From: Blepharisma japonicum | Taxonomy: Eukaryota; Ciliophora; Heterotrichea; Heterotrichida; Blepharismidae | Direction: 5' to 3' | NCBI GenBank assembly: GCA_949751835.1 | Contig: CATKHK010000123.1 | Span: 1 to 64,000 of the forward strand | DNA: 64,000 bases | Part shown: one piece after another, positions 1 through 64,000 of the stretch | Position numbering within the stretch: position 1 is the first letter of the stretch | Layout: each line of letters starts with the position of its first letter | The notes under the pieces: generated by a model | What the model was told of the DNA's origin: nothing | Databases searched by the model: none | The model's input: the letters and a program-made list of their open reading frames with translations, nothing else | Made by a program: the position numbers and the translations under genes

Positions 1-360
1 ATTTCTACTACAATGACAGTTGAGGAAATGAAGCTTTTTAAGAGGTTGAATTTAACTTTTCCAATTGTTGGAGGGATTAATGGTGAACCCTCATAGCTAA
101 TTGAAACATTTTGATTTCCATGAAGCTATTTTTTATAGATTTTTATAGGATGAATAATAATTACTCTTGTCAGGATTCATGCTCAAAGAAAAAAATACCC
201 AGCTTACTGTACAGAAGAAAAGGTCAAGATACAACTAATTTCTATAGATTCGCATTCACTTTTGGGAAGAATTCGAGAAAAACCCTTTCAAAATAGCTCC
301 ACATCGATTATCTGAATATCCAGTATCCAAAGACTTTCAGATGATGAAGAAGCTTATTAA
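1..360 (+). pseudogene. Internally deleted copy of the receptor gene at 526-3993
   Basis: Bases 1-96 match 1788-1883 of the downstream receptor gene almost base for base and encode the same peptide (TMTVEEM.LFKRLNLTFPI), then hit TAG at 94-96. From about 127 the sequence jumps to the C-terminal end of the same gene (match to 3762-3993), ending with the same tail and the same 3' flank. The middle ~1.9 kb is missing and the frame is not maintained. The copy is cut by the left edge of the window, so it may be longer. It is a tandem decayed duplicate and not an independent gene. Confidence 0.9.
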
Positions 361-525
361 ATAATAAAATTTATATATTTTGAGAATTTATTATTTAAGT
401 GAATTATAAAACTTTCAAATATCATCATAATTTTTTCTTGTTTCATTGCCTAAACCTCTTTAAATAATTAAAAATAAATTAAACTTTCCAGATTTTGGTA
501 AGTGAAATGTGCCTCTAATAAAAAA

Positions 526-3500
526 ATGAAAGAAAAACTTGCAATAAAGAATCAAGGCACATCTGGTATAGGATTTCTTAAGATATTATATTTTTTGGCT
601 ATGCTAAATTTGTCTTCTTCTGCTGATATTCTTATTGTCCAAAACTATAAAAATAAAGACAATCAAAATTGGATTGAGGAAATAAAAAAGGAATTCGAGC
701 TATCTCTCGATTGACATCACTGCAACTATTCAGCAATTCCAGAGTGCCTCAATACGTATCCTGGTACTTTAATCGTTCTTGATTTATCAGACGATTTTGA
801 ATTGCAACTGAGTCTATCTCAACTTTGTGAAGAAAACAAGAAAATCCATTTACTTCCTCTGAAAAAGTATGAGTCTTATTACTCTGACGAATGGACTTAT
901 AGCATCATCCCTTCACATTCAGTTCAACTAAGTGCATATTTTGCAATTTTAGATTACTTTAACTGGACTCAAGGACTTGTAATCACTGATAAAGATAATA
1001 TAAGCACCAAACAAAAATTTTTAGATTTTTCAGCAACTTTTGATTATTTAGCTGTAGAATCATCGTCAAACATTGAAAGTTTAGTAAATCGAATTATCAA
1101 GCCTTTAGGCACGACATTATATTACATTTTTGCAAATTCTGTTCTCTCGTCAAATATTCAAGGGACATTGAAATCCAAAAAGCTTCTGATGAATGGAGAT
1201 GGAATAATTTTAAACCAAAATAGTGGCTATGGCTGCAAAACTGATGGGGCAATTATCATCACTTTAAAAGGCCAAGAATATGTGAATACTGAAGAGGAAT
1301 TTTTATTCAATTCAATTGTAAGCACATTGCAATATTTATTAAATAGCAATGCAGAATCTGTTGAAGAATTAAAATATTTGCTAATAAAATATGACCAAAA
1401 AAGTTTATTTTCTATCATAAATATTCAGGATAGTAAACGACAAGTTGTCGGGTCAGTGTCTGGCGAAACAATAATGATTTTTGGAAATTTAATTTTTCCT
1501 GGAAATACTTACAATGTCCCAAAATCAGATAAAAAAATTTTGCACGTTACAGTCTCTGGAGGTTCTATAAATCCAGGAACTCCTCCTATGATAGATGTAC
1601 CCTTTTTTTATTACGGTGCATATGCAGCATGAACATCAATAAATGATGGCACGCTAGGAATTTTAAAGAACTTCCATATAGAGCACTTTACTTTTGATTG
1701 TGGAGTAACGAATTATGATGAAAATTTTGCAAAAGCTTGCTTTACAAAAGATCAAGATAAATTTGGATTAGCACATATTTCTGCTATTACTACTACAATG
1801 ACAGTTGAGGAGATGAACCTTTTTAAGAGGTTGAATTTAACTTTTCCAATTGTTGGAGGGATTAGCAGTGAACCCTCACTGAAATTTACAGCAATTTATC
1901 CTATGTTTACAAGAGTCGTTATTTCTTACGACTATACGATCACTTTGGTCTCGCTTTTACTTAAATCTTTAGGCTGGAATAAACTATGTGTTCTATATTC
2001 TAATGACTCTATAAACAAGCCAACATATTTCACTTTTCTGAAAAATGCGCTTCAATATGGGCTTGAAATTCTGAACCCTGAAAGATTAAGAGTTATCCCT
2101 GATGAGCTGAACAGAACCACTATCAAAAAACATACTGATTCACTGCAAGCAGTTATTGATACACAAGCAAGGCTTTTGGTTTTACTATTTTCTCTGAAAG
2201 AATTATATTACGTCCTTGAAAAGTTATATGACTTGGGTCTCAGAAAAGGCGATGTTGTAATTTTCGTTATGACTCCATGGTATCTCACAATGCCAGGGTA
2301 TGATTCTATGTATACCTATAAACTCAAAGAGATAGGAGTTCCAATGATCTCTATTGCAGGACAAAATTGAGTTGGAAAGGTTGGACAATTTGCGTACTCA
2401 AAGATAGCATCTCTCTATAATACTGTCCCTATTTCATATACTTGCAATTTATATGATGCGGCTTATTTAATTGCAGCGTCTTTGGACTCTATGATAAATC
2501 GAGGACTTGATTATTACGATCCTTATCAGCTAAATTTGACAATTAGAGAACAGAAGTTTACAGGATGCACAGGAATAGTTTCGATTGATAAAAACAGCAA
2601 TGACAGAATTATAGAATCTTTTGATATTAGCGTCAATAAAATTGATCCAATTTCGGAAAATATTACTGCGTATAAAATGGGAGAATTCAAACCATATAGT
2701 AGCACAATGCTCGTTATTGATATACCGATTATTTATGGAGATGGGTCTATTACAAAGCCAGATGATCTAAGGAATCAAGATAGTGAATGCCCTTTTTCTC
2801 ATAAGCTGGTAAGGACGTTTCCAAATGGAAGAATGCTTACTTTTGGAATCTGCTTTTCGTTTGCCCTAATTTCTTTTGTATCAACCACATATATATGGAA
2901 AAAGTGGTGAAATATAAAAATAGAAGAACTTCATGAAAGGAAAGAAATTTCGCAACAGGATTTTATTGTTCAATTAACAATCGCCATTGAATTTTTCCAG
3001 TTTGTAGCAATGGGACCAGATATAACACCAATTAATAGCGTCTTAGCAAAAATCAGCAATTCTTTTTCTTTTAATTTAGAAAATATTTTAGAACTCAAAA
3101 ACGGGGTATTTTGGATTATAATTGATGGCGTCTTTGGTGCTATAGTTGCATGAATAATTTTGTGTGCTACTGTTCTGTTCAGATTGGATGAAAAATTCCC
3201 TAATGTATCACTTTTCAGATTTTTTGCTTGACTTGCAGACAATTTAATGCCAATTTTAGGCAATTTATGCTTTATCCCTATTATTTCGATGTGCTTAAAT
3301 GTGTTTGTGTGTGATCAATCTATTGGAGAAAATTTCACTGACAGTTTTCTTGTTCAAGATTGCTATTATTTCTGCTGAAAAGACAAGCATTTAATATATG
3401 CAATTATTTCTTTTATAGCTCTTTTATGCTATGAGCCTCTTGCAGTATTTTGCAGACCTTTGTGACAAGAGTTGCAACATAATTTACACATTCATACTTG

Positions 3501-3993
3501 TCCTTTATTTTTGATGGTAAAAACTATAGTCCAAGTTATTTTTATAGTGATGAATAAAACAGTGAAAAGAGCTGAAAGCACAGTTCATGGGGCTTTATTT
3601 GCAATCATAATGGCTGCTTATGTTGGATTTATATTGAGATGAAAGCCTTATAATTACCCAAGACTGTGCTGGTGGCAAGCTCTAAGCTTAATTGGCGTTT
3701 TATGGCTTTCTGTGGTTTCTACTATCTCATCCAGTGCTAAAGGAAAGAATTTGATCTATTTTTTACTGGTTATTATAGGATGGATAATAATTACTCTTGT
3801 CGGGATTCATGTGCAAAGAAAAAAATACCCCAGTCTGCTGTATAGGAGAAAAGGTCGGGATACAAATAATTTATATAGATTCGCATTTACTTTTGGTAAA
3901 CACTCGAGAAATGCCCTTTCAAAAATAGCTCAGCGTCGATCATCTAACGATTCAGTATCCAAAGACCTTCAGATGACAAAGCAAGCTTATTAA
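526..3993 (+). CDS. Receptor-like multi-pass membrane protein with extracellular ligand-binding-type ectodomain
   Basis: The frame is one uninterrupted, intronless reading of 1,155 residues if TGA is Trp (for example at 715, 1630, 2368, 2908, 3151, 3229, 3376, 3463, 3640); TAA closes it at 3991. ATG 526 is the first in-frame ATG after a TAA at 499-501 and is followed by a hydrophobic leader around residues 17-31. Residues ~35-770 look like two lobes of a periplasmic-binding/ANF-receptor type domain (repeated Rossmann-like stretches such as LVSLLLKSLGWNKLCVLYS and LLVLLFSLKELYYVLEKLYD). From ~774 to ~1095 there are roughly seven to nine membrane segments, then a short basic cytosolic tail (YPSLLYRRKGRD). 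This organisation resembles class C GPCRs, but the membrane part is not one I can assign to a named family. It would sit in the plasma membrane and bind an unknown ligand. A decayed partial copy lies immediately upstream. Confidence 0.85.
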
Positions 3994-4401
3994 ACAATAA
4001 AATTATAATATTTTGAGAATTTATTATTTAAGCGAATTAATCTTATACGTGTACGGTCATTTAATTGTGAGATAAGAAGCACTTTTGGATGGGAATTTTT
4101 TGTAAGATGAGAAATCTCGCTCACTATCTTCAATCTTTCCTTTAAGAACGAACAGGAAAATTTGCTTAAGTGACATGAAGGAATTTTCGAAATCAGATGT
4201 AGAATTGGAATTGGACATCATTGAGGAGCATGCGATATTTTTCGTAATAGTTTCTTTAAGCACGTTTCCATTTTTGCTTTTTCACCTGTTAAGAATAATT
4301 TATTTTCATTTCGATCTGCAATGTTACCCATCCCATATAGATTCCCTCGAACAGAACTTTCAATTAAAATTTTTATAGATTTATAGTTGAAGACATCTTG
4401 T
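3994..4401. other. Gap between receptor gene and retrotransposon; no convincing gene
   Basis: About 400 bases. Short open stretches exist on both strands around 4106-4378. The plus one is hydrophobic (FFVIVSLSTFPFLLFHLL), the minus one is polar, and neither has a clear start or a family I recognise. It may contain the 3' untranslated end of the minus-strand retrotransposon. Confidence 0.4.
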
Positions 4402-6990
4402 CTAATGCATCTTCCTATGTTGTTTAAGCAAATTTTTAAATTTAGGTAATCTTAATTTGCATTGTTCTATTGAATATCTATTAATAAAAAATTTCCTATC
4501 TTTTCTCACTTTAATTATGTTTCCAAAATATTTGTAGCTTTTTGTTATGCTTGCATACTCAGATTTATAATTGTCTAGGAAAATCTCATTTTTTCTATAT
4601 AAAACCATAATGGCTGTTTTATCAATCCCTTTATTTAATTCCATATGATTATTATTACATCATTTAGTCACTTCTTCACATGCTTTGGAAATAGATTGAT
4701 AGTTATCACTGGCAACTAAAATATCATCAGCATATGCTCTGATAAATAAGTTTCTATCATTTTCTAATGCATCAAATAAATCATTAATTTATATGTTGAA
4801 TAGAATTGGGCTAAGAGGTGAACCTTGTCTCACTCCTCTGTTAATATTTATTCATTTCATTTTAGTCCCTAGTACTCTTAAAGTTTGGTTTTTGAAAATC
4901 AGTTTTATTGAGTTAATTAGCTTGCCTGGCAATTGATAGTTTTCCAATTTCTGAAATTAAAATACTTCTATTCACATAATCATAAGCTTTTTTGAAATCT
5001 ATAAATAAAAGAAAAACATTAGAAGTCTTGCTAATATTAAATTTTTCATCAATTCAGGAGTTTAATATTTCATATTGAATTTTCGCAGCTTTCTTCTCTA
5101 CAAATCCAAACTGATAACTTTTGATGACTCTTGTTAAATCATTCCGATATTTATCAAATGTGCAACATTCATACAATTTTATAAAAAGTTTATTAATGCA
5201 ATTGGTCTGTAATTTTCAGCTAAATTTTTATCCCCACTTTTATAAATAGGAATTATCAAACAGCGATTTTGTTTTCCCATACATTGTTTATTACATCAAT
5301 CTTCAAAAATGTTTTTAATAATATAATTGAACTCGTTAGGAAAATGAAGATTTGATATGCCATCAGGACCTGGGCACTTGTTAGGGTTAATATGTTTTCT
5401 TGCCTTTTGGATATCTTCTAATTCAGGAATATAAAACTCATTTTTCATCATATATAAAGAGCTCAAGTTACTTTCATATAATTTTTCATAGAATACCTTT
5501 CATATGTCATCCATATCATTGTCACCACGAATATTATTTCTTTTAACAAATTTTAATTTTTTGTTTAAATACAAGTAGTCATCTTTTTGTTTAATAATAT
5601 CTAAAATTCCATTCACATGTTTATTTAAGAGTTCATTTTTCTCATAAATTTTGATTTTTTGTGTTTTTTTACTTCTTCTTCCATAAGCTCATCTTAATGC
5701 TTTTTGAAATGCTCATATTCAGTTATTAATATCAATTTCGGCAAGTTTGCTTAAAGTATTCTTCATGTTTTCATAAGCATTTAAATCTATTTTTATATTT
5801 TTATTAATCTGAAAATCTAAGCATCTATTTTTTCTGCTCATCTTGATAAATTGAATCATATGTGAAGTTTTTTCTGTTTCAAAGAGGAAAAGATCTAGAG
5901 GAAATTTGCTAAATGTGTAATCAATGATTTTTTGACAATTTATTTTATTAAATGTAGCATCATTAATTGAGTTACGTATTTTGTAGTTATATTCATCTAG
6001 AAAATTCAGCAAGATTTTGCTTGTACTATCACTTTTATTCGATAAATATCCCTTAATATGTAAGTTGAAATCTCCTGTTATTATATCACTTTGTCATTTT
6101 TCAATATTCTTCACTAACTCTATAAATCTTTGCATGCTGCACTTAGGTCTAGCATAAACAAAGCAAATTCTGAATCCTAATCCTTCTACAATTGCAAATT
6201 GATATTCATCATTACTCATCATTTCTAAAGTTTTTCAATTTTCTGTATCTCTTGCATACACTTGTAATCCTCAATTATCAAGTTTTAGGAGTTTATTGAA
6301 ATGCTTGCTTATTAGTTCTCCATAACCACTCTCCAGAATTCCAACTATGTCACAGTTAGATCAATCAACTTCGTTTATTACATAATTTTTAATGCCTAGT
6401 TTATTGTTTTGAATGTTCACACATGCAACTTTAATACCATCTTTTTCTGAAGTTAGCATATTTTTATCAGTTTTGATCTTCTTAGGCAAGTCCTTATCAA
6501 TAAGTTCATTAACGTTATAACTAATCAATGATTTGAATTTTTGGCTTAAAGGACCATTGGATTTTATATCAAAACAGATGCAATTTCAATTTTTTTCTTT
6601 GCAAAAATTATGTATTAAATATTCATTTGATCATATCACTGAACTGAGAGACAATAACTCTTCTTTCTTTCCTTTTTCAATATAACTTCCATAGACTTCA
6701 TCTTCATTTTCATATGTTATTTTGATGAGAGCTTGAGGGAAAAGATTTATTTTAGAGTAGTAGATTTGTGAACTTATGCTTCTGTTAATTTCATTCATAA
6801 AATTTTTTAGTTGTATTTTATAACGTTCTGCAATATTTACTGTTAAGCATCTATCTTTATAATGGCCTACTTTATTGCAATTCTCACAATATCTGGTATA
6901 GTAATGTTCAGCTTTGAAATTTTTTCCAAGAATTTTAATGTTTTTGCCAATATTCCTCGCATCATCTGCATATTTTAATGGGCTGTCCTA
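4402..6990 (-). mobile_element. Decayed LINE-type non-LTR retrotransposon (CCHC - APE endonuclease - reverse transcriptase)
   Basis: Read on the minus strand with TGA=Trp, the element carries, in order: a zinc knuckle at about 6888-6847 (CENCNKVGHYKDRC); an APE-type endonuclease start near 6460-6250 (VACVNIQNNKLGIK, DIVGILESG) with GDFNLH near 6065; and a reverse transcriptase with NYRPIAL near 5210, IDFKKAYDYV near 4990, GVRQGSPLSPILF near 4830 and the catalytic YADD at about 4733-4722. The frame closes with TAG at 4402-4404. It is inactive: a one-base frameshift lies after NYRPIAL near 5190, another near 4960 between the ISEI and KLENYQLPGKL segments, and a TAA at 4789-4791 replaces the expected Tyr of the LFNIYINDL block. 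No RNase H or poly-A tail was recognised. The 5' end directly abuts a truncated UBA gene copy at ~6990, so it probably inserted into that repeat. Confidence 0.88.
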
Positions 6991-6994
6991 TAAC

Positions 6995-7173
6995 GAACAT
7001 AGATAGAATGTCCGTTTCCAATACTTAAGACGCTTCTAATCCATATAAAACATCCTCATAGTCTTCATAATTGCTTAAATAGTCGTAGTGCTCAATTTCA
7101 TCATCAGAATTCTTAAAACTGAATAATCCTGGGTATTCAGTCTTGGCAGCTGTGCTTCTCTTTAACCCCTTTT
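6995..7173 (-). pseudogene. Remnant of the UBA-protein gene, copy 1 (truncated by the retrotransposon junction)
   Basis: On the minus strand from the ATG at about 7173 this matches the first third of the frame at 10491-10327, including the acidic stretch YDYLSNYEDYED and the shared TAA after GLEAS. It has one extra base near the start (MDLKGVKEK instead of MDSKELKRR), so the beginning is frameshifted. This copy keeps a Glu codon where the other two copies have the first in-frame TAA. The UBA half is absent because the retrotransposon sequence begins at about 6990. Confidence 0.75.
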
Positions 7174-7196
7174 AAATCCATGAATCTGGTAAATAA

Positions 7197-8330
7197 AAAG
7201 TTTGAGACAAAGCAATAAAACTCGAGCCAGATGATGCTGATGCTTATATCAATAAAGGTTTAACTCTTAGAATGTTAGGGAGATATCTTGAAGCAATTGA
7301 ATGTTATGACGAAGCAATAAAACTCAAACCAGATTTCGCTACAGCTTACAACACTAAAGGTAATTCTCTTAGAATTCTAGGAAGATATCTTGAAGCAATT
7401 GAATGTTATGATGTAGCAATAAAACTCGAGCCAGATGATGCTTTACATTACTACAATAAAGGCTTTACTCTTGATAATCTAGAAAGATATCTTGAAGCAA
7501 TTGAATGCTATGATGAAGCAATAAAACTCAAGCCAGATGATGCCTCAGCTTGAAATAGTAAAGGTTTTGCTCTTGGAAAGCTAGGAAGATATCTTGAAAA
7601 AATTGAATGTTATGACGAAGCAATAAAACTCAAACCAGATTTCGTTACAGCTTATATCAATAAAGGAATTACTCTTAAAATACTAGGGAGATATCTTGAA
7701 GCAATTGAATGTTATGACGAAGCAATTAAGCTCAAACCAGATTTCGCTACAGCTTACAACAATAAAGGTAATGCTCTTAATAATCTAGAAAGATATCTTG
7801 AAGCAATTGAATGTTATGATGAAGCAATAAAACTCGAGCCAGATGATGCTGAAGCTTACAACGGTAAAGGCTTTGCTCTTGGTAATCTAGGAAGATATCT
7901 TGAAGCAATTGAATGCTATGACGAAGCAATAAAACTCAAGTCAGATTTCGTTGCAGCTTACAGCAGTAAAGGTTATATTCTTAGAATTCTAAGGAGATAT
8001 CTTGAAGCAATTGAATGTTATGATGTAGCAATAAAACTCAAACCAGATTATGCTATTGCGTACAACAGTAAAGGCTATGCTCTTAATAATCTAGAAAGAT
8101 ATCTTGAAGCAATTGAATGTCATGACGAAGCAATAAAACTCAAATCAGATTATGTTGATGCTTATATCAATAAAGGTATTGCTCTTGGTAATCTAGGAAG
8201 ATATCTTGAAGCAATTGAATGCTATGATGAAGCAATAAAACTCAAATCAGATGATGCTGATACTTACAACTATAAAGGTAATACTCTTGGTAATCTAGGA
8301 AGATATCTTGAAGCAATAGAATGCTATTAA
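7197..8330 (+). CDS. TPR-repeat frame, 5'-truncated (eleven near-identical 34-residue repeats)
   Basis: The frame is open from the codon after TAA 7194-7196 to TAA 8328-8330 when TGA 7551 is read as Trp. It consists of about eleven tetratricopeptide repeats of exactly 34 codons (102 bp), each close to GRYLEAIECYDEAIKLKPD followed by .A.AYNNKG.AL. The DNA of the units is nearly identical, indicating recent amplification or conversion. There is no N-terminal cap like that of the intact gene at 12062. The first ATG (7272) lies inside the second repeat, and the upstream bases belong to the UBA gene copy, so the 5' end was lost by rearrangement. It ends abruptly after ECY without the C-terminal cap. 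TPRs are protein-interaction scaffolds; whether this one is expressed is doubtful. Confidence 0.7.
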
Positions 8331-8449
8331 AGGAAATTTGTACTTCCAGCAAACCCTTATGGTTTTTTTAAATTTTAATTTTTTAAATTTGTTACTAAAA
8401 TTTTGGCTATAACATCTCAATTTTCTGCTCGATTTTGGCTTATTTTGCG

Positions 8450-8800
8450 GTATTTTTGGCTTGATTTCTTGCATGATTTCTGGCTTATTTTCTAGTTCAT
8501 TTTCTGGCCCTATTTCTGGCCCAATTTCTGGCTTAATTTTTGGCTCGATTTCTGGCTTAATTTCTGACTTGATTTCTGGCTATATTTCTGCCTTAATTTC
8601 TGGCTCGATTTCTGGTTCAATTTCTGGCTCGATTTCTGGCTAGATTTCTGGCTCAATTTCTGACTCACAATTTCTGGTTGATTTTCTGGCTCAATTTATA
8701 GCTCAATTTTTGGCTTAGCTTCTGACTCAAATTCTGGCTCAATTTCTGGCTAAATTTCTGGTTGATTTTCTGATTCAATTCGGGCTCAAATTTCAGTCTA
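8450..8800. repeat. 12-bp minisatellite, copy 1
   Basis: The sequence is built from degenerate repeats of the 12-mer tttctggctcaa/tttctggctcga. On the minus strand it translates as an Ile-Glu-Pro-Glu type repeat, on the plus strand as a Ser-Gly-Ser-Ile type repeat. Neither frame has gene-like ends, so I treat it as a minisatellite. A second copy with the same flanks is at 9590-9935. Confidence 0.85.
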
Positions 8801-8924
8801 ACTTACGGCTTTGCATTCTGCTCAGTTTTCGATTCAATTAAGGCTCAATTTTTTGCTCAATTTTAGGCTTATTATTAGTCACACATTTTAGCCTCTTGCA
8901 GCCAGTTTAAACTAGCTCCACTTA

Positions 8925-9356
8925 AGTCCTTTTCATGTCCACTGGTACAACTAAAATGACCCATCATTTCCAAGCACTTCACATTCCAGTCCACCAATGC
9001 TTGCCAGCAATTCTTGCTCACGATCTCTTTCATTACTCTTACTGCCTCGATTGCATTACTCTTACTGCCTTGGTTGCCCTTGACAATTAGAAGCTCAAGA
9101 GCTTATTACTAATCCCCTTCAGTCAGTGTTAATGGTTCTTTCGCTTCGTTTTTTCCAAAAATTAAGTCTTAAAGGATTTGAATGTCCGTTTCCAATACTT
9201 AAGATGCTTCTAATCCATATAAATCATCCTCATAGTCTTCATAGTTGCTTAAATAATCGTAGTGGTCAATTTAATCATCAGAATTCTTGAAACTGAATAA
9301 TCCTGGGTGTTCAGTCTTGGCAGCTGTGCCTATCTTTAACCACTTTGAATCCATGA
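8925..9356 (-). pseudogene. Remnant of the UBA-protein gene, copy 2
   Basis: Nucleotide match to 10090-10491 over its full length. In this copy the UBA part is frameshifted (the stretch matching GFGENEAKEAL becomes unreadable near 9160) and both in-frame TAA codons of copy 3 are present upstream. A short duplicated tract (attactcttactgcct) near 9030-9070 is shared with copy 3. Clearly a decayed duplicate. Confidence 0.75.
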
Positions 9357-9367
9357 ATCTGGTAAAT

Positions 9368-9520
9368 AAAAAGTTTTAGACGAAGCTATCAAACTCAAGC
9401 CAGATTTTGCTGATGCTTATATCAATAAAGGTGTTGCCCTTAATAATCTAGGAAGATGTCATGACGAAGCAATAAAACTCGAGCCAGATTATGTTGATGC
9501 TTACATTAATAAAGGAAATT
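9368..9520 (+). pseudogene. Short TPR fragment
   Basis: Begins at the same junction as the other TPR frames (aaataaaaagttttagacgaagc) and encodes about one and a half repeats (VLDEAIKLKPDFADAYINKG), with an internal deletion in the second (GRCHDEAIKLEPDYVDAYI). It then runs straight into the minisatellite flank that also follows the TPR frame at 8330. This identical join shows that the block 8330-9510 was duplicated as a unit. Confidence 0.7.
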
Positions 9521-9589
9521 TGCACTTCCAGGAAATCCTTATGTTTTTTTTAAATTTGTTACTCAAATTTTGGCTATAACATCTCAATT

Positions 9590-9935
9590 TTCTCCCCGAT
9601 TTCGACTCAATTTCGAGTATTTTGGCTTAATTTTTGGCTATATTTCTTGCCTGATTTATGGCTTAATTTCTAGTTCATTTTCTGGCTCGATTTCTGGCCC
9701 AATTTCTAGCTTAATTTCTGGCTCGATTTCTAGTTCAATTTCTGGCTCGATTTCTGGTTCAATTTCTGACTCAATTTTTGGCTCAATTTTTAGCTCAATT
9801 TCTGGCTCAATTTCTGGCTCAATTCCTGGCTCAATTTTGCTTGATTTTTGGCTCAATTTCTGTCTTTGTTTCTGATTCAAATTCTGGCTCAATTTCTTGC
9901 TAAATTTCTGGTTGATTTTCTGATTCAATTCGGGC
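9590..9935. repeat. 12-bp minisatellite, copy 2
   Basis: Same 12-mer family as at 8450-8800 with matching left flank (ggctataacatctcaattttct) and right flank (gattcaattcgggctcaaatttcagtc). The minus-strand frame 9928-9656 spells a long Ile-Glu-Pro-Glu repeat but ends in TAA and has no recognisable domain. Confidence 0.85.
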
Positions 9936-10026
9936 TCAAATTTCAGTCTAACTTACGGCTTTGCATTCTGCTCAGTTTTCGATTCAATTTTTGGCTCAAT
10001 TTTAGGCTCATTTTTCGTAACAAATT

Positions 10027-10326
10027 TTAGCCTCTTGCAACCCGTGTAACTAGCTCCACTTCAGTCCTTTTCACATCTACTGGCTCAACTAAAATGACTC
10101 ATCATTCCAAGCACTTCACATTCCAGTCCACCAATGCTTGCCAACAATTCTTGCTCACGATCTCTTTCATTACTCTTACTGCCTTGACTGCATTACTCTT
10201 ACTGCCTTGATTGCCCTTGATAATTAGAAGCTCAAGAGCTTGTTCAAAATCCCCTTCAGTCAGTTTTAATGCTTCTTTCGCTTCGTTTTCTCCAAAGCCC
10301 AAGTCTTCAAGGATTTGAATGTTCAT
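10027..10326 (-). CDS. Small UBA-domain protein (possibly the 3' part of a broken longer gene)
   Basis: From ATG 10326 the frame runs 99 residues to TAA 10027-10029, with two consecutive TGA read as Trp (CLEWWVIL). Residues 1-36 look like a UBA-type ubiquitin-binding helix bundle (LEDLGFGENEAKEALKLTEG, then DFEQALELL, with the typical GF and hydrophobic spacing). Upstream, the same frame continues from an ATG at 10491 as an acidic segment, but is cut by TAA at 10408-10410 and 10336-10338. Either the downstream part is used alone or the ancestral ~154-residue gene is dead. Two more decayed copies lie at 6995 and 8925. Confidence 0.55.
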
Positions 10327-10491
10327 TTCCAATACTTAAGATGCTTCTAATCCATATAAATCATCCTCATAGTCTTCATAGTTGCTTAAATAATCGTAGT
10401 TGTCAATTTAATCATCAGAATTCTTAAAATTGAATAATCCTGGGTGTTCAGTCTTGGCAGCTGTTCTTCTCTTTAATTCCTTTGAATCCAT
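10327..10491 (-). pseudogene. 5' part of the UBA-protein gene with two in-frame TAA codons
   Basis: ATG at 10489-10491 starts MDSKELKRRTAAKTEHPG, continues through the acidic stretch NYDYLSNYEDYEDDLYG and joins in frame with ATG 10326. TAA codons at 10408-10410 and 10336-10338 interrupt it. The copy at 6995-7173 has Glu instead of the first TAA; all three copies share the second. See the findings for the alternatives. Confidence 0.6.
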
Positions 10492-10506
10492 GAATCTGAT
10501 AAATAA

Positions 10507-10992
10507 AAAGTTTTAGACGAAGCTATCAAACTCAAGCCAGATGATGCCTCAGCTTGAAACAGTAAAGGTTTTGCTCTTGGAAAGCTAGGAAGATATCTTG
10601 AAGAAATTGAATGTTATGATGAAGCAATAAAACTCAAACCAAATTTCGTTACAGCTTACAACAATAAAGGAATTACTCTTAAAAAGCTAGGGAGATATCT
10701 TGAAGCAATTGAATGTTACGACAAAGTAATAAAACTCAAACCTTGTTATGCAAAAGTTTATTACAACAAAGGTGTTGCTCTTGAGAATTTAGAAAACAAT
10801 CTTGATGCAATAGAATGCTATAGCAAATTAATTAGAATAGAGCCTAGTTTTATTCAAGCCTATTATAGAAAAGGTATCGCTCTTAGAAAATTAGGCAGAG
10901 ATGAAGAAGAATACGACTGCTATGCCGAAGGACTCAAGTTCAATCCTGATGATCCTAAATTAAGGGAGCTTGTGCAAAATCGTACTAATTAG
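10507..10992 (+). CDS. TPR-repeat frame, 5'-truncated, with intact C-terminal end
   Basis: Open from just after TAA 10504-10506 to TAG 10990-10992, reading TGA as Trp in ASAWNSKG. It contains about four and a half TPR units and ends with the same C-terminal cap as the intact gene at 12062 (GRDEEEYDCYAEGL, FNPDD). No N-terminal cap or plausible ATG start is present, because its 5' end is the same rearrangement junction seen at 7197 and 9368. It is therefore probably a truncated paralogue of the 12062 gene. Confidence 0.65.
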
Positions 10993-12061
10993 TTTAATAA
11001 AATTATTTTAATAATTTGGATAGAGAAATATTTTTGATCGCTTTAGGTATTTAAATTTACAATTTGGTTACTGCTTGCATTTACTTGTTTTTTTTGCTGG
11101 ATTTTAGATGCCTAACAATTAAAGATTGGTTAATTCTATATTTTCAAGCCCTCAATTAATAATTCTGATAAGATCTTCTTCTTCCCTATCCAAAAAAAAG
11201 TTTTGTTCACTAAGAGAGTGTGAATTCTTATTTTTTCAAAAATTTAAATATAACCAAAAACTTCGATGCAATAGAATGCTGCAATCAGGTGATTAAATTT
11301 ATAACTGGCTATACTGAAAATCTCATAGTAAAGGTATTGCCTCAGCTCAATTGTCAAAAATCTTGAAGTAATGGAATGCTTTAAGGAAGCAATCAAACTT
11401 AAATTTGACAATTGTCGTGTTCAACAGAGAATTTAAAGCAATAAATGCTTAAAAAAAATAATTGGTCCCAAACCAGATATAAAATCTTAATTATTGCTCT
11501 TCACAACTTAGACATAGGTAATCAAATAAAAGAAACAATAAGGAAGATGTGGAGTTGCTGCTATATCTTGCTATAATAAAGGAGATTCTCTTCATGAGTT
11601 AGAAAATTATAATGGAACAATAGAATGCTAAAAAGAAGTAATTGAGCTTGTTCTAATGATACTTATGCTGCCATATAATAGGAAAAGCTCTTATTAAATT
11701 GAGTAGAAAATCTAAAGCAATAAAATGTGATAAAAAACAATCAAGCTTATCCTGATAGCATCTATTTGATAGAAAATAAAGAGAATTCACATTATTATTA
11801 ATCAAACTATTTTATTTTAATCAACTCAATTCCAATTGTTACAAATTGGAGAATGTTATTCAATTTTTATTTTCTCAAATAGCATACCAAATATATCAAT
11901 TTAATCAGCTTAATGAATATTTATAACTTTAAAAACAAATAGCATAAAAATATAGATCTTAATTCATTCGGGAGTAATTAAATAGAATAAACGACTTATA
12001 GGATTTGGTTTATATATTGATAAATTATTAATAAAAATTATAGAATAATTATTTCGACAGT
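10993..12061. pseudogene. AT-rich spacer with a heavily decayed TPR relic (about 11255-11770)
   Basis: Recognisable but frameshifted TPR pieces recur on the plus strand (for example gatgcaatagaatgctgcaa near 11265, gtaatggaatgctttaagg near 11365, acaatagaatgctaaaaag near 11617), each resembling the AIECY core. The rest is featureless AT-rich sequence. This is an older decayed member of the TPR cluster. No transcript-bearing frame is visible. Confidence 0.6.
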
Positions 12062-12838
12062 ATGGACCAAAAGCAATCTGGAAGCTATGTGTATTGGGAA
12101 GAGGAAGCTCAACGACTTTTCAATGAAGAAAAATGGAAAGAAGCCTTAAAATGTTATAAAAAAGCAATTAAACTCAAGCCAGAAGATGCTGGCTTATACA
12201 TTAAAAAAGGCAATGCTCTTAGAAAATTGAACAGGAATCTTGAAGCAGTAAAATGTTATAACGATGCAATTAAACTTAGGCCTGATGAATTTGAGGCCTA
12301 CTATAAAAAAGCTACTGCTCTTAGAGGAATGGACTTAAATGTTGAAGCGATCCAATGCTATGACCAAGCAATCAAGATAAAACCAGACTATGCTGCTGTA
12401 TACCTCCATAAAGGTTATGCTCTTGATTATATAGGGAGACATCTTGAAGCAATAGAATGTTATGATGAAGCAATAAAACTCAAACCAGGTTTCGCTAAAG
12501 CTTACAATAATAAAGGTTTTGCACTACACTATCTAGGAAGATATCATGAAGCAATAGAATGCAGTGATGAAGCAATCAAACTCAAACCAGATTGTGCAGA
12601 TGCTTACTACAATAAAGGTGATGCTCTTAACAATTTAGGTAGACATCTTGAAGAAGTAGAATGCTATCACAAATTAATTAGTATAGATCCTTATAATATT
12701 CAAGCCTACTATAAAAAAGGTATTGCTCTTAGAAAATTAGGCAGAGATAAAGAAGAATACGACTGCTATGTTGAAGGACTCCAATTCAATCCTGATGATT
12801 CTGAATTGAGGGAAATTATGCTAAATCACAGAAATTAG
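12062..12838 (+). CDS. Tetratricopeptide-repeat protein, complete
   Basis: ATG 12062 to TAG 12836-12838 gives 258 residues without introns or TGA codons. An N-terminal helix (residues ~10-30, YWEEEAQRLFNEEKWKEALK) begins the first TPR, followed by about six further 34-residue repeats with the pattern A.AYYNKG.AL..LGRHLEAIECYDEAIKLKPD, and a capping helix at the end (EEYDCYVEGLQFNPDDSELR). The protein should be a soluble superhelical scaffold binding a partner peptide; the partner cannot be deduced. It is the only copy in the cluster with both caps and the probable parent of the truncated frames at 7197, 9368 and 10507. Confidence 0.85.
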   Translation: MDQKQSGSYVYWEEEAQRLFNEEKWKEALKCYKKAIKLKPEDAGLYIKKGNALRKLNRNLEAVKCYNDAIKLRPDEFEAYYKKATALRGMDLNVEAIQCYDQAIKIKPDYAAVYLHKGYALDYIGRHLEAIECYDEAIKLKPGFAKAYNNKGFALHYLGRYHEAIECSDEAIKLKPDCADAYYNKGDALNNLGRHLEEVECYHKLISIDPYNIQAYYKKGIALRKLGRDKEEYDCYVEGLQFNPDDSELREIMLNHRN

Positions 12839-13211
12839 TTTAATAAAATTAATTTTAATAATTTGAATAGAGAAAATCTTATTGATCGCTTTTGGTATTA
12901 AAATTTACAATTTGGTTTATCTTGCATTCAATTAACTAGCTTTTAGACGCTATAACTTAGGAGCAGGTATAACTGTTAAAAAATCATGAATTTTATATTT
13001 TTCAGTATTCAATTAAGAATTCTGATCAAATCTTCTTTCTTCCTAAGTTAAATATGGTACTCAAAGCCTAAAATGGGCTTAAATTGTTTAATACTGAGCT
13101 TGGCATCATTTCAGAATATATAATTAAATAAAGAGAGAACTCTCAAAGTCAGCTCAATCAAAATGATATTAATCAAATCTTAACCCCTCATGATCTTGAA
13201 ATTAGTAAAAA
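12839..13211. other. AT-rich intergenic stretch, nothing seen
   Basis: No frame, repeat or structured element stands out. The first ~180 bases resemble the 3' flank of the TPR frame ending at 10992 (gataaaattttaataatttg-like sequence, then attgatcgcttt), which supports common descent of the two. Confidence 0.5.
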
Positions 13212-13679
13212 TTATGCTAAGTAATGCATTTTAGATCTATTTTTCATTGAAGACTGCTCCGCTGCAGAATTCCAGAACGTATTAGCTTTTGATCAGTTGA
13301 AACCTAGGTTTTCCGGCACGCGCGAAGGCAATGGTCCTAAACGGATTGTGACTGCATCTGCATTTCAAGCCATACTGTCGTTTGAATTCGCAATAGCTCT
13401 TATCTTTTTGAAGATTGTATCGTCTTCCGACATGAGTATTTGCACTGGAAACTCCCTTATATTTTACTTTTCCTCTTTTACTTGAAAACTTACGACGTCT
13501 GATGATGGATAAATGTAGGGATAAATAAACATCTTTTCTTCTTCTTCTTCTTCTTCTCCTTCTTCTTCTTCTTCTTCTTTTACTTGACCATTCCAATAAT
13601 AAAACTTACTGTTTTCGCCCAAACCCTCAAAAGCAGCTTGGGCTGCTAGTCGGCCTGCTCTATTTGAACTTCTGATGAC
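13212..13679 (-). pseudogene. Unrecognised gene fragment, relatively GC-rich, with one in-frame TAA
   Basis: With TGA=Trp the minus strand is open from 13679 to TAA 13212-13214 except for a TAA at 13464-13466. The upstream part reads like protein (NRAGRLAAQAAFEGLGENSK, then FYYWNGQVK) and leads into a Glu run encoded by a GAA microsatellite. The downstream part also reads like protein (FPVQILMSEDDTIFKKIRAI, VTIRLGPLPSRVPENLGFNW with Trp from TGA). There is no ATG at the upstream end, so it is 5'-truncated. G+C is visibly higher than in the surroundings. I recognise no family. Acquisition from elsewhere or a fragment of a mobile element are possible. Confidence 0.5.
13534..13579. repeat. (CTT)n microsatellite
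   Basis: A run of ctt/ctc triplets, coding for Glu on the minus strand inside the broken gene 13212-13679. Confidence 0.9.
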
Positions 13680-15047
13680 TTATCGCTACTAGCAAAAATA
13701 TGCAAATAAATAAATTAGAGTTTCTGCTCTAGACCCTAATAATTGCTGAAATGCCTAGAATGCATAAACACATGCAACTGACAAGCCGCTATTTTGCATT
13801 TGAGATCGAAAAATAAAAATATTTGCAATTTTAAGGAGAACAAATAATGACCATGAAAGAGAGCGAGATTTCAGAAAAACTTAGGCATTGTTTGAAAACA
13901 AAATACAGCCCAGAGCTTAAGAGAGCTTAGAAAAAATACGTATGCATTTATCATAAACTCACATCCCTTTATATATCGCATTGAGATTTTGGGGCAAAAA
14001 CATTTTTACATATTTTTGATACTGAAAATAAAGCCGCAAAAATTAATAAGATAAAAATCCCAAGCATATGCCTATCGACTCTTCCAAATAGTGAGTTATT
14101 CTGTTTTTGGGATTGAAAACACCTTGGGATTACTTTTATAGTTAATAGTAATTTTGGAGTCCAAATGCTGTCAACAGGAGATCCTTGCTGCACATCTTTA
14201 GCTATATTTTTCAATAGAAACGTCTACTGAAAAAAGGTTATAACGCATCACATTTTGCCAGTAAATATGATTTGGATAAAGTCAATGAGCTAAATTAGCC
14301 CCAATGCCAATAAATGATTGCTGGTGCTCTTGTGTAATATTTAAAGGAAATATTTTGATTAATCTTATGATTTACTCAATTGATATAGACTCTTTCTCAA
14401 TTTTTCCTTATAATTTTGCAGATAATACAAAAAAACTCCTGATAAATGCAGAGAGGTTATATTTAATTGAGTGTTAAAAAAAGGTTTTAATTTATGAAAA
14501 CAAAGCTAGAGATGAAATATACATGAAAAAAAATCAAAATCAATAGTTAACAAACCTAATCAAGTGTATTTGCTTATATAATAAAGGAAGGATTTATATT
14601 ATATCAGAAGATGAAGCGAAACAATAATAAACGTTTAATTTAGGTATGAAAGAAATGTTAAAGATATAAGAAAAAAATAAGACTATTAAAAGAAATCTAT
14701 ATAAATAATTATTAATTTCAGCATTTATTTCTTCTGTTAATAATTTAAAAATAAATAGCACTTGATATGAGTGCTTCACTTTATTTGATATGTTGATAAA
14801 AGAGTTGTTTATTTAATTAGTAAAATTCTTAAGAAAAAAATTGCAGCCTTAGATGCATTATATCATAATTGATTAAAAATAATGATCCTTCTCGTTTGGC
14901 CTACAACATTAATAAAACAGCATCATATTTTGTAATTTTGCTTCCCCTTAAATTTTAAAACTTTTATCTGCTGCAATGAAATAATAAATTTGGGTACTAA
15001 ATAAAGATTTAAATATTAGCTAAATCCAAAATTTTTAATTAAATGCT
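13680..15047. other. Sparse region; only weak short frames
   Basis: A 27-codon plus-strand frame 13847-13930 (MTMKESEISEKLRHCLKTKY) looks codon-like and faintly resembles the first helix of BolA-type proteins, but stops at TAG. A minus frame 14214-13969 has no ATG near its start and contains one membrane-like helix (HMLGIFILLIFAALFSVSKI). Neither is supported enough to call a gene. From 14240 to 15047 the sequence is AT-rich and I see nothing. Confidence 0.4.
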
Positions 15048-15563
15048 CTAGCGTTCTGGCGTTTTCCTGTCGTCCCTATATGTTCTTCTCGATATAATTC
15101 TGTTGCGTTCTCCTCTATTCAATAGTGGCGATTTAGACCTTGAAGAATATTTATTATGCTCGATATTCGGAATCGCGTCTTGCCGTCGAACTGTTTCTTT
15201 AAATTCTTCAATCTCCTCTCCAAAATTATGAGAAAGAGGAATTGATGGTTTCAATGTTGTTATGAGACTTTTATCATTATCAAGAGCATGCCCAAAATGC
15301 TTGGATTTTTCTGGAAAATCGGATCGTTGGAGTTTTGGTTTTTCTTCAAGAGGTTTTGATTTATTTCTTGTATTTATTATTGGCTTGGTTTCTAGTATAT
15401 CGGTAATATTGTCATTTTTTGACACAAAAATGATAGGAGCGTGCTCTTTGCCTCGTCTTCTACAGGAAGAAAAATATATTGTTTTGGCTTTAGCTGATCT
15501 GTCTTTTTCATCAGTGAGTTCTGAATCTTTTTTAGATTTTTCAGGGAAAATTGGGTAGTGCAT
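15048..15563 (-). CDS. Unknown basic, low-complexity protein (171 residues)
   Basis: ATG 15563 (MHYPIFPEKSKKDSE) is the first ATG in this frame after a TAA at about 15626; TAG closes at 15048. The protein is rich in Lys, Arg and Ser, has no membrane segment or known motif, and ends in a strongly basic tail (SRSKSPLLNRGERNRIISRR). It looks intrinsically disordered. A decayed copy with the same order of motifs follows the channel gene at ~25995-26475, which shows that this was once a real transcribed unit near the channel. Its 5' side here is only ~45 bases from a relic of the channel gene. Function unknown. Confidence 0.6.
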   Translation of the reverse strand: MHYPIFPEKSKKDSELTDEKDRSAKAKTIYFSSCRRRGKEHAPIIFVSKNDNITDILETKPIINTRNKSKPLEEKPKLQRSDFPEKSKHFGHALDNDKSLITTLKPSIPLSHNFGEEIEEFKETVRRQDAIPNIEHNKYSSRSKSPLLNRGERNRIISRRTYRDDRKTPER

Positions 15564-15609
15564 TTTAATTACAAATATTAAAAGTGATAATGCAAAATTA
15601 CCCAATTGA

Positions 15610-16080
15610 GCTAAGATATTTTATGTGATTTATGCTATAACTCAATTATAATTTTCGCCATAATTACCATTATTCTTGTCTCTTTGATATATATAGAAAT
15701 TATCGAGCGTTTTGTAATACACAGAAACAAGAATAAGCTAGTCCTAAAAATGAAAGCTATGACGACTCATATTTTAATGCAAATTAGTGATCTATAAAGG
15801 ATTTTCCTTCAAGCAAGCTTTAGTATGCTTATAATCTCCTATTTCTGAGACCTTTTAGAATTCTTACCCTCATCCTTAAAGATTGCTAAGTTAGAAGAAG
15901 AAGAAGAAACCGAAAAAAGCATGCCATGATTTACCATTATGATTCAAAATATTAAGTTAATTGATAAATGGCCAAAAAATTGGAAAAGTAGTAATGGAAG
16001 ATCAAGACTTACACTATGAAGAACTATTCGAAAATGCATTGAAAAATAGGAATGGAGAGCAAAAATAAATAAAAAGCAGT
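15610..16080 (+). pseudogene. Relic of the C-terminal part of the TRP-like channel gene
   Basis: Aligns from 15613 (ctaagatattttatgtgatt) with 24919-25330 of the channel gene at 22302-25874, including the last membrane segment and the acidic linker (agaagaagaagaaaccgaaa against gaagaagaaaccgag). Many substitutions, deletions and stops break it. It starts in the middle of the gene, so only this segment was copied. Confidence 0.8.
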
Positions 16081-17635
16081 TAAAGGTAATTCTTAAGCGA
16101 ATACTTTAAAAGTTTTGGGTTCCTAAAAAAATTATAATTCATTTCTATTAACTATTGACTTTTGAGTTGGGCAATCCTCTAACCTCCTACATTATCAAGT
16201 GCTAGGTTAAGCCAATATATAGCACTGCAAATTCTTAGAACTTCTTTCATACAAGAAAACCTGAAAACTGTATATTGCTGAGTGCCATTTTTTTATAGCG
16301 AATAGATTGATTAAAATTAATTAATTTCAAAATTTCAGCATAGATACATGGCCATTAAGTAAACAATTTCCTTCTCTAGCTAAAATTGTATAACCAAATT
16401 TTTTAATAAATTTGTTATGAATAATATTTCTATTGCTATTAAGTATCAAGTTGTGTTAGAATTTTAAAGATAAATGTTTTTGCAAACAATTATTATACAT
16501 TTTAAATAGTTAAATAGTTCTTAAATACTTTTAAAAATTCTCCAATGAATATTTTGAAAAAATACTTACATTAAAAGAATTAAAGCTTAGATGAGATTAA
16601 TTAAATTGTCGAGTTAATAATTCTAAAACATTCAAGAAGCAAGACTATTTTATCTTTATTATTAATAAATTCATACAGCTATATTAAAAAATCAAGCAAA
16701 AGTTTCATTAAGAAGCTGAAAGAGTTTAGAAATAATATCGACTTTATTTTCTAACAAATTTTTCACTTAATTTAACTCTTATAAGTCGTTTCCAAGAAAT
16801 TAATTAAAGAATTGGCCTGAGGTTCTCGATTTTAAGATGAATAAGTATTATAAAAGAAATTTAATCTTAATTCTCTGATTATTTTTTTAAAATAATTTGG
16901 CTCTCTATGGCGAAAATGGCAACAATGTTGCGGGAAAATTGAGCAAAGAAAAATTGTACGAGAAAATTGAATTTTGCTTATATCTCATTATATAATTTAT
17001 AATTCATTGATCGTTCTTTGATAATTAATATGTTTATCTGCTATTATAATTGTCTTATTTTCGATTAAATGCACTTTTATCATTTTTTTAAGTGCATTTT
17101 CATTACTTTTGCTAGGAAATAGTAAATCTATCAATAGCTAAAATTGAAATTTAATAGCTTAAAATGCCTATTAAGTCAATAAATTCCATTCTTACATAAA
17201 AAATAACTTAAAGCTAAAATTGAATAAAAGTTAATTTTTTTGTATATTTTACCTTAAAAAAAAAGGCTAGTTTGTATAATGTTAATTTCCAATAAAGCTC
17301 ACTTAAATTAAAAACTCAACAAATATATCGATGAAGGCTTTGCGATAATTAATCAAAGAAATATTTTCAATTTTAATTAAAAAACCCTTTTTATGCATTT
17401 TAATGATGTGGACGAAATTCCAGAATTAGAAATTTCACTCCTTTCCACAAATTCTAATCGAGCATTAATATCAATGAGTATATAAATTTTTATAGCTTAA
17501 ACTCAAAAGTTGACATGAAACTATGCGTTCCCGACAATTTTTTTATTAAGACTTTAGAGCTCTATTCTCCAATATTAAAGCTTACATTCTTAAATTAAAA
17601 GCTTATTGGTTATTAATGGCATGCATTTATTGAAA
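16081..17635. other. AT-rich intergenic region, no convincing gene
   Basis: Mostly A/T tracts. The only frame that looks codon-like is a short plus stretch around 16900-16990 (ALYGENGNNVAGKLSKEKLY) that ends in TAA after about 33 codons and has no start. No other feature seen. Confidence 0.4.
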
Positions 17636-17750
17636 GACCGAAGGAAGCACGGCATTTTCTTGCGGATTCGTGATTAGTGGTACACTAATTCTCATGCAAG
17701 TGGACTGGGCACTACTTCCTGTGAATTTTTCACCCAAGAAATCTGGGTAT
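17636..17750 (+). ncRNA. Candidate structured RNA (hairpin-rich island), unassigned
   Basis: A relatively GC-rich island in AT-rich DNA carries several nested complementary pairs: ggaag at 17643 against cttcc at 17715; ttgc at 17660 against gcaa at 17696; attagtg 17673-17679 against cactaat 17683-17689 with a 3-base loop; gtgaa/ttcac at 17721-17733; and accca 17732-17736 against tgggt 17744-17748. The run gaatttttca before a final hairpin recalls an Sm site plus 3' stem of an snRNA, but I could not match U1, U2, U4, U5 or U6 landmarks. It could equally be the 3' untranslated end of the minus-strand gene at 17763. Strand is a guess. Confidence 0.3.
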
Positions 17751-17762
17751 TTAATTAAAATA

Positions 17763-18023
17763 TCAGTTAGCTGAAATAACGCTTACTTTGATGTCATAAA
17801 AGTCTACTTTTTGCGTCTTTCCATGAATAGCCTTATGTATCCTCTTATGCGCTGAAAGCTGACTACCTTGGCGAAATCTAATTCCACAGCCTTTTTCTTT
17901 GCACACATAAGGCTTTTCACCACTGTGGGTGAACATATGCTCTCTAAGATTTTGCTTAGACGAAAGCACCTTACTGCAGTAGCTGCATTGATATTTTTTG
18001 TTTTCTGAGTGCAAACCTTCCAT
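17763..18023 (-). CDS. Small C2H2 zinc-finger protein
   Basis: ATG 18023 to the stop at 17763 gives 86 residues; a TAA lies five codons upstream in the same frame, so this start is the only one. Two consecutive C2H2 fingers fill residues ~13-67: C-x2-C (CSYCSKVLSSKQNL) with H-x3-H (REHMFTH), a TGEKP-like linker (SGEKPYVC), then a second finger with C-x4-C spacing (CKEKGCGIRF) ending HKRIH. This is the architecture of a sequence-specific DNA- or RNA-binding protein, although two fingers alone give limited specificity. The tail after residue 70 has no motif. Confidence 0.85.
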   Translation of the reverse strand: MEGLHSENKKYQCSYCSKVLSSKQNLREHMFTHSGEKPYVCKEKGCGIRFRQGSQLSAHKRIHKAIHGKTQKVDFYDIKVSVISAN

Positions 18024-18556
18024 TGTCTCGTTAAATTAAATTTATTGGTATACATGCCATACCAAAATGTACAAAATAAACAGTTGCATCCATTTAGTCA
18101 GAGGCATTATTTACACTGGCGGGCTTTCTGCTAATATGGTATTATTAAAGAATTCGAGGGGAAATTTTTTATGTCAGAAAAGGGCATCAAAAACTTATAA
18201 ATTGAGTCAGTATGTATAAAATCTGTATAAGGGATTTCATAAATGAAATAAAGTAGATTCTGGTGATTATTTTAAAATATAATAATGTAGATGGCTGCAC
18301 AGCATAGCGAAATATAGACAGATTATTTTTAATTAACATAGACTAATTAAAACATTTTAAAAATTGCTTAAATATGATGAAAGAATCTCAGTAGAACAGT
18401 TAAATATGAGAATTATCGAATAATTAATTTTTCGTAGCTGCTAGGTCAATTTCGCTCAACTTCATTATAATAGAATATTTTTGTATCTAAAAATAATTTT
18501 TCCATACTCAAATGTATTGCGCAGTTAGCCACACTAGCAAAAATAAGCAGTCTACC
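18024..18556. other. Intergenic, nothing seen
   Basis: AT-rich sequence without an open frame of note on either strand. Confidence 0.4.
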
Positions 18557-18703
18557 CTACATTTTTAAATAATATAAGAAAATCCTCTCCATCTCAAACT
18601 CTTCCCAATTAAATTTCTCCTCAATCCCAACTCCCATCCTCAACCCTTGGCCTCAAATTCCCTTAAAAATAACTATTTTATTCCTATTACCCATAAATAT
18701 CAT
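18557..18703 (-). CDS. Possible 48-residue small protein or lost C-terminus of the Tim gene
   Basis: Directly after the TAA of the Tim17/22/23-family gene (18719-18721) the same frame stays open for 53 more codons to TAG 18557-18559 when TGA is Trp. From ATG 18703 it would encode 48 residues (MIFMGNRNKIVIFKGIWGQG ... EEKFNWEEFEMERIFLYYLK). Base composition is purine-skewed and protein-like. It may be a former C-terminal extension cut off by the TAA, or a small gene of its own; there is no homology I recognise. Confidence 0.3.
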
Positions 18704-18718
18704 TTTCAATAAAATTAC

Positions 18719-19234
18719 TTAAACTTCCATTCTAAACTTGATTATTCCCATATCATTAAGCCCATTCAATGAATACGCAATCGTAGTGACAGCTCCAGCT
18801 CCAATTATTGCTCCCACAATCATCGGTCTAATCCCTAACGTAGACTTATAGAGCGCCCCAGTCAAAGTCCCAGCAGCAATATTTCTAGTCATTTGGCCAA
18901 AGTCCTGGATTTCTTCTTCGAACACCAGATCGACAAATTTCCCTGTCAAGCAAAACATCAAGCTGGCAGCTGCGCTTGCATTTCCATACCGTGAAGCGGT
19001 CCTTGCTATTGTGCTTGCAATACGATAACCCTTTAACTGCCTGTGCTTTGCTGAAGCCTGCTTTCCATAGTAAGCGCCTGCAAAAAGCCCTACAATGGCT
19101 GCTGCGAAATATGAGACACCAACAGTAAAAGTAATTTTTTCACCCCAGTTCTTGCCGTAGCCTTCTAGGTACAAATCGTTTTTGCTGCCTTGTGGTCTTG
19201 GAGGACGCAGGGTGAATTTTTCTTCTGTGTTCAT
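18719..19234 (-). CDS. Tim17/Tim22/Tim23-family mitochondrial membrane protein
   Basis: ATG 19234 to TAA 18719-18721, 171 residues. After an N-terminal ~35-residue soluble part (LRPPRPQGSK) come four hydrophobic Gly/Ala-rich segments, at about residues 36-58, 78-102, 118-136 and 138-160. The third and fourth carry the family signature: small-residue helix packing (AAGTLTGALYKSTLGIRPMI, GAIIGAGAV). Proteins of this family form the channel part of inner-membrane protein translocases or related metabolite carriers. Which member this is cannot be settled; the spacing is closest to Tim23. Length is typical for the family. It is divergently arranged with the gene at 19306, with ~70 bases between starts. 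Confidence 0.8.
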   Translation of the reverse strand: MNTEEKFTLRPPRPQGSKNDLYLEGYGKNWGEKITFTVGVSYFAAAIVGLFAGAYYGKQASAKHRQLKGYRIASTIARTASRYGNASAAASLMFCLTGKFVDLVFEEEIQDFGQMTRNIAAGTLTGALYKSTLGIRPMIVGAIIGAGAVTTIAYSLNGLNDMGIIKFRMEV

Positions 19235-19305
19235 TTATTATTAAAATTATGAGGTCAGCATTTCAGGCCTCTTAATAGGAAATTCAATGATTTTAATAAA
19301 AGTCT

Positions 19306-19779
19306 ATGAGTAAAGATAATGTAATTGGATTTTTGACTGAGCTGTATGAGCTACTGAAGACTGATCAATCATTGCAAATACCTACAGAAGAAGTGTTTAA
19401 TTATACAAGTTATACAGTAAACAAGCAAACTATTTTGGAGTGAAAAACAAAGGTCGATAATGCAATGACAGATCTTGCCCAAAGATGGTTACAAGAAGAA
19501 GTCGATTTAGAAGCAAAAATTAAACAGTGGTCGAACACCTTTTATGAAGAGCCAGAATTTACAGAAGCTCTTGGGAAACTGTCAGAAATTGTGGAAATTT
19601 GGAAAAAAGTGCTTACAGATGCGCTTTATAAAGATCCAAGTGTATATACAATGCCAAAAGAAGATGGCCCAGAAGAAAAAGACTCTAAAATCTCGGAAAC
19701 TGAAGAAGCTGAAGCAACTGAAGAAGAAGAGAAAGAAGAAAAAGAAGAAAGTGACGAAAAAGGCGCTCCAGAAGATTAA
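19306..19779 (+). CDS. Small protein with a helical body and acidic tail, unknown function
   Basis: ATG 19306 (MSKDNVIGFLTELYELLKTD) to TAA 19777-19779; TGA at 19441 is read as Trp (ILEWKTKVD) and joins two halves in the same frame. 157 residues. Residues ~1-115 are predicted helical, with tryptophans spaced through amphipathic stretches (AQRWLQEEVDLEAKIKQWSN). Residues ~120-157 are a Glu/Lys-rich acidic tail. No family recognised. The 3' end lies 27 bases from the convergent gene ending at 19807, and the 5' end shares an intergenic region of ~70 bases with the Tim gene, so the cluster is compact. Confidence 0.7.
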
Positions 19780-19806
19780 ACTTAATTTATCTGTTTACAT
19801 TACCGG

Positions 19807-21324
19807 TTATACATGTGCCCATTCCCCAGCTGCATATTGTACTTTCTTTGTTATTGCTTGGTTTTTAAGCTTCAAATAGTCGGAATTTTCTCTCTTTTTC
19901 TTTTCTTCTTCTCCTTTTTGCTTCGTTTTTTCTGCAATTTTTCTTATTTCTTCTAGTCTTAAAAGCTCGGTTATCCTTCTGCTTTCTTCATATTTTTTGC
20001 TTGCTTCTAATTTTTTCATTTTAATCATATCTTTTATGCTTTTTTCTCGTAAAATTTCTCGTCTTTTGCTGGCTTCTTTTTCTAGCTGGAGTTTTTCTTC
20101 TAAGGCTTGTTTTTTAATAGATTCAAGCCTTTCAATTTCTTTTCTAACTTGTATCCTATCATTATCTTCTATTTCTGCTGAATCTTCAATTTCGCATGTA
20201 TTTTCTTCTCCAATTTCATTAGATATTAAATGGGCTTTGAGCCTGAATTCTTTATTTTTTTCGTCAGGGGAGTTTTCGTGAGAGTTGTAGGACTGTGAAA
20301 ATCCTGTAGACGCTTCTGAAAGGGGTTTAAGTGAAGAGGAGCGGTCATATGTTTTTCTTAGTATAGGGGAAGCATCGGAATTTTGGCGTATTGAAGGGAG
20401 TTTTTTGAAGCTTGAGGATGGGCTGAGGCTTGGCTCTATGGTTTCGGAGTATGTTCGTTGATAATCACGAGATGCAGGGGTATAAAATCCTTTTCTAAGA
20501 GAATCTTCGTTATAGGTTCTTGCTTTTGCTGGAGATCCAGGGACTGAAATTAGTGGGCTTGATATACTGGAATTTACGGGGGATAAAGTCAATATTTTGG
20601 ATTTTAGTTTTTCGTTTTCTTTGCGGATTTTTTTAATTTTTTTCTGTGTAATTTCTAAAGCTCTTTCTTTTAATTTCCTATTTTGTTCTTGTAGATCGAT
20701 TATTTTCTGCTGTACTTCATCAACGCTCTCTTTTCTCTTTTTTTCTTGTAAAGCGCTCTTTAAATCTTCGATTTCATTTTGAAGATTTTTTAGCGCCTGC
20801 ATATTGGAAAAAGAGCTTTCTTTATTTTTCATATTATTTTTGCTTTCTAAATGAAAATTTCTTGCATCAGCAGTTTCAACCACAATTTCATCATATTGAG
20901 AGCTTAAAGAATTGTTTTCTTCTTGAGATTTTTTTTCTTCAGAAGCATTTGTGCTATAGAAATTTTGACTTCTAGTTATTTTTGATTCATTAGAAGAGTC
21001 CTGCTTTAAGTTTTGGCTGCTTCGTAACTCTGAGGTCAATTTTCTAATTTCTTCTCGCATCGCCTGATTTTCTGATTTAAAAATCTCAATAAAATTCTCT
21101 GGAATTGTTGAGCTGGCTTCATTTGAGGATATTTCCTGTGGAATTGATTTTAAAGGTTCCTGCTTTTTAATTGATTTTAAGCTTGGGGACATGTTAGAAA
21201 TTTCTTTTCTAGATGATGATCTTGACATTTTACGCTTGATATTTTGAGCTTTTATCTTGAAAAATTTAGGACTGCCGATAGGTTTAGGCAAAACGTTTTT
21301 GTTGATCTCTAAAACTTTTTGCAT
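19807..21324 (-). CDS. Coiled-coil protein, unknown function (505 residues)
   Basis: ATG 21324 (MQKVLEINKNVLPKPIGSPK) is the first ATG of the frame; TAA closes at 19807. The body alternates disordered Ser-rich segments with long coiled coils: residues ~60-110, ~160-245 (LQNEIEDLKSALQEKKRKES, then KIIDLQEQNRKLKERALEIT) and ~385-490 (EAS, ARRE-type charged heptads such as LEKEASKRREILREKSIKD). Between them lies a Ser/Pro/Tyr-rich linker (~255-345). No catalytic motif or membrane segment. The composition suggests a cytoskeletal or ciliary/basal-body structural protein, which is inference only. The end QYAAGEWAHV is short and undistinguished. Confidence 0.7.
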   Translation of the reverse strand: MQKVLEINKNVLPKPIGSPKFFKIKAQNIKRKMSRSSSRKEISNMSPSLKSIKKQEPLKSIPQEISSNEASSTIPENFIEIFKSENQAMREEIRKLTSELRSSQNLKQDSSNESKITRSQNFYSTNASEEKKSQEENNSLSSQYDEIVVETADARNFHLESKNNMKNKESSFSNMQALKNLQNEIEDLKSALQEKKRKESVDEVQQKIIDLQEQNRKLKERALEITQKKIKKIRKENEKLKSKILTLSPVNSSISSPLISVPGSPAKARTYNEDSLRKGFYTPASRDYQRTYSETIEPSLSPSSSFKKLPSIRQNSDASPILRKTYDRSSSLKPLSEASTGFSQSYNSHENSPDEKNKEFRLKAHLISNEIGEENTCEIEDSAEIEDNDRIQVRKEIERLESIKKQALEEKLQLEKEASKRREILREKSIKDMIKMKKLEASKKYEESRRITELLRLEEIRKIAEKTKQKGEEEKKKRENSDYLKLKNQAITKKVQYAAGEWAHV

Positions 21325-22187
21325 TTTTATATTAATGTCAAAAATCACCTGATAGAGAAGAATTATGAAAATTTTTTCACTTTAAAGGGCTTGTATTACT
21401 GAGCATATCGAAAAAATTTTATTTATTTAATATTTTCACTACTAAATATAATATTTCTGTAGAAGCTGTTTTACGAAGAGTGACCGATGCTTAAATATGC
21501 CAGATCTGGGGAATAGCTAGCATCATTAACTTTTTTCCTTCAAATAGCAAATTATTTGCAAGAACTATTGACGATGTCAAATATTAAATATTATAAAAAT
21601 ATGAATTAATTTCTATAGGGCTTTTTCTAAGTTGTTATTTTTGAGAGGAAAACAAGTAATCAAAGAATTTTATCACCCTAAAATTTGCAGAAAATACACA
21701 TAAAATATTAAATTGTTTGCTTATCTAATTGAATTTTGGCTTAAGATTTTGAGACGAGCCAGAAAAATCTAATACAACTGGCACCATATAAATATTTTCG
21801 AATAATCTCATAAATATTTTAAATTACTATAACACTGTAATACTCTAATTTTTCGAAAACGTCCTTATTCTTTAGAGCTAAAATTATGAATTATTTCGAT
21901 CAATATAATATTGCTAAGATGAAAATAGGCCAAATTTATAAGCAAAATTCAATTTTCATTTTTTTAAATAAATTATTTCTATCAAATTTGCATCTCGTTA
22001 TATTTAGATAAATTTAATAAAAATTCAGAAATTTCTATTTCATAAATGAAATAATCTATTTATAGACAAACTAAATAAATCATTAAATAATCTTTCTAAT
22101 TAAATCAAATATCTATATTTAAAAATTTCAACGTTTCAATTTTTTATCTGCTTACTATTTTTTAAATTCAAATTGATTCTTCTGAAT
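21325..22187. other. AT-rich upstream region, no gene seen
   Basis: Separates the divergent coiled-coil and channel genes and presumably contains both promoters. No recognisable regulatory motif. Confidence 0.4.
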
Positions 22188-22277
22188 TTTTTATTTTTGT
22201 CATCAAGATTAAGTGTTTTATTGAAATTATTTTATTTTTGTCATCAAGATTAAATGTTCTATTGAAATTATTTTATT
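22188..22277. repeat. 41-bp tandem duplication upstream of the channel gene
   Basis: The block beginning catcaagattaa occurs at 22201 and again at 22242 with two substitutions, followed both times by attgaaattattttatt. It lies 25-110 bases before the channel start codon. Confidence 0.85.
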
Positions 22278-22301
22278 CAATTTTAGAAACCGTCTAATAA
22301 A

Positions 22302-25300
22302 ATGAAGGAAGACAATAACAATCAAAAGCCGCTGATCGACCTCATACCAGGAGGGTATGCTACTAACGGCCTTCAGTTTGGAGCTAACAAACTGCTAAAA
22401 GTAGCTGTTCTTGATGGCAGCAATACAGAAAGAAGTGAAAGTCCAGACACGAATTCAGACCTATATAAATTTTTAAGCTCTATAGAGCTAAACCATTTAT
22501 CTGTTGCGAGAAAAATCGGCTTGAATCCTGATTTCATTAAAGCTCACCCTGATTTGCTGAATTCTGGAGAGCCAGTTCGCATTGCGATAGAAAAAGGTCA
22601 TATTGAGTTTACAAATGAACTATTAGGAGTCGGCTATTCTTGCAAGCCTGGAATTTTAATCAGAGCTATTAGAGAAAACAACGATAAAGCAATAAAACAC
22701 ATCCTGCAAGGCAAATTTTATGACGAGTCCTGAAACGAGCTAAACATATGATACCTTATTTACAGAGGATTCACAAGCCACGCTGAAACGCTTTACTATC
22801 AAACCCCTCTGAAAAGCGCATTTACATGCGACAATGATATCAAAATTTTGCTAAAGGACCAAAGACTCCTCACTTTTGGTATAAAAACCGCTTTAAATGA
22901 AGGAATTGATGATATCGCCTCCTCAATGCTGACCCAAAACCCAAATGCCCTAACCCCTGATATGGTTGAGCTCGCGCTCGACAAGCACAATTTGGATTTT
23001 TTAAGAAAAATTTGGACTGGTGACATCAGGATTCGAAAAAATGGCCTATCCAAAAAAAGGCTTAAATCCTCAGATTTATGAAAAGTTTTAGATGCAGCCT
23101 CACAAGAAGATAAAGAAACTCTTGCCGAAAAATTAGAAATTTCTTTTATTATTAACTATTTATTAGAAAGAAAACTGATTAATGAAGTCAGAAAAGTTAT
23201 GACTTGGCCTGGGGCCGCTGATGAGCCTGGGGTGTTTGAAGTTTTTATCCAGCATGAAGAACAAGAACTCGCCAAAGAAATTTTGGAAAAAAGAGAAAGT
23301 CAAATCACCATAGAAGAATTTGAATTTTGTTTAGATAAACAGCAGCTTTGGCTTGCTATTGACATGCTTAAAGGAAAATCAGCTTTATCGGCATTGAAAA
23401 ACTATAAAATTCAGAAAAAAATACTGAAATGGCTGGCTGATGGGCGATACTGCTACTGCGCAATGGAAATGCTATCTCATATCCCTGCAGACTGCTGGCG
23501 TTTTGAGCTGACCCGAAAGCTTACAATGACCGTCAACACTTTTATCAAAAAAACTGACGAAATCATCAAATGCCACCGCCCTCTGCTATTTTTAGTACTC
23601 TTAGCAGAATTTTTGAATAAAATCGCCCCAAAAAATATTTACTATACCCACGTCTGTACAAAAACCTCCAATTTATTGCTTACTTTAGCTAAACAAATAG
23701 AGGATAATATTTTTGAAGAAGAAGAGCTCAGGTACAGGATGTGCCAGCTCGACTCCCATGGCAGAATGCTTATAGTGATTATTGCAGAAAATCGGTTTTA
23801 TTCCTTATTAGAAAATAATGATATAGGCAGCATTATTTCTAAGCTTTGGGTAGGGTCGAGAAAGCACCAAGGACTGCTCAAAGCTTCTACTCTTTATAGG
23901 TCATATAACGCCCCTGCGTCTACAGAAGAAAGAGTAGCACTATTTGGCACAATGGACCGAAATAAGCCTTATTTATTCCAATATTCCCAGCTTATTGACA
24001 GCTGTAGCCTTCGATTTCTAGGCCAAGCAGCCTCTACTATCCTTTTAGTCATTTTTTATACAGCAATGATCCATTCTGCTACTCTTGCTGGAGAAATGGA
24101 CGATGTGACTGCAGATTACACTGCAATGGTCTTTTTGCGGCTTTCTCAAGTGTGGATTATCGGGATTATTATAGAAAGGCTGTTACATTTTCTATACGGA
24201 ATCAAAACCAATCGTGGCATTTTATGGGATTATTGGGTTTTATTGGATTTTATAGTATTTCTTATGATGATTTTTATTATGGCCTCAATCAACAAAAAAT
24301 ATGTTGGGGAAGGAAAATTAATTTATTGAACAACATCAGTGAAATTTAATTCTTATATGCACAGTATACAGCTGTTTTTAATATGGCTAAGGCTATTAGG
24401 GATTGGCGATACCAGCAAAACTTATGGGCCGATGCTTAGAATTATTATGCTTATGATAAAAATATTGCTGAGATTTGCATTTATTTTTGGGTGCTATTTT
24501 TTCTTAGGAGCATCTCTTTTTACGTCTTTATTTTCAAAATATACAAATGCGGGGCAATTTTCGACATTTGGGAATTCGTTTAAGAAAATGTATCTTTCGA
24601 TGTATGGGGTTTATGATATGACAATTTTTACTGAGTATCAAGCTTTCGGGGCTGTTATTTATGAAATTTATGTGATTATTTCTGCTATGCTACTGTATAA
24701 TTTGGCGACGGCTTTTCTTTATAATATTTATTATAACGAGATGGGGATAGCAGAGAGTGAGCATAGATGTGTGCTTATTTTGGAGTATAATAAGTGGAGC
24801 TGGAATGATAAATATGGGTTAATGATATTGCTTCCGACACCTTTTTCGGCGATTTCTGCATGTCTTTCTCCATTTTTATTGGTTTCGAAAAGACCACAAT
24901 ATTGAAATTCAATGTTTTCTAAGATATTTTATGTGATTTATGTTATACCTCAATTTATAGTTTTCGCTATAATCACGCTCATTCTTGTTCCTTTTGTATA
25001 TATAGGAACTATCGAGCCTTTTGCAAGGCGCGGCAACAAGAAAAAACCAGTCCTAAACATCCTTGAAAAACCTTCTCAAGACCACACAGATGAAAGCTCA
25101 AGTGATGACGACCCTGATTTTGACGAAAAAGTAGTGGTCTACAAAGGGTTTTCCTTTAGACGAGCTTTTGTCTGGCTTTTAATTGGCCCCATTATAGTCA
25201 TAGTCTCTTATCTCCGAGACCTTTTAGAATTTTGGACCCTCATTTATAAAGATTACCAAGATCTCGAAGAAGAAACCGAGATCAGCAAATTCCAGGCCAT

Positions 25301-25874
25301 TGTAAACGAAAAATTAATGAAGGATTTACATGTAGTTTTATCAAAAATCCAGGTGACCCACATATCAGTTGACGAATTTTTAAACGAATTTGTGGAAGAA
25401 GACAATAAAACTTTAAATCCTGTCGTATTAGAAAATACAGCAGCTATGACAGAAAGGCATAGGCTGCTAGGGGAGTACTTTAAGCAGCTCCCAAATTCTC
25501 AGAAAAAAGGAATTATTAGTGTATCTTTAATAAAAGATTTGCTTCCTCAGCAATCATATTATTCAGCAAGCTATATAGATAGGGCAAGACATATATCTGT
25601 ATATACAATAGCGAAAGCTGCGAAAGAGTTTCGGGTTGTAACTGGGACTATTAATATTAAAGGAGCATTAGTGCCGAAACAACTTATAACTGGGGAAACT
25701 CCTCAGATAAAAAGACTTGATGCTTCTGCTAAAAAGGCCAAGCTGAGGGTTGACTTGGTTATTAGTGATTTTGAAGATATTTCGAGACTTATGAGCGAGC
25801 ATACGAAGCATTTTGAACAAGAGTGGATTAATTCTCAAAGATCGGCAACTGCAACTATGCGTGAAAGTAAATAA
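22302..25874 (+). CDS. TRP-like cation channel with N-terminal ankyrin-like region
   Basis: One intronless frame of 1,190 residues from ATG 22302 to TAA 25872-25874, with Trp from TGA at 22731, 22749, 23079, 24327 and 24903. Residues ~60-330 are helical repeats resembling degenerate ankyrins (PVRIAIEKGHIEFTNELLGV). Residues ~565-880 hold about six membrane segments: LGQAASTILLVIFYTAMIHS, the pair around DYWVLLDFIVFLMMIFIMAS, then LRIIMLMIKILLRFAFIFGC, FFLGASLFTSLF and a pore-like loop before VIYEIYVIISAMLLYNLATA. One more hydrophobic pair follows at ~870-905 (FAIITLILVPFVYIG), with a long cytosolic tail to 1190. This is the layout of TRP/polycystin-type channels gating Ca2+ or Na+ in plasma or ciliary membranes. 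The exact subfamily is not assignable. A partial relic of the C-terminal third is at 15610. Confidence 0.82.
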
Positions 25875-25994
25875 TGTTTTATTTTTATGAAAATTAATAA
25901 CCATGAGATAAGGCTAAAAAATTAATTGATCAGAAATTGATGACTTGTGTTATGATTATGCATTATAGTTTATTAGATTTTTATAATTGCTGCA

Positions 25995-26475
25995 TATTAT
26001 TTAATGAAAAAATTCTAAAAAGATTCAGAAATCACAGGTGAATACGATAAATCAACCAAAAAGAAAAGAATTTATTTTTCTTCAGGTAAGAGACTGGGCA
26101 AAGAGCACACTTCTATCTTTTTTTGTCAAAAAATGACAATAACCAATATACTAGAAGCCAATCAAGAAAAATCAAAACCTCCTGAAGAAAAGTAAAACTC
26201 CAACGATCCAATTTTCTAGAAAATCTAAGATCTTAGAAACCCTTGATAATGAATAAAAGTCTCATAATGACATTGAAAACATCAATTCCTCTTTCTCATA
26301 ATTTTAGGGAAAAGATTGAATAAATTTAAATAACAGTTAAGCGATAAGACACAATTCCGAATATCGAGCTCAATAAATATTCTTCCAGGTCGAAATTATC
26401 ACTATTGATAGAAGACAACGAAACAAAATTATATCAAGAAGGATATATAGGGACGATAGGAAAATACTAGAACGC
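25995..26475 (+). pseudogene. Decayed copy of the basic-protein gene at 15048-15563
   Basis: Successive blocks correspond to the 15048 gene read on its coding strand: the equivalents of FSSCRRRGKEHAP (ttttcttcaggtaagagactgggcaaagagcac), ILETKPI, KPLEEK, DNDKSLI (gataatgaataaaagtctcata), PLSHNFGE and the basic tail ending aaaatactagaacgctag. Frameshifts and stops occur throughout. It follows the channel stop codon by ~120 bases, on the same strand. Confidence 0.8.
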
Positions 26476-26879
26476 TAGAATATTTTTAAAAGTTTGGTTT
26501 CTCTTAATTTTACTAGCACCTAATCTGAAACAAGAATTATTCAAAATTAAATATTTGATTTTCATATAACTCAAGTATCCATTATTTATTTAGGTTTTCT
26601 TATAAAAGTTACTAATAATACGCAGATGCTTTGTTACGGCTTGAGAGTATTTCAGTTAATTGGTTTTCTTAAATTTTCTTCATTAGATTTATGTTATTTA
26701 TCATTTATAAAGCCTCAAAAAATGCATAATTATGCAAAATTTATTATATTTAAAATTTTTTAAAATCTTTTCTCATTTTTTATTTTTATCAAGTATCCAA
26801 ATTTTTTAATTGTATAAAAGATCATAAGCAATTAAAATCTCTAAATTAAATTTAAATTTCGCAACATTATGCTGTTCTT
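26476..26879. other. AT-rich spacer before the kinase array, nothing seen
   Basis: No frame or repeat of note. Confidence 0.4.
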
Positions 26880-28013
26880 TTATTGTTTTAGGGCTAAAAG
26901 TGAAGATTCATTATTTTTGATCCATGGATGATTCAATGCATCTGCAGCTGTAATTCTTGTCTTATAATCGTATTTAAGCATTTTACTAAGCAAATCTATG
27001 AGTTCACTTGAAGTAAAGTCTCAGTCACTCCCTTCAAAGTTGATCACTCTTTTGTACTCTTCTTTTAGATCTGTCACATTTTTCCCTTTAAATGGAAGTT
27101 TCCCTTGGACGATAGTGTATAAAATAACTCCTAGACTCCAAATATCGCTAGCAAGCTCATTATAATTTCCCTTTAGAATTTCAGGAGCCATATAACACGT
27201 CTAAATAAAACTTACCACTTTATTAGCTCTCACATTTTGTTTTATTTCTCAAGGATAAGCAAAGCCTAAGAGTTTAATAACATTTCCTTCTTTGGTATTT
27301 ATATTAATTTTCCCAAAATTTATCCCCAAGTGAGGAATCCCGTTTTGATGGCAATAATTTAGACCACTTAAAATTTCTCGCATTATTGAACTCGCTTGAG
27401 AGTATCCAATATTTTCATGATGTACTTTTTCGGCCAGGCTGAGCCCAGACAAATATTCATATACTAAAAAAAAGCTTTCTCCTAATTCATAAACATCATA
27501 GAGTTTAACAACATTTGGGTGGTCCTAAATTAAATTTACAATGGTTTGAAACTTTTGAATTTCCTTAATAAATTCATCATAAACTGCTTCAAATATGGCT
27601 GATTTTTTGACTTCTTTAATGATTTTTTTTACCCTGGTTCTTTTATCACTGACTAAGGAAATGCTATCAGTATAATCGAGTAGCCGTTTTTTTATTGTCA
27701 AAAAATGCTCTCTTAAAGGAGTCTTTAAAAATTTCTTAAAAAACTGTTTGTTTTGGCTCCTAGAAAAATTTTGCGGACTTGGATTAGCTGATTGAGTTTT
27801 TTGAGTTTTGGGGTTGCGTGGTTTTCTATCAATTGACGTAAAACCTCTCGAGCGTCTTCGTATTGGTAGATTAGTCATAGTTTTGCTTCTCTTATTTATA
27901 GGAGCTGATTTAAATTCTTTCTCATCATCGATTTCTTCTCTCAAAGATTCTGTAGTTGTAAAATTTTGTTCTTTTTCAATAGAATCATTCTCGTTTGAAG
28001 AGCAACAGCCCAT
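26880..28013 (-). CDS. CDPK-like pseudokinase 1, lacking EF-hands
   Basis: Three exons (28013-27540, 27524-27216, 27200-26880) separated by 15-nt introns (gtaaatttaatttag at 27539-27525; gtaagttttatttag at 27215-27201) give 367 residues. The N-terminus [10 protein letters not shown] carries a myristoylation glycine and palmitoylatable cysteines. The kinase region keeps the Lys of the VAIK position (IIKEVKK), the helix-C Glu (EIQKFQ), MAPEIL and [19 protein letters not shown] reads HLGINFGK and DFG reads GFA, so no phosphotransfer is expected. Unlike the other ten, it stops at TAA 26880-26882 shortly after the final kinase helix ([17 protein letters not shown]). The whole calcium-sensor half is missing, without a trace downstream. 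It is the outermost, left-end copy. Confidence 0.82.
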
Positions 28014-30066
28014 TTATTATTTGATTTAAAAGAGCTTTTAAAATCTAAAAATAAAAAAAATGCATCAAAAAATTTGTGTGATTAGTGTAAAAATTTCGTA
28101 ATCGTTAAGAATAATTTTAATAGCTCAGATCTGGCTATAATTTATTTAATACCTTTTGGCAAATATTTAATAAATGGAGACTTATCGGGAAGATAATTTT
28201 AAAGACTTCTATTAGGGAAACAAATAAATAATATAAGAAAAATATGAGAAACAACTAGCCAAGTGTATTTTTAAGTAAACGTATGATAACATAAACGATT
28301 AACAGATAGCAAAAGTAATAAATATTTGATAAGTTTTAGATAATGTAACTTGATTATTTCAAAGATATTTTGCTTTAAAGTTTTAAAAATTTAAATAAAT
28401 AATTTTTTTTTATACTAAATAAAAACAAATAATTTATAAATCATTATCAATTATGTAATCATTTCAATATGACTTGAAAACTGTCTACATTAAATACGGT
28501 ATTTCTATTAATAAATTGATTTTTATAAAAATCAAATTTTCTAAATTTCATTTTAAATGAATTTCTTTATGAAAATTTCGAATAATATATTTTATAGGCT
28601 TTGACTTAAATAAGAAAAATTAATTTAGCTCTTTAAAATAAGATTTTCCGGATATATAGGATCTGATCTCAACCGACAGAAATATTTAAAGATTTTTATT
28701 GTGAATCACTTCATCAAAACTTTAAACATTTTTTCAGATTTTCTAATATTTCAACCAGAACTAGCCACTTTGAATTTTTAATACCAATATCAGAGCTTTT
28801 AAATTTTTATTAAGCGCAATTTAATTCTTAGCGTCAAAAAATTGTTTTTCCTTAAAGAAAGAAATTTGGAAGCTCTTTTTTCCCTATTATTTCATCTTTA
28901 TCAGTATCTAATGCTTTATACGGTAAAATAGTTGACAATTGCGGTTAGGGCTGAAAGAAAAGCTTTGCAAGAAATTTTATTTCCTTCAATTAAGTTTTTA
29001 AAGTTCGCAATTTTTTTAAAGATAAATTGTTTTTTATATAAAATGCTTTGCCAAAAGCAGTCAGTCCCTTCATTATTAATCTTTTTAAGCAAGTTTCGAT
29101 TAAGGTTCTCATAAACCAAAAACCAACTTTGCCGAAACGTAAATACATGCAATTTTATTAAATTTTGGCTGTCCAAATTACCTTGCAAGCTGGGAATTAC
29201 TGATTTTCTACCCAGTTTTATTTTTCTGTAACTAAATATATTTCCTATTCATTGATCAATTTTTGAACTGTTTTGAATTTATTGAAATATATGAATATTA
29301 GAAAAGAGCCATTATAAAAAAAATAGAAAATGCATTTTAATTGCGGAGATATTTATTGTTGCAATATCTGATAAAAGGCTTTACAATTGAATGAGTGATT
29401 TTGCATAAATATATATAGGAAGTATGAAAGCTTTAATATCAATTTTGGAGAGGTTTAGAATTTTTGTAGGTAGTTCTGTCCGATATCAATTTTTATAACT
29501 AAATATGATTATTATATCAAAAAACTATTAATTTAGATGGATATGAGCCATATTACTTAAATTTTCTTATGCAATATGATGCCTTTTCAATTAGATATTG
29601 TAATTTCTCGAATTTTTTAACCTTATTTAAGAATTTTGACTGTTTAGTTCTAGATATAAAATTCTTTAATAAAAATATTTCTTATCATAGTTTAAAAATC
29701 TCAAAAAAAGCTTGAAATTAAATATTCTATTTTTCTTAACTAATTGATATTTTTTAAGGCTAAAAGATATCATGTTTATGCTTAGTTTTATATAGAGCTT
29801 TGTTAAAAAAACTAAAAAGGGAAATTCTCTTACATTCAAATAATTTTTGGCATATTCCATCAAGTAAAAATAATCAATTTGGAATTAATTAGTAATAAAA
29901 TGTATTTAACAACAATTTCTTTATAATCTGCACCTAAGCTGAAGAAGAGTATAAACTTTCAAACTATTTTAGGATTCATAAAAAAACTTTTTAACATTAT
30001 CTAGAAAAGCTTTTCAAGTTAATGTTCTTATTATTCCAAAAAATATAAAACAGATTATTTAAGCTT
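28014..30066. other. 2-kb AT-rich gap; possibly a lost EF-hand region or decayed sequence
   Basis: A minus frame open from about 29270 to 28916 (for example FRQSWFLVYENLNRNLLKK) has no ATG and no known motif. Another at 29863-29666 is A/T-driven. I see no kinase or EF-hand remnants. The rest is featureless. Confidence 0.35.
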
Positions 30067-31726
30067 CTATACATGTCTGTCAGAATTAATTTTTTCACCA
30101 AATAAAAATATTTTGAGTTCTTCAAACGAAATTGTACCTGATTGGTCAGCATCCACTATTCCAAAGAACTGAGCCCATTCTTTAGTTCTTATTCCTTTAA
30201 TGCTTGCCTTTAGCTCTTTAAGACTTAACTGCCCATCTCCACTTTTATCACACAACTTAAAAGCTTTTTCGAATTTTTTCATGTTTTCATCAGTATTTCA
30301 ATCTGTGCAAGCAGTCACAAATTCTGAGAACTCTATATAACCTTTTTTCATCAAGTCAGCACTAGCTAAAATCTTCCTTAGCTTCTTTTGGACTTTAATG
30401 TCTAAATTTTTAGTTTCGTTTAAGATTTCTTCTTTTGTAAGTTGCCCATCTTTATTAGTATCCAAACTTTTAAAAATTTCAATAAACTGACGACTGTCAT
30501 TTTGGTCTGCAAGGTTGACTTTGAAAAACGAAAAAAGCGCTCTTGCAATTTTGTCTTTACAAGTAAAATCTGCGAGGCGATTGATTGCTCCATTATTATC
30601 TGGAGTTGATAGCAAAGATTGATTATTTTTGAGTCATGGGTGCTCAAGTGCATCTTGAACTGTAATCCTTTTATTGCAATCAATTTCAAGCATTTTGCTA
30701 AGAATATCTTTAAATTCCGCGGAGGTAAAAATCCAATTATGCTCATCAAAACTTATCGCTTTTTGATATTCCATGCTAAGATCCATCAAATTTTTTCCTC
30801 TAAACGGAGGCTTCCTTTGAATAATTGAATATAGCAATACCCCAGCACTCCAAACATCAGCAAGTGGATTATAGTCTCCACGGAGTACTTCAGGAGAAAA
30901 GTAACATGTCTATATAAACTTTACCACTTCATTTAGTTTAATTAGATCTTCTATTTCCCAAGGATAAGTAAAGCTCACAAGTTTGCAATTAATTTTCCCC
31001 TCTTTTGAATCTATAATAGCATGTGAAAGATTTATCCCTAAATGAGTTACCCTATTCCTATGGCAATAATTTAAGCCGCTTAAAATATCTCGAATTATTG
31101 TGCATGCCAAAGAAGAACTGATAATTTCATCATCAAGCTTCTCAAGTAGATTCATACCAGAGACATACTCATAAACTAAATGCCAACCCTTTACTGACTC
31201 ATAAACCTCATAAAGTTTGACAATATTTGGGTGATCCTATATTTATTCTTACAAGGCATTGAAATTTTTGTACTTCAAGAATAAAATTTTCTTGTACTTC
31301 CATAGGAACTGATGACTTTTTAACCTCTTTGACAACTCTTTTTAGACCTGTCCTTTGATCGCTAACTAGAGAAGTGTCTCCAGAAAATCCATAATGCAGC
31401 TTTCTGATGGTTGTGTATTTTTCTCTTATTGGAGTTTTTATAAATTCATGCGAAAATCCTTTATTTTGACCGAATGGACTTCTTGGGGAGTTAATGGGTG
31501 ACGCGCTTGTTGATAATGATTTTAGCCTTGAAGTTCCTGGAGATGATCCAGTGGAAGAAAAGCTTCATCGACGATTTCTAGACGGTTGTGGAGAGCTACC
31601 AAGCCTTTTTCTAGATTTTTCTGGAGCTACAATTTTATATTCAATCTCAGATTTCAAAGATTTTGTCGTAGATTCCTGCTGACCATTTTCACTGGTAGGA
31701 TCTGGCCTATCTGAACAGCAACCCAT
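30067..31726 (-). CDS. CDPK-like EF-hand pseudokinase 2
   Basis: Exons 31726-31253, 31236-30925 and 30909-30067, with a 16-nt intron (gtaagaataaatatag) and a 15-nt intron (gtaaagtttatatag), both phase 0, give 542 residues; TGA supplies several Trp. Layout: MGCCSDRPDP acylation signal; disordered basic linker to ~115; kinase-like domain ~115-355; four EF-hand loops at ~412-423 (DTNKDGQLTKEE), ~447-458 (degenerate, DLMKKGYIEFSE), ~483-494 (DKSGDGQLSLKE) and ~515-526 (DADQSGTISFEE). Catalytic motifs are lost: HRD..N is HLG with His in place of Asn (223-230), DFG is SFT (246-248), and the Gly-rich loop is reduced to YGFSGD. The Lys (VVKEVKK), helix-C Glu and SPE/APE motif remain. In active CDPKs, Ca2+ binding to the EF lobes releases an autoinhibited kinase; here the likely output is Ca2+-dependent binding. 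Confidence 0.85.
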
Positions 31727-32675
31727 TTCTTTATTTTTTATATTGAACTGCTTTAAAATTTCCAAATAGACAACCTGAATGAATAAGTTAAATTTTTTAT
31801 ATTCATTTGAGAGAATATAACAAGATAGAAAATATTAAAATGCATAATTTATGAATAGAAGTGAATTTTTTAACAGAAAAAAAAAGAAACTTTAAATTAA
31901 ATCAAGATATAGAAATATTGCTTGAGCCAGAAAGAATTATCAGTGTAATATTGCTTATAGCTAATTTTTATATTAAGAAAATATTTAATCCATAAGCTGA
32001 TGGGCTTAAATTATAAAATCATGGAATCAATAAAATATGCCTATTTACATTGAAGACATATAAAATTAATTATAAAAAAGAAAATTTTAAAGATTTAAAC
32101 TATTGCTAATTACCTTATACTAATTATATTAATAGAAATTTAAATAATGATTTTTGTCAATCTGAATGCAATTGGATATTCAGCTAAGACTCAATCGATT
32201 TTTCATAAATTTGCAATTTTAACAAATTTAAGTATTTTGAATAAAATAAATCGAATAATACTTTGCTATTCTGATCTAAGTTTACTAAAATTTCCTATTT
32301 GTGTTGAGAACCATTTTTTTATCTAAAGACATTTTTACTAAAGAAATTGATGGAATTTTAATTTATAAATAACATATTTTGATCCAAAATATTTGCCTAA
32401 TCGTTATTTAAATCCATCAGAAGTTTACTTTAAATACTTTAGATATAGTTGTGAAGACTTGCTCACCACAATTTTTATGCGTTTTACTATATTTTATCAA
32501 TTTACGCTAAAATTCTGAATGTTTAATATGCATTTTTCGAAAAAATCAGATTATTTTTTGATTTTTAAAAGTTTCTTTTTCGCTCTAAACTTTCATATTT
32601 TTACTTATTAAAATTAGATAATATTTGAATATCCTTATTACCCCATAATATTAATACTGTTTAATATAGCTTAAA
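31727..32675. other. AT-rich spacer between array genes 2 and 3
   Basis: No frame or relic recognised. It presumably contains the promoter of gene 2 (right-to-left transcription). Confidence 0.4.
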
Positions 32676-34323
32676 CTATGCGCGGTCTTTTTTACTATAT
32701 TCACCAAATAAAAATATTTTGAGTTCTTCAAAAGAAATTGTGCCTGATTGGTCAGCATCCACTATTCCAAAGAACTGAGCCCATTCTTTAGTTCTTATTC
32801 CTTTAATACTTGACTTTAGCTCTTTAAGACTTAACTGCCCATCTCCACTTTTATCACACAACTTAAAAGCTTTTTCGAATTTTTTTATATTTTCATTAGT
32901 ATTCCAGTCTGTGCAAGCTGTCACAAATTCTGAAAATTCTATGTAGCCTTTTTTAATCAGTTCAGCGTTCGCTAAAATCTTTCTAAGTTTTTTTAGGACT
33001 TTAATATCTAAATTTTTAGTTTCGTTTAATATTTCTTCTTTTGTAAGTTGTCCATCTTTATTAGAATCCAAATTTTTAAAAATTTCAATAAACTGACGAC
33101 TGTCATTTTGATCTGCAAGGTTGACTTTGAAAAACGAAAAAAGTGCTCTTGCAATTTTGTCTTTACAAGTAAAATCTGCGAGGCGATTGATTGCTCCATT
33201 ATTATCGGGAGTTGATAGCAAAGACTGACTGTTTTTGAGTCATGGGTGTTCTAATGCATCTTGAACTGTAATCCTTTTGTTATAATCAATTTTAAGCATT
33301 TTACTAAGGATATCTTTAAATTCATCGGAGGTAAAAATCCAATTATTTTCATCAAAATTAATTCCTTTCTGATACTCATATTTAAGATCCATCAAAATTT
33401 TCCCTTTATATGGAGGCTTTCTTTGAATAATTGAATATAGCAAAATTCCAACGCTCCAAATATCAGCAAGCGGACTATAATTCCTATTTAGCACTTCAGG
33501 TGCCAAAAAGCATGTCTATATAAAATGTACCACTTCATTTAGTTTAATTTGGTCTTCTATTTCTCAAGGATAAGTGAAACCTATAAGTTTGCAATTAATC
33601 TTTCCATCTCTTGAATCCACAATAATATGAGAAAGATTTATTCCTAAGTGGATAATCTTATTTTTATGGCAATAATTTAAGCCACTTAAAATATCTTGCA
33701 TTATTGTGGACGCCAATGAGCAGCTAATAATTTCATCGTCAAGCTTCTCAAATAAGCTAATTCCAGAGACATACTCGTATACTAAATGTCAGCTTTTTCT
33801 TGATTCATATATTTCACAAAGTTTTATTATATTTGGATGATCCTAAATTTATTCTTACAAGGCATTGAAATTTTTGTATTTCAAGAGTAAACTTTTCTTG
33901 TACTTCCAATGGTACGGATGATTTTTTGACTTCTTTTATTACTCGCTTTAGACCTGTTATTTGGTCGGTCACTAAAGAAGTGTCTCCAGTAAAACCATAA
34001 TGTAATTTTCTGATAGTTGTGTATTTTTCTCTGACTGGAGTTTTTATAAATTCATATGAAAATTCTTTATATTGGCCAGATGGGCTTCTTGGAGATGATG
34101 CAGATGCTGATCAGGATTTTGACTTTGAATATCTTGGAGATAACCTATTTGATAAAAAGCTTCCATGGCGACTTTTTGGCAGCTTTGACGAACTATTGTT
34201 CCTTTTGATAGAAGTTTGTGGAGCAACAACTTTATATTCTATCTCAGATTTCAAAGCTTTTGTTGTGGATTCTTGCTGACTCTTTTCATTGGTAGGATCT
34301 GGCCTGCTTGAGCAACAGCCCAT
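32676..34323 (-). CDS. CDPK-like EF-hand pseudokinase 3
   Basis: Exons 34323-33859, 33842-33531 and 33515-32676 with a 16-nt (gtaagaataaatttag) and a 15-nt intron (gtacattttatatag) give 538 residues. This is the closest relative of copy 2: long stretches of the calcium-sensor half are identical (for example KIARALFSFFKVNLADQNDS), so duplication or conversion was recent. N-terminus is MGCCSSRPDP. The HRD position reads HLGINLSH, DFG reads GFT, and APE is retained as LAPEVL. EF-hands 1, 3 and 4 are canonical; the second starts with Glu in place of Asp (ELIKKGYIEFSE). The C-terminal tail GEYSKKDRA differs from copy 2. Confidence 0.85.
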
Positions 34324-35439
34324 TTCTTCTTTTTTTATTGAAAATTTGTTTAAAATTTCATAAATCCAGGATTAATCATATGGAGATTTCATGCCAATTT
34401 AACTGATATAGTATATGAAAAATATTAATGTTTGTAAAAAAATTAATAATAAAAATATAAATAGGAAATTTTGAATAAAAAATATTTTAAAAAATCTAAC
34501 AGGATTTATAAGTATTGCTATATCGAAAAATGGCATAGGTTGTTTGATCAAATAAAAAGTATTTGCTTATATTAAATTAATAATTCAATTTATCATCTGA
34601 GCATTTCAACTTTTTATTGTTATATCTATATTACAATCTTATATACTTAAATAAATTTAAACTGAAACTAACGTATCTTGCAAGGGAAGTTGTCTCTCCT
34701 AACAATATTCTTCGAAAGTATTTATGGATAGACTTTTCATATTTAGAGGTCCTTATTTATTATGATTTTATTGGAGAAAAGCTGAAGACTGAATTATTGA
34801 GAATATATAGAAGGCTTCTGGGATGATATACCTGTATCATTAAGCCACTTATTTAGTGGGTATCTTAATTCGTTATTAATTAACCTAAGCGTTTCAATGC
34901 TTTCAAAAACTATAATTAGTATCAAATTCATAAGCTGCGCAGGGAAAATAATATTAAATATGGGAATGACAGATCAATGTTTGGCATTAATAATTAGTCC
35001 AAGTATTCATTCATGAAAAATGAAATAATTTGGAGTAATTTGGCTGCAATTTAATTTTAGCCTAAAAGTTATAGGTATTTTCAGCTCAGAAGCTCAATTT
35101 TTATCAATCGCTTATTATATTGCTGAAATTTCAAATTTGAAGTCACTTCAATATATTAAAAATTATAAAAAATAACGAAAACGTTTTCATGGAGGCAGTT
35201 GGCTAAAAATGAGTCTGATTTCTATTTTATATAGAAAATATCGCTAATTTTATTTCATTGAATTTTTCTTATACTAGCATGTATATTTTTGATGGATGCT
35301 CAATATAAATTATATAATTTTTTATATACAATTCGATAACTGCCATTTTGCAATTTTACAGAGGATTAGAAGCTGGCTATCTAATAATTTTAGTGCTTTT
35401 ATATCATATTAATAAGGTAGCTTATTATATGCTTATATA
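34324..35439. other. AT-rich spacer between array genes 3 and 4
   Basis: A plus frame around 34617-34870 (for example NILRKYLWIDFSYLEVLIYY, through one TGA) lacks an ATG start and a recognisable family. Otherwise nothing seen. Confidence 0.35.
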
Positions 35440-37077
35440 TTAGGGTATCGTATTGCTTTTAGTTAATACTGAATTTATAGTACTCTGGTTTTCACCAAAT
35501 AAAAATGTTTTCAGTTCTCCCAAAGAGATTGTACCAGACTGATCAGAATCCACAACTCCAAAAAAATTTTTCCAATCTTTATGACTAATCCCTTCAAAGC
35601 TCGCTTTCAAGCTCCGTACATTAATCTGCCTACTTTCAGTTAATTCACAATTATTTAACACTTTCCCTACTTTTTTCAGATTTTCTTCAATATTTCAATC
35701 AGTGCAAGCTGCTATAAATTCTGAATATCCAATATACCCTTTTTCGAAGAAATCAGAGCTGCTTAGAGCCCATTCAAGTTTTGCTTGCTTATTAGTATCT
35801 ATTTTTTTGGTTTCACTCAAAAACTCTTCTTTTCCTATTTTTTCGTCTTTATCAGTATCCAAGCTTTTATAAAGTTCAATCAGCTGATAATTGTCGTTTT
35901 GATTTACAAAGACCGCTTTAATAAAAAACTCTCTTGCAATTTTATTTTTACATACAAATTTTCTAAAGTTTTTTATTGCCGCCTTATTTTCCAATGTTGA
36001 GGCCAGAGGCTGGTTATTGTTTATCCATGGGTGATTTAATGCATCTTTTACAGTAATTCTCTTCTTATGGTCGTATTCAAGCATTTTTCTAAGTAAGTCA
36101 TCAAATTCGCTTGAGGTAAAAATTCAATAATTTTCCTCAAGATCAATCCCTCTTTTATATTCCAATTTAAGATCATTTAGAGTTTTTCCTCTGAATGGGG
36201 GTTTTCCTTGGACAATAGAATATAGCATCACTCCAAGGCTTCAAACATCGCTAGCTGGCTGGGTAAAATCTCCATCAATGATCTCAGGAGCCATATAGCA
36301 GTTTACTATTTCATTGGCATTAACTCTATTTTCTAGTTCTCAAGGACTAATAAAACCAATAATTTTATTAAATTTTCCTTCTCTTGTGTTCTGTATGACT
36401 TTTCCTAGGCTTAGTCCTAAATGATAAATTCTGTTCAGATGGCAGTAATTTAAACCACTTAAAATGTCCCTGATAATACTGCATGCTAGAGAGTAGCCTA
36501 TTCTTTCATTGCTAACTTTTTCAAGCAGACTGCCTCCAGAAAGATATTCATATACTAAATTTCAACTTTTGCTTGATTCGTAAACTTCTTTAAGTTTAAC
36601 TATATTTGGGTGGTCCTAATTTATCCTTACAAGGCTTAAGAATTTTTGAGTTTCCAAAATAAACTTTTCCTGCAATTCTAGTGGGATGGATGACTTTTTA
36701 ACCTCTTTTATAACCTGTTTTAGTCCTGTTCTTTTATCAATCACTAAAGAAACATCTCCATTACTCCCATGATGTAGTATTTTTATTGTGGTATAGTTTT
36801 CCCTGATTGGAATTTTAATAAAGTTTTTAGCTTTGCCAAGAATATCATTTTGAGAACTTTTGCTTTGAAAATTTTCTGATTGCACTCTATGTGATTTTAT
36901 GCGGCGGAGACTTCGTGAGGGTGCAATTAAATGCTTAAGGCACTTTTTTTGCTTTTTGCTAATCTTTTTTGTATGAGTCGTGGAAGATGAGGTGTCTTCG
37001 TCCATTTCTGGCTCAGTGGAAGTATTCGAATTCTCTTTTTTATGACTAGATTCTAATCTATCCGAACAGCAGCCCAT
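35440..37077 (-). CDS. CDPK-like pseudokinase 4, divergent, one intron lost
   Basis: Exons 37077-36631 and 36615-35440 with a single 15-nt intron (gtaaggataaattag) give 540 residues. The second intron present in every other copy is missing: the frame reads directly through NANEIVNCYMAPE. N-terminus MGCCSDRLES. The HRD position reads HLGLSLGK and DFG reads GFI. The calcium sensor is eroding: EF1 has Glu in place of the loop Gly (DTDKDEKIGKEE), EF2 is degenerate (DFFEKGYIGYSE), EF3 has lost its ligands (NCELTESRQINVR), and EF4 is nearly canonical (DSDQSGTISLGE). This is the most diverged full-length copy and may bind little Ca2+. Confidence 0.82.
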
Positions 37078-37209
37078 TTCCAATTTTTTTATTAAGATAA
37101 ATTGTTGAAAATTCTAAAGGATAAACTTTTGATTTGATTTAAGCTCATCTGAAAATAAATTTATTGAATGCATAATTATTAGTAATGAAATATTTTTTTA
37201 TTTTAAAAT

Positions 37210-37500
37210 CATCTAAAAAATAATTTTATTGGAATTCGATTTTCATAAGATATCAGTATCCATGCATCTGAATGTCTCTGTCTCATCCAATATTTTTCCA
37301 TCCAATTGGCTCACATTATTCAAAATGTGGTTATTATCATCAAATTCTCCTCCAATATCATCATCTTCAATTTCATCTAAATCCGCTTCAAAGAAGCCAA
37401 ACTTCTGCTTCGAGCAAGTCAATCTCCTCCAAAATCATTTGAATCAGCTTCCTCATAGAAATCTTTTCATTCACTCAGTAATTAGCTAAGCAGGTATCGA
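37210..37500 (-). pseudogene. Acidic frameshifted coding remnant
   Basis: On the minus strand two different frames look coding in succession: first DFYEEADSNDFGGDW or the overlapping RKLIQMILEEIDLLEAE, then, after a one-base shift near 37405, FFEADLDEIEDDDIGGEFDD to TETFRCMDTDIL. Such acidic stretches are common at the N-terminus of piggyBac transposases, and a piggyBac relic lies just upstream on the same strand, but the link is inference. Confidence 0.4.
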
Positions 37501-37619
37501 TAAGTTGACTTTCTTGACCCCTGTCTAAAATTTTTTAACAAATAATATCATAAAAAAAATCAAATAAGAATTTTAAACAATACTATGAGTTGTTTAGATC
37601 TATTGTAATTCTTTAGCCC

Positions 37620-37985
37620 AGATCGCTTTATATGAAGTAGCTTCTTACAACTGCAGCAGCGACATTGAGCCTTTCTCCTTTCAGAACTATCCTAATTCAT
37701 ATTTTTAGGATATTTTTTATCTCTTCTTTCTCGAAGTCTTTCAATCAATAATACACTGAATTATTGCTAAATCCTTATTATTTGTAGTTTTTGAGGGATA
37801 GATATCAAAATTTCACATATATTCAATTGCAGAGAGCAAAGACTTTAGAACCTCTTTTTATTTGTTTCAGTTGGCAATATTGCAATGCTTGATTTCTTTC
37901 TTTGAATTTTATTATTGACCCATCAATGGAGATATTATTTTCCAAGAGAATAGTTAGCACCTTTCACTAAACATCGAAAAGATAA
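37620..37985 (-). pseudogene. piggyBac-family transposase relic
   Basis: Minus-strand reading from ~37965 gives VLTILLENNISIDGSIIKFK, then QYCQLKQIKRGSKVFALCN. After a one-base shift near 37818 it continues EYMWNFDIYPSKTTN and CIIDWKTSRKK. The order I-D-x-x-hydrophobic-x-F-K, then KRG.KVF.LC, then GY.WNFDIY is the conserved block around the first catalytic Asp of piggyBac transposases, and that Asp is retained. Further down, a Cys-rich piece (AQCRCCSCKKLLH) may be the remains of the C-terminal Cys domain. Other core regions are deleted and stops are frequent, so it is dead. Blepharisma is known to carry piggyBac-derived genes, including the domesticated excisase family. Confidence 0.65.
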
Positions 37986-38620
37986 ATTTAATTCATAATT
38001 TGATTCTGATTAATTAATTTAGATATGGTCAAATGAAAGTTTATTATACTTTATTATAAATTTAGAAAATTAAGGTAGTACTTTTATAATAGTATTTTCC
38101 AGGACTATTTTTAAGTAGGATTGGCCACTTGTGGAGTTAAAAAATCATGATTCTATTAAAAAAGTAACATATAGCAAAATTTCTATTTTTTGAAAAAATA
38201 AATCTTGTATTATTAAATTTATTTTATTCTCTATAAAGTGAAGTTTAAAAATTCTTGTACACAATTAATATGAAATCTAATAAAAAATAATTTAGGCTTC
38301 TAACGAGCGATAAAGTAACAATAGAGTTAAGAGATTTTTTATAGTACGAATGAAATCGATTTATTTCTTATCTATGAAACTATACAGAACTTTGCTGAAA
38401 TTAAAAAGGTATGAGATTATGCTTTTTATATACTGAATTTCTTTTGATCTGTAATTCGACATAAAAAACAGTTCTGCTATTAATTAAAAATAAAACTGCC
38501 TTGCAATATTAAAAAAATAGCTATATTAATAATTTGAGAGAATCTAAGATTTTTAGATAAATGAAATCTAATTAAGCAGGCTAGTACTTAAAAGAACCTA
38601 ACTAGGCCTATAATAATTAT
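37986..38620. other. AT-rich upstream region of the B-box/kelch-like gene
   Basis: No gene seen. Confidence 0.4.
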
Positions 38621-40321
38621 ATGGAACTAATGAGGTGTTTCGAGCTAGGGTGCAGCAGTGAGGCTGAATTTGCATGCTCATGCACTTCTCCTGAAACTTT
38701 ATCATGTGAACTGCACGTCATGAAGCATATGAAGCTCACTAACAATGCTCATGCTTTTGATTCGATTTTTAAAGAGCCATGCGAAGAGACAAAAGAAGCA
38801 ATTATCAGCTTTCTTGCAGAAAAAGTGTTGAAAAATACCGAGCTTAAAGGGAAAATCTTAGAATCCTTTAGCCAGTGTGTGCTTGAATCAAAGAATCAGA
38901 TCGAAAAACTCTTAAAAATTCTGGATTCAGACTCAGTAGAAATTAGCAATTATTTTACAAAAATTGCTCAAACTCGAAAAATATCAAAATCTGAAGAAGA
39001 TCCAGTTTTAGGACTATTGATTTTGCAGCCTGATGAAGCTGTTGAGAAATTAAAAATGCTGTCTCCAGCCTTTTCAGACTGGGACAGTGAAAAATTATTT
39101 TGTGGATTCAGCGAAAAAATTGAGGAAATATTTGGATACTTTTATAAATTCAAATTTAGCGATTATTTAGATAAAATACTTTTTAGTATAGAAAGAACTA
39201 TTGAAATGCATAATAAAATTGTCAATGAAGAGCATAAAAAGATTATCACTTTGATGACTGAGGAGCTAGCAAATATCAAGGAATCCCTCGCTAAACTAAT
39301 AAAAGAGGATAAAAATAGTGATTGAGACTGAGAAAAAATAAAGCTGAAATATGAAAACAAAATGGACACGCTTAATAATGGTGAAGGTTTCAACGAAGAG
39401 CCAAATAAAGCTTTAAAATCTCAAAAGATCCTTCAAGAATTAATAGACAAAAGAGCAGAAATTTTAAATAAGCCAAATGACCCAAAATTAGAGCAAGATT
39501 TTAGAAAAACCTGCTCAAAATATGGAAAGAATGCATGCAATTATGATCCACCTCTTCAGCAAGCTTATCAAGATTATATTAACGCTTATCGCCAGAAAAC
39601 ATCTCTTTTTACAATCATAGATGGTAAAAATTTGCATGTTTATGACACAGAAAATGAAAGTAAAGAAATTAGGCAAGTAAATGCTTCAGCGCTAGGAAGT
39701 GAAGCATGCATTGCTCAACTGCCTAATGGTAATTTATTTTGTTTTAAAGGCCGAACATTGATAATTGATGAGAATTATAAAGTTCAGGAGCTGCCATCTG
39801 AATATCCTTGCTCCTATTCATCAGCTATCTATTTCAATAATCATGTTTATTGCTTTGGAGGGGAACATGGTTGTACTACAACACTATCAAGTAAATTTGA
39901 TTTGAATGAAAGTCTTTGGATCGAGCTAAATCCAATGCCAGGAGCTGATAAACTTTGCACTTGTGCAATATTTAATGGAAATATTTTGATTTCTGGAATG
40001 CAAAAATATCTTTTTCGATATATAATTGGCCGCAACGAATTCAAGACAATTCCTTATAACTTTAAGGCTCAAACAAGAAAAATTCTAATAAGTTCAGAAA
40101 GGGCATATTTAATTGAATGCTACGGGTCAGTCTATGAAAGTGAAGTTTCAAATGATAATGTCTGGAGACCGATTGGAGACTCAATAATAAGTGATAATCT
40201 TTATCAAGTTTATCTGACATACAACAATGGAGGAATAAACATTGCAGGACATATTGGCGGCAATGGTATTAGACGCTACAAGTTTAATTTGCAAGAAAAA
40301 ATACTAACTGTGCTATCTTAA
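38621..40321 (+). CDS. B-box-like zinc-binding, coiled-coil and kelch-type protein
   Basis: ATG 38621 to TAA 40319-40321, 566 residues; two TGA at 39323 and 39329 read as Trp link the halves in one frame, without introns. Residues ~6-45 have a Cys/His pattern (CFELGCSSEAEFACSC, then C-E-L-H ... H-M-K), similar to B-box-like fingers. Residues ~50-265 are helical/coiled coil (HKKIITLMTEELANIKESLA). Residues ~320-566 form kelch or galactose-oxidase-like beta repeats (HVYDTENESKE, VYCFGGEHGC, LWIELNPMPG). The overall plan is that of TRIM/kelch adaptor proteins without a RING, so a substrate-binding or scaffold role is likely. It is a plus-strand gene inside the minus-strand kinase array and ends ~80 bases from the 3' end of copy 5. 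Confidence 0.72.
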
Positions 40322-40399
40322 TTAAGTCGCTTATTAAATAGAGACCTAATTAAATAAATTTTGTTTTAAAAAATCTTCCTATTTTTTGTCATAAACTAG

Positions 40400-42214
40400 C
40401 TATATACGATTTGCAGTGGTACAATTTCCACCAAACAAAAATTTTTTAAGTTCTTCAAAAGTGATTGTTCCTGACTGATCAGTATTCACACTTGCAAGAA
40501 ACTCTGCCCATTCTTTATTGTTAATCCCTTTAATACTTTCTTTGAGTTCTTCAACACTTAGCAGCCCATCTCCACTTTTATCACAAAGCTTAAATGCTTT
40601 CTCAAATTTTTTCAAGTTTTCATCAGTATTTCAGTCTGTGCAAGCCGTTGAAAATTCTGAAAATTCTATATAGCCTTTTTGCATAAGGTCAATATTTTCT
40701 AAAATCTTTTCAAGATCTTTTTTTACCTCAATATCTAAATTTTTAGTTTCATTTAAAAGCTCTTCCTTTGTGATTTGTCCATCTTTATTAGTATCCAAAC
40801 TTTTAAAAATTTCAATAAACTGTCGACTTTCGTTGTGGTTTGTAAGATTAACTTTGAAAAATGTAAAAATCGCTTTTGCAATCTTATCTTTAGAGGTAAA
40901 TTCTACAAGGCGAGTGATTGCTCCATTATTAGCAGGTGTTGAAAGCAAAGATTGATTATTTTTGACTCATGGATGATTTAATGCATCCTTAATACTAATC
41001 CTATTATTGTAGCCAAATTCAAGCATTTTTCTAAGCAAATCTTTTAATTCGCTTGAAATAAAAACCCAATAATTATTTTCAAAATTAATCCCTAATTTGT
41101 ATCCATCTAGGAGTTCTCTAGAGCTTATTCCTTTAAATGGAGGTTTTCCTTGAATCATTAAATATAAAATAACTCCAGCACTTCAAATATCACTTGCAAA
41201 ATTATTATAAAACCCACTTAATACTTCTGGAGACATATAGCAAGTCTATATGAAATTTACCACTTCTTTTAGATTAATTTGGTCTTCAATCTCTCAAGGA
41301 TAAGAAAAACCAATTATTTTGCAATTAATCTTCCCATCATTTGTATCTAAAATTATTTTTTCAAGATTTAGCCCTAAATGTATAATTCTGTTCCTATGGC
41401 AATAACTTAGCCCACTTAAAATATCCCTTATTATACTGCATGCCATTGAGGTCCCAATGCTTTCGTTTCGAATCTTATAGAGTAAATTGCTTCCAGGTAA
41501 GAACTCATAAACTAAAGACCAGATTTCTTCTGTTTCATAGACTTCGTGAAGCTTGACTATGTTTGGGTGATCCTATATTATTTTTACAAGGCATTGAAAT
41601 TTCTGAATTTCCAATATATATTTTTCTTGAGCTTTTATCGGTATTGATGATTTTTTAACTTCTCTTATAACCTTTTTAACCCCTGTTCTCCTGTCATTTG
41701 CCAAAAAAGTTTCTGCATAAATCCCGGAATTCAACTTTCTGATAACTGAGTAATTTTCTTTAATAGAGGTTTTTAAAAATTTATGAGAGAAGTCTTCATT
41801 AAACAGGTCACGAGGAGATTTAGCTCGAGAAGGTTTTGTTGAGGCTCTTTTTAAGGTCTTTAATTGGGATGGGCTTTTTGGTGATGAAGGGCTTGAGGAT
41901 ATATTTCTTGAATGTCTCTTAGACATTTTAAACCTTTTATTTGATGTTTCTGGGGCAACTATTTTGTACTCGATTTCTGAGACTAGTTCTAAGGTCTTTA
42001 ATTGGGATGGGCTTTTTGGCGATGAAGGGCTTGAGGATCAATTTCTTGAATGTCTCTTAGATATTTTTGGCGACCATTTTGTATTTAACTTTCTATTCGA
42101 CCTTTCTGGGGCTATTATTTTGTAGTCAATTTCTGACCTCAACGATTTTGTTGATGCTTGTGTTTGACCCTTTTCACTGGCGGGGTCTGGTCTTTTAGAG
42201 CAGCAGCAACCCAT
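40400..42214 (-). CDS. CDPK-like EF-hand pseudokinase 5, with duplicated N-terminal tail
   Basis: Exons 42214-41588, 41572-41261 and 41245-40400 with 15-nt introns (gtaaaaataatatag; gtaaatttcatatag) give 594 residues, the longest copy. The extra length comes from an in-frame duplication of about 60 residues in the tail: the pattern EIxYKIxAPE..., KRHSRN..SSPSSPKSPSQ occurs at ~29-76 and again at ~80-127, the first with Trp from TGA. N-terminus MGCCCSKRPDP. HRD reads HLGLNLEK and DFG reads GFS. EF1 and EF3 are canonical (DTNKDGQITKEE, DKSGDGLLSVEE), EF2 is degenerate, and EF4 starts with Asn (NTDQSGTITFEE). Confidence 0.84.
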
Positions 42215-42973
42215 TTTCTTTGCTTTTTTTGCTTATTATTAAAAAATGCATAAAAAAAAACCTTTAAAGAGCAAATAAATCAAAATTTGGAGTTTTTCAA
42301 AATGTTATACTATAATTTATAAATTTTTATGTAATGACCTAATAGTATATTTGTTTTAATAAATTGGTTTCGATTAAGATTTCTATAGTTTTTATAATTT
42401 CCAAAAACTGGCAGTCAACTTCGGAAAATTTTTCTATAGGGTAAAAAATAAATAATTTGAAGTCTCTGGAAATGCCAATTTTCTTCTGGTCCTTGAAGAA
42501 ATATTTATTATGGATAGAATTCTTTAAAATAAAAGAATTAGTTTATTTTAACCATGTATAATTTTTTATTTTTTAAATTTGTCTAACTATATGAGATTAA
42601 TCAAAAAATAGCCTATAAATTATTACAGCATACCTTCTCGCCTTTAAAAAATTACTTTAAAAGTATTGAAAGATGGGCTAGCATTGAAAGAAATGCTTGT
42701 TTTATTACAGTTTTGACTATTGCATCTTTAATAAAATAAAAATAAATCATATCAAATTACTAATTATCCAAAACTATTATGACCTAAAATAAATCAAATA
42801 ATTTTTAAATATCGGTGAATATATTAGTTTAGATATTGTTTATGAGCCTATATAATTTCCTATAGACACTCTTAAAATTTTCAATAGACTGCATTTGATA
42901 GATTTCATATAAAAAATCCATTAAGAAAGATATCAATTTTTTAAGATAATTATTAAGGGCTCATAAACTATAT
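42215..42973. other. AT-rich spacer between array genes 5 and 6
   Basis: No frame or relic recognised. Confidence 0.4.
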
Positions 42974-44686
42974 CTATACATGATTCATAATAATGCAATT
43001 TTCACCAAACAAAAATATTTTAAGCTCTTCAAGAGATATTGTTCCTGATAGATCAGAATCAGCATTTTCAAAGAACTGAGCCCATTCTTTCGTCCTTATT
43101 CCTTCGATGCTTGCTTTTAGCTCTTTAAGACTTAACACTCCATCTCTATTTAAATCACAAAGCCTAAATGCTTTTTCGAATATTTTTATATTTTCGCTAG
43201 TATTTCAATCTGTGCAAGCTGTAACAAACTCTGAAAATCCGATATATCCTTTCTTCATAAGATCTGCATTTTTTAAAATCTTTTTGAGCTTATCTTGGAC
43301 TTCAATGTTTAAATTTTTCGTTTCATTTAAGAGTTCTTCCTTAGTTATTTGACCGTCTTTATTAGTATCCAAATTTTTGAAAATTTCAATAAACTTGCGA
43401 CTTTCGTTTTGGTCTGCAAGGGTTACTTTGAAATATTTTAAAAGTGCTCTAGCAATTTTGTCTTTAGAAGTAAATTCCACAAGACGGTTGATTGCTCTAT
43501 TATTAGTAGGTGTTGAAGGCAAAGAATGGCATTTTTTGACTCAAGGGTGATTCAATGCGTCTTCAACAGTTATTCTTTTACTACTGTCAAACTCTAGCAT
43601 TTTACTAAGCAAATCCTTCAATTCGTTTGATTCGAAAACTCAATTAGTATCTTCAAAATCAAGTACTCTTTGATAATCCTTTAGAAGATCCTTAGAAGTT
43701 TTCCCCCGAAAAGGAGACTTTTCTTGGATCATTAAATATAAAATAACTCCAGCGCTCCAAATATCACTCGCAGGATTATCATAAATCCCACTCAGAATTT
43801 CAGGGGCCATAAAGCATGTCTAAATAATATTTACCACTTCATCTATTTCTACTAAGCCTTCTAACTCTCAAGGATAGGAAAAACGGGTTATTTTACAATT
43901 AATTTTCCCATATCTTGAGTCTAAAATAACTTTTTCAAGGTTTAACCCCAAGTGTATAATTCTGTTCTTGTGACAATAATTTAAACCGCTTAAAATGTCT
44001 CGTATAATTGAGCTTGCCAATGAATTATCAATTACTTCTTTATGAGTCAATTCAAGTAAATTACTTCCAGAGAAGAACTCATAAACTAAAGACCATTTTT
44101 CTTCAGATTCATAAACTTCATGAAGTTTAACGATATTTGGGTGGTCCTAATTTACTCTTACAAGACATTGGAACTTTTGAATTTCCATTAATAATCTTTC
44201 TCTATCTTGTTTCTGGATTGCAGACTTTTTAACCTCTTTTATAACCTTTTTAAGACTAGTTCTGTTATCATTTGCTATTAAAGTATCTCCATGAAATGCT
44301 GAATGCAGAATTCTTATGGTTGTAAACCTTTCTTCAACAGGATTTTTTAAAAAAATTTTGGAAAAGTCTTTATTAAATCTAGGGCTTCGAGGACTTCGAG
44401 GACTTCTAGGGCTTCGAGGGCTTCGCGGGCTGCGATCAGAAGATGTTATTGGGTCTATCATTAAAGATGATGACCTGAAGGATTCTTTTGGAGATGCTGA
44501 AGTTGAATTTCATTCTTCAGAACGTTGAACTAACAGCTGCGGTGAGGGCTTCTTTTTATGGCTCACTCGAGGCGTTTGAGGAGCAAACGATGTTTTGTCG
44601 AATTCCGATTTTAATGATTCAGTTGTCTTCTCAGATTGACTCTTTTCGCTTGGTGAGTCCGACCGTTTGGAACAGCAACAGCCCAT
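42974..44686 (-). CDS. CDPK-like EF-hand pseudokinase 6, with Ser-Pro-Arg repeat
   Basis: Exons 44686-44162, 44146-43835 and 43819-42974 with 15-nt introns (gtaagagtaaattag; gtaaatattatttag) give 560 residues. N-terminus MGCCCSKRSDS. The tail contains six consecutive Ser-Pro-Arg triplets (SPRSPRSPRSPRSPRSPR, about residues 85-102), encoded by a near-perfect 9-bp repeat and resembling a proline-directed or basic-directed phosphorylation platform. HRD reads HLGLNLEK and DFG reads RFS. EF1 (DTNKDGQITKEE), EF3 (DLNRDGVLSLKE) and EF4 (DSDLSGTISLEE) keep their ligands; EF2 does not. An O-methyltransferase gene lies just upstream (45347), facing away. Confidence 0.84.
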
Positions 44687-45346
44687 TTCTATATTTAAAA
44701 TGGAGAATTGTTGAAATTATCTCCAAAAAAATCAGTAAAAATTTTCAACAAATTAAGTTTTAGCGCTCTTAGAAAGAATAAACAAAAAATTAGAAATTTC
44801 ATAACACTCATATTAATAAAATGAATAACTATGTATGAAAATATTTCTTTCAATAGAGATTTGCCTGGCCTTTGAATTTCTAAATAAATTTCACATAAAT
44901 CAATCTTGAAATTTCTGCTATAAAAACGAGCTTGCCAATAAGCGAGGGATTGATATCAATTGATATGAATTTTTATAATTTTCCCATTGAAAACTTATTT
45001 TCATATAATTTGAATAATAATTATCAAGTTGCCATTTTAAAATATTATTAAGAGAGCATTCAACTCTATTCTTGTATGGATTACTGAAAATGCATTTCAA
45101 TAAATTTATAATGAATTGCTTCTAGTTTAATTGATATACATATACATAATACTAAACTAAGATAAAAATTAGCTATACTTGAAATCATGCTCATCAATGC
45201 ATTATGGGTACTAATTATTCCCCCCGCAAAGGGAGAGCTTTTTTAAATTTTTATATAAAAGATTTCATTTGTTCTTTAAGATTTCCAAAAATCCCAATTT
45301 TCAAAGTAAAATTTATCCAATTATAAATTTCTTGCCTATTTATTAA
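44687..45346. other. Shared upstream region of array gene 6 and the methyltransferase gene
   Basis: Divergent intergenic region. It contains the duplicated upstream motif near 45090 (tgcatttcaataaatttata) found also near 48583, 51612 and 54288. No gene seen. Confidence 0.5.
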
Positions 45347-46333
45347 ATGGATATTCAACAACAAATTTTTCAACTCTTTTCAAACCCTAAAACTACCTTA
45401 TCATTATATTTAGCTATCGAGCTAAATATTATTAAAAATTTGTCAGTTCCAAAACTTACAGCAGAATTATTAGAAATTATATCAATTCCTCTAGAGAAAT
45501 TGCAAAGTCTCTTAGAAATCCTTAGCTCTCTTAGAATCCTATCAATTGATGAACAAAATCAATGGGCCAATACACTTTTATCTTCTTTATTTATCAATGA
45601 AAATTTACAAAATATTACAAGACAAGTAATTAATCCTTTAAATTATGAATTTGAAGCTTGCTTAGAAGACTTATTGAGCAATAGCATAACTTTAATAAAC
45701 CAAAAATATGGAATTTCAATGCATGAAGAGTTTATTAAAATTCCTGATCATATATCAGCATTATTCAATGCAGGAAAAGAAGCTTCTACATTATATCCTC
45801 AACCTCTCCAATTTTCAGCTATCGATCTTAGCAGCTGCAGAAGGGTTTTAAGCATAGGCGGAGGTAACAGCAACACTTTAATACACCTTTGCTTTTTAAA
45901 TCCTCATATATCAGGAACAATTTTTGATGACGAATCCCAATGTGATGCTGCACAAATAAATATTCAAAAAAGTAATCTTCGAGAGAAAATAGACACCATG
46001 AATGGGACATTTTTAGAGCCATTTCCAGAGGATTATGACTGCATCATAATAGAGAATTTTTTGAAAAATTCTGAACGGATTTGTAAGAAAATATTAGGAA
46101 ATTGTAGAATGTCATTAAATCCAGGGGATCTTTTAAAGATTATTGATTATGTTATAGTTGAATCTAGCCCTTTATGGGATTTTACGAAATCATTAAAATT
46201 GGATATATCAGCTCTTGGACTCAAAGAGATAACACAACAGCATGTTGAAAATTACCTTTATGAGGCTGGATTTAGATTTGATAGGATTATTTCTATAGGA
46301 GAAAATTTCTTAATAAATGCAACCGCAATCTAA
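45347..46333 (+). CDS. SAM-dependent O-methyltransferase (COMT/acetylserotonin-type)
   Basis: ATG 45347 to TAA 46331-46333, 328 residues, no introns or TGA. Residues ~1-90 resemble the N-terminal winged-helix dimerisation domain of small-molecule O-methyltransferases (TTLSLYLAIELNIIKNL, then ELLEIISIPLEKLQSLLEIL). Residues ~150-320 are a Rossmann-type methyltransferase: motif I CRRVLSIGGGNSNTLIHL, an acidic residue in TIFDDES, motif around NGTFLEPFPEDYDCIIIENF, and PGDLLKIIDYVI (motif IV/V-like). The usual third Gly of motif I is Asn/Ser, so activity is likely but not certain. It would methylate a hydroxyl group of a small metabolite, unidentified. A decayed copy sits in the equivalent place upstream of array gene 9. 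Confidence 0.75.
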   Translation: MDIQQQIFQLFSNPKTTLSLYLAIELNIIKNLSVPKLTAELLEIISIPLEKLQSLLEILSSLRILSIDEQNQWANTLLSSLFINENLQNITRQVINPLNYEFEACLEDLLSNSITLINQKYGISMHEEFIKIPDHISALFNAGKEASTLYPQPLQFSAIDLSSCRRVLSIGGGNSNTLIHLCFLNPHISGTIFDDESQCDAAQINIQKSNLREKIDTMNGTFLEPFPEDYDCIIIENFLKNSERICKKILGNCRMSLNPGDLLKIIDYVIVESSPLWDFTKSLKLDISALGLKEITQQHVENYLYEAGFRFDRIISIGENFLINATAI

Positions 46334-46552
46334 GAAAAATTTATATTATTTACAAAATAAAATTTAATTTTTAAAGATTAGGGGATATATCTGTAATGCC
46401 CTTTATTAAGACTTTAAAGTATATTTACCGACTGAGCTATTGAATTAAAATCACATTTGAAAGAAGTTATAGTCTAAAATAATTTTTAACATTATTTTAA
46501 ATAAAATAAAAGTACTTATAATTTTTAAACGATTGATATTAGATTAAAATAA

Positions 46553-48226
46553 CTATGCTTGATTCTTAGTAGTGTAATTATCGCCAAATAGGAAATTTTT
46601 AAGCTTTTCAAAAGATATTGTTCCTGAGGGATCAACATGAATATTTTCAAAGAACTCAGCCCACTCGCTAGCTCTAATCCCTTTAATGCTAGCTTTTAGC
46701 TCTTTAAGACTTAACTGTCCATCTCCACTTTTATTCCAAAGCTTAAACGCTTTTTCAAATTTTTTTATGTTTTCATCAGTATTTCAGTCTGTGCAAGCTG
46801 TCGCAAATTCTGAAAACTCGATATATCCTTTTTTCATAAGATCTGCACTCTTTAAAATTTTCTTTAGCTTATTTTGGACTTTAATATCTAAATTTTGAGT
46901 TTCGTTTATTAGCTCTCTCTTAGTGATCTGTCCATCTTTATTAGTATCCAAACTTTTAAAAATGTCTATGAACTCGCGATTATCATTTTGTTCTGCAAGG
47001 TTGACTTTGAAAAATGAAAAAAAGGCCTTTGCAAATTTGTCTTTGGATGTAAATTCTACAAGCCGGTTGATTGCTTCATTATTGGCTGAGTTTGAAAGCA
47101 ATGATTGATTATTTTTGACCCATGGATGATTCAATGCTTCCTTAATACTAATTCTTTTATCGTAGTCAAACTCAAGCATTTTGATAAGCAAATCCTTCAA
47201 TTCACTTGAGTCAAGCAGCCAATCTGATTCTTCATAAATAATCCCTCTCTTATAATCATTGAGAAGAGCTTCCCTGCTTTTTCCATGAAATGGAAGCTTT
47301 CCTTGGATCATTGAATATAAAATGACTCCAGCGCTCCAAATATCACTAGCAAACTTATTATAAATTCCATATAAGATTTCAGGAGCCATAAAGCATGTCT
47401 ATATGAAATTTACCACTTCATTTATTTTAATTTGATCTTCCAGCTCTCAAGGAAAAGTAAACCCAGTAATTTTGCAATTATTCTTTCCTTCGCTTGAATC
47501 TAAAATAATTTTTTCGAGATTCAACCCAAGATGGCAAGTTCTGTTCCTATGGCAATAATTTAAACTGCTTAAAATATCTCGGATTATGGCTGACGCTAAT
47601 TTGCTTCCAATGCTTCCATTATTAATCTTATCGAGTAAATTGTTTCCAAGCAGGTACTCATAAACTAAGGACCATTTTTCTCCTGATTCATAGACTTCAT
47701 GAAGCTTAACAATATTTGGATGATCCTAATTTATTCTTACAAGGGATAAAAATCTTTGAATTTTTATTATTAATTGTTTTTGAGAATTTTTCTGAATTGC
47801 TGATTTTTTGATCTCTTTTATGGCCCTTTTAATACTAGTTCTTTTATCGTTTACTAATAAAATATCGCCATAAAATCCTAAATGCAATTTCCTGATTGTG
47901 GTAAAATTTTCTTCAACTGGTGTTTTTAAAATTAGCTCAGATAAATCTATACTATGTTGGCTATTTGAGGGGGTGGGTCGAGAACCCTTTATTGAGACTG
48001 TTTTTAAAAACGATGGCCTCGATAAAGTTTTTGAAGATGAAGAACCCGAAGATAAATCCCCAGTGTCTTGACTTGAGAGCCGTGGCAAGCGCTTTTTTTT
48101 ATTTCTTTCTTCAGGATTTTCTGAATTAAGTGCTTTCTTGTCGATTTCTAACCTCAATGATTTTGTTGAAGTATATCCTTTATTTTTTTCACTAAGGTCT
48201 GACCTTTTAGAATAGCAGCAGCCCAT
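46553..48226 (-). CDS. CDPK-like EF-hand pseudokinase 7
   Basis: Exons 48226-47741, 47725-47414 and 47398-46553 with 15-nt introns (gtaagaataaattag; gtaaatttcatatag) give 547 residues. N-terminus MGCCYSKRSDL. HRD reads HLGLNLEK, DFG reads GFT, and MAPEILYG and SDIWSAGVILY are intact. The sensor is partly damaged: EF1 is DTNKDGQITKRE (last ligand Glu retained, preceding residue basic), EF3 begins with Asn (NKSGDGQLSLKE), and EF4 has lost its first ligand and final Glu (HVDPSGTISFEK). Ca2+ affinity is therefore probably lower than in copies 2, 3 and 8-11. Confidence 0.83.
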
Positions 48227-48765
48227 TTCTTTTTTTAATAGGGAAAGCCTCGAAATTAATCAAATAAAAAAAAAACAGTCAAAAATTGATAAAATAAAAG
48301 TAAAGTGGTTTTAAAAAGAATTCACACAAAATATAAATCTTATATGATTTATTACAAAAAACAGAAAATTAATTTGTTGAAAATAATATTTTTACAATTG
48401 AGATAATATTATTTTTGAAATTTTAAAAATATTATATATAAAATTCTCATAGCAATAATTTTAGAAAAAGAATAATAATAATAAGTTTACCAAGCCTAAT
48501 AATTGAGCGATTAACACCAACTGATTGCAATTTTTATGTTAGTAAGAAATTCATTTATTATAGCAATTGGCATTTTGGCTGCATTTTAATAAATCTAATA
48601 TGAAGCTTAATGCAATTTTAATTAATCAACAATAATTATTTTAATTGATCTTCAATGAAGCTTTTGTAATGCACCTCTGAATATTAATAGTTAGGATAAG
48701 CTCTTAGGATCAAGAGCTTAAAAATAAATTTCTAGAAAATATCTTTGATAGACTTGATCAATAAT
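48227..48765. other. Spacer upstream of array gene 7
   Basis: AT-rich. Contains the shared upstream motif near 48583. Nothing else seen. Confidence 0.4.
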
Positions 48766-48880
48766 TCATTTTTTGACTTCTATTGGGCTGTGTGAAGAAT
48801 TATTTTTATTCAATTCTAACATCAACTTTATTTGGCTCTTTAAACTTGCAGGTTTAGCTTTTAGAGCAGCAGTAAGCCAT
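48766..48880 (-). pseudogene. First-exon remnant of a twelfth CDPK-like gene
   Basis: The minus strand from 48880 reads atggcttactgctgctctaa, matching the conserved start atgggttgctgctgctctaa of copies 5, 8 and 10, then meets TAA. A following stretch near 48790 resembles the acidic SE.EI. region of the tails. No kinase or EF-hand portion follows, so only the 5' end survives. Confidence 0.6.
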
Positions 48881-49254
48881 TTCTTTGCTTCAAAAGTATT
48901 TTTATAATATGGCATAAAAAACCCTTTTTTTAAGAGATTGATATTAAGATTCAAGCAATTTTTGGAAAAGCAAAGATTTTAACTTCTTCTTTGCTGTCTT
49001 AATTTTTAAAATTTACATATAAGCTAAAATCTGACCTATATTAGTCAATTTTATAAATTTTTAGGCTCATAGAAATTCTTCAGTAAAGTATAGAGTTTTC
49101 AATTTACTAATCAATTATAACTTGATATAACAATGCAGATTTGTAGAAAAAAACTTTAGCTGCAAGCTAAAAACAAAATTTTGAAGAGTGATGAGGATTA
49201 GCTGCCAGCAAGTAATTAGAGATTTTGACTTTTATTTAATAAAATAGAAAACTG
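48881..49254. other. Decayed spacer shared with other array gaps
   Basis: Stretches near 49130-49215 (gcagatttgtagaaaaaaac, gatgaggattagctgcc) recur in decayed form near 57325-57395 and in part near 61520-61560. This shows that this gap was duplicated together with the kinase genes. No gene. Confidence 0.5.
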
Positions 49255-49345
49255 GAAACCTATTTTCTTTACTCCTAGCGGAATTTAGCTGAATACAGAT
49301 GACATGAGCCATAAAAATTGTTTTTCTTCTAAGAATTTGCAGTTT
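49255..49345 (-). pseudogene. DHHC palmitoyltransferase fragment
   Basis: The segment tagctgaatacagatgacat followed by gagccataaaaattg matches 62105-62150 of the intact DHHC gene (gagctgaacacagatgacat, gaaccatcggtaattacg), and the flank to ~49345 matches its continuation. Only about 90 bases remain. Confidence 0.65.
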
Positions 49346-49555
49346 AGTCTTATTTACACATTTTGAGATCTCTCCAATGGATCTTAAGATTTAACTCTCA
49401 TTCCACTTTATCTAAAACTTAACGCTTTTCTTATATATTTATATTTTCATCAGTATTGAGCCTAAGAATACAGTAAAGAATTCTCCATAGTCTATCCATT
49501 TAATTTTCAGAAAAAATCTTATAATTTTTACAATATTGACGTTAGCTTAAGATAA

Positions 49556-51231
49556 CTATGCACGATTCTTTTTCATCCAATCTTCTCCGAACAAAAATGT
49601 TTTGAGTTCTTCAAACGAGATCGTTCCTGACTGATCACAATCAACATTTCCAAAGAATTCTGCCCATTCTTCAGCTTTTATGCCTCCAATATTTGCTTTT
49701 AACTCTTCAAGACTTAATTGGCCATCTCCACTTTCATCACAAAGCTTAAATGCTTTTTCGAGTTTTTTTATATTTTTATCAGTATTTCATTCTGTGCACG
49801 CTGTTACAAATTCTGAAAATCCAATATATCCTTTTTTCATAAGTTCATTGTTCTTTAGAATTTTCTGAAGCTTTTCTTGAACTTCAATATCTAAATTTTT
49901 AGTTCCACTTAAGAGCTCTTCCATAGTGATTTGTCCATCTTTATTAATATCCAAACTTTTAAAAATATCTATAAACTCTCTATTTTCGTTTTGGTCTGCA
50001 AGATTGACCTTAAAAAATGAAAAAAGTGCTTTTGCAATTTTGTCTTTAGAGGTAAACTCTATAAGGTTGGTGATTGCTTTATTATTAGTAGGAGATGAGA
50101 GTAAATAATTGCTATTTTTTATTCATGGGTGATTCAATGCGTCCTTAACAGTAATTCTTTTATTGCAGTCAAATTCAAGCATTCTAATAAGTAAGTCTTT
50201 CAATTCATTTGAGTCAAAAATCCATTCCGAATCTTCAAAAAAAGCCCAGCTTTATACTCCTTTAGAAGATCCTCAGAATTTTTCCCTCTAAATGGAGGCT
50301 TTTCTTTAATAATTAAATATAAAATGACTCCAACGCTTCAAATATCACTAGCAGGATTATTATAAACCCCACTGAGTATTTCAGGAGCCATAAAGCATGT
50401 CTATATAGAATTTACCACTTTATTATATTTCACTAAGCCTTTTAACTCTCAAGGATAGGAAAAGCCAATAATTTTACAATTAATTTTCCCATCTTTTGAA
50501 TCCAATATAATTTTTTCAAGATTTAGCCCTAAATGTAAAATTCCATTATTATGGCAATAATTTAAACCGCTTAAAATATCTCGCATTACTGAGCTTGTTA
50601 GCGAATACCCAATAATTTCATTTTGAGCTATCTCAAGCAAATTACTTCCAAAGAAACACTCATAGACCAAACACCATTTTTCTTCTGATTCGTATACTTC
50701 GTGAAGCTTAACTACATTTGGGTGATCCTAATTTATTCTTACAAACCATTGGAATTTTTGGGCTTCCATTATTAATATTTCCTCCTCTTTTTTTTGGATT
50801 GCTGATTTTTTTACCTCTTTTATAACCTTTTTCAAGCTAGTTCTTTTATCATTTGCTAATAAAGTATTTCCATGGAATGCTGACCGCAATATTTTTATCG
50901 TTTTAAAATTTTCTTCAACGGGAGTTTTTAATATTTTCTTCAAAAAATTATCATTAAAATGACTATTGGGTGAGTCAGGATGATAACCTTTTGTTGAAGC
51001 TGATTTTATAGATAATAGTCTGGATGAGGTTCTTGAAGATGAAGTGTTTATAGTTAAACTCTCAGAGCGCTTCTTTGATACCCGAGATTTGTGTTTGTTT
51101 CCTTGTCTCATTTGAGGTGCGTCTGGGACAAACTCAGTATTATTGATTTCTGACCTCAATGACTCAGTTGAAGCTTCAAATTGACCCTTTTCACTTGAAG
51201 GATCAGGTCTTTTAGAACAGCAGCAGCCCAT
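49556..51231 (-). pseudogene. CDPK-like EF-hand pseudokinase 8, frameshifted in a homopolymer
   Basis: Exons 51231-50743, 50727-50416 and 50400-49556 with 15-nt introns (gtaagaataaattag; gtaaattctatatag). The third exon is one base short of the frame: in the A7 run at about 50236-50243 (T7 on the coding strand) one base is missing, between EYKAGL and FEDSEWIFDSNEL. With that base it would be ~548 residues with MGCCCSKRPDP, HLGLNLEK in place of HRD, GFS in place of DFG, and canonical EF3 (DESGDGQLSLEE) and EF4 (DCDQSGTISFEE). The rest is perfectly preserved, so the shift is either very recent or a homopolymer sequencing error. Confidence 0.75.
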
Positions 51232-51640
51232 TTAAATAATGCTTCAAATATCAAATTTGTGGAAATTAAGAACATAAAAAAATGCAAAAAATTCAGAGGG
51301 TTATATTTACATTTTAAAAGAAAATACTTGAAATATAAGCTTTATAGGTATCTTAATGGAAATAATAATTTTTTCCACTTGAGATTGGCTTGGAATTTTT
51401 AAAAAAATTTTAGTAATAAATTAAGAAATTTTTGCAGTAAATATAAATCTGCTAAAAATAATAATTGAGTAATTGGTAATTTTGTTTTATTACATCCGTA
51501 TTGAAAATAATTATATTTATTGATTTGAGCAATATTTATCAATTTGACATATTAGCTGGTCATTTTGATAGCCGTTAATTCTTCGCTTATATAGTGGGGT
51601 AAAAATATTTTTTGAATAAATCTATAATGAAGCTTTATAT
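51232..51640. other. Spacer upstream of array gene 8
   Basis: AT-rich, with the shared upstream motif near 51612. No gene seen. Confidence 0.4.
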
Positions 51641-51870
51641 CCAGTTATGGCAGGGAAACAAGAGCTCATGATGAACAGCATCAAGTTCTGTAATTATGAG
51701 CTCCATCCTTTAGGTGGTGGAAACCAGCTTATATGTGTGTGCTTAATGGAGGCATGCTGATTCTCGTAGACAACCGTAGAAATCTGAACACATAAGTAGA
51801 GGCCATCAATAAAGGGCAAAACCTTGCGGAGGAGGTCACTAAAGCAAGGACATAAACCTTAAGGAGAATT
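51641..51870. other. GC-richer island with inverted repeats, possible mobile-element or RNA remnant
   Basis: About 230 bases stand out from AT-rich surroundings. Perfect pairs include gagctcat 51662-51669 with atgagctc 51696-51703, and ccttgc 51822-51827 with gcaagg 51844-51849. A plus frame from ATG 51648 reads MAGKQELMMNSIKFCNYELH and continues as PLGGGNQLICVCLMEACWFS before TAG. It is in none of the other array gaps. I cannot assign it. Confidence 0.35.
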
Positions 51871-52264
51871 ATCTATTAAATCAAGTTTAAATTTGCTTAT
51901 TCATGATAAGCACTATATTTTAAGAAAATTAATTAAGCAGCATTTTAACTTTGTTAAAAGAAAAAAATTTTACAGCATCATAGATATTTATTCTCTTTTA
52001 AATTTGCTATACTTAATTTGAGAATTAAAAACATTTTTTGTTTATTTTCAACATTTTTCAAGAAATCAAATTATGCATAATTAAGATATTTAAATTATAT
52101 TTTTAAAATTGCTTTAATTTTCAAATTCATTTCAAGAGCATCATGATAAAAGAGCAGCTTTCAAATTATACACTTTTGATTTTATTTAATATCTCATAAA
52201 GACTAAGAATTTTTTTATTTATATTCTTATATTAGACATCTTTTCAAGGCGCCAAAAGGATGCC
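51871..52264. other. AT-rich spacer before array gene 9
   Basis: Nothing seen. Confidence 0.4.
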
Positions 52265-53952
52265 CTATGCGTGATTCCTAATATTACAATTTTCACCAAA
52301 TAAAAATTTTTTGAGTTCTTCAAAAGATATTGTTCCTGACTGGTCATCATCAACTCTCCCAAAGAAATTAGCCCATTCTTCAGCACTAATACCAGATATA
52401 TTTTCTTTTAGCTCTTTAAGACTTAGCTGTCCATCTCCGCTTTTATCACAAAGCTTAAACGCTTTTTCGAATTTTTTTATGTTTTCATCAGTATTTCAGT
52501 CTGTGCAAGCAGTCACAAATTCTGAAAATTCGATAAATCCTTTTTTCATAAGATCTGCATTCTTCAGAATTCTTTTAAGCCTATTTTGGACTTTCTTATC
52601 TAAATTTTTAGTTTCGTTTAAAAGTTCTTCTTTAGTGATTTGACCATCTTGATTGCTATCCAAACTCTTAAAAATTTCTATAAACTGGCGAATTTCATTT
52701 TGGGCTACAAAATTCACTTTGAAAAATGAAAAAAGGGCCCTTGCAATTTTGTCTTTAGAAGAATAGTCTATTAGGCGGTTGATTGCTCCATTATTGTCTG
52801 ATGTTGAAAGTAAAGATTGATTATTTTTTATTCATGGGTGATTCAGTGCATCTTCAGCAGTAATTCTTTTATTGTGGTCAAACTCAAGCATTTTGCTAAG
52901 TAAATCTTTCAGCTCATTTGAGTCAAAAATCCAATTAGTTTCTTCAAAATTAATCTTTCTTTCATAGTCCTTTAGAAGGTCCATCCAATTTTCCCCTCGA
53001 AATGGAAACTTTCCTTGGATAATTAAATATAAAATAACTCCTGAACTCCAAATATCACTAGCAGGATTATTATAAATTCCATTGAATATTTCAGGAGCTA
53101 TATAGCATGTCTATATATAATTTACTGGTTCATTTTTATCTTCTAACTCTCAAGGATAGGAGAATCCAATTATTTTGCAATTAAACTTTCCATTAGTATT
53201 AAGATACAATTATGCATCCCATCATTTGAATCTAAAATAACTTTTTCAAGGTTTAGGCCTAAATGCGCAACTCTGTTCCTATGACAATAATTTAAGCCAC
53301 TTAAAATATCTCTCATGATGGTTTGTGCTAAAGCACTTCCAATAATTTCATTATTAAATTTATGAAGTAAACTGTTTCCAATCAGATGCTCATAAACAAA
53401 AGACCACTTTTTTTTTGACTCATAGACTTCATGAAGCTTTACTATATTTGGATGATCCTAATTTACGCTTACAAGACATAGAAACTTTTGAATTTCCAGT
53501 ATTAGTTTATCCTTCTCTTTTTCTTGAATTATTGATTTTATTACCTCTTTTATAACCTTTTTAAGACCAGTTCTTCGATCAGTAACTATTAAAGTGTCTC
53601 CATAATTTCCAGAATGCAATTTTCGGATCGTTGTAAAGTTTTCTCCAACAGAAATATTTAAAATTTGCTCGGAAAAGTTTTTATTAATTTGACTACTTGG
53701 CGGATTGGGAATCGAAGTCTTTGTTGATGAAGAATTTGAAGATGATATTAAGGATAGAGTGTTTGGAGATGAAGAGCTGAATGATAATCTTTTAGTCCGT
53801 AGCTTTGATATTCGTCTTTTTTTATGCTTTGTTCGAGATAGTTCTTGAGCAATTACTTTCTTGGCCATTTCTAGCTTCAATGATTCGGCTGAAGCGTTTG
53901 ATTTACCCTGCTCACTTGTAGGGTCAGGCCTTTTAGAATAGCAGCAACCCAT
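52265..53952 (-). pseudogene. CDPK-like EF-hand pseudokinase 9, disrupted by a 29-bp insertion
   Basis: Exons 53952-53473, 53457-53126 and 53110-52265 with 15-nt introns (gtaagcgtaaattag; gtaaattatatatag). Exon 2 is 332 bases instead of 312: it lacks three codons before NEP and has 29 extra bases around 53190-53222, just after HLGLNLEKVILDSNDG, which shifts the frame into TAA. The extra sequence looks like an imperfect duplication of the codons for DSNDG..NC. Everything else is intact: MGCCYSKRPDP, EF1 DSNQDGQITKEE, EF3 DKSGDGQLSLKE and EF4 DDDQSGTISFEE. As written it would make a truncated protein of ~235 residues. Confidence 0.78.
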
Positions 53953-54439
53953 TTATTTTAATAGGAGTTGTTGAAATTATGTAACAAAAAATAATTCAAT
54001 TAAAAACTAAAAGCAAATGATCTTCCAAGAAGATAAGAGAAACATAATTCTTATGGTTTCTAAATCAAAATAATAAATAACATTCCTTCTAAATGACATA
54101 ACTTGATCTTTGAATTGCTTAAAATATCATAAATAAAACTTATATGGCAATCAATTTTAGAAGCTTCAGGTATACAGCAAGCCTAATTATATCAATTTAG
54201 CGATTTTATATCCCATTAGAAATATATTTTAACAATAATTATAAAATTGTTCTTAAATTTAAATACTTTTAATATATTTGTAATGAAGTGCATTTTAATA
54301 AATCTACAGTTAAATTTTAGATTGTCTTTTTCTCTAGTTGATATTAATTATGGTAAAAAATAGTTGTGCTAATCAAGCCATTTTCATCACTCATATAATG
54401 GCGTGAATTATTTAAGAATATATTCGTTAAACGGATACT
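53953..54439. other. Spacer upstream of array gene 9
   Basis: AT-rich, with the shared upstream motif near 54288. No gene seen. Confidence 0.4.
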
Positions 54440-54925
54440 AAATAATAAAATTTTCAACTCTTTTAAAAACTCAAATTGCTTTGATACTTAACAAATCAGC
54501 CAACTAAATTAATAGAAATATATTAGTCTGAAATTGACATTAGAACTGTTCAGAATTATATCGATTTCTCTTTAAAAATACGATATTTCCTCGGAATCCC
54601 AATATTTATTTGTCAATGATAGTAAACAATGGTAGAGTTAGCATAATTAATTTAATCAGTCTTAAATTTTAAGCACTCATATCACAGGGATAATTTTCCT
54701 CTACAACCTTGATAATAAATAGCCAAAGCAATAACCTTTAAGAAAAATCGCACCATTTATGCAGAATTTTCAGATTCATTTTTTGAGGATTATGACCGAA
54801 GTATAGATCTGGTGTGTGATTTTATGAAAAATCAGCTCTAGAGCTTAAAAAAAAATTCAAGAAAATTACCTTTTGAGAATAGATTTAGATTTCATGAAAA
54901 TTTTTTATTGAAAAATTCTTAGCGC
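54440..54925 (+). pseudogene. Decayed copy of the O-methyltransferase gene
   Basis: Blocks match 45347-46250 in order: ttttcaactcttttaaaaac near 54454 (intact: ttttcaactcttttcaaacc), a stretch corresponding to EIISIPLEKLQSLLEIL near 54545-54605, and gaggattatgaccgaagtat near 54787 (intact: gaggattatgactgcatcat). It is shortened by deletions and full of stops. Its position upstream of array gene 9 mirrors the intact gene upstream of array gene 6. Confidence 0.75.
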
Positions 54926-55312
54926 ATTCCTCGTTATCCTCAGAAAACTTCTATTCAAAAAGAATTAATATATGATCATTTTAAAAAAAAAACTTTCTAT
55001 GTGAACAAAAGAATATTTATGTTTGCACACATGCAAAAAGGTAGCAGAGCTGAATATCTACAAAGACATCAAGGAATGGTAGTTTAAGGGCGAATAGAGG
55101 AATATGAGGAAGTAAGAATTTTGGACTGAAAATTCGTTTAATTATTTTAAAATACATTTGGTTCTGCTTTAAGCACCATTTGGATAATACCTATCCTACT
55201 TATTAATCCTACTTTATAGACTATGAAGAATATAGCAATTCTATTTTTAAATAATCGCCATCAATATTAAAATAAAAATAAACCTAAATATTTTATTTAT
55301 AACACAAGTATT
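54926..55312. other. AT-rich spacer before array gene 10
   Basis: Nothing seen. Confidence 0.4.
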
Positions 55313-57007
55313 TTATTTTAATATTACTGTGCTACATTTTGGGATAATAGGATGTTTGCCAAACAAAAATTCCTTGAGTTCTTCAAGAGATATTGTCCCT
55401 GACCGATCATTGTCAACATTTCCAAAGAACTCAGCCCATTCTTTAGACGTTATTCCTTTAATGCTTGCTTTTAGCTCTTTTAGACTTAATTGTCCATCAC
55501 CACTTTTATCGCACAGCTTAAAAGCTTTTTCAAATCTTTTTATGTTTTCATCAGTATTCCAGTCTGTGCAAGCTGTCAAAAATTCTGAAAATTCTATATA
55601 CCCTTTTTCCATAAGTTCAGCTCTCTTTAAAATCTTTTTAAGCCTATTTTGGGTTTTGATATCTAGGCTTTCAATTTCGTTATAGAGCTCTTCCTCACTG
55701 ATTTGCCCATCTTTATTTTTATCTAATTTTTTAAATATTTCAATAAATTCGCGATGGTCATTTTGGTTTGTAAGATTGACTTTAAAATAAGAAAAAAGCT
55801 CTCTTGCGATTTTATCTTTAGAAGTAAATTCTACAAGGCGAGTGATTGCTTCATTATTAGAAGGAGTTAGAGCCAAAGACTGACTATTTTTTTGAATTCA
55901 TGGATGATTCAATGCCTCTTCAACAGTAATTCTTGTATTGTGGTCATAGTCGAGCATTTTACTAAGTAGATCTTTCAACTCGCTTGAGTGTAAAAATCAA
56001 TTTTCTTCATTAAAATTAAATCTTTTGCTATACTCTTTCAGAAGATCCTCTGAACATTTCCCTAGAAATGGAGGTTTTCCTGTTGTCATTGTATATAAAA
56101 TAACCCCAACGCTTCACATATCACTAGCAGGATTATTATAAACCCCATTGAGTATCTCAGGAGCCATAAAGTATGTCTATGTAAAATTTACCACCTCATC
56201 TATTTTTACTAAATCTTCTAATTCTCATGGATAAGAAAACCCAATTATTTTGCAATTAATTTTTCCACCTCGCAAGTCCAAAATAATTTTTTCAAGATTT
56301 AACCCTAAATGGGAAATTCTATGTAGATGGCAATAATTTATACCGCTTAAAATGTCTTGTGTTATTGAGCATGCCAATGATTTCTCAATAAATTCATTAT
56401 CAGCTTTATCGAGCAAACTACTTCCAGAGAAGAACTCATAAACCAAATGTCAGCTTTCTCTTGATTCATAGACTTCAAGAAGCTTAACTACATTTGGATG
56501 ATCCTAATTTATATTTACCAAGCATTGAAATTTTTGGATTTCCATTATAAATTTTGTATGGATATCTGTTGATATTAATGATTTTTTAAATTCTTTAATA
56601 ACTTTTTTTATGTCGGTTCTTTTATCATTTGCAAGCAAAATATCTCCGTAAAATCCTTTATGTAAATTTTTGACTGTTGTGTAATTAATTCTAGTCGGAA
56701 TCTTGAAAAAGCTTTGGGAGAAATCTTCAATGGATAGATTTTTCGGAGAGCTAGCTCGGGATGTCGTTGTAGAGCCTGCTTTTAGAGTTAAATATCTTGT
56801 TCTGCCTCTTGGTGATGAAGGTTGTGAGGATCAATTATTAGTGTGCCTTGTTGAAAGACGTGGTGGACGTTTTGTTCTTTTCCTTCTCATAGGAACTTCA
56901 GGAGATGTAATATCGTTATCAATCTCTGACCTCAGAGACTTAGTCGAAATGCTTGAAAACCCCTTTTCTATTGCTTGATCTGATCTTTTTGAGCAGCAGC
57001 AACCCAT
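55313..57007 (-). CDS. CDPK-like EF-hand pseudokinase 10
   Basis: Exons 57007-56519, 56503-56192 and 56176-55313 with 15-nt introns (gtaaatataaattag; gtaaattttacatag) give 554 residues. N-terminus MGCCCSKRSDQ, followed by a basic patch (MRRKRTKRPPRL) that could reinforce membrane binding. HRD reads HLGLNLEK, DFG reads GFS, and the Lys motif is VIKEFKK, an EF variant shared only with copy 11. EF1 DKNKDGQISEEE, EF3 DKSGDGQLSLKE and EF4 DNDRSGTISLEE are canonical; EF2 is degenerate. The C-terminus is longer than in copies 2-9 (HPIIPKCSTVILK). Downstream gene order (DHHC relic to the right) matches copy 11. Confidence 0.84.
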
Positions 57008-57507
57008 ATAATATTATTTTGATACTAAAATAGAAAATATCTGCTGAATTGAGAAAATAAAAATTATGCGAAAAATATCCAGAAAAGCATTCAAAAATGA
57101 AGATTTTATAAGAGAAAAAAATTAAGACATTTTGAAAAATATGAAAGACTTTTGGTCAATTTTTCAAACTTAAGATGGACTTCATAAAGAATTTTTTTTA
57201 AAGATGATCACAAATATAGTAAATTTTAGAGTAATTTTAGACAAATCCTCGTAAGAGTTGATGGAAAAGTAAACAGAGGTTTGATATACGAACTAATTAT
57301 AATTTGGCACAAAAGTGCAAATTTGCATGAAAAACTTAGCAACAAACTGAGAAAAAAATTGATGGGTGACAAGGATTAGCAAAAATTATACAGCTTTTAT
57401 TTCCCTAATTTCTGACACCTGAAAAATGTATGTTTATTTAAGAAAGTTATTACAAATGGCATTAAAATTTATCTATTCCTTGGAGCTTAAAATTTGTAAT
57501 TAATTAG
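57008..57507. other. Spacer upstream of array gene 10
   Basis: AT-rich. The part near 57325-57395 resembles 49130-49215. No gene. Confidence 0.4.
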
Positions 57508-58395
57508 CTAAACACTATAAGCTGGATATTTATCAATGATATTCCAAATCTGGGTTCTGTTTAGTAAGATCATCCTATCAAAATAAGCCTCTTCGTTCTA
57601 TAAACAATTTCAATTTTTCTCATGATCCCTTTAATTCTTTCTTTCAGAGTTTCCTTTGCTATGAAAAGAATTATGTGAAAAATTCACAAAATCAATACAA
57701 TACAACCATTATCAATGTAGACAACGTAATTATGACAGCCACCTAAATTAGGTTTAAAGAAAAATATTCCAAAAAATCCATTTTTACAAATAGAAGTTTT
57801 TCTTGGTAGCCCTACAATTATAGGTAGGCTGTTTTCATAAGAGATCGATTGTGGCCTTCTTCTAGATTAAAACATAGGAAAAACAGGAAACCTGCTTCCT
57901 CTTAATCCAAGAGAGATTGAGCGAAACACAGATGGCAATAACCATATGAAATTATGCTTGCCTATATTATTTTCTAAAAATTTGCAGGTGTTTAAAGCCT
58001 TTTACACAATTTCTGAAATTTATATTTTTCACTTGTTTGTAATGAAGAGATCTCAGAGGCATATAAATTTTGTATATTGGGTAATGCTTGCATCCTTAAT
58101 TAGGCCGACTTCAGTGAATTTTTAGTGGCAGCTCCTATTGCTTCCAAAAAGGCTTTAATCCAAGTTCTTTGTGTTATTAAGACAAAAGTAAGGCATTAAA
58201 ATAATTGGGAGAATTGGACTTATGATAATCAATAGTTAGGGACAAATAAATATGAAATAAAATATTGATACTTATGCAATTAATGCTCAGATACATAGCA
58301 GGATTTTGATCTTTCTTTAGGCCTATCATCATTATATAGACTTTTCCGAGAGCTGAGAAATTTTTTCCCTGCAAAATTTTGGCAAATCCAGAAAA
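57508..58395 (-). pseudogene. Decayed DHHC palmitoyltransferase, near full length
   Basis: Aligns along its whole length with the intact gene at 61760-62720: the 3' end (ctggatatttatcaatgatattcc), the membrane segment region near 57680-57730, the DHHC-flanking piece near 57890-57950 (gagcgaaacacagatggcaa), the zinc-cysteine region near 58035-58075 and the N-terminal membrane region near 58180-58340. Frameshifts and stops interrupt every part. Confidence 0.8.
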
Positions 58396-58704
58396 GAAAA
58401 TTATATAAAATTGGCAAAATTAACAAGAAATCTGAAAATTGGCAAATGTTTAATTTCAGTGAATATTTTTTAAACAGATAATAAACAATAAATCTTTTAA
58501 AGATTAAATGATATGACTTTACGAATTAACTCACTGAATTTTATTAAAGCTATATCAGTCTCAAAATTTGCATTAATATCCTCAATCCTCACATTAAGAA
58601 AATCAATCTACTAAAAAAATTTCAGAAAATGGTTCAAAAAATAATCTATTCTTTAAAGCTTAATTTTTACTTATAAACCTTAAAATATTCATTAATTAAC
58701 ACTA
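58396..58704. other. Spacer between two DHHC relics
   Basis: AT-rich, nothing seen. Confidence 0.4.
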
Positions 58705-59260
58705 TTAAATGTATACTCGCTAAGAATATTCCTTATCTGGGTGCTATTAGTAGCATTATCCTATTAAAATAAGATCTCTTCTTCCTAAAGCTATTTCTCT
58801 TGCTCACTGCGTTGATTCCTTTAATTCCTTATTTTTACTGATTTCTTGTAATGCAAAGCGTCATATGAAAATTGATGCTTATATTGATTATTAATTAAAA
58901 TAACGTTATGTTATGGCTATACAAATTAGGGGTTTCTGGAAATATTTCCTGACTCTTTCCACTTTAAGAGATTGCAAGTTTTTTGTTTGCTCTTAAAAGT
59001 GGTGAATTGTTTTTGTAAATTTTATGTTAAAGAATTAAACGAAAAATAGAGGCTTTTCATGGCAATCTTACAAATTGTAGGTAGGCCTTTATCTACAATA
59101 GAATTCGGCGGTAATGTTCTTCGACATTTATAAATAGGAAAAAAATTTTTGTTAATCCTAGCTGAGCATGGGTGGAATGAACCAATTACAATTACGCTTT
59201 TCATGTAGCTGTCTCAAAATCGCAAGTGGCGGTCAAAGTCTTCTACAATTTCTCATTTCA
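58705..59260 (-). pseudogene. Second decayed DHHC palmitoyltransferase, 5'-truncated
   Basis: Matches the intact gene from its 3' end (ctcgctaagaatattcctta) through the membrane region (taatgcaaagcgtcatatga near 58853) to the sequence around the DHHC motif (gcggtcaaagtcttctacaa near 59230). The N-terminal part is absent. It is more diverged than the neighbouring relic. Confidence 0.75.
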
Positions 59261-59460
59261 TTTTAAAATGTGGCCTAAAATTCGATCAATTATTTTAGAA
59301 TGAAATTTAAGTCTGCATTAATTAAATACCATTAGGAAATAATGCTGTAATTATCCTTCTTGATAAAACTATTTAGTGTGTAGCAATTATATTTAGAAAT
59401 ATTTATAATCAATATTAATAAAAATTTACATGAAGGTTTTTTATTTAGAATATAAGTATA

Positions 59461-61152
59461 CTATTCTGAGATCGCTATACTATATTTTGGACTAATACGA
59501 TTTTTACCAAACAAAAATTCCTTGAGTTCTTCAAAAGAGATTGTCCCTGATCGATCAAAATCAACACTTCCAAAAAACTCAGCCCATTCTTTAGATCTTA
59601 TCCCTTTAATGCTTGCTTTTAGTTCTTTTAGACTTAATTGCCCATCTCCGCTTTTATCGCACAGCTTAAACGCTTTTTCAAATTTTTTTATGTTTTCATC
59701 GGTGTTCCAATCTGTGCAAGCTGTCAAAAATTCTGAAAATTCTATATACCCTTTTTCCATAAGGTCAGAGCGCTTTAAAATCCTTTTAAGCCTATTTTGG
59801 ATTTTGATATCTAGATTTTTAATTTCGCTTAAGAGCTCTTCCTGACTGATTTGTCCATCTTTATTCTTATCTATATTTTTAAAAAGTTCAATAAATTCGC
59901 GATGGTCATTTTGGTTTGTAAGATTGACTTTAAAAAAAGAAAAGAGCTCTCTTGCGATTTTATCTTTAGAAGTAAATTCTACAAGGCGAGTGATTGCCTC
60001 ATTATTAAGGGGAGTTGAAGCCGAAGACCGGCTATTTTTTTGAAGTCATGGATGATTCAATACCTCCTCAACAGTAATTCTTGTATTGTGGTCGTAATTC
60101 AACATTTTACTAAGCAAATCTTCTAACTCATTAGAAGCTAAAATCCAATTTTCTTTCTTAAAAGTTCATCCTTTCCTATACTCTTTCAGAAGATCCTCTG
60201 AACTTTTTCCTCGAAATGGAAGCTTTCCATGTGTCATTACATATAAAATAACCCCTACGCTTCAAATATCACTAGCAGGATTATTATAAACCCCAGTAAG
60301 AATTTCAGGAGCCATAAAGCATGTCTACATAAAATTTACCACTTCATTTATTTTCACTAAATCTTCTAATTCTCAAGGATAAGAAAACCCAATTATTTTG
60401 CAATTAATCTTCTCATTTCTTGAATCCAAAATAATTTTTTCAAGATTTAACCCTAAATGAGGAATTCCATTCCTATGACAATAGTTTAAACCGCTTAAAA
60501 TATCTTCTATTATTGAGCATGCCAACGAATCCCCAATAATTTCATTTGCTTTATCAAGCAAATTACTTCCAGAGAAGAATTCATAAACCAAAAGCCAACT
60601 TTCTCTTGATTCGCAGACTTCAAGAAGCTTAACTACATTTGGATGATCCTAATTTATATTTACCAGGCCTTGGAATTTTTGAATATCCATTATAAATTTT
60701 TTGTGGACATCTGCTTGTATTATTGATTTTTTAAATTCTTTAATAACTTTTTTAATCTCAGTTCTTTTATCATTTACCAACAAAACATCTCCGTAAAATC
60801 CTTTGTGAAGCTTCCTGACAGTCGTGTAATTAATTCTAATCGATGTCTTAAAAAAATTTTGGGAAAATTCATTAGAGGATAGAATTGACGGAGAGTTTGT
60901 GCGAGATGTTTTTGTAGAGGCAGCTTCAAGAGTTTTCAATCCTGCTCTGCCTCTTGGTGATGAAGGCTGCGAAGATCAATTATTAATGCGTCCTGTTGAA
61001 AGTCGTGGCATCCGTTTTGTTTTTTTCTTTCTTATTGGAACTTCTGGAGTTGTAGTATTACTATCAATTTCTGACTTCAGAGATCTAGTAGTCATGCTTG
61101 AAAAACCCTTTTCTATCGTCGAGTCAAGCCTTTTTGTGCAGCAGCAACCCAT
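59461..61152 (-). CDS. CDPK-like EF-hand pseudokinase 11
   Basis: Exons 61152-60664, 60648-60340 and 60324-59461 with 15-nt introns (gtaaatataaattag; gtaaattttatgtag) give 553 residues. This is the sister of copy 10: same basic tail patch (IRKKKTKRMPRL), same VIKEFKK, same extended C-terminus (RISPKYSIAISE). N-terminus MGCCCTKRLDS. HRD reads HLGLNLEK and DFG reads GFS. EF1 DKNKDGQISQEE, EF3 DKSGDGQLSLKE and EF4 DFDRSGTISFEE are canonical. One codon shorter in exon 2 (NLLDKANEIIG). The intact DHHC gene is its upstream neighbour, on the same strand. Confidence 0.85.
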
Positions 61153-61759
61153 AAAATTTATTATTGGAATTCTAGGAGAAAATGTCTTTGATTTGAGCTG
61201 AAAAAAATTATGTAAATTCAGAAGAACGTTAATAGCCAGGACAAGCTAAAAGTCGTCCTGGACGATAAGACACTAAAAAATAAAGATTTTAAAGCAGATA
61301 AACATTTAAAATTTTATGAATGATTTTTGGTAATGTTTTTTCAAGGATTAAGATGAACCTCGTTAGACTTTTTTTGGTAAAATTAAAAGAATTTCCAAGA
61401 AATTTAGTGAATTTTAAGGTAAACTTAATCAATTAAGAATTTAAACGAAGCACTGACAAATTTAAAACTAAAGTAAGCCAAGTTTTCAATTTTGCGAATT
61501 CATTATAGATTGACATAGCAGTGCAGATTTTCATAGACAAAGCCCAGCTCTTTGCTAAAAATGAATTGTTGAAACTGGGATTATTTTTTATTCAAAGAAA
61601 ATTCTGAAAGTGGCTTAAGAGTTATCAATTTTAGAGCTTAGTTTTTTAAGTTACACATATAAACCCATAATATTTAAACTAGGAAAATAAACCCTCATGT
61701 AATCATAGCGGTTTATTATATAAAAAAAGCCAAGTAAAATTTAAAATTGCATTAATTAA
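61153..61759. other. Spacer with a small perfect hairpin
   Basis: At 61239-61265 ccaggac and gtcctgg form a perfect 7-bp stem. A related but less symmetrical sequence (ttaatagttaggataagctc) lies at 48690-48710. The rest is AT-rich and contains duplicated spacer sequence shared with 49130 and 57325. Confidence 0.5.
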
Positions 61760-62720
61760 TTAAACACTATTAGGTGGATATTCATCAACGATATTCCTAA
61801 TCTGAGCGCTATTTAGCAGCATCATTCTATCAAAATAAGACCTCTTCTTCCTACAGCAATTTCTCTTATTTTCTGTCTTTATTCCTTTAATTCTTTCCTT
61901 GGTAGATTCTCCTGTAATGCAAAGCGTCATGTGAAAAATGCACAAAATAGATACAAATACAGTGATTATCAATGAAAACAGTGTAATTATGACTACTATA
62001 CAAATTATAGTAGGTCCGTCTTCTATAAGTGATCTTCGGCTGTGATCTTCTCCTACATCATAAAATAGGAAAAACAGGAAACCTGTTATTTCCGTTACTC
62101 CAAGTGAGATTGAGCTGAACACAGATGACATGAACCATCGGTAATTACGCTTGCCTATGCAATTGTCTAGAAATCTGCAATGGTGGTCAAAGTCTTCTAC
62201 ACAATTTCCACAATTCCTATTGTTTTACTTACTTGCAATGATGAGATCTCGGAGGTCTATAAATTTTGCATGTTTGGCAATACTTGTATCCTCTATTGGG
62301 CTGACTTATAAGGACAGCTTCAGTGAATTCTTCAGGAACAGCTCCTATTGCTTCCCAAACAGGCTTCTTAGGTATGATCCCAGGCTCAGTTGTGGTCGTA
62401 AGCCAAATAAAGACAGTCGAGGACAAAAAGCAATACATTGCAATAATTGGGAGAATTGGGCTTATGGTAATCCATAGGTAGGGACTGATAAATATAAAAT
62501 AAAATATTGATACTGATCCAAGCAATGCTCAGGTACATAACAGGTATTTTTGATCTTCCTTAGGACCTATCATTATACGGCCATTGAAGAAAAACCTGTT
62601 TTTAGATGGTCAGACTTTTCAGAGAGGGAGGATAATTTCGTGAGAAAGGGTCCAGGGTGACTGAGGTGTTGGAAAAATTGGACTTGGAGAAGGATAGATT
62701 TCTTTATCAGCTATTTCCAT
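61760..62720 (-). CDS. DHHC-type protein S-palmitoyltransferase
   Basis: ATG 62718-62720 and two exons (62720-62233, 62216-61760) joined across a 16-nt intron (gtaagtaaaacaatag) give 314 residues. The intron splits a Lys codon inside the zinc-binding domain. Two membrane segments (~75-120, YFIFISPYLWITISPILPII and MYCFLSSTVFIWL) precede the Cys-rich domain YCQTCKIYRPPRSHHC, NCGNCVEDFDHHC and NCIGKRNYRWF (~160-200), then two more membrane segments and a TTxE-like motif before the Cys-rich domain (TTTTEPG). This is a complete DHHC enzyme that attaches palmitate to protein cysteines at endomembranes or the plasma membrane. Its neighbours are eleven proteins starting MGCC, whose Cys residues next to a myristoylated Gly are typical substrates. 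Three decayed copies lie in the array. Confidence 0.87.
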
Positions 62721-63210
62721 TTATAATTCAAAATTATTTGAAGCATTTCTAAGAACATGAGCGAGGGCATTTATTGGTGAGATATTTATTTGTATACTAT
62801 TGATTATATATAGGGGAACTATGAAAATGTGGGTTTGGTTTTGCATATAAATAAAGTTGCAGATAGATAGCATAAATCTGTAATAATATTTTAATTAAGT
62901 TTACCTTGCTATTTACATAGGGTCAAAAATAAAGTCTAGCCTCTTATCTTTCATAAAGAGTTGCCATTTTCCTGGACCAAAAATATTCTAGAACCCAAAG
63001 CATGATTTTTTGCATTTTTATTTAATTTTTTAAATGTTTATTCATTCTTTTAAATCAAAATAATTTGATTATTTATAAATTCTTATAATAGTGGATTTTA
63101 ATATAAAAATCAATATTCACAATAAATGGAGAATTTTGTGATTATTACAAACCTATTAATTAAAAATCTTTTCTATTCAATTTAAATTTCATTTTCAAAG
63201 TATTTAAATT
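62721..63210. other. AT-rich divergent intergenic region
   Basis: Separates the DHHC gene and the coiled-coil gene. No motif recognised. Confidence 0.4.
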
Positions 63211-64000
63211 ATGGAAATTCTAAATAAAAGTGTGATCATTGGGAAACCTTCTAAGATTTTGCAGAGCAGCGAAACAAATCAGAAATATCAAAATTTAGAA
63301 AAAGTTTCTGAAAATTTGGAGTTTGAAAAGCGAGAATCCATTATCCTCGACCAACAAATTGAAGAGCTGCAAAAAGAGCTAGAAACCCTCAACCAAGCCA
63401 ATAGCTCTTTGTATTCTGGGTCCTCTGAATATCAATTACGAAACAAAGTCCTTGCACTAGAAAAGAAACTTGGCCTTGAAACAACCCATCTCAATGAATC
63501 TCGCTCACAAAATAAAATAATTAGAGGAGAGGTAAATGGGATCAGAAAGGACAAGACTTTTTATCACATTTCAATAAAAAACTTAAACAGCACTATTGAT
63601 AATTTAACACAGAGGGTCTCTGCTAAGCATGATAAGTTCTCACACAATATGGAATCAGATCTGTTTAACCAAACTCAATTAAAAAATTTACGAAGCAAAA
63701 GCCAAAAAAACACTAATGACTATAGCCAGAAATTTAATGAATTAGGCTTTTTTATTACTGAAGAAAGAGAAAGAGGTGCTAAAATAAGGAAAAAAATAGA
63801 AGATGGAATTGCTCAACAAATTAAAAAACCAGTTGATGTTGTATTTATAACTGATTTATTGCAAAAACTTTTGAGGAATTGAAAACATAAAGTAATAGAA
63901 AAGAAAAATATTTTGGATAATTATATCAAGCATATTGATAATTTAGAAGATGCCTTCGAACAAATAGGGAAAGCAAAAGGAATGTTCAGCTTAAAAGAAA
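63211..64000 (+). CDS. Coiled-coil protein similar to outer dynein arm docking complex subunits (partial)
   Basis: ATG 63211 opens a frame that continues off the right edge; TGA 63880 is Trp (LLRNWKHKV). At least 263 residues are visible. After ~25 residues the protein is nearly continuous coiled coil (ESIILDQQIEELQKELETLN). The segment LNESRSQNKIIRGEVNGIRK followed by TFYHISIKNL resembles the conserved N-x2-LR-x-EID-x2-R block of ODA1/CCDC114/CCDC63 proteins, and the last visible part (EDAFEQIGKAKGMFSLKE) resembles their C-terminal helix start. Those proteins anchor outer dynein arms to axonemal doublets. Assignment rests on pattern resemblance only. Confidence 0.65.

Follow-up and report, generated by a model that had tools for sequence, protein, structure and literature searches.

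CDPKs (PDB 3lij and 4ieb) carry a kinase domain, a junction and EF-hands in one chain. Some kinases that lack a standard motif residue are still active. CASK (PDB 3mfr) has a CaM-kinase-like domain in which the DFG Asp is replaced by Gly, and it keeps the HRD Asp and shows Mg2+-independent activity. PSKH2 is described as a CAMK-group pseudokinase encoded by a single gene, with the HRD Asp changed to Asn in primates only and with DFG intact (PMC9988210). Coccidian rhoptry pseudokinases (ROP5, ROP24, ROP45 and others) are described as kinases that have expanded in a lineage-specific way, frequently as tandem arrays, with the catalytic Asp lost in many members (PMC3682881).

The array that we analyzed in the ciliate Blepharisma japonicum is related in part to each of these systems. 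It has the CDPK chain organization (residues 99 to 527 of copy c2 align at E 5.5e-70), but all 11 copies have lost the HRD Asp, the catalytic-loop Asn and the DFG Asp, and EF2 is degenerate in all 10 copies with an EF region. Like CASK, which is among the structure matches listed for c2, it combines a CaM-kinase-like domain with Gly for the DFG Asp in most copies; unlike CASK, it has Gly at the HRD Asp position in every copy and carries an EF-hand region. The HRD Asp-to-Asn change of PSKH2 (PMC9988210) recurs in several relatives of the array, whereas the array itself has lost all three residues. The rhoptry families resemble the array in lineage-specific expansion, tandem arrangement, catalytic Asp loss and, in some members, a basic residue at the Asn position; ROP24 has GFT for DFG, as do c3 and c7, while HLG of the array corresponds to HG[RKH] in ROP5. 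However, these proteins are described as secreted rhoptry proteins and not as CDPKs (PMC3682881), whereas the array has acylation-type starts, EF-hands and a ciliate host.

The window is a 64,000-nucleotide stretch of one contig. The original prediction had placed 11 tandem CDPK-like genes in it, and all of them were present, on the minus strand between 61152 and 26880 (Table 1). Gene models were built with TGA read as Trp and with introns of 15 or 16 nt. PF00069 matched in all three scanned copies (c1, c2 and c7) and EF-hand families in the two of these with an EF region; the kinase and EF architecture of the remaining copies was assigned by alignment. The junction and EF-hand region, and with them the full CDPK architecture, were retained in 10 of the 11 copies, the exception being c1, an open kinase-only gene. 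Intron positions were common to the array and the CDPK paralogs of the genome, and the closest solved structures and closest genome paralogs were CDPKs. The array is CDPK by descent and architecture (c1 without EF-hands) and not by active-enzyme residues. Most copies had been expected to be open, and this held for the eight whose frame runs through the EF region (about 540 to 590 codons); c8 and c9 have one frame break each, and c1 has no EF region. By eye, the break in c9 has a candidate 22-nt GT...AG reading. An unexcised germline segment (IES) was thought an unlikely source of the extra stretch, which is too short, because IES lengths in Blepharisma are given as starting at about 65 bp (PMC9942856).

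Table 1. Copies of the array in the window, with the start of the H codon of the HLG motif in parentheses
Copy	Position	Strand	Assignment by sequence	Length (aa)	Catalytic-loop motif	DFG position	Other features
c1	26880..28013	-	kinase-only pseudokinase	367	HLGINFGK (27332)	GFA	no EF-hands; PF00069 E 3.3e-46
c2	30067..31726	-	CDPK-type pseudokinase	542	HLGINLSH (31044)	SFT	PF00069 E 3.2e-41; EF-hand families
c3	32676..34323	-	CDPK-type pseudokinase	538	HLGINLSH (33650)	GFT	
c4	35440..37077	-	CDPK-type pseudokinase	540	HLGLSLGK (36423)	GFI	EF1, EF2 and EF3 degenerate; one intron found
c5	40400..42214	-	CDPK-type pseudokinase	594	HLGLNLEK (41380)	GFS	VAIK Lys to Arg
c6	42974..44686	-	CDPK-type pseudokinase	560	HLGLNLEK (43954)	RFS	
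c7	46553..48226	-	CDPK-type pseudokinase	547	HLGLNLEK (47533)	GFT	helix-C Glu to Lys; EF3 and EF4 fail loop test; PF00069 E 1.1e-43
c8	49556..51231	-			HLGLNLEK (50535)	GFS	single frame break near 50250 in assembly
c9	52265..53952	-			HLGLNLEK (53265)	GFS	frame broken by short extra stretch near 53210
c10	55313..57007	-	CDPK-type pseudokinase	554	HLGLNLEK (56311)	GFS	
c11	59461..61152	-	CDPK-type pseudokinase	553	HLGLNLEK (60459)	GFS	helix-C Glu to Asp

HRDLKPEN was replaced in all 11 copies by the predicted HLG-(I/L)-(N/S)-x-x-(K/H) motif: HLGLNLEK in seven copies, HLGINLSH in two, and HLGLSLGK and HLGINFGK in one each. The HRD Asp position is Gly throughout, and the Mg-binding Asn of the catalytic loop is Lys in nine copies and His in two. 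The DFG Asp was present in none, with Gly, Ser or Arg in its place (GFS in five copies, GFT in two, and GFA, GFI, SFT and RFS in one each), and no copy had an acidic residue at either Asp position. As also predicted, the Gly-rich loop was degenerate in every copy, its first Gly being gone in 11/11. Four other kinase motifs had been said to remain. D-x-W-S did so in all copies, while the beta3 Lys of VAIK was present in 10/11, the helix-C Glu in 9/11 and APE in 9/11 (SPE in c2 and c5). An alternative splice restoring HRD was ruled out, since HLG sits within a single open exon, flanked by two introns of conserved position and with none of the listed candidate GTA..AG introns across it. Alignment error was ruled out for the array, because HLG and GF came out the same in pairwise spliced alignment and in both of two MAFFT runs. 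By sequence, we classify the array as a pseudokinase family, as proposed, with a kinase fold that has lost the HRD Asp and the DFG Asp.

For each of the 10 copies with an EF region, we scored the EF loops at ligand positions 1, 3, 5, 6 and 12. EF1 passed in nine copies, EF3 and EF4 in eight each and EF2 in none, with EF1, EF3 and EF4 canonical together in seven (c2, c3, c6, c8, c9, c10 and c11). The expected conservation of EF-hands therefore applied to these three loops in most copies and failed for EF2; no copy had the four canonical loops used as the CDPK criterion, EF2 failing in each, and c4, c5 and c7 had additional losses. Because EF2 was lost in all 10 copies, the Ca2+ response of the array proteins may differ from that of CDPKs. 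The junction helix aligned with that of PDB 3lij and 4ieb. All 11 proteins start with MGCC, which is consistent with acylation and with the membrane anchor proposed earlier. A Ser/Lys-rich sequence after the MGCC start was seen by eye.

We compared the array with the nearest 40 of 85 dispersed CDPK loci in the same genome, 35 of which had an MGC-type N-terminus. The HRD and/or DFG Asp was missing in 18 of the 40; for rows whose DFG columns had slipped in one alignment (e.g., L056, L058, L060, L062, L064, L066 and L072), DFG counts were taken from two other alignments that agree with each other. In the tree, the 11 copies nested with seven dispersed relatives lacking the HRD Asp (Asn in six, Ser in one) with support of 100/99. 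Given this nesting, catalysis was probably lost before the HLG array arose, which fits the earlier argument that a change common to all copies is older than the expansion. Rather than standing alone as a tandem curiosity, the array is the most derived branch within an older clade of dispersed pseudokinases. Catalytic state has changed several times among the CDPKs of this genome. The hypothesis that all 29 loss-bearing rows go back to one origin was rejected (log-likelihood 260.8 lower, p-AU 3.3e-64) in a test that shares the pull of the model, with long branches present and the group defined by motif before the tree. With seven long-branch rows removed (L050, L051, L056, L059, L067, L070 and L071; 46 left, quick method), three changes were needed, two of them forced by starred branches. 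Support for the 25-row all-loss grouping was just 81/15, so the number of losses is not fixed. Among 30 of the remaining 45 dispersed loci, those on contigs C1 to C49, exact-motif matching found HRDLKPEN in 14, HRDIKPEN in 6 and neither in 10, the last class not being equivalent to pseudokinases. The exact HRNIRPEN pattern occurred twice genome-wide, at L041 and L044, both within the 40 loci compared.

The array is under purifying selection. In the kinase half, omega ranged from 0.099 to 0.200 and omega = 1 was rejected in 9/9 tested pairs (likelihood-ratio statistic at least 46.9); in the EF half, the values were 0.092 to 0.202 and 8/8 pairs (at least 24.3). The array is thus not dying as a whole, in agreement with the claim that its motif changes are not random decay, although pairwise omega averages over history and very recent decay would escape it. 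Nine active-looking paralog pairs had omega values of 0.011 to 0.065, with many of their dS values saturated; the array values were several times higher, and constraint is therefore weaker. This difference would also be expected if duplication and gene conversion were upholding a redundant tandem array in which constraint is only residual and most copies have no selected function. Two frame-broken copies, one truncated copy and the three with extra EF losses fit such slow decay, as does the lower dS of c2/c3 in the EF half (0.40 versus 1.10), which hints at gene conversion. We nevertheless regard it as rather improbable in view of the rejection of omega = 1 in every tested pair, the eight open copies and the family-wide fixation of new residues. 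At 18 of 259 kinase columns, at least 10 of the 11 copies have a residue that is absent from all 24 active rows, and at several of these columns the codons vary synonymously. The H, L and G residues are invariant while their codons differ synonymously.

This invariance, together with the Lys or His in place of Asn and the beta3 Lys and helix-C Glu of most copies, would also suit a former active site that uses the basic residue and the Lys-Glu pair to bind either nucleotide, with no metal, or some other ligand, making the proteins sensors or unusual enzymes. A basic residue is reported at the same Asn in ROP24, ROP45 and ROP48 (PMC3682881). However, the Gly-rich loop is degenerate in every copy, the Lys-Glu pair is not intact in c5 and c7, and acidic residues are absent from both Asp positions in 11/11, which makes such a pocket quite improbable. 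Active kinases that lack a standard motif residue offer a precedent, but it is very improbable that a shifted catalytic residue gives the array proteins ordinary kinase activity, since all three catalytic residues are missing in all copies and the candidate Glu, conserved in P-W-E of the activation segment, is six residues away from the position of the DFG Asp. A nearby acidic residue is named as one that might compensate in ROP50 and ROP24 (PMC3682881).

We lean towards the reading that the array encodes CDPK-derived pseudokinases that act as membrane-anchored, Ca2+-switched, non-catalytic regulators or scaffolds. In its favor we counted the motif loss, the low omega, the array-specific fixed residues, the seven copies with EF1, EF3 and EF4, the junction helix, the MGCC starts and the 100/99 clade; against it stood the weaker constraint than in active paralogs, the breaks in c8 and c9, the missing EF region of c1, the loss of EF2 and the further EF losses in c4, c5 and c7. 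The MGCC start would be myristoylated and palmitoylated, which would place the proteins on a membrane. With Ca2+ on EF1, EF3 and EF4, the calmodulin-like part would shift relative to the dead kinase fold, exposing or hiding a surface to which an active CDPK, a substrate or a channel binds as partner. The proteins would not be phosphotransferases; they would serve as Ca2+-switched scaffolds or as regulators of an allosteric or competitive kind. The tree suggests an order in which the catalytic Asp was lost first (Asn-type relatives), the loop was then rebuilt to HLG, and tandem duplication and diversification followed. A broader conjecture, which we hold to be unlikely, is that in this heterotrich lineage the CDPK fold was converted on several occasions into non-kinase modules that are Ca2+-gated and membrane-tethered, the HLG array being one conversion with its active site rebuilt as a selected ligand or partner pocket; the invariant HLG, the basic residue for Asn and the P-W-E activation segment are the basis for that pocket. 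If true, pseudokinase Ca2+ decoding would be a major signaling mode in a ciliate.

CDPK counts in ciliates may contain many non-kinases, as 29 of the 51 genes examined here (11/11 in the array and 18/40 elsewhere) were without the HRD and/or DFG Asp. A single genome, and a single tree, brings together intact CDPKs, Asn-type losses and the fully rebuilt HLG array, which allows each step of the way from enzyme to non-catalytic calcium protein to be tested. Overall, array copies that are still under selection, together with a wider set of disabled kinases in the genome, suggest a regulatory role for "dead" calcium kinases in this ciliate.

HRD was replaced by HLG in all eleven genes of the array, the catalytic-loop Asn position held Lys in nine copies and His in two, and the DFG Asp position held Gly (9/11), Ser (1/11) or Arg (1/11). 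The original prediction of a tandem CDPK-like family with uniform loss of these three catalytic features was therefore confirmed as an observation, with corrections. Among the residues predicted to remain, D-x-W-S was present in every copy, but the VAIK Lys (10/11), helix-C Glu (9/11) and APE (9/11) were not universal. Similarly, in the 10 copies with an EF-hand region, the loops were conserved as claimed for EF1 (9/10), EF3 (8/10) and EF4 (8/10) but not for EF2 (0/10), and seven of the 10 carried EF1, EF3 and EF4 together. All array genes start with MGCC, and 10 of 11 follow the order tail, kinase domain, junction and EF-hand region. PF00069 was matched in the three copies scanned against Pfam and EF-hand families in both scanned copies having the region, while the best solved relatives of c2, the second gene of the array, were CDPKs (best E, 5.5e-70). 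TGA encodes Trp in the window, which covers C123:1-64000, and introns are 15 or 16 nt, as also described for Blepharisma stoltei in PMC9942806.

Selection was measured with a pairwise GY94 codon model (own script) on nine chosen window pairs among the 55 possible. Kinase-half omega (dN/dS) ranged from 0.099 to 0.200 (dS, 0.56 to 2.29), EF-half omega in the eight pairs having EF regions ranged from 0.092 to 0.202, and omega = 1 was rejected for every pair tested in both halves. Omega near 1 in all copies, the sign of a dying cluster, was thus not seen. In the controls, nine active-looking paralog pairs gave kinase-half values of 0.011 to 0.065 (dS, 1.39 to 11.7, many near or beyond saturation), and four dispersed pseudokinase pairs gave 0.008 to 0.146, with dS above 4 in three. 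The array is constrained, yet less so than active paralogs. Across the 11 copies, 62 of 259 kinase columns were invariant, and 18 of 259, as a raw count, held a residue found in at least 10 copies and absent from all 24 active rows (22 dispersed and 2 PDB). These 18, which include the catalytic-loop L-G, N and L and the activation-segment P-W-E, and many of which vary in synonymous codons, may be read as new constraint.

When the whole genome (45.2 Mb, 224 contigs) was searched with c2, 97 of 1014 candidates were scored as rows; the 11 window genes accounted for 12 of these, and the other 85 lay elsewhere. The best outside place was 36% identical to c2 and was outranked by each window gene except the kinase-only copy c1. 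Motifs were read in the best 40 of the 85 dispersed rows: both Asp residues were present in 22, and the HRD and/or DFG Asp was missing in 18 (L041, L044, L045, L048, L049, L050, L051, L053, L054, L055, L056, L058, L059, L060, L064, L068, L070 and L071), with HLG in none of the 40. L053 and L054, on contig C42, showed loss of another kind, with Asp at the HRD column within altered loops (IQDLNPGH and LYDLNPGH) and alignment gaps at the DFG columns. The first intron occupied a shared codon boundary in 28 genes (11/11 window and 17 dispersed), active and inactive alike. The second had a single position in 10 of the 11 window copies, presumably shared by 13 dispersed genes, whose columns are offset by an alignment gap. 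An upstream in-frame MGC was found in 35 of the 40 dispersed genes (absent in L068, L069, L072, L073 and L074). Other CDPK-like loci of the genome also form close groups, and those read on C3, C4, C42 and in the first C27 group, a reading that left out C3:540580, C42:26748 and the second C27 group, all lacked the HRD and/or DFG Asp.

A tree was built from 53 rows (11 from the window, 40 dispersed and two PDB outgroups) with the Gly-loop, HRD and DFG columns left out. In it the window genes formed a 100/100 clade nested in an 18-row clade (100/99) with L041, L044, L045, L050, L051, L055 and L071. Six of these seven relatives have Asn at the HRD Asp position and L055 has Ser, and four of the seven have the full HRN triplet; the simplest reading is that Asp would have changed to Asn first and HLG arisen later. 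L050, L051 and L071 are long branches, and when seven long rows including these were dropped, the window genes still grouped with the other four (SH-aLRT, 100). Several losses are likely because pseudokinase status needed five changes on the full tree, four of them forced by starred branches, a single origin was rejected (p-AU, 3.3e-64), and the trimmed tree still needed three, two of them forced; the number is not fixed.

Individual copies showed further features. The tree paired c6 with c8 (98/97) and c7 with c9 (81/80), consistent with a two-gene block having been duplicated. Synonymous divergence was 0.40 in the EF half versus 1.10 in the kinase half of c2/c3, and 0.31 versus 0.56 in c10/c11, a hint of partial gene conversion. 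The assembly contains, as real changes or assembly errors, a one-base frame break within a T run in c8 and a short frame-breaking extra stretch in c9, within which neighboring sequence is partly repeated. An IES is unlikely for the latter, which is shorter than the Blepharisma IES range published in PMC9942856. In c4 the second intron was not found and the frame reads through residues resembling an intron remnant (IVNCYM in place of VTCYM).

Features of the window and further CDPK-like groups
Feature	Position	Strand	Remark
Pseudokinase array	26880-61152	-	11 genes
c2/c3	30067-34323	-	
c4, second intron not found	about 36290-36310	-	
c6/c8 and c7/c9	44686-53952	-	
c9 extra stretch	about 53210	-	
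c10/c11	55313-61152	-	
566-aa ORF	38621-40321	+	no Pfam match; opposite strand, within array
328-aa O-methyltransferase-like ORF	45347-46333	+	opposite strand, within array
1155-aa ORF, receptor ligand-binding region	526-3993	+	PF01094, E 1.2e-24
539-aa ORF, endonuclease-reverse transcriptase family	5179-6798	-	PF14529, E 2.4e-9; possibly a retroelement remnant
Two TPR-repeat ORFs	7272-8330; 12062-12838	+	repeats very regular
CDPK-like group, C3	518-562 kb		
CDPK-like group, C4	382-385 kb		
CDPK-like group, C42	24-30 kb		
CDPK-like groups, C27	235-239 kb; 280-284 kb		

According to PMC9942806, the telomere units of B. stoltei are permutations of CCCTAACA and its assembly has 64 telomere-to-telomere sequences. 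Four consecutive units matched this genome 141 times (62 forward and 79 reverse, overlapping matches counted), and among the matches listed, those on the contigs whose length is known (C4, C7, C17, C47, C89 and C92) fall at contig ends. The genome is probably that of a Blepharisma.

Earlier papers describe CDPK expansion in ciliates and 38 kinase-domain genes that are likely pseudokinases in Ichthyophthirius (PMC3341644), about 101 CDPKs in Paramecium tetraurelia (PMC3019232), and a greatly expanded kinome in Stentor (10.1101/168187, as cited by PMC9371601, a preprint that may include pseudokinase counts of its own). In the full-text literature covered, which includes PMC3682881, PMC9988210, PMC9608856, PMC5371900 and PMC10946202 but not preprints or most subscription papers, no account of CDPK pseudokinases in a tandem array was found. 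The word "kinase" gave no hit in the Blepharisma papers PMC9942806 and PMC9942856, nor did "ciliate," "protist" or "CDPK" in the review PMC7586955.

The array has lost the residues for standard catalysis, retains the junction and EF region in 10 of 11 copies, and is under purifying selection. By analogy with CDPK biology, MGCC would be acylated and the EF part of the array proteins would move upon Ca2+ binding. The rival readings are slow decay, a repurposed pocket and an unconventional activity. On balance, the array proteins probably act as a Ca2+-switched scaffold or regulator at a membrane, and the original interpretation as membrane-anchored, Ca2+-responsive pseudokinases is supported in outline. 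The analysis added that one genome holds several CDPK pseudokinase lines and that Asn-type relatives branch off basal to the HLG array, and this is of greater interest than the array alone.
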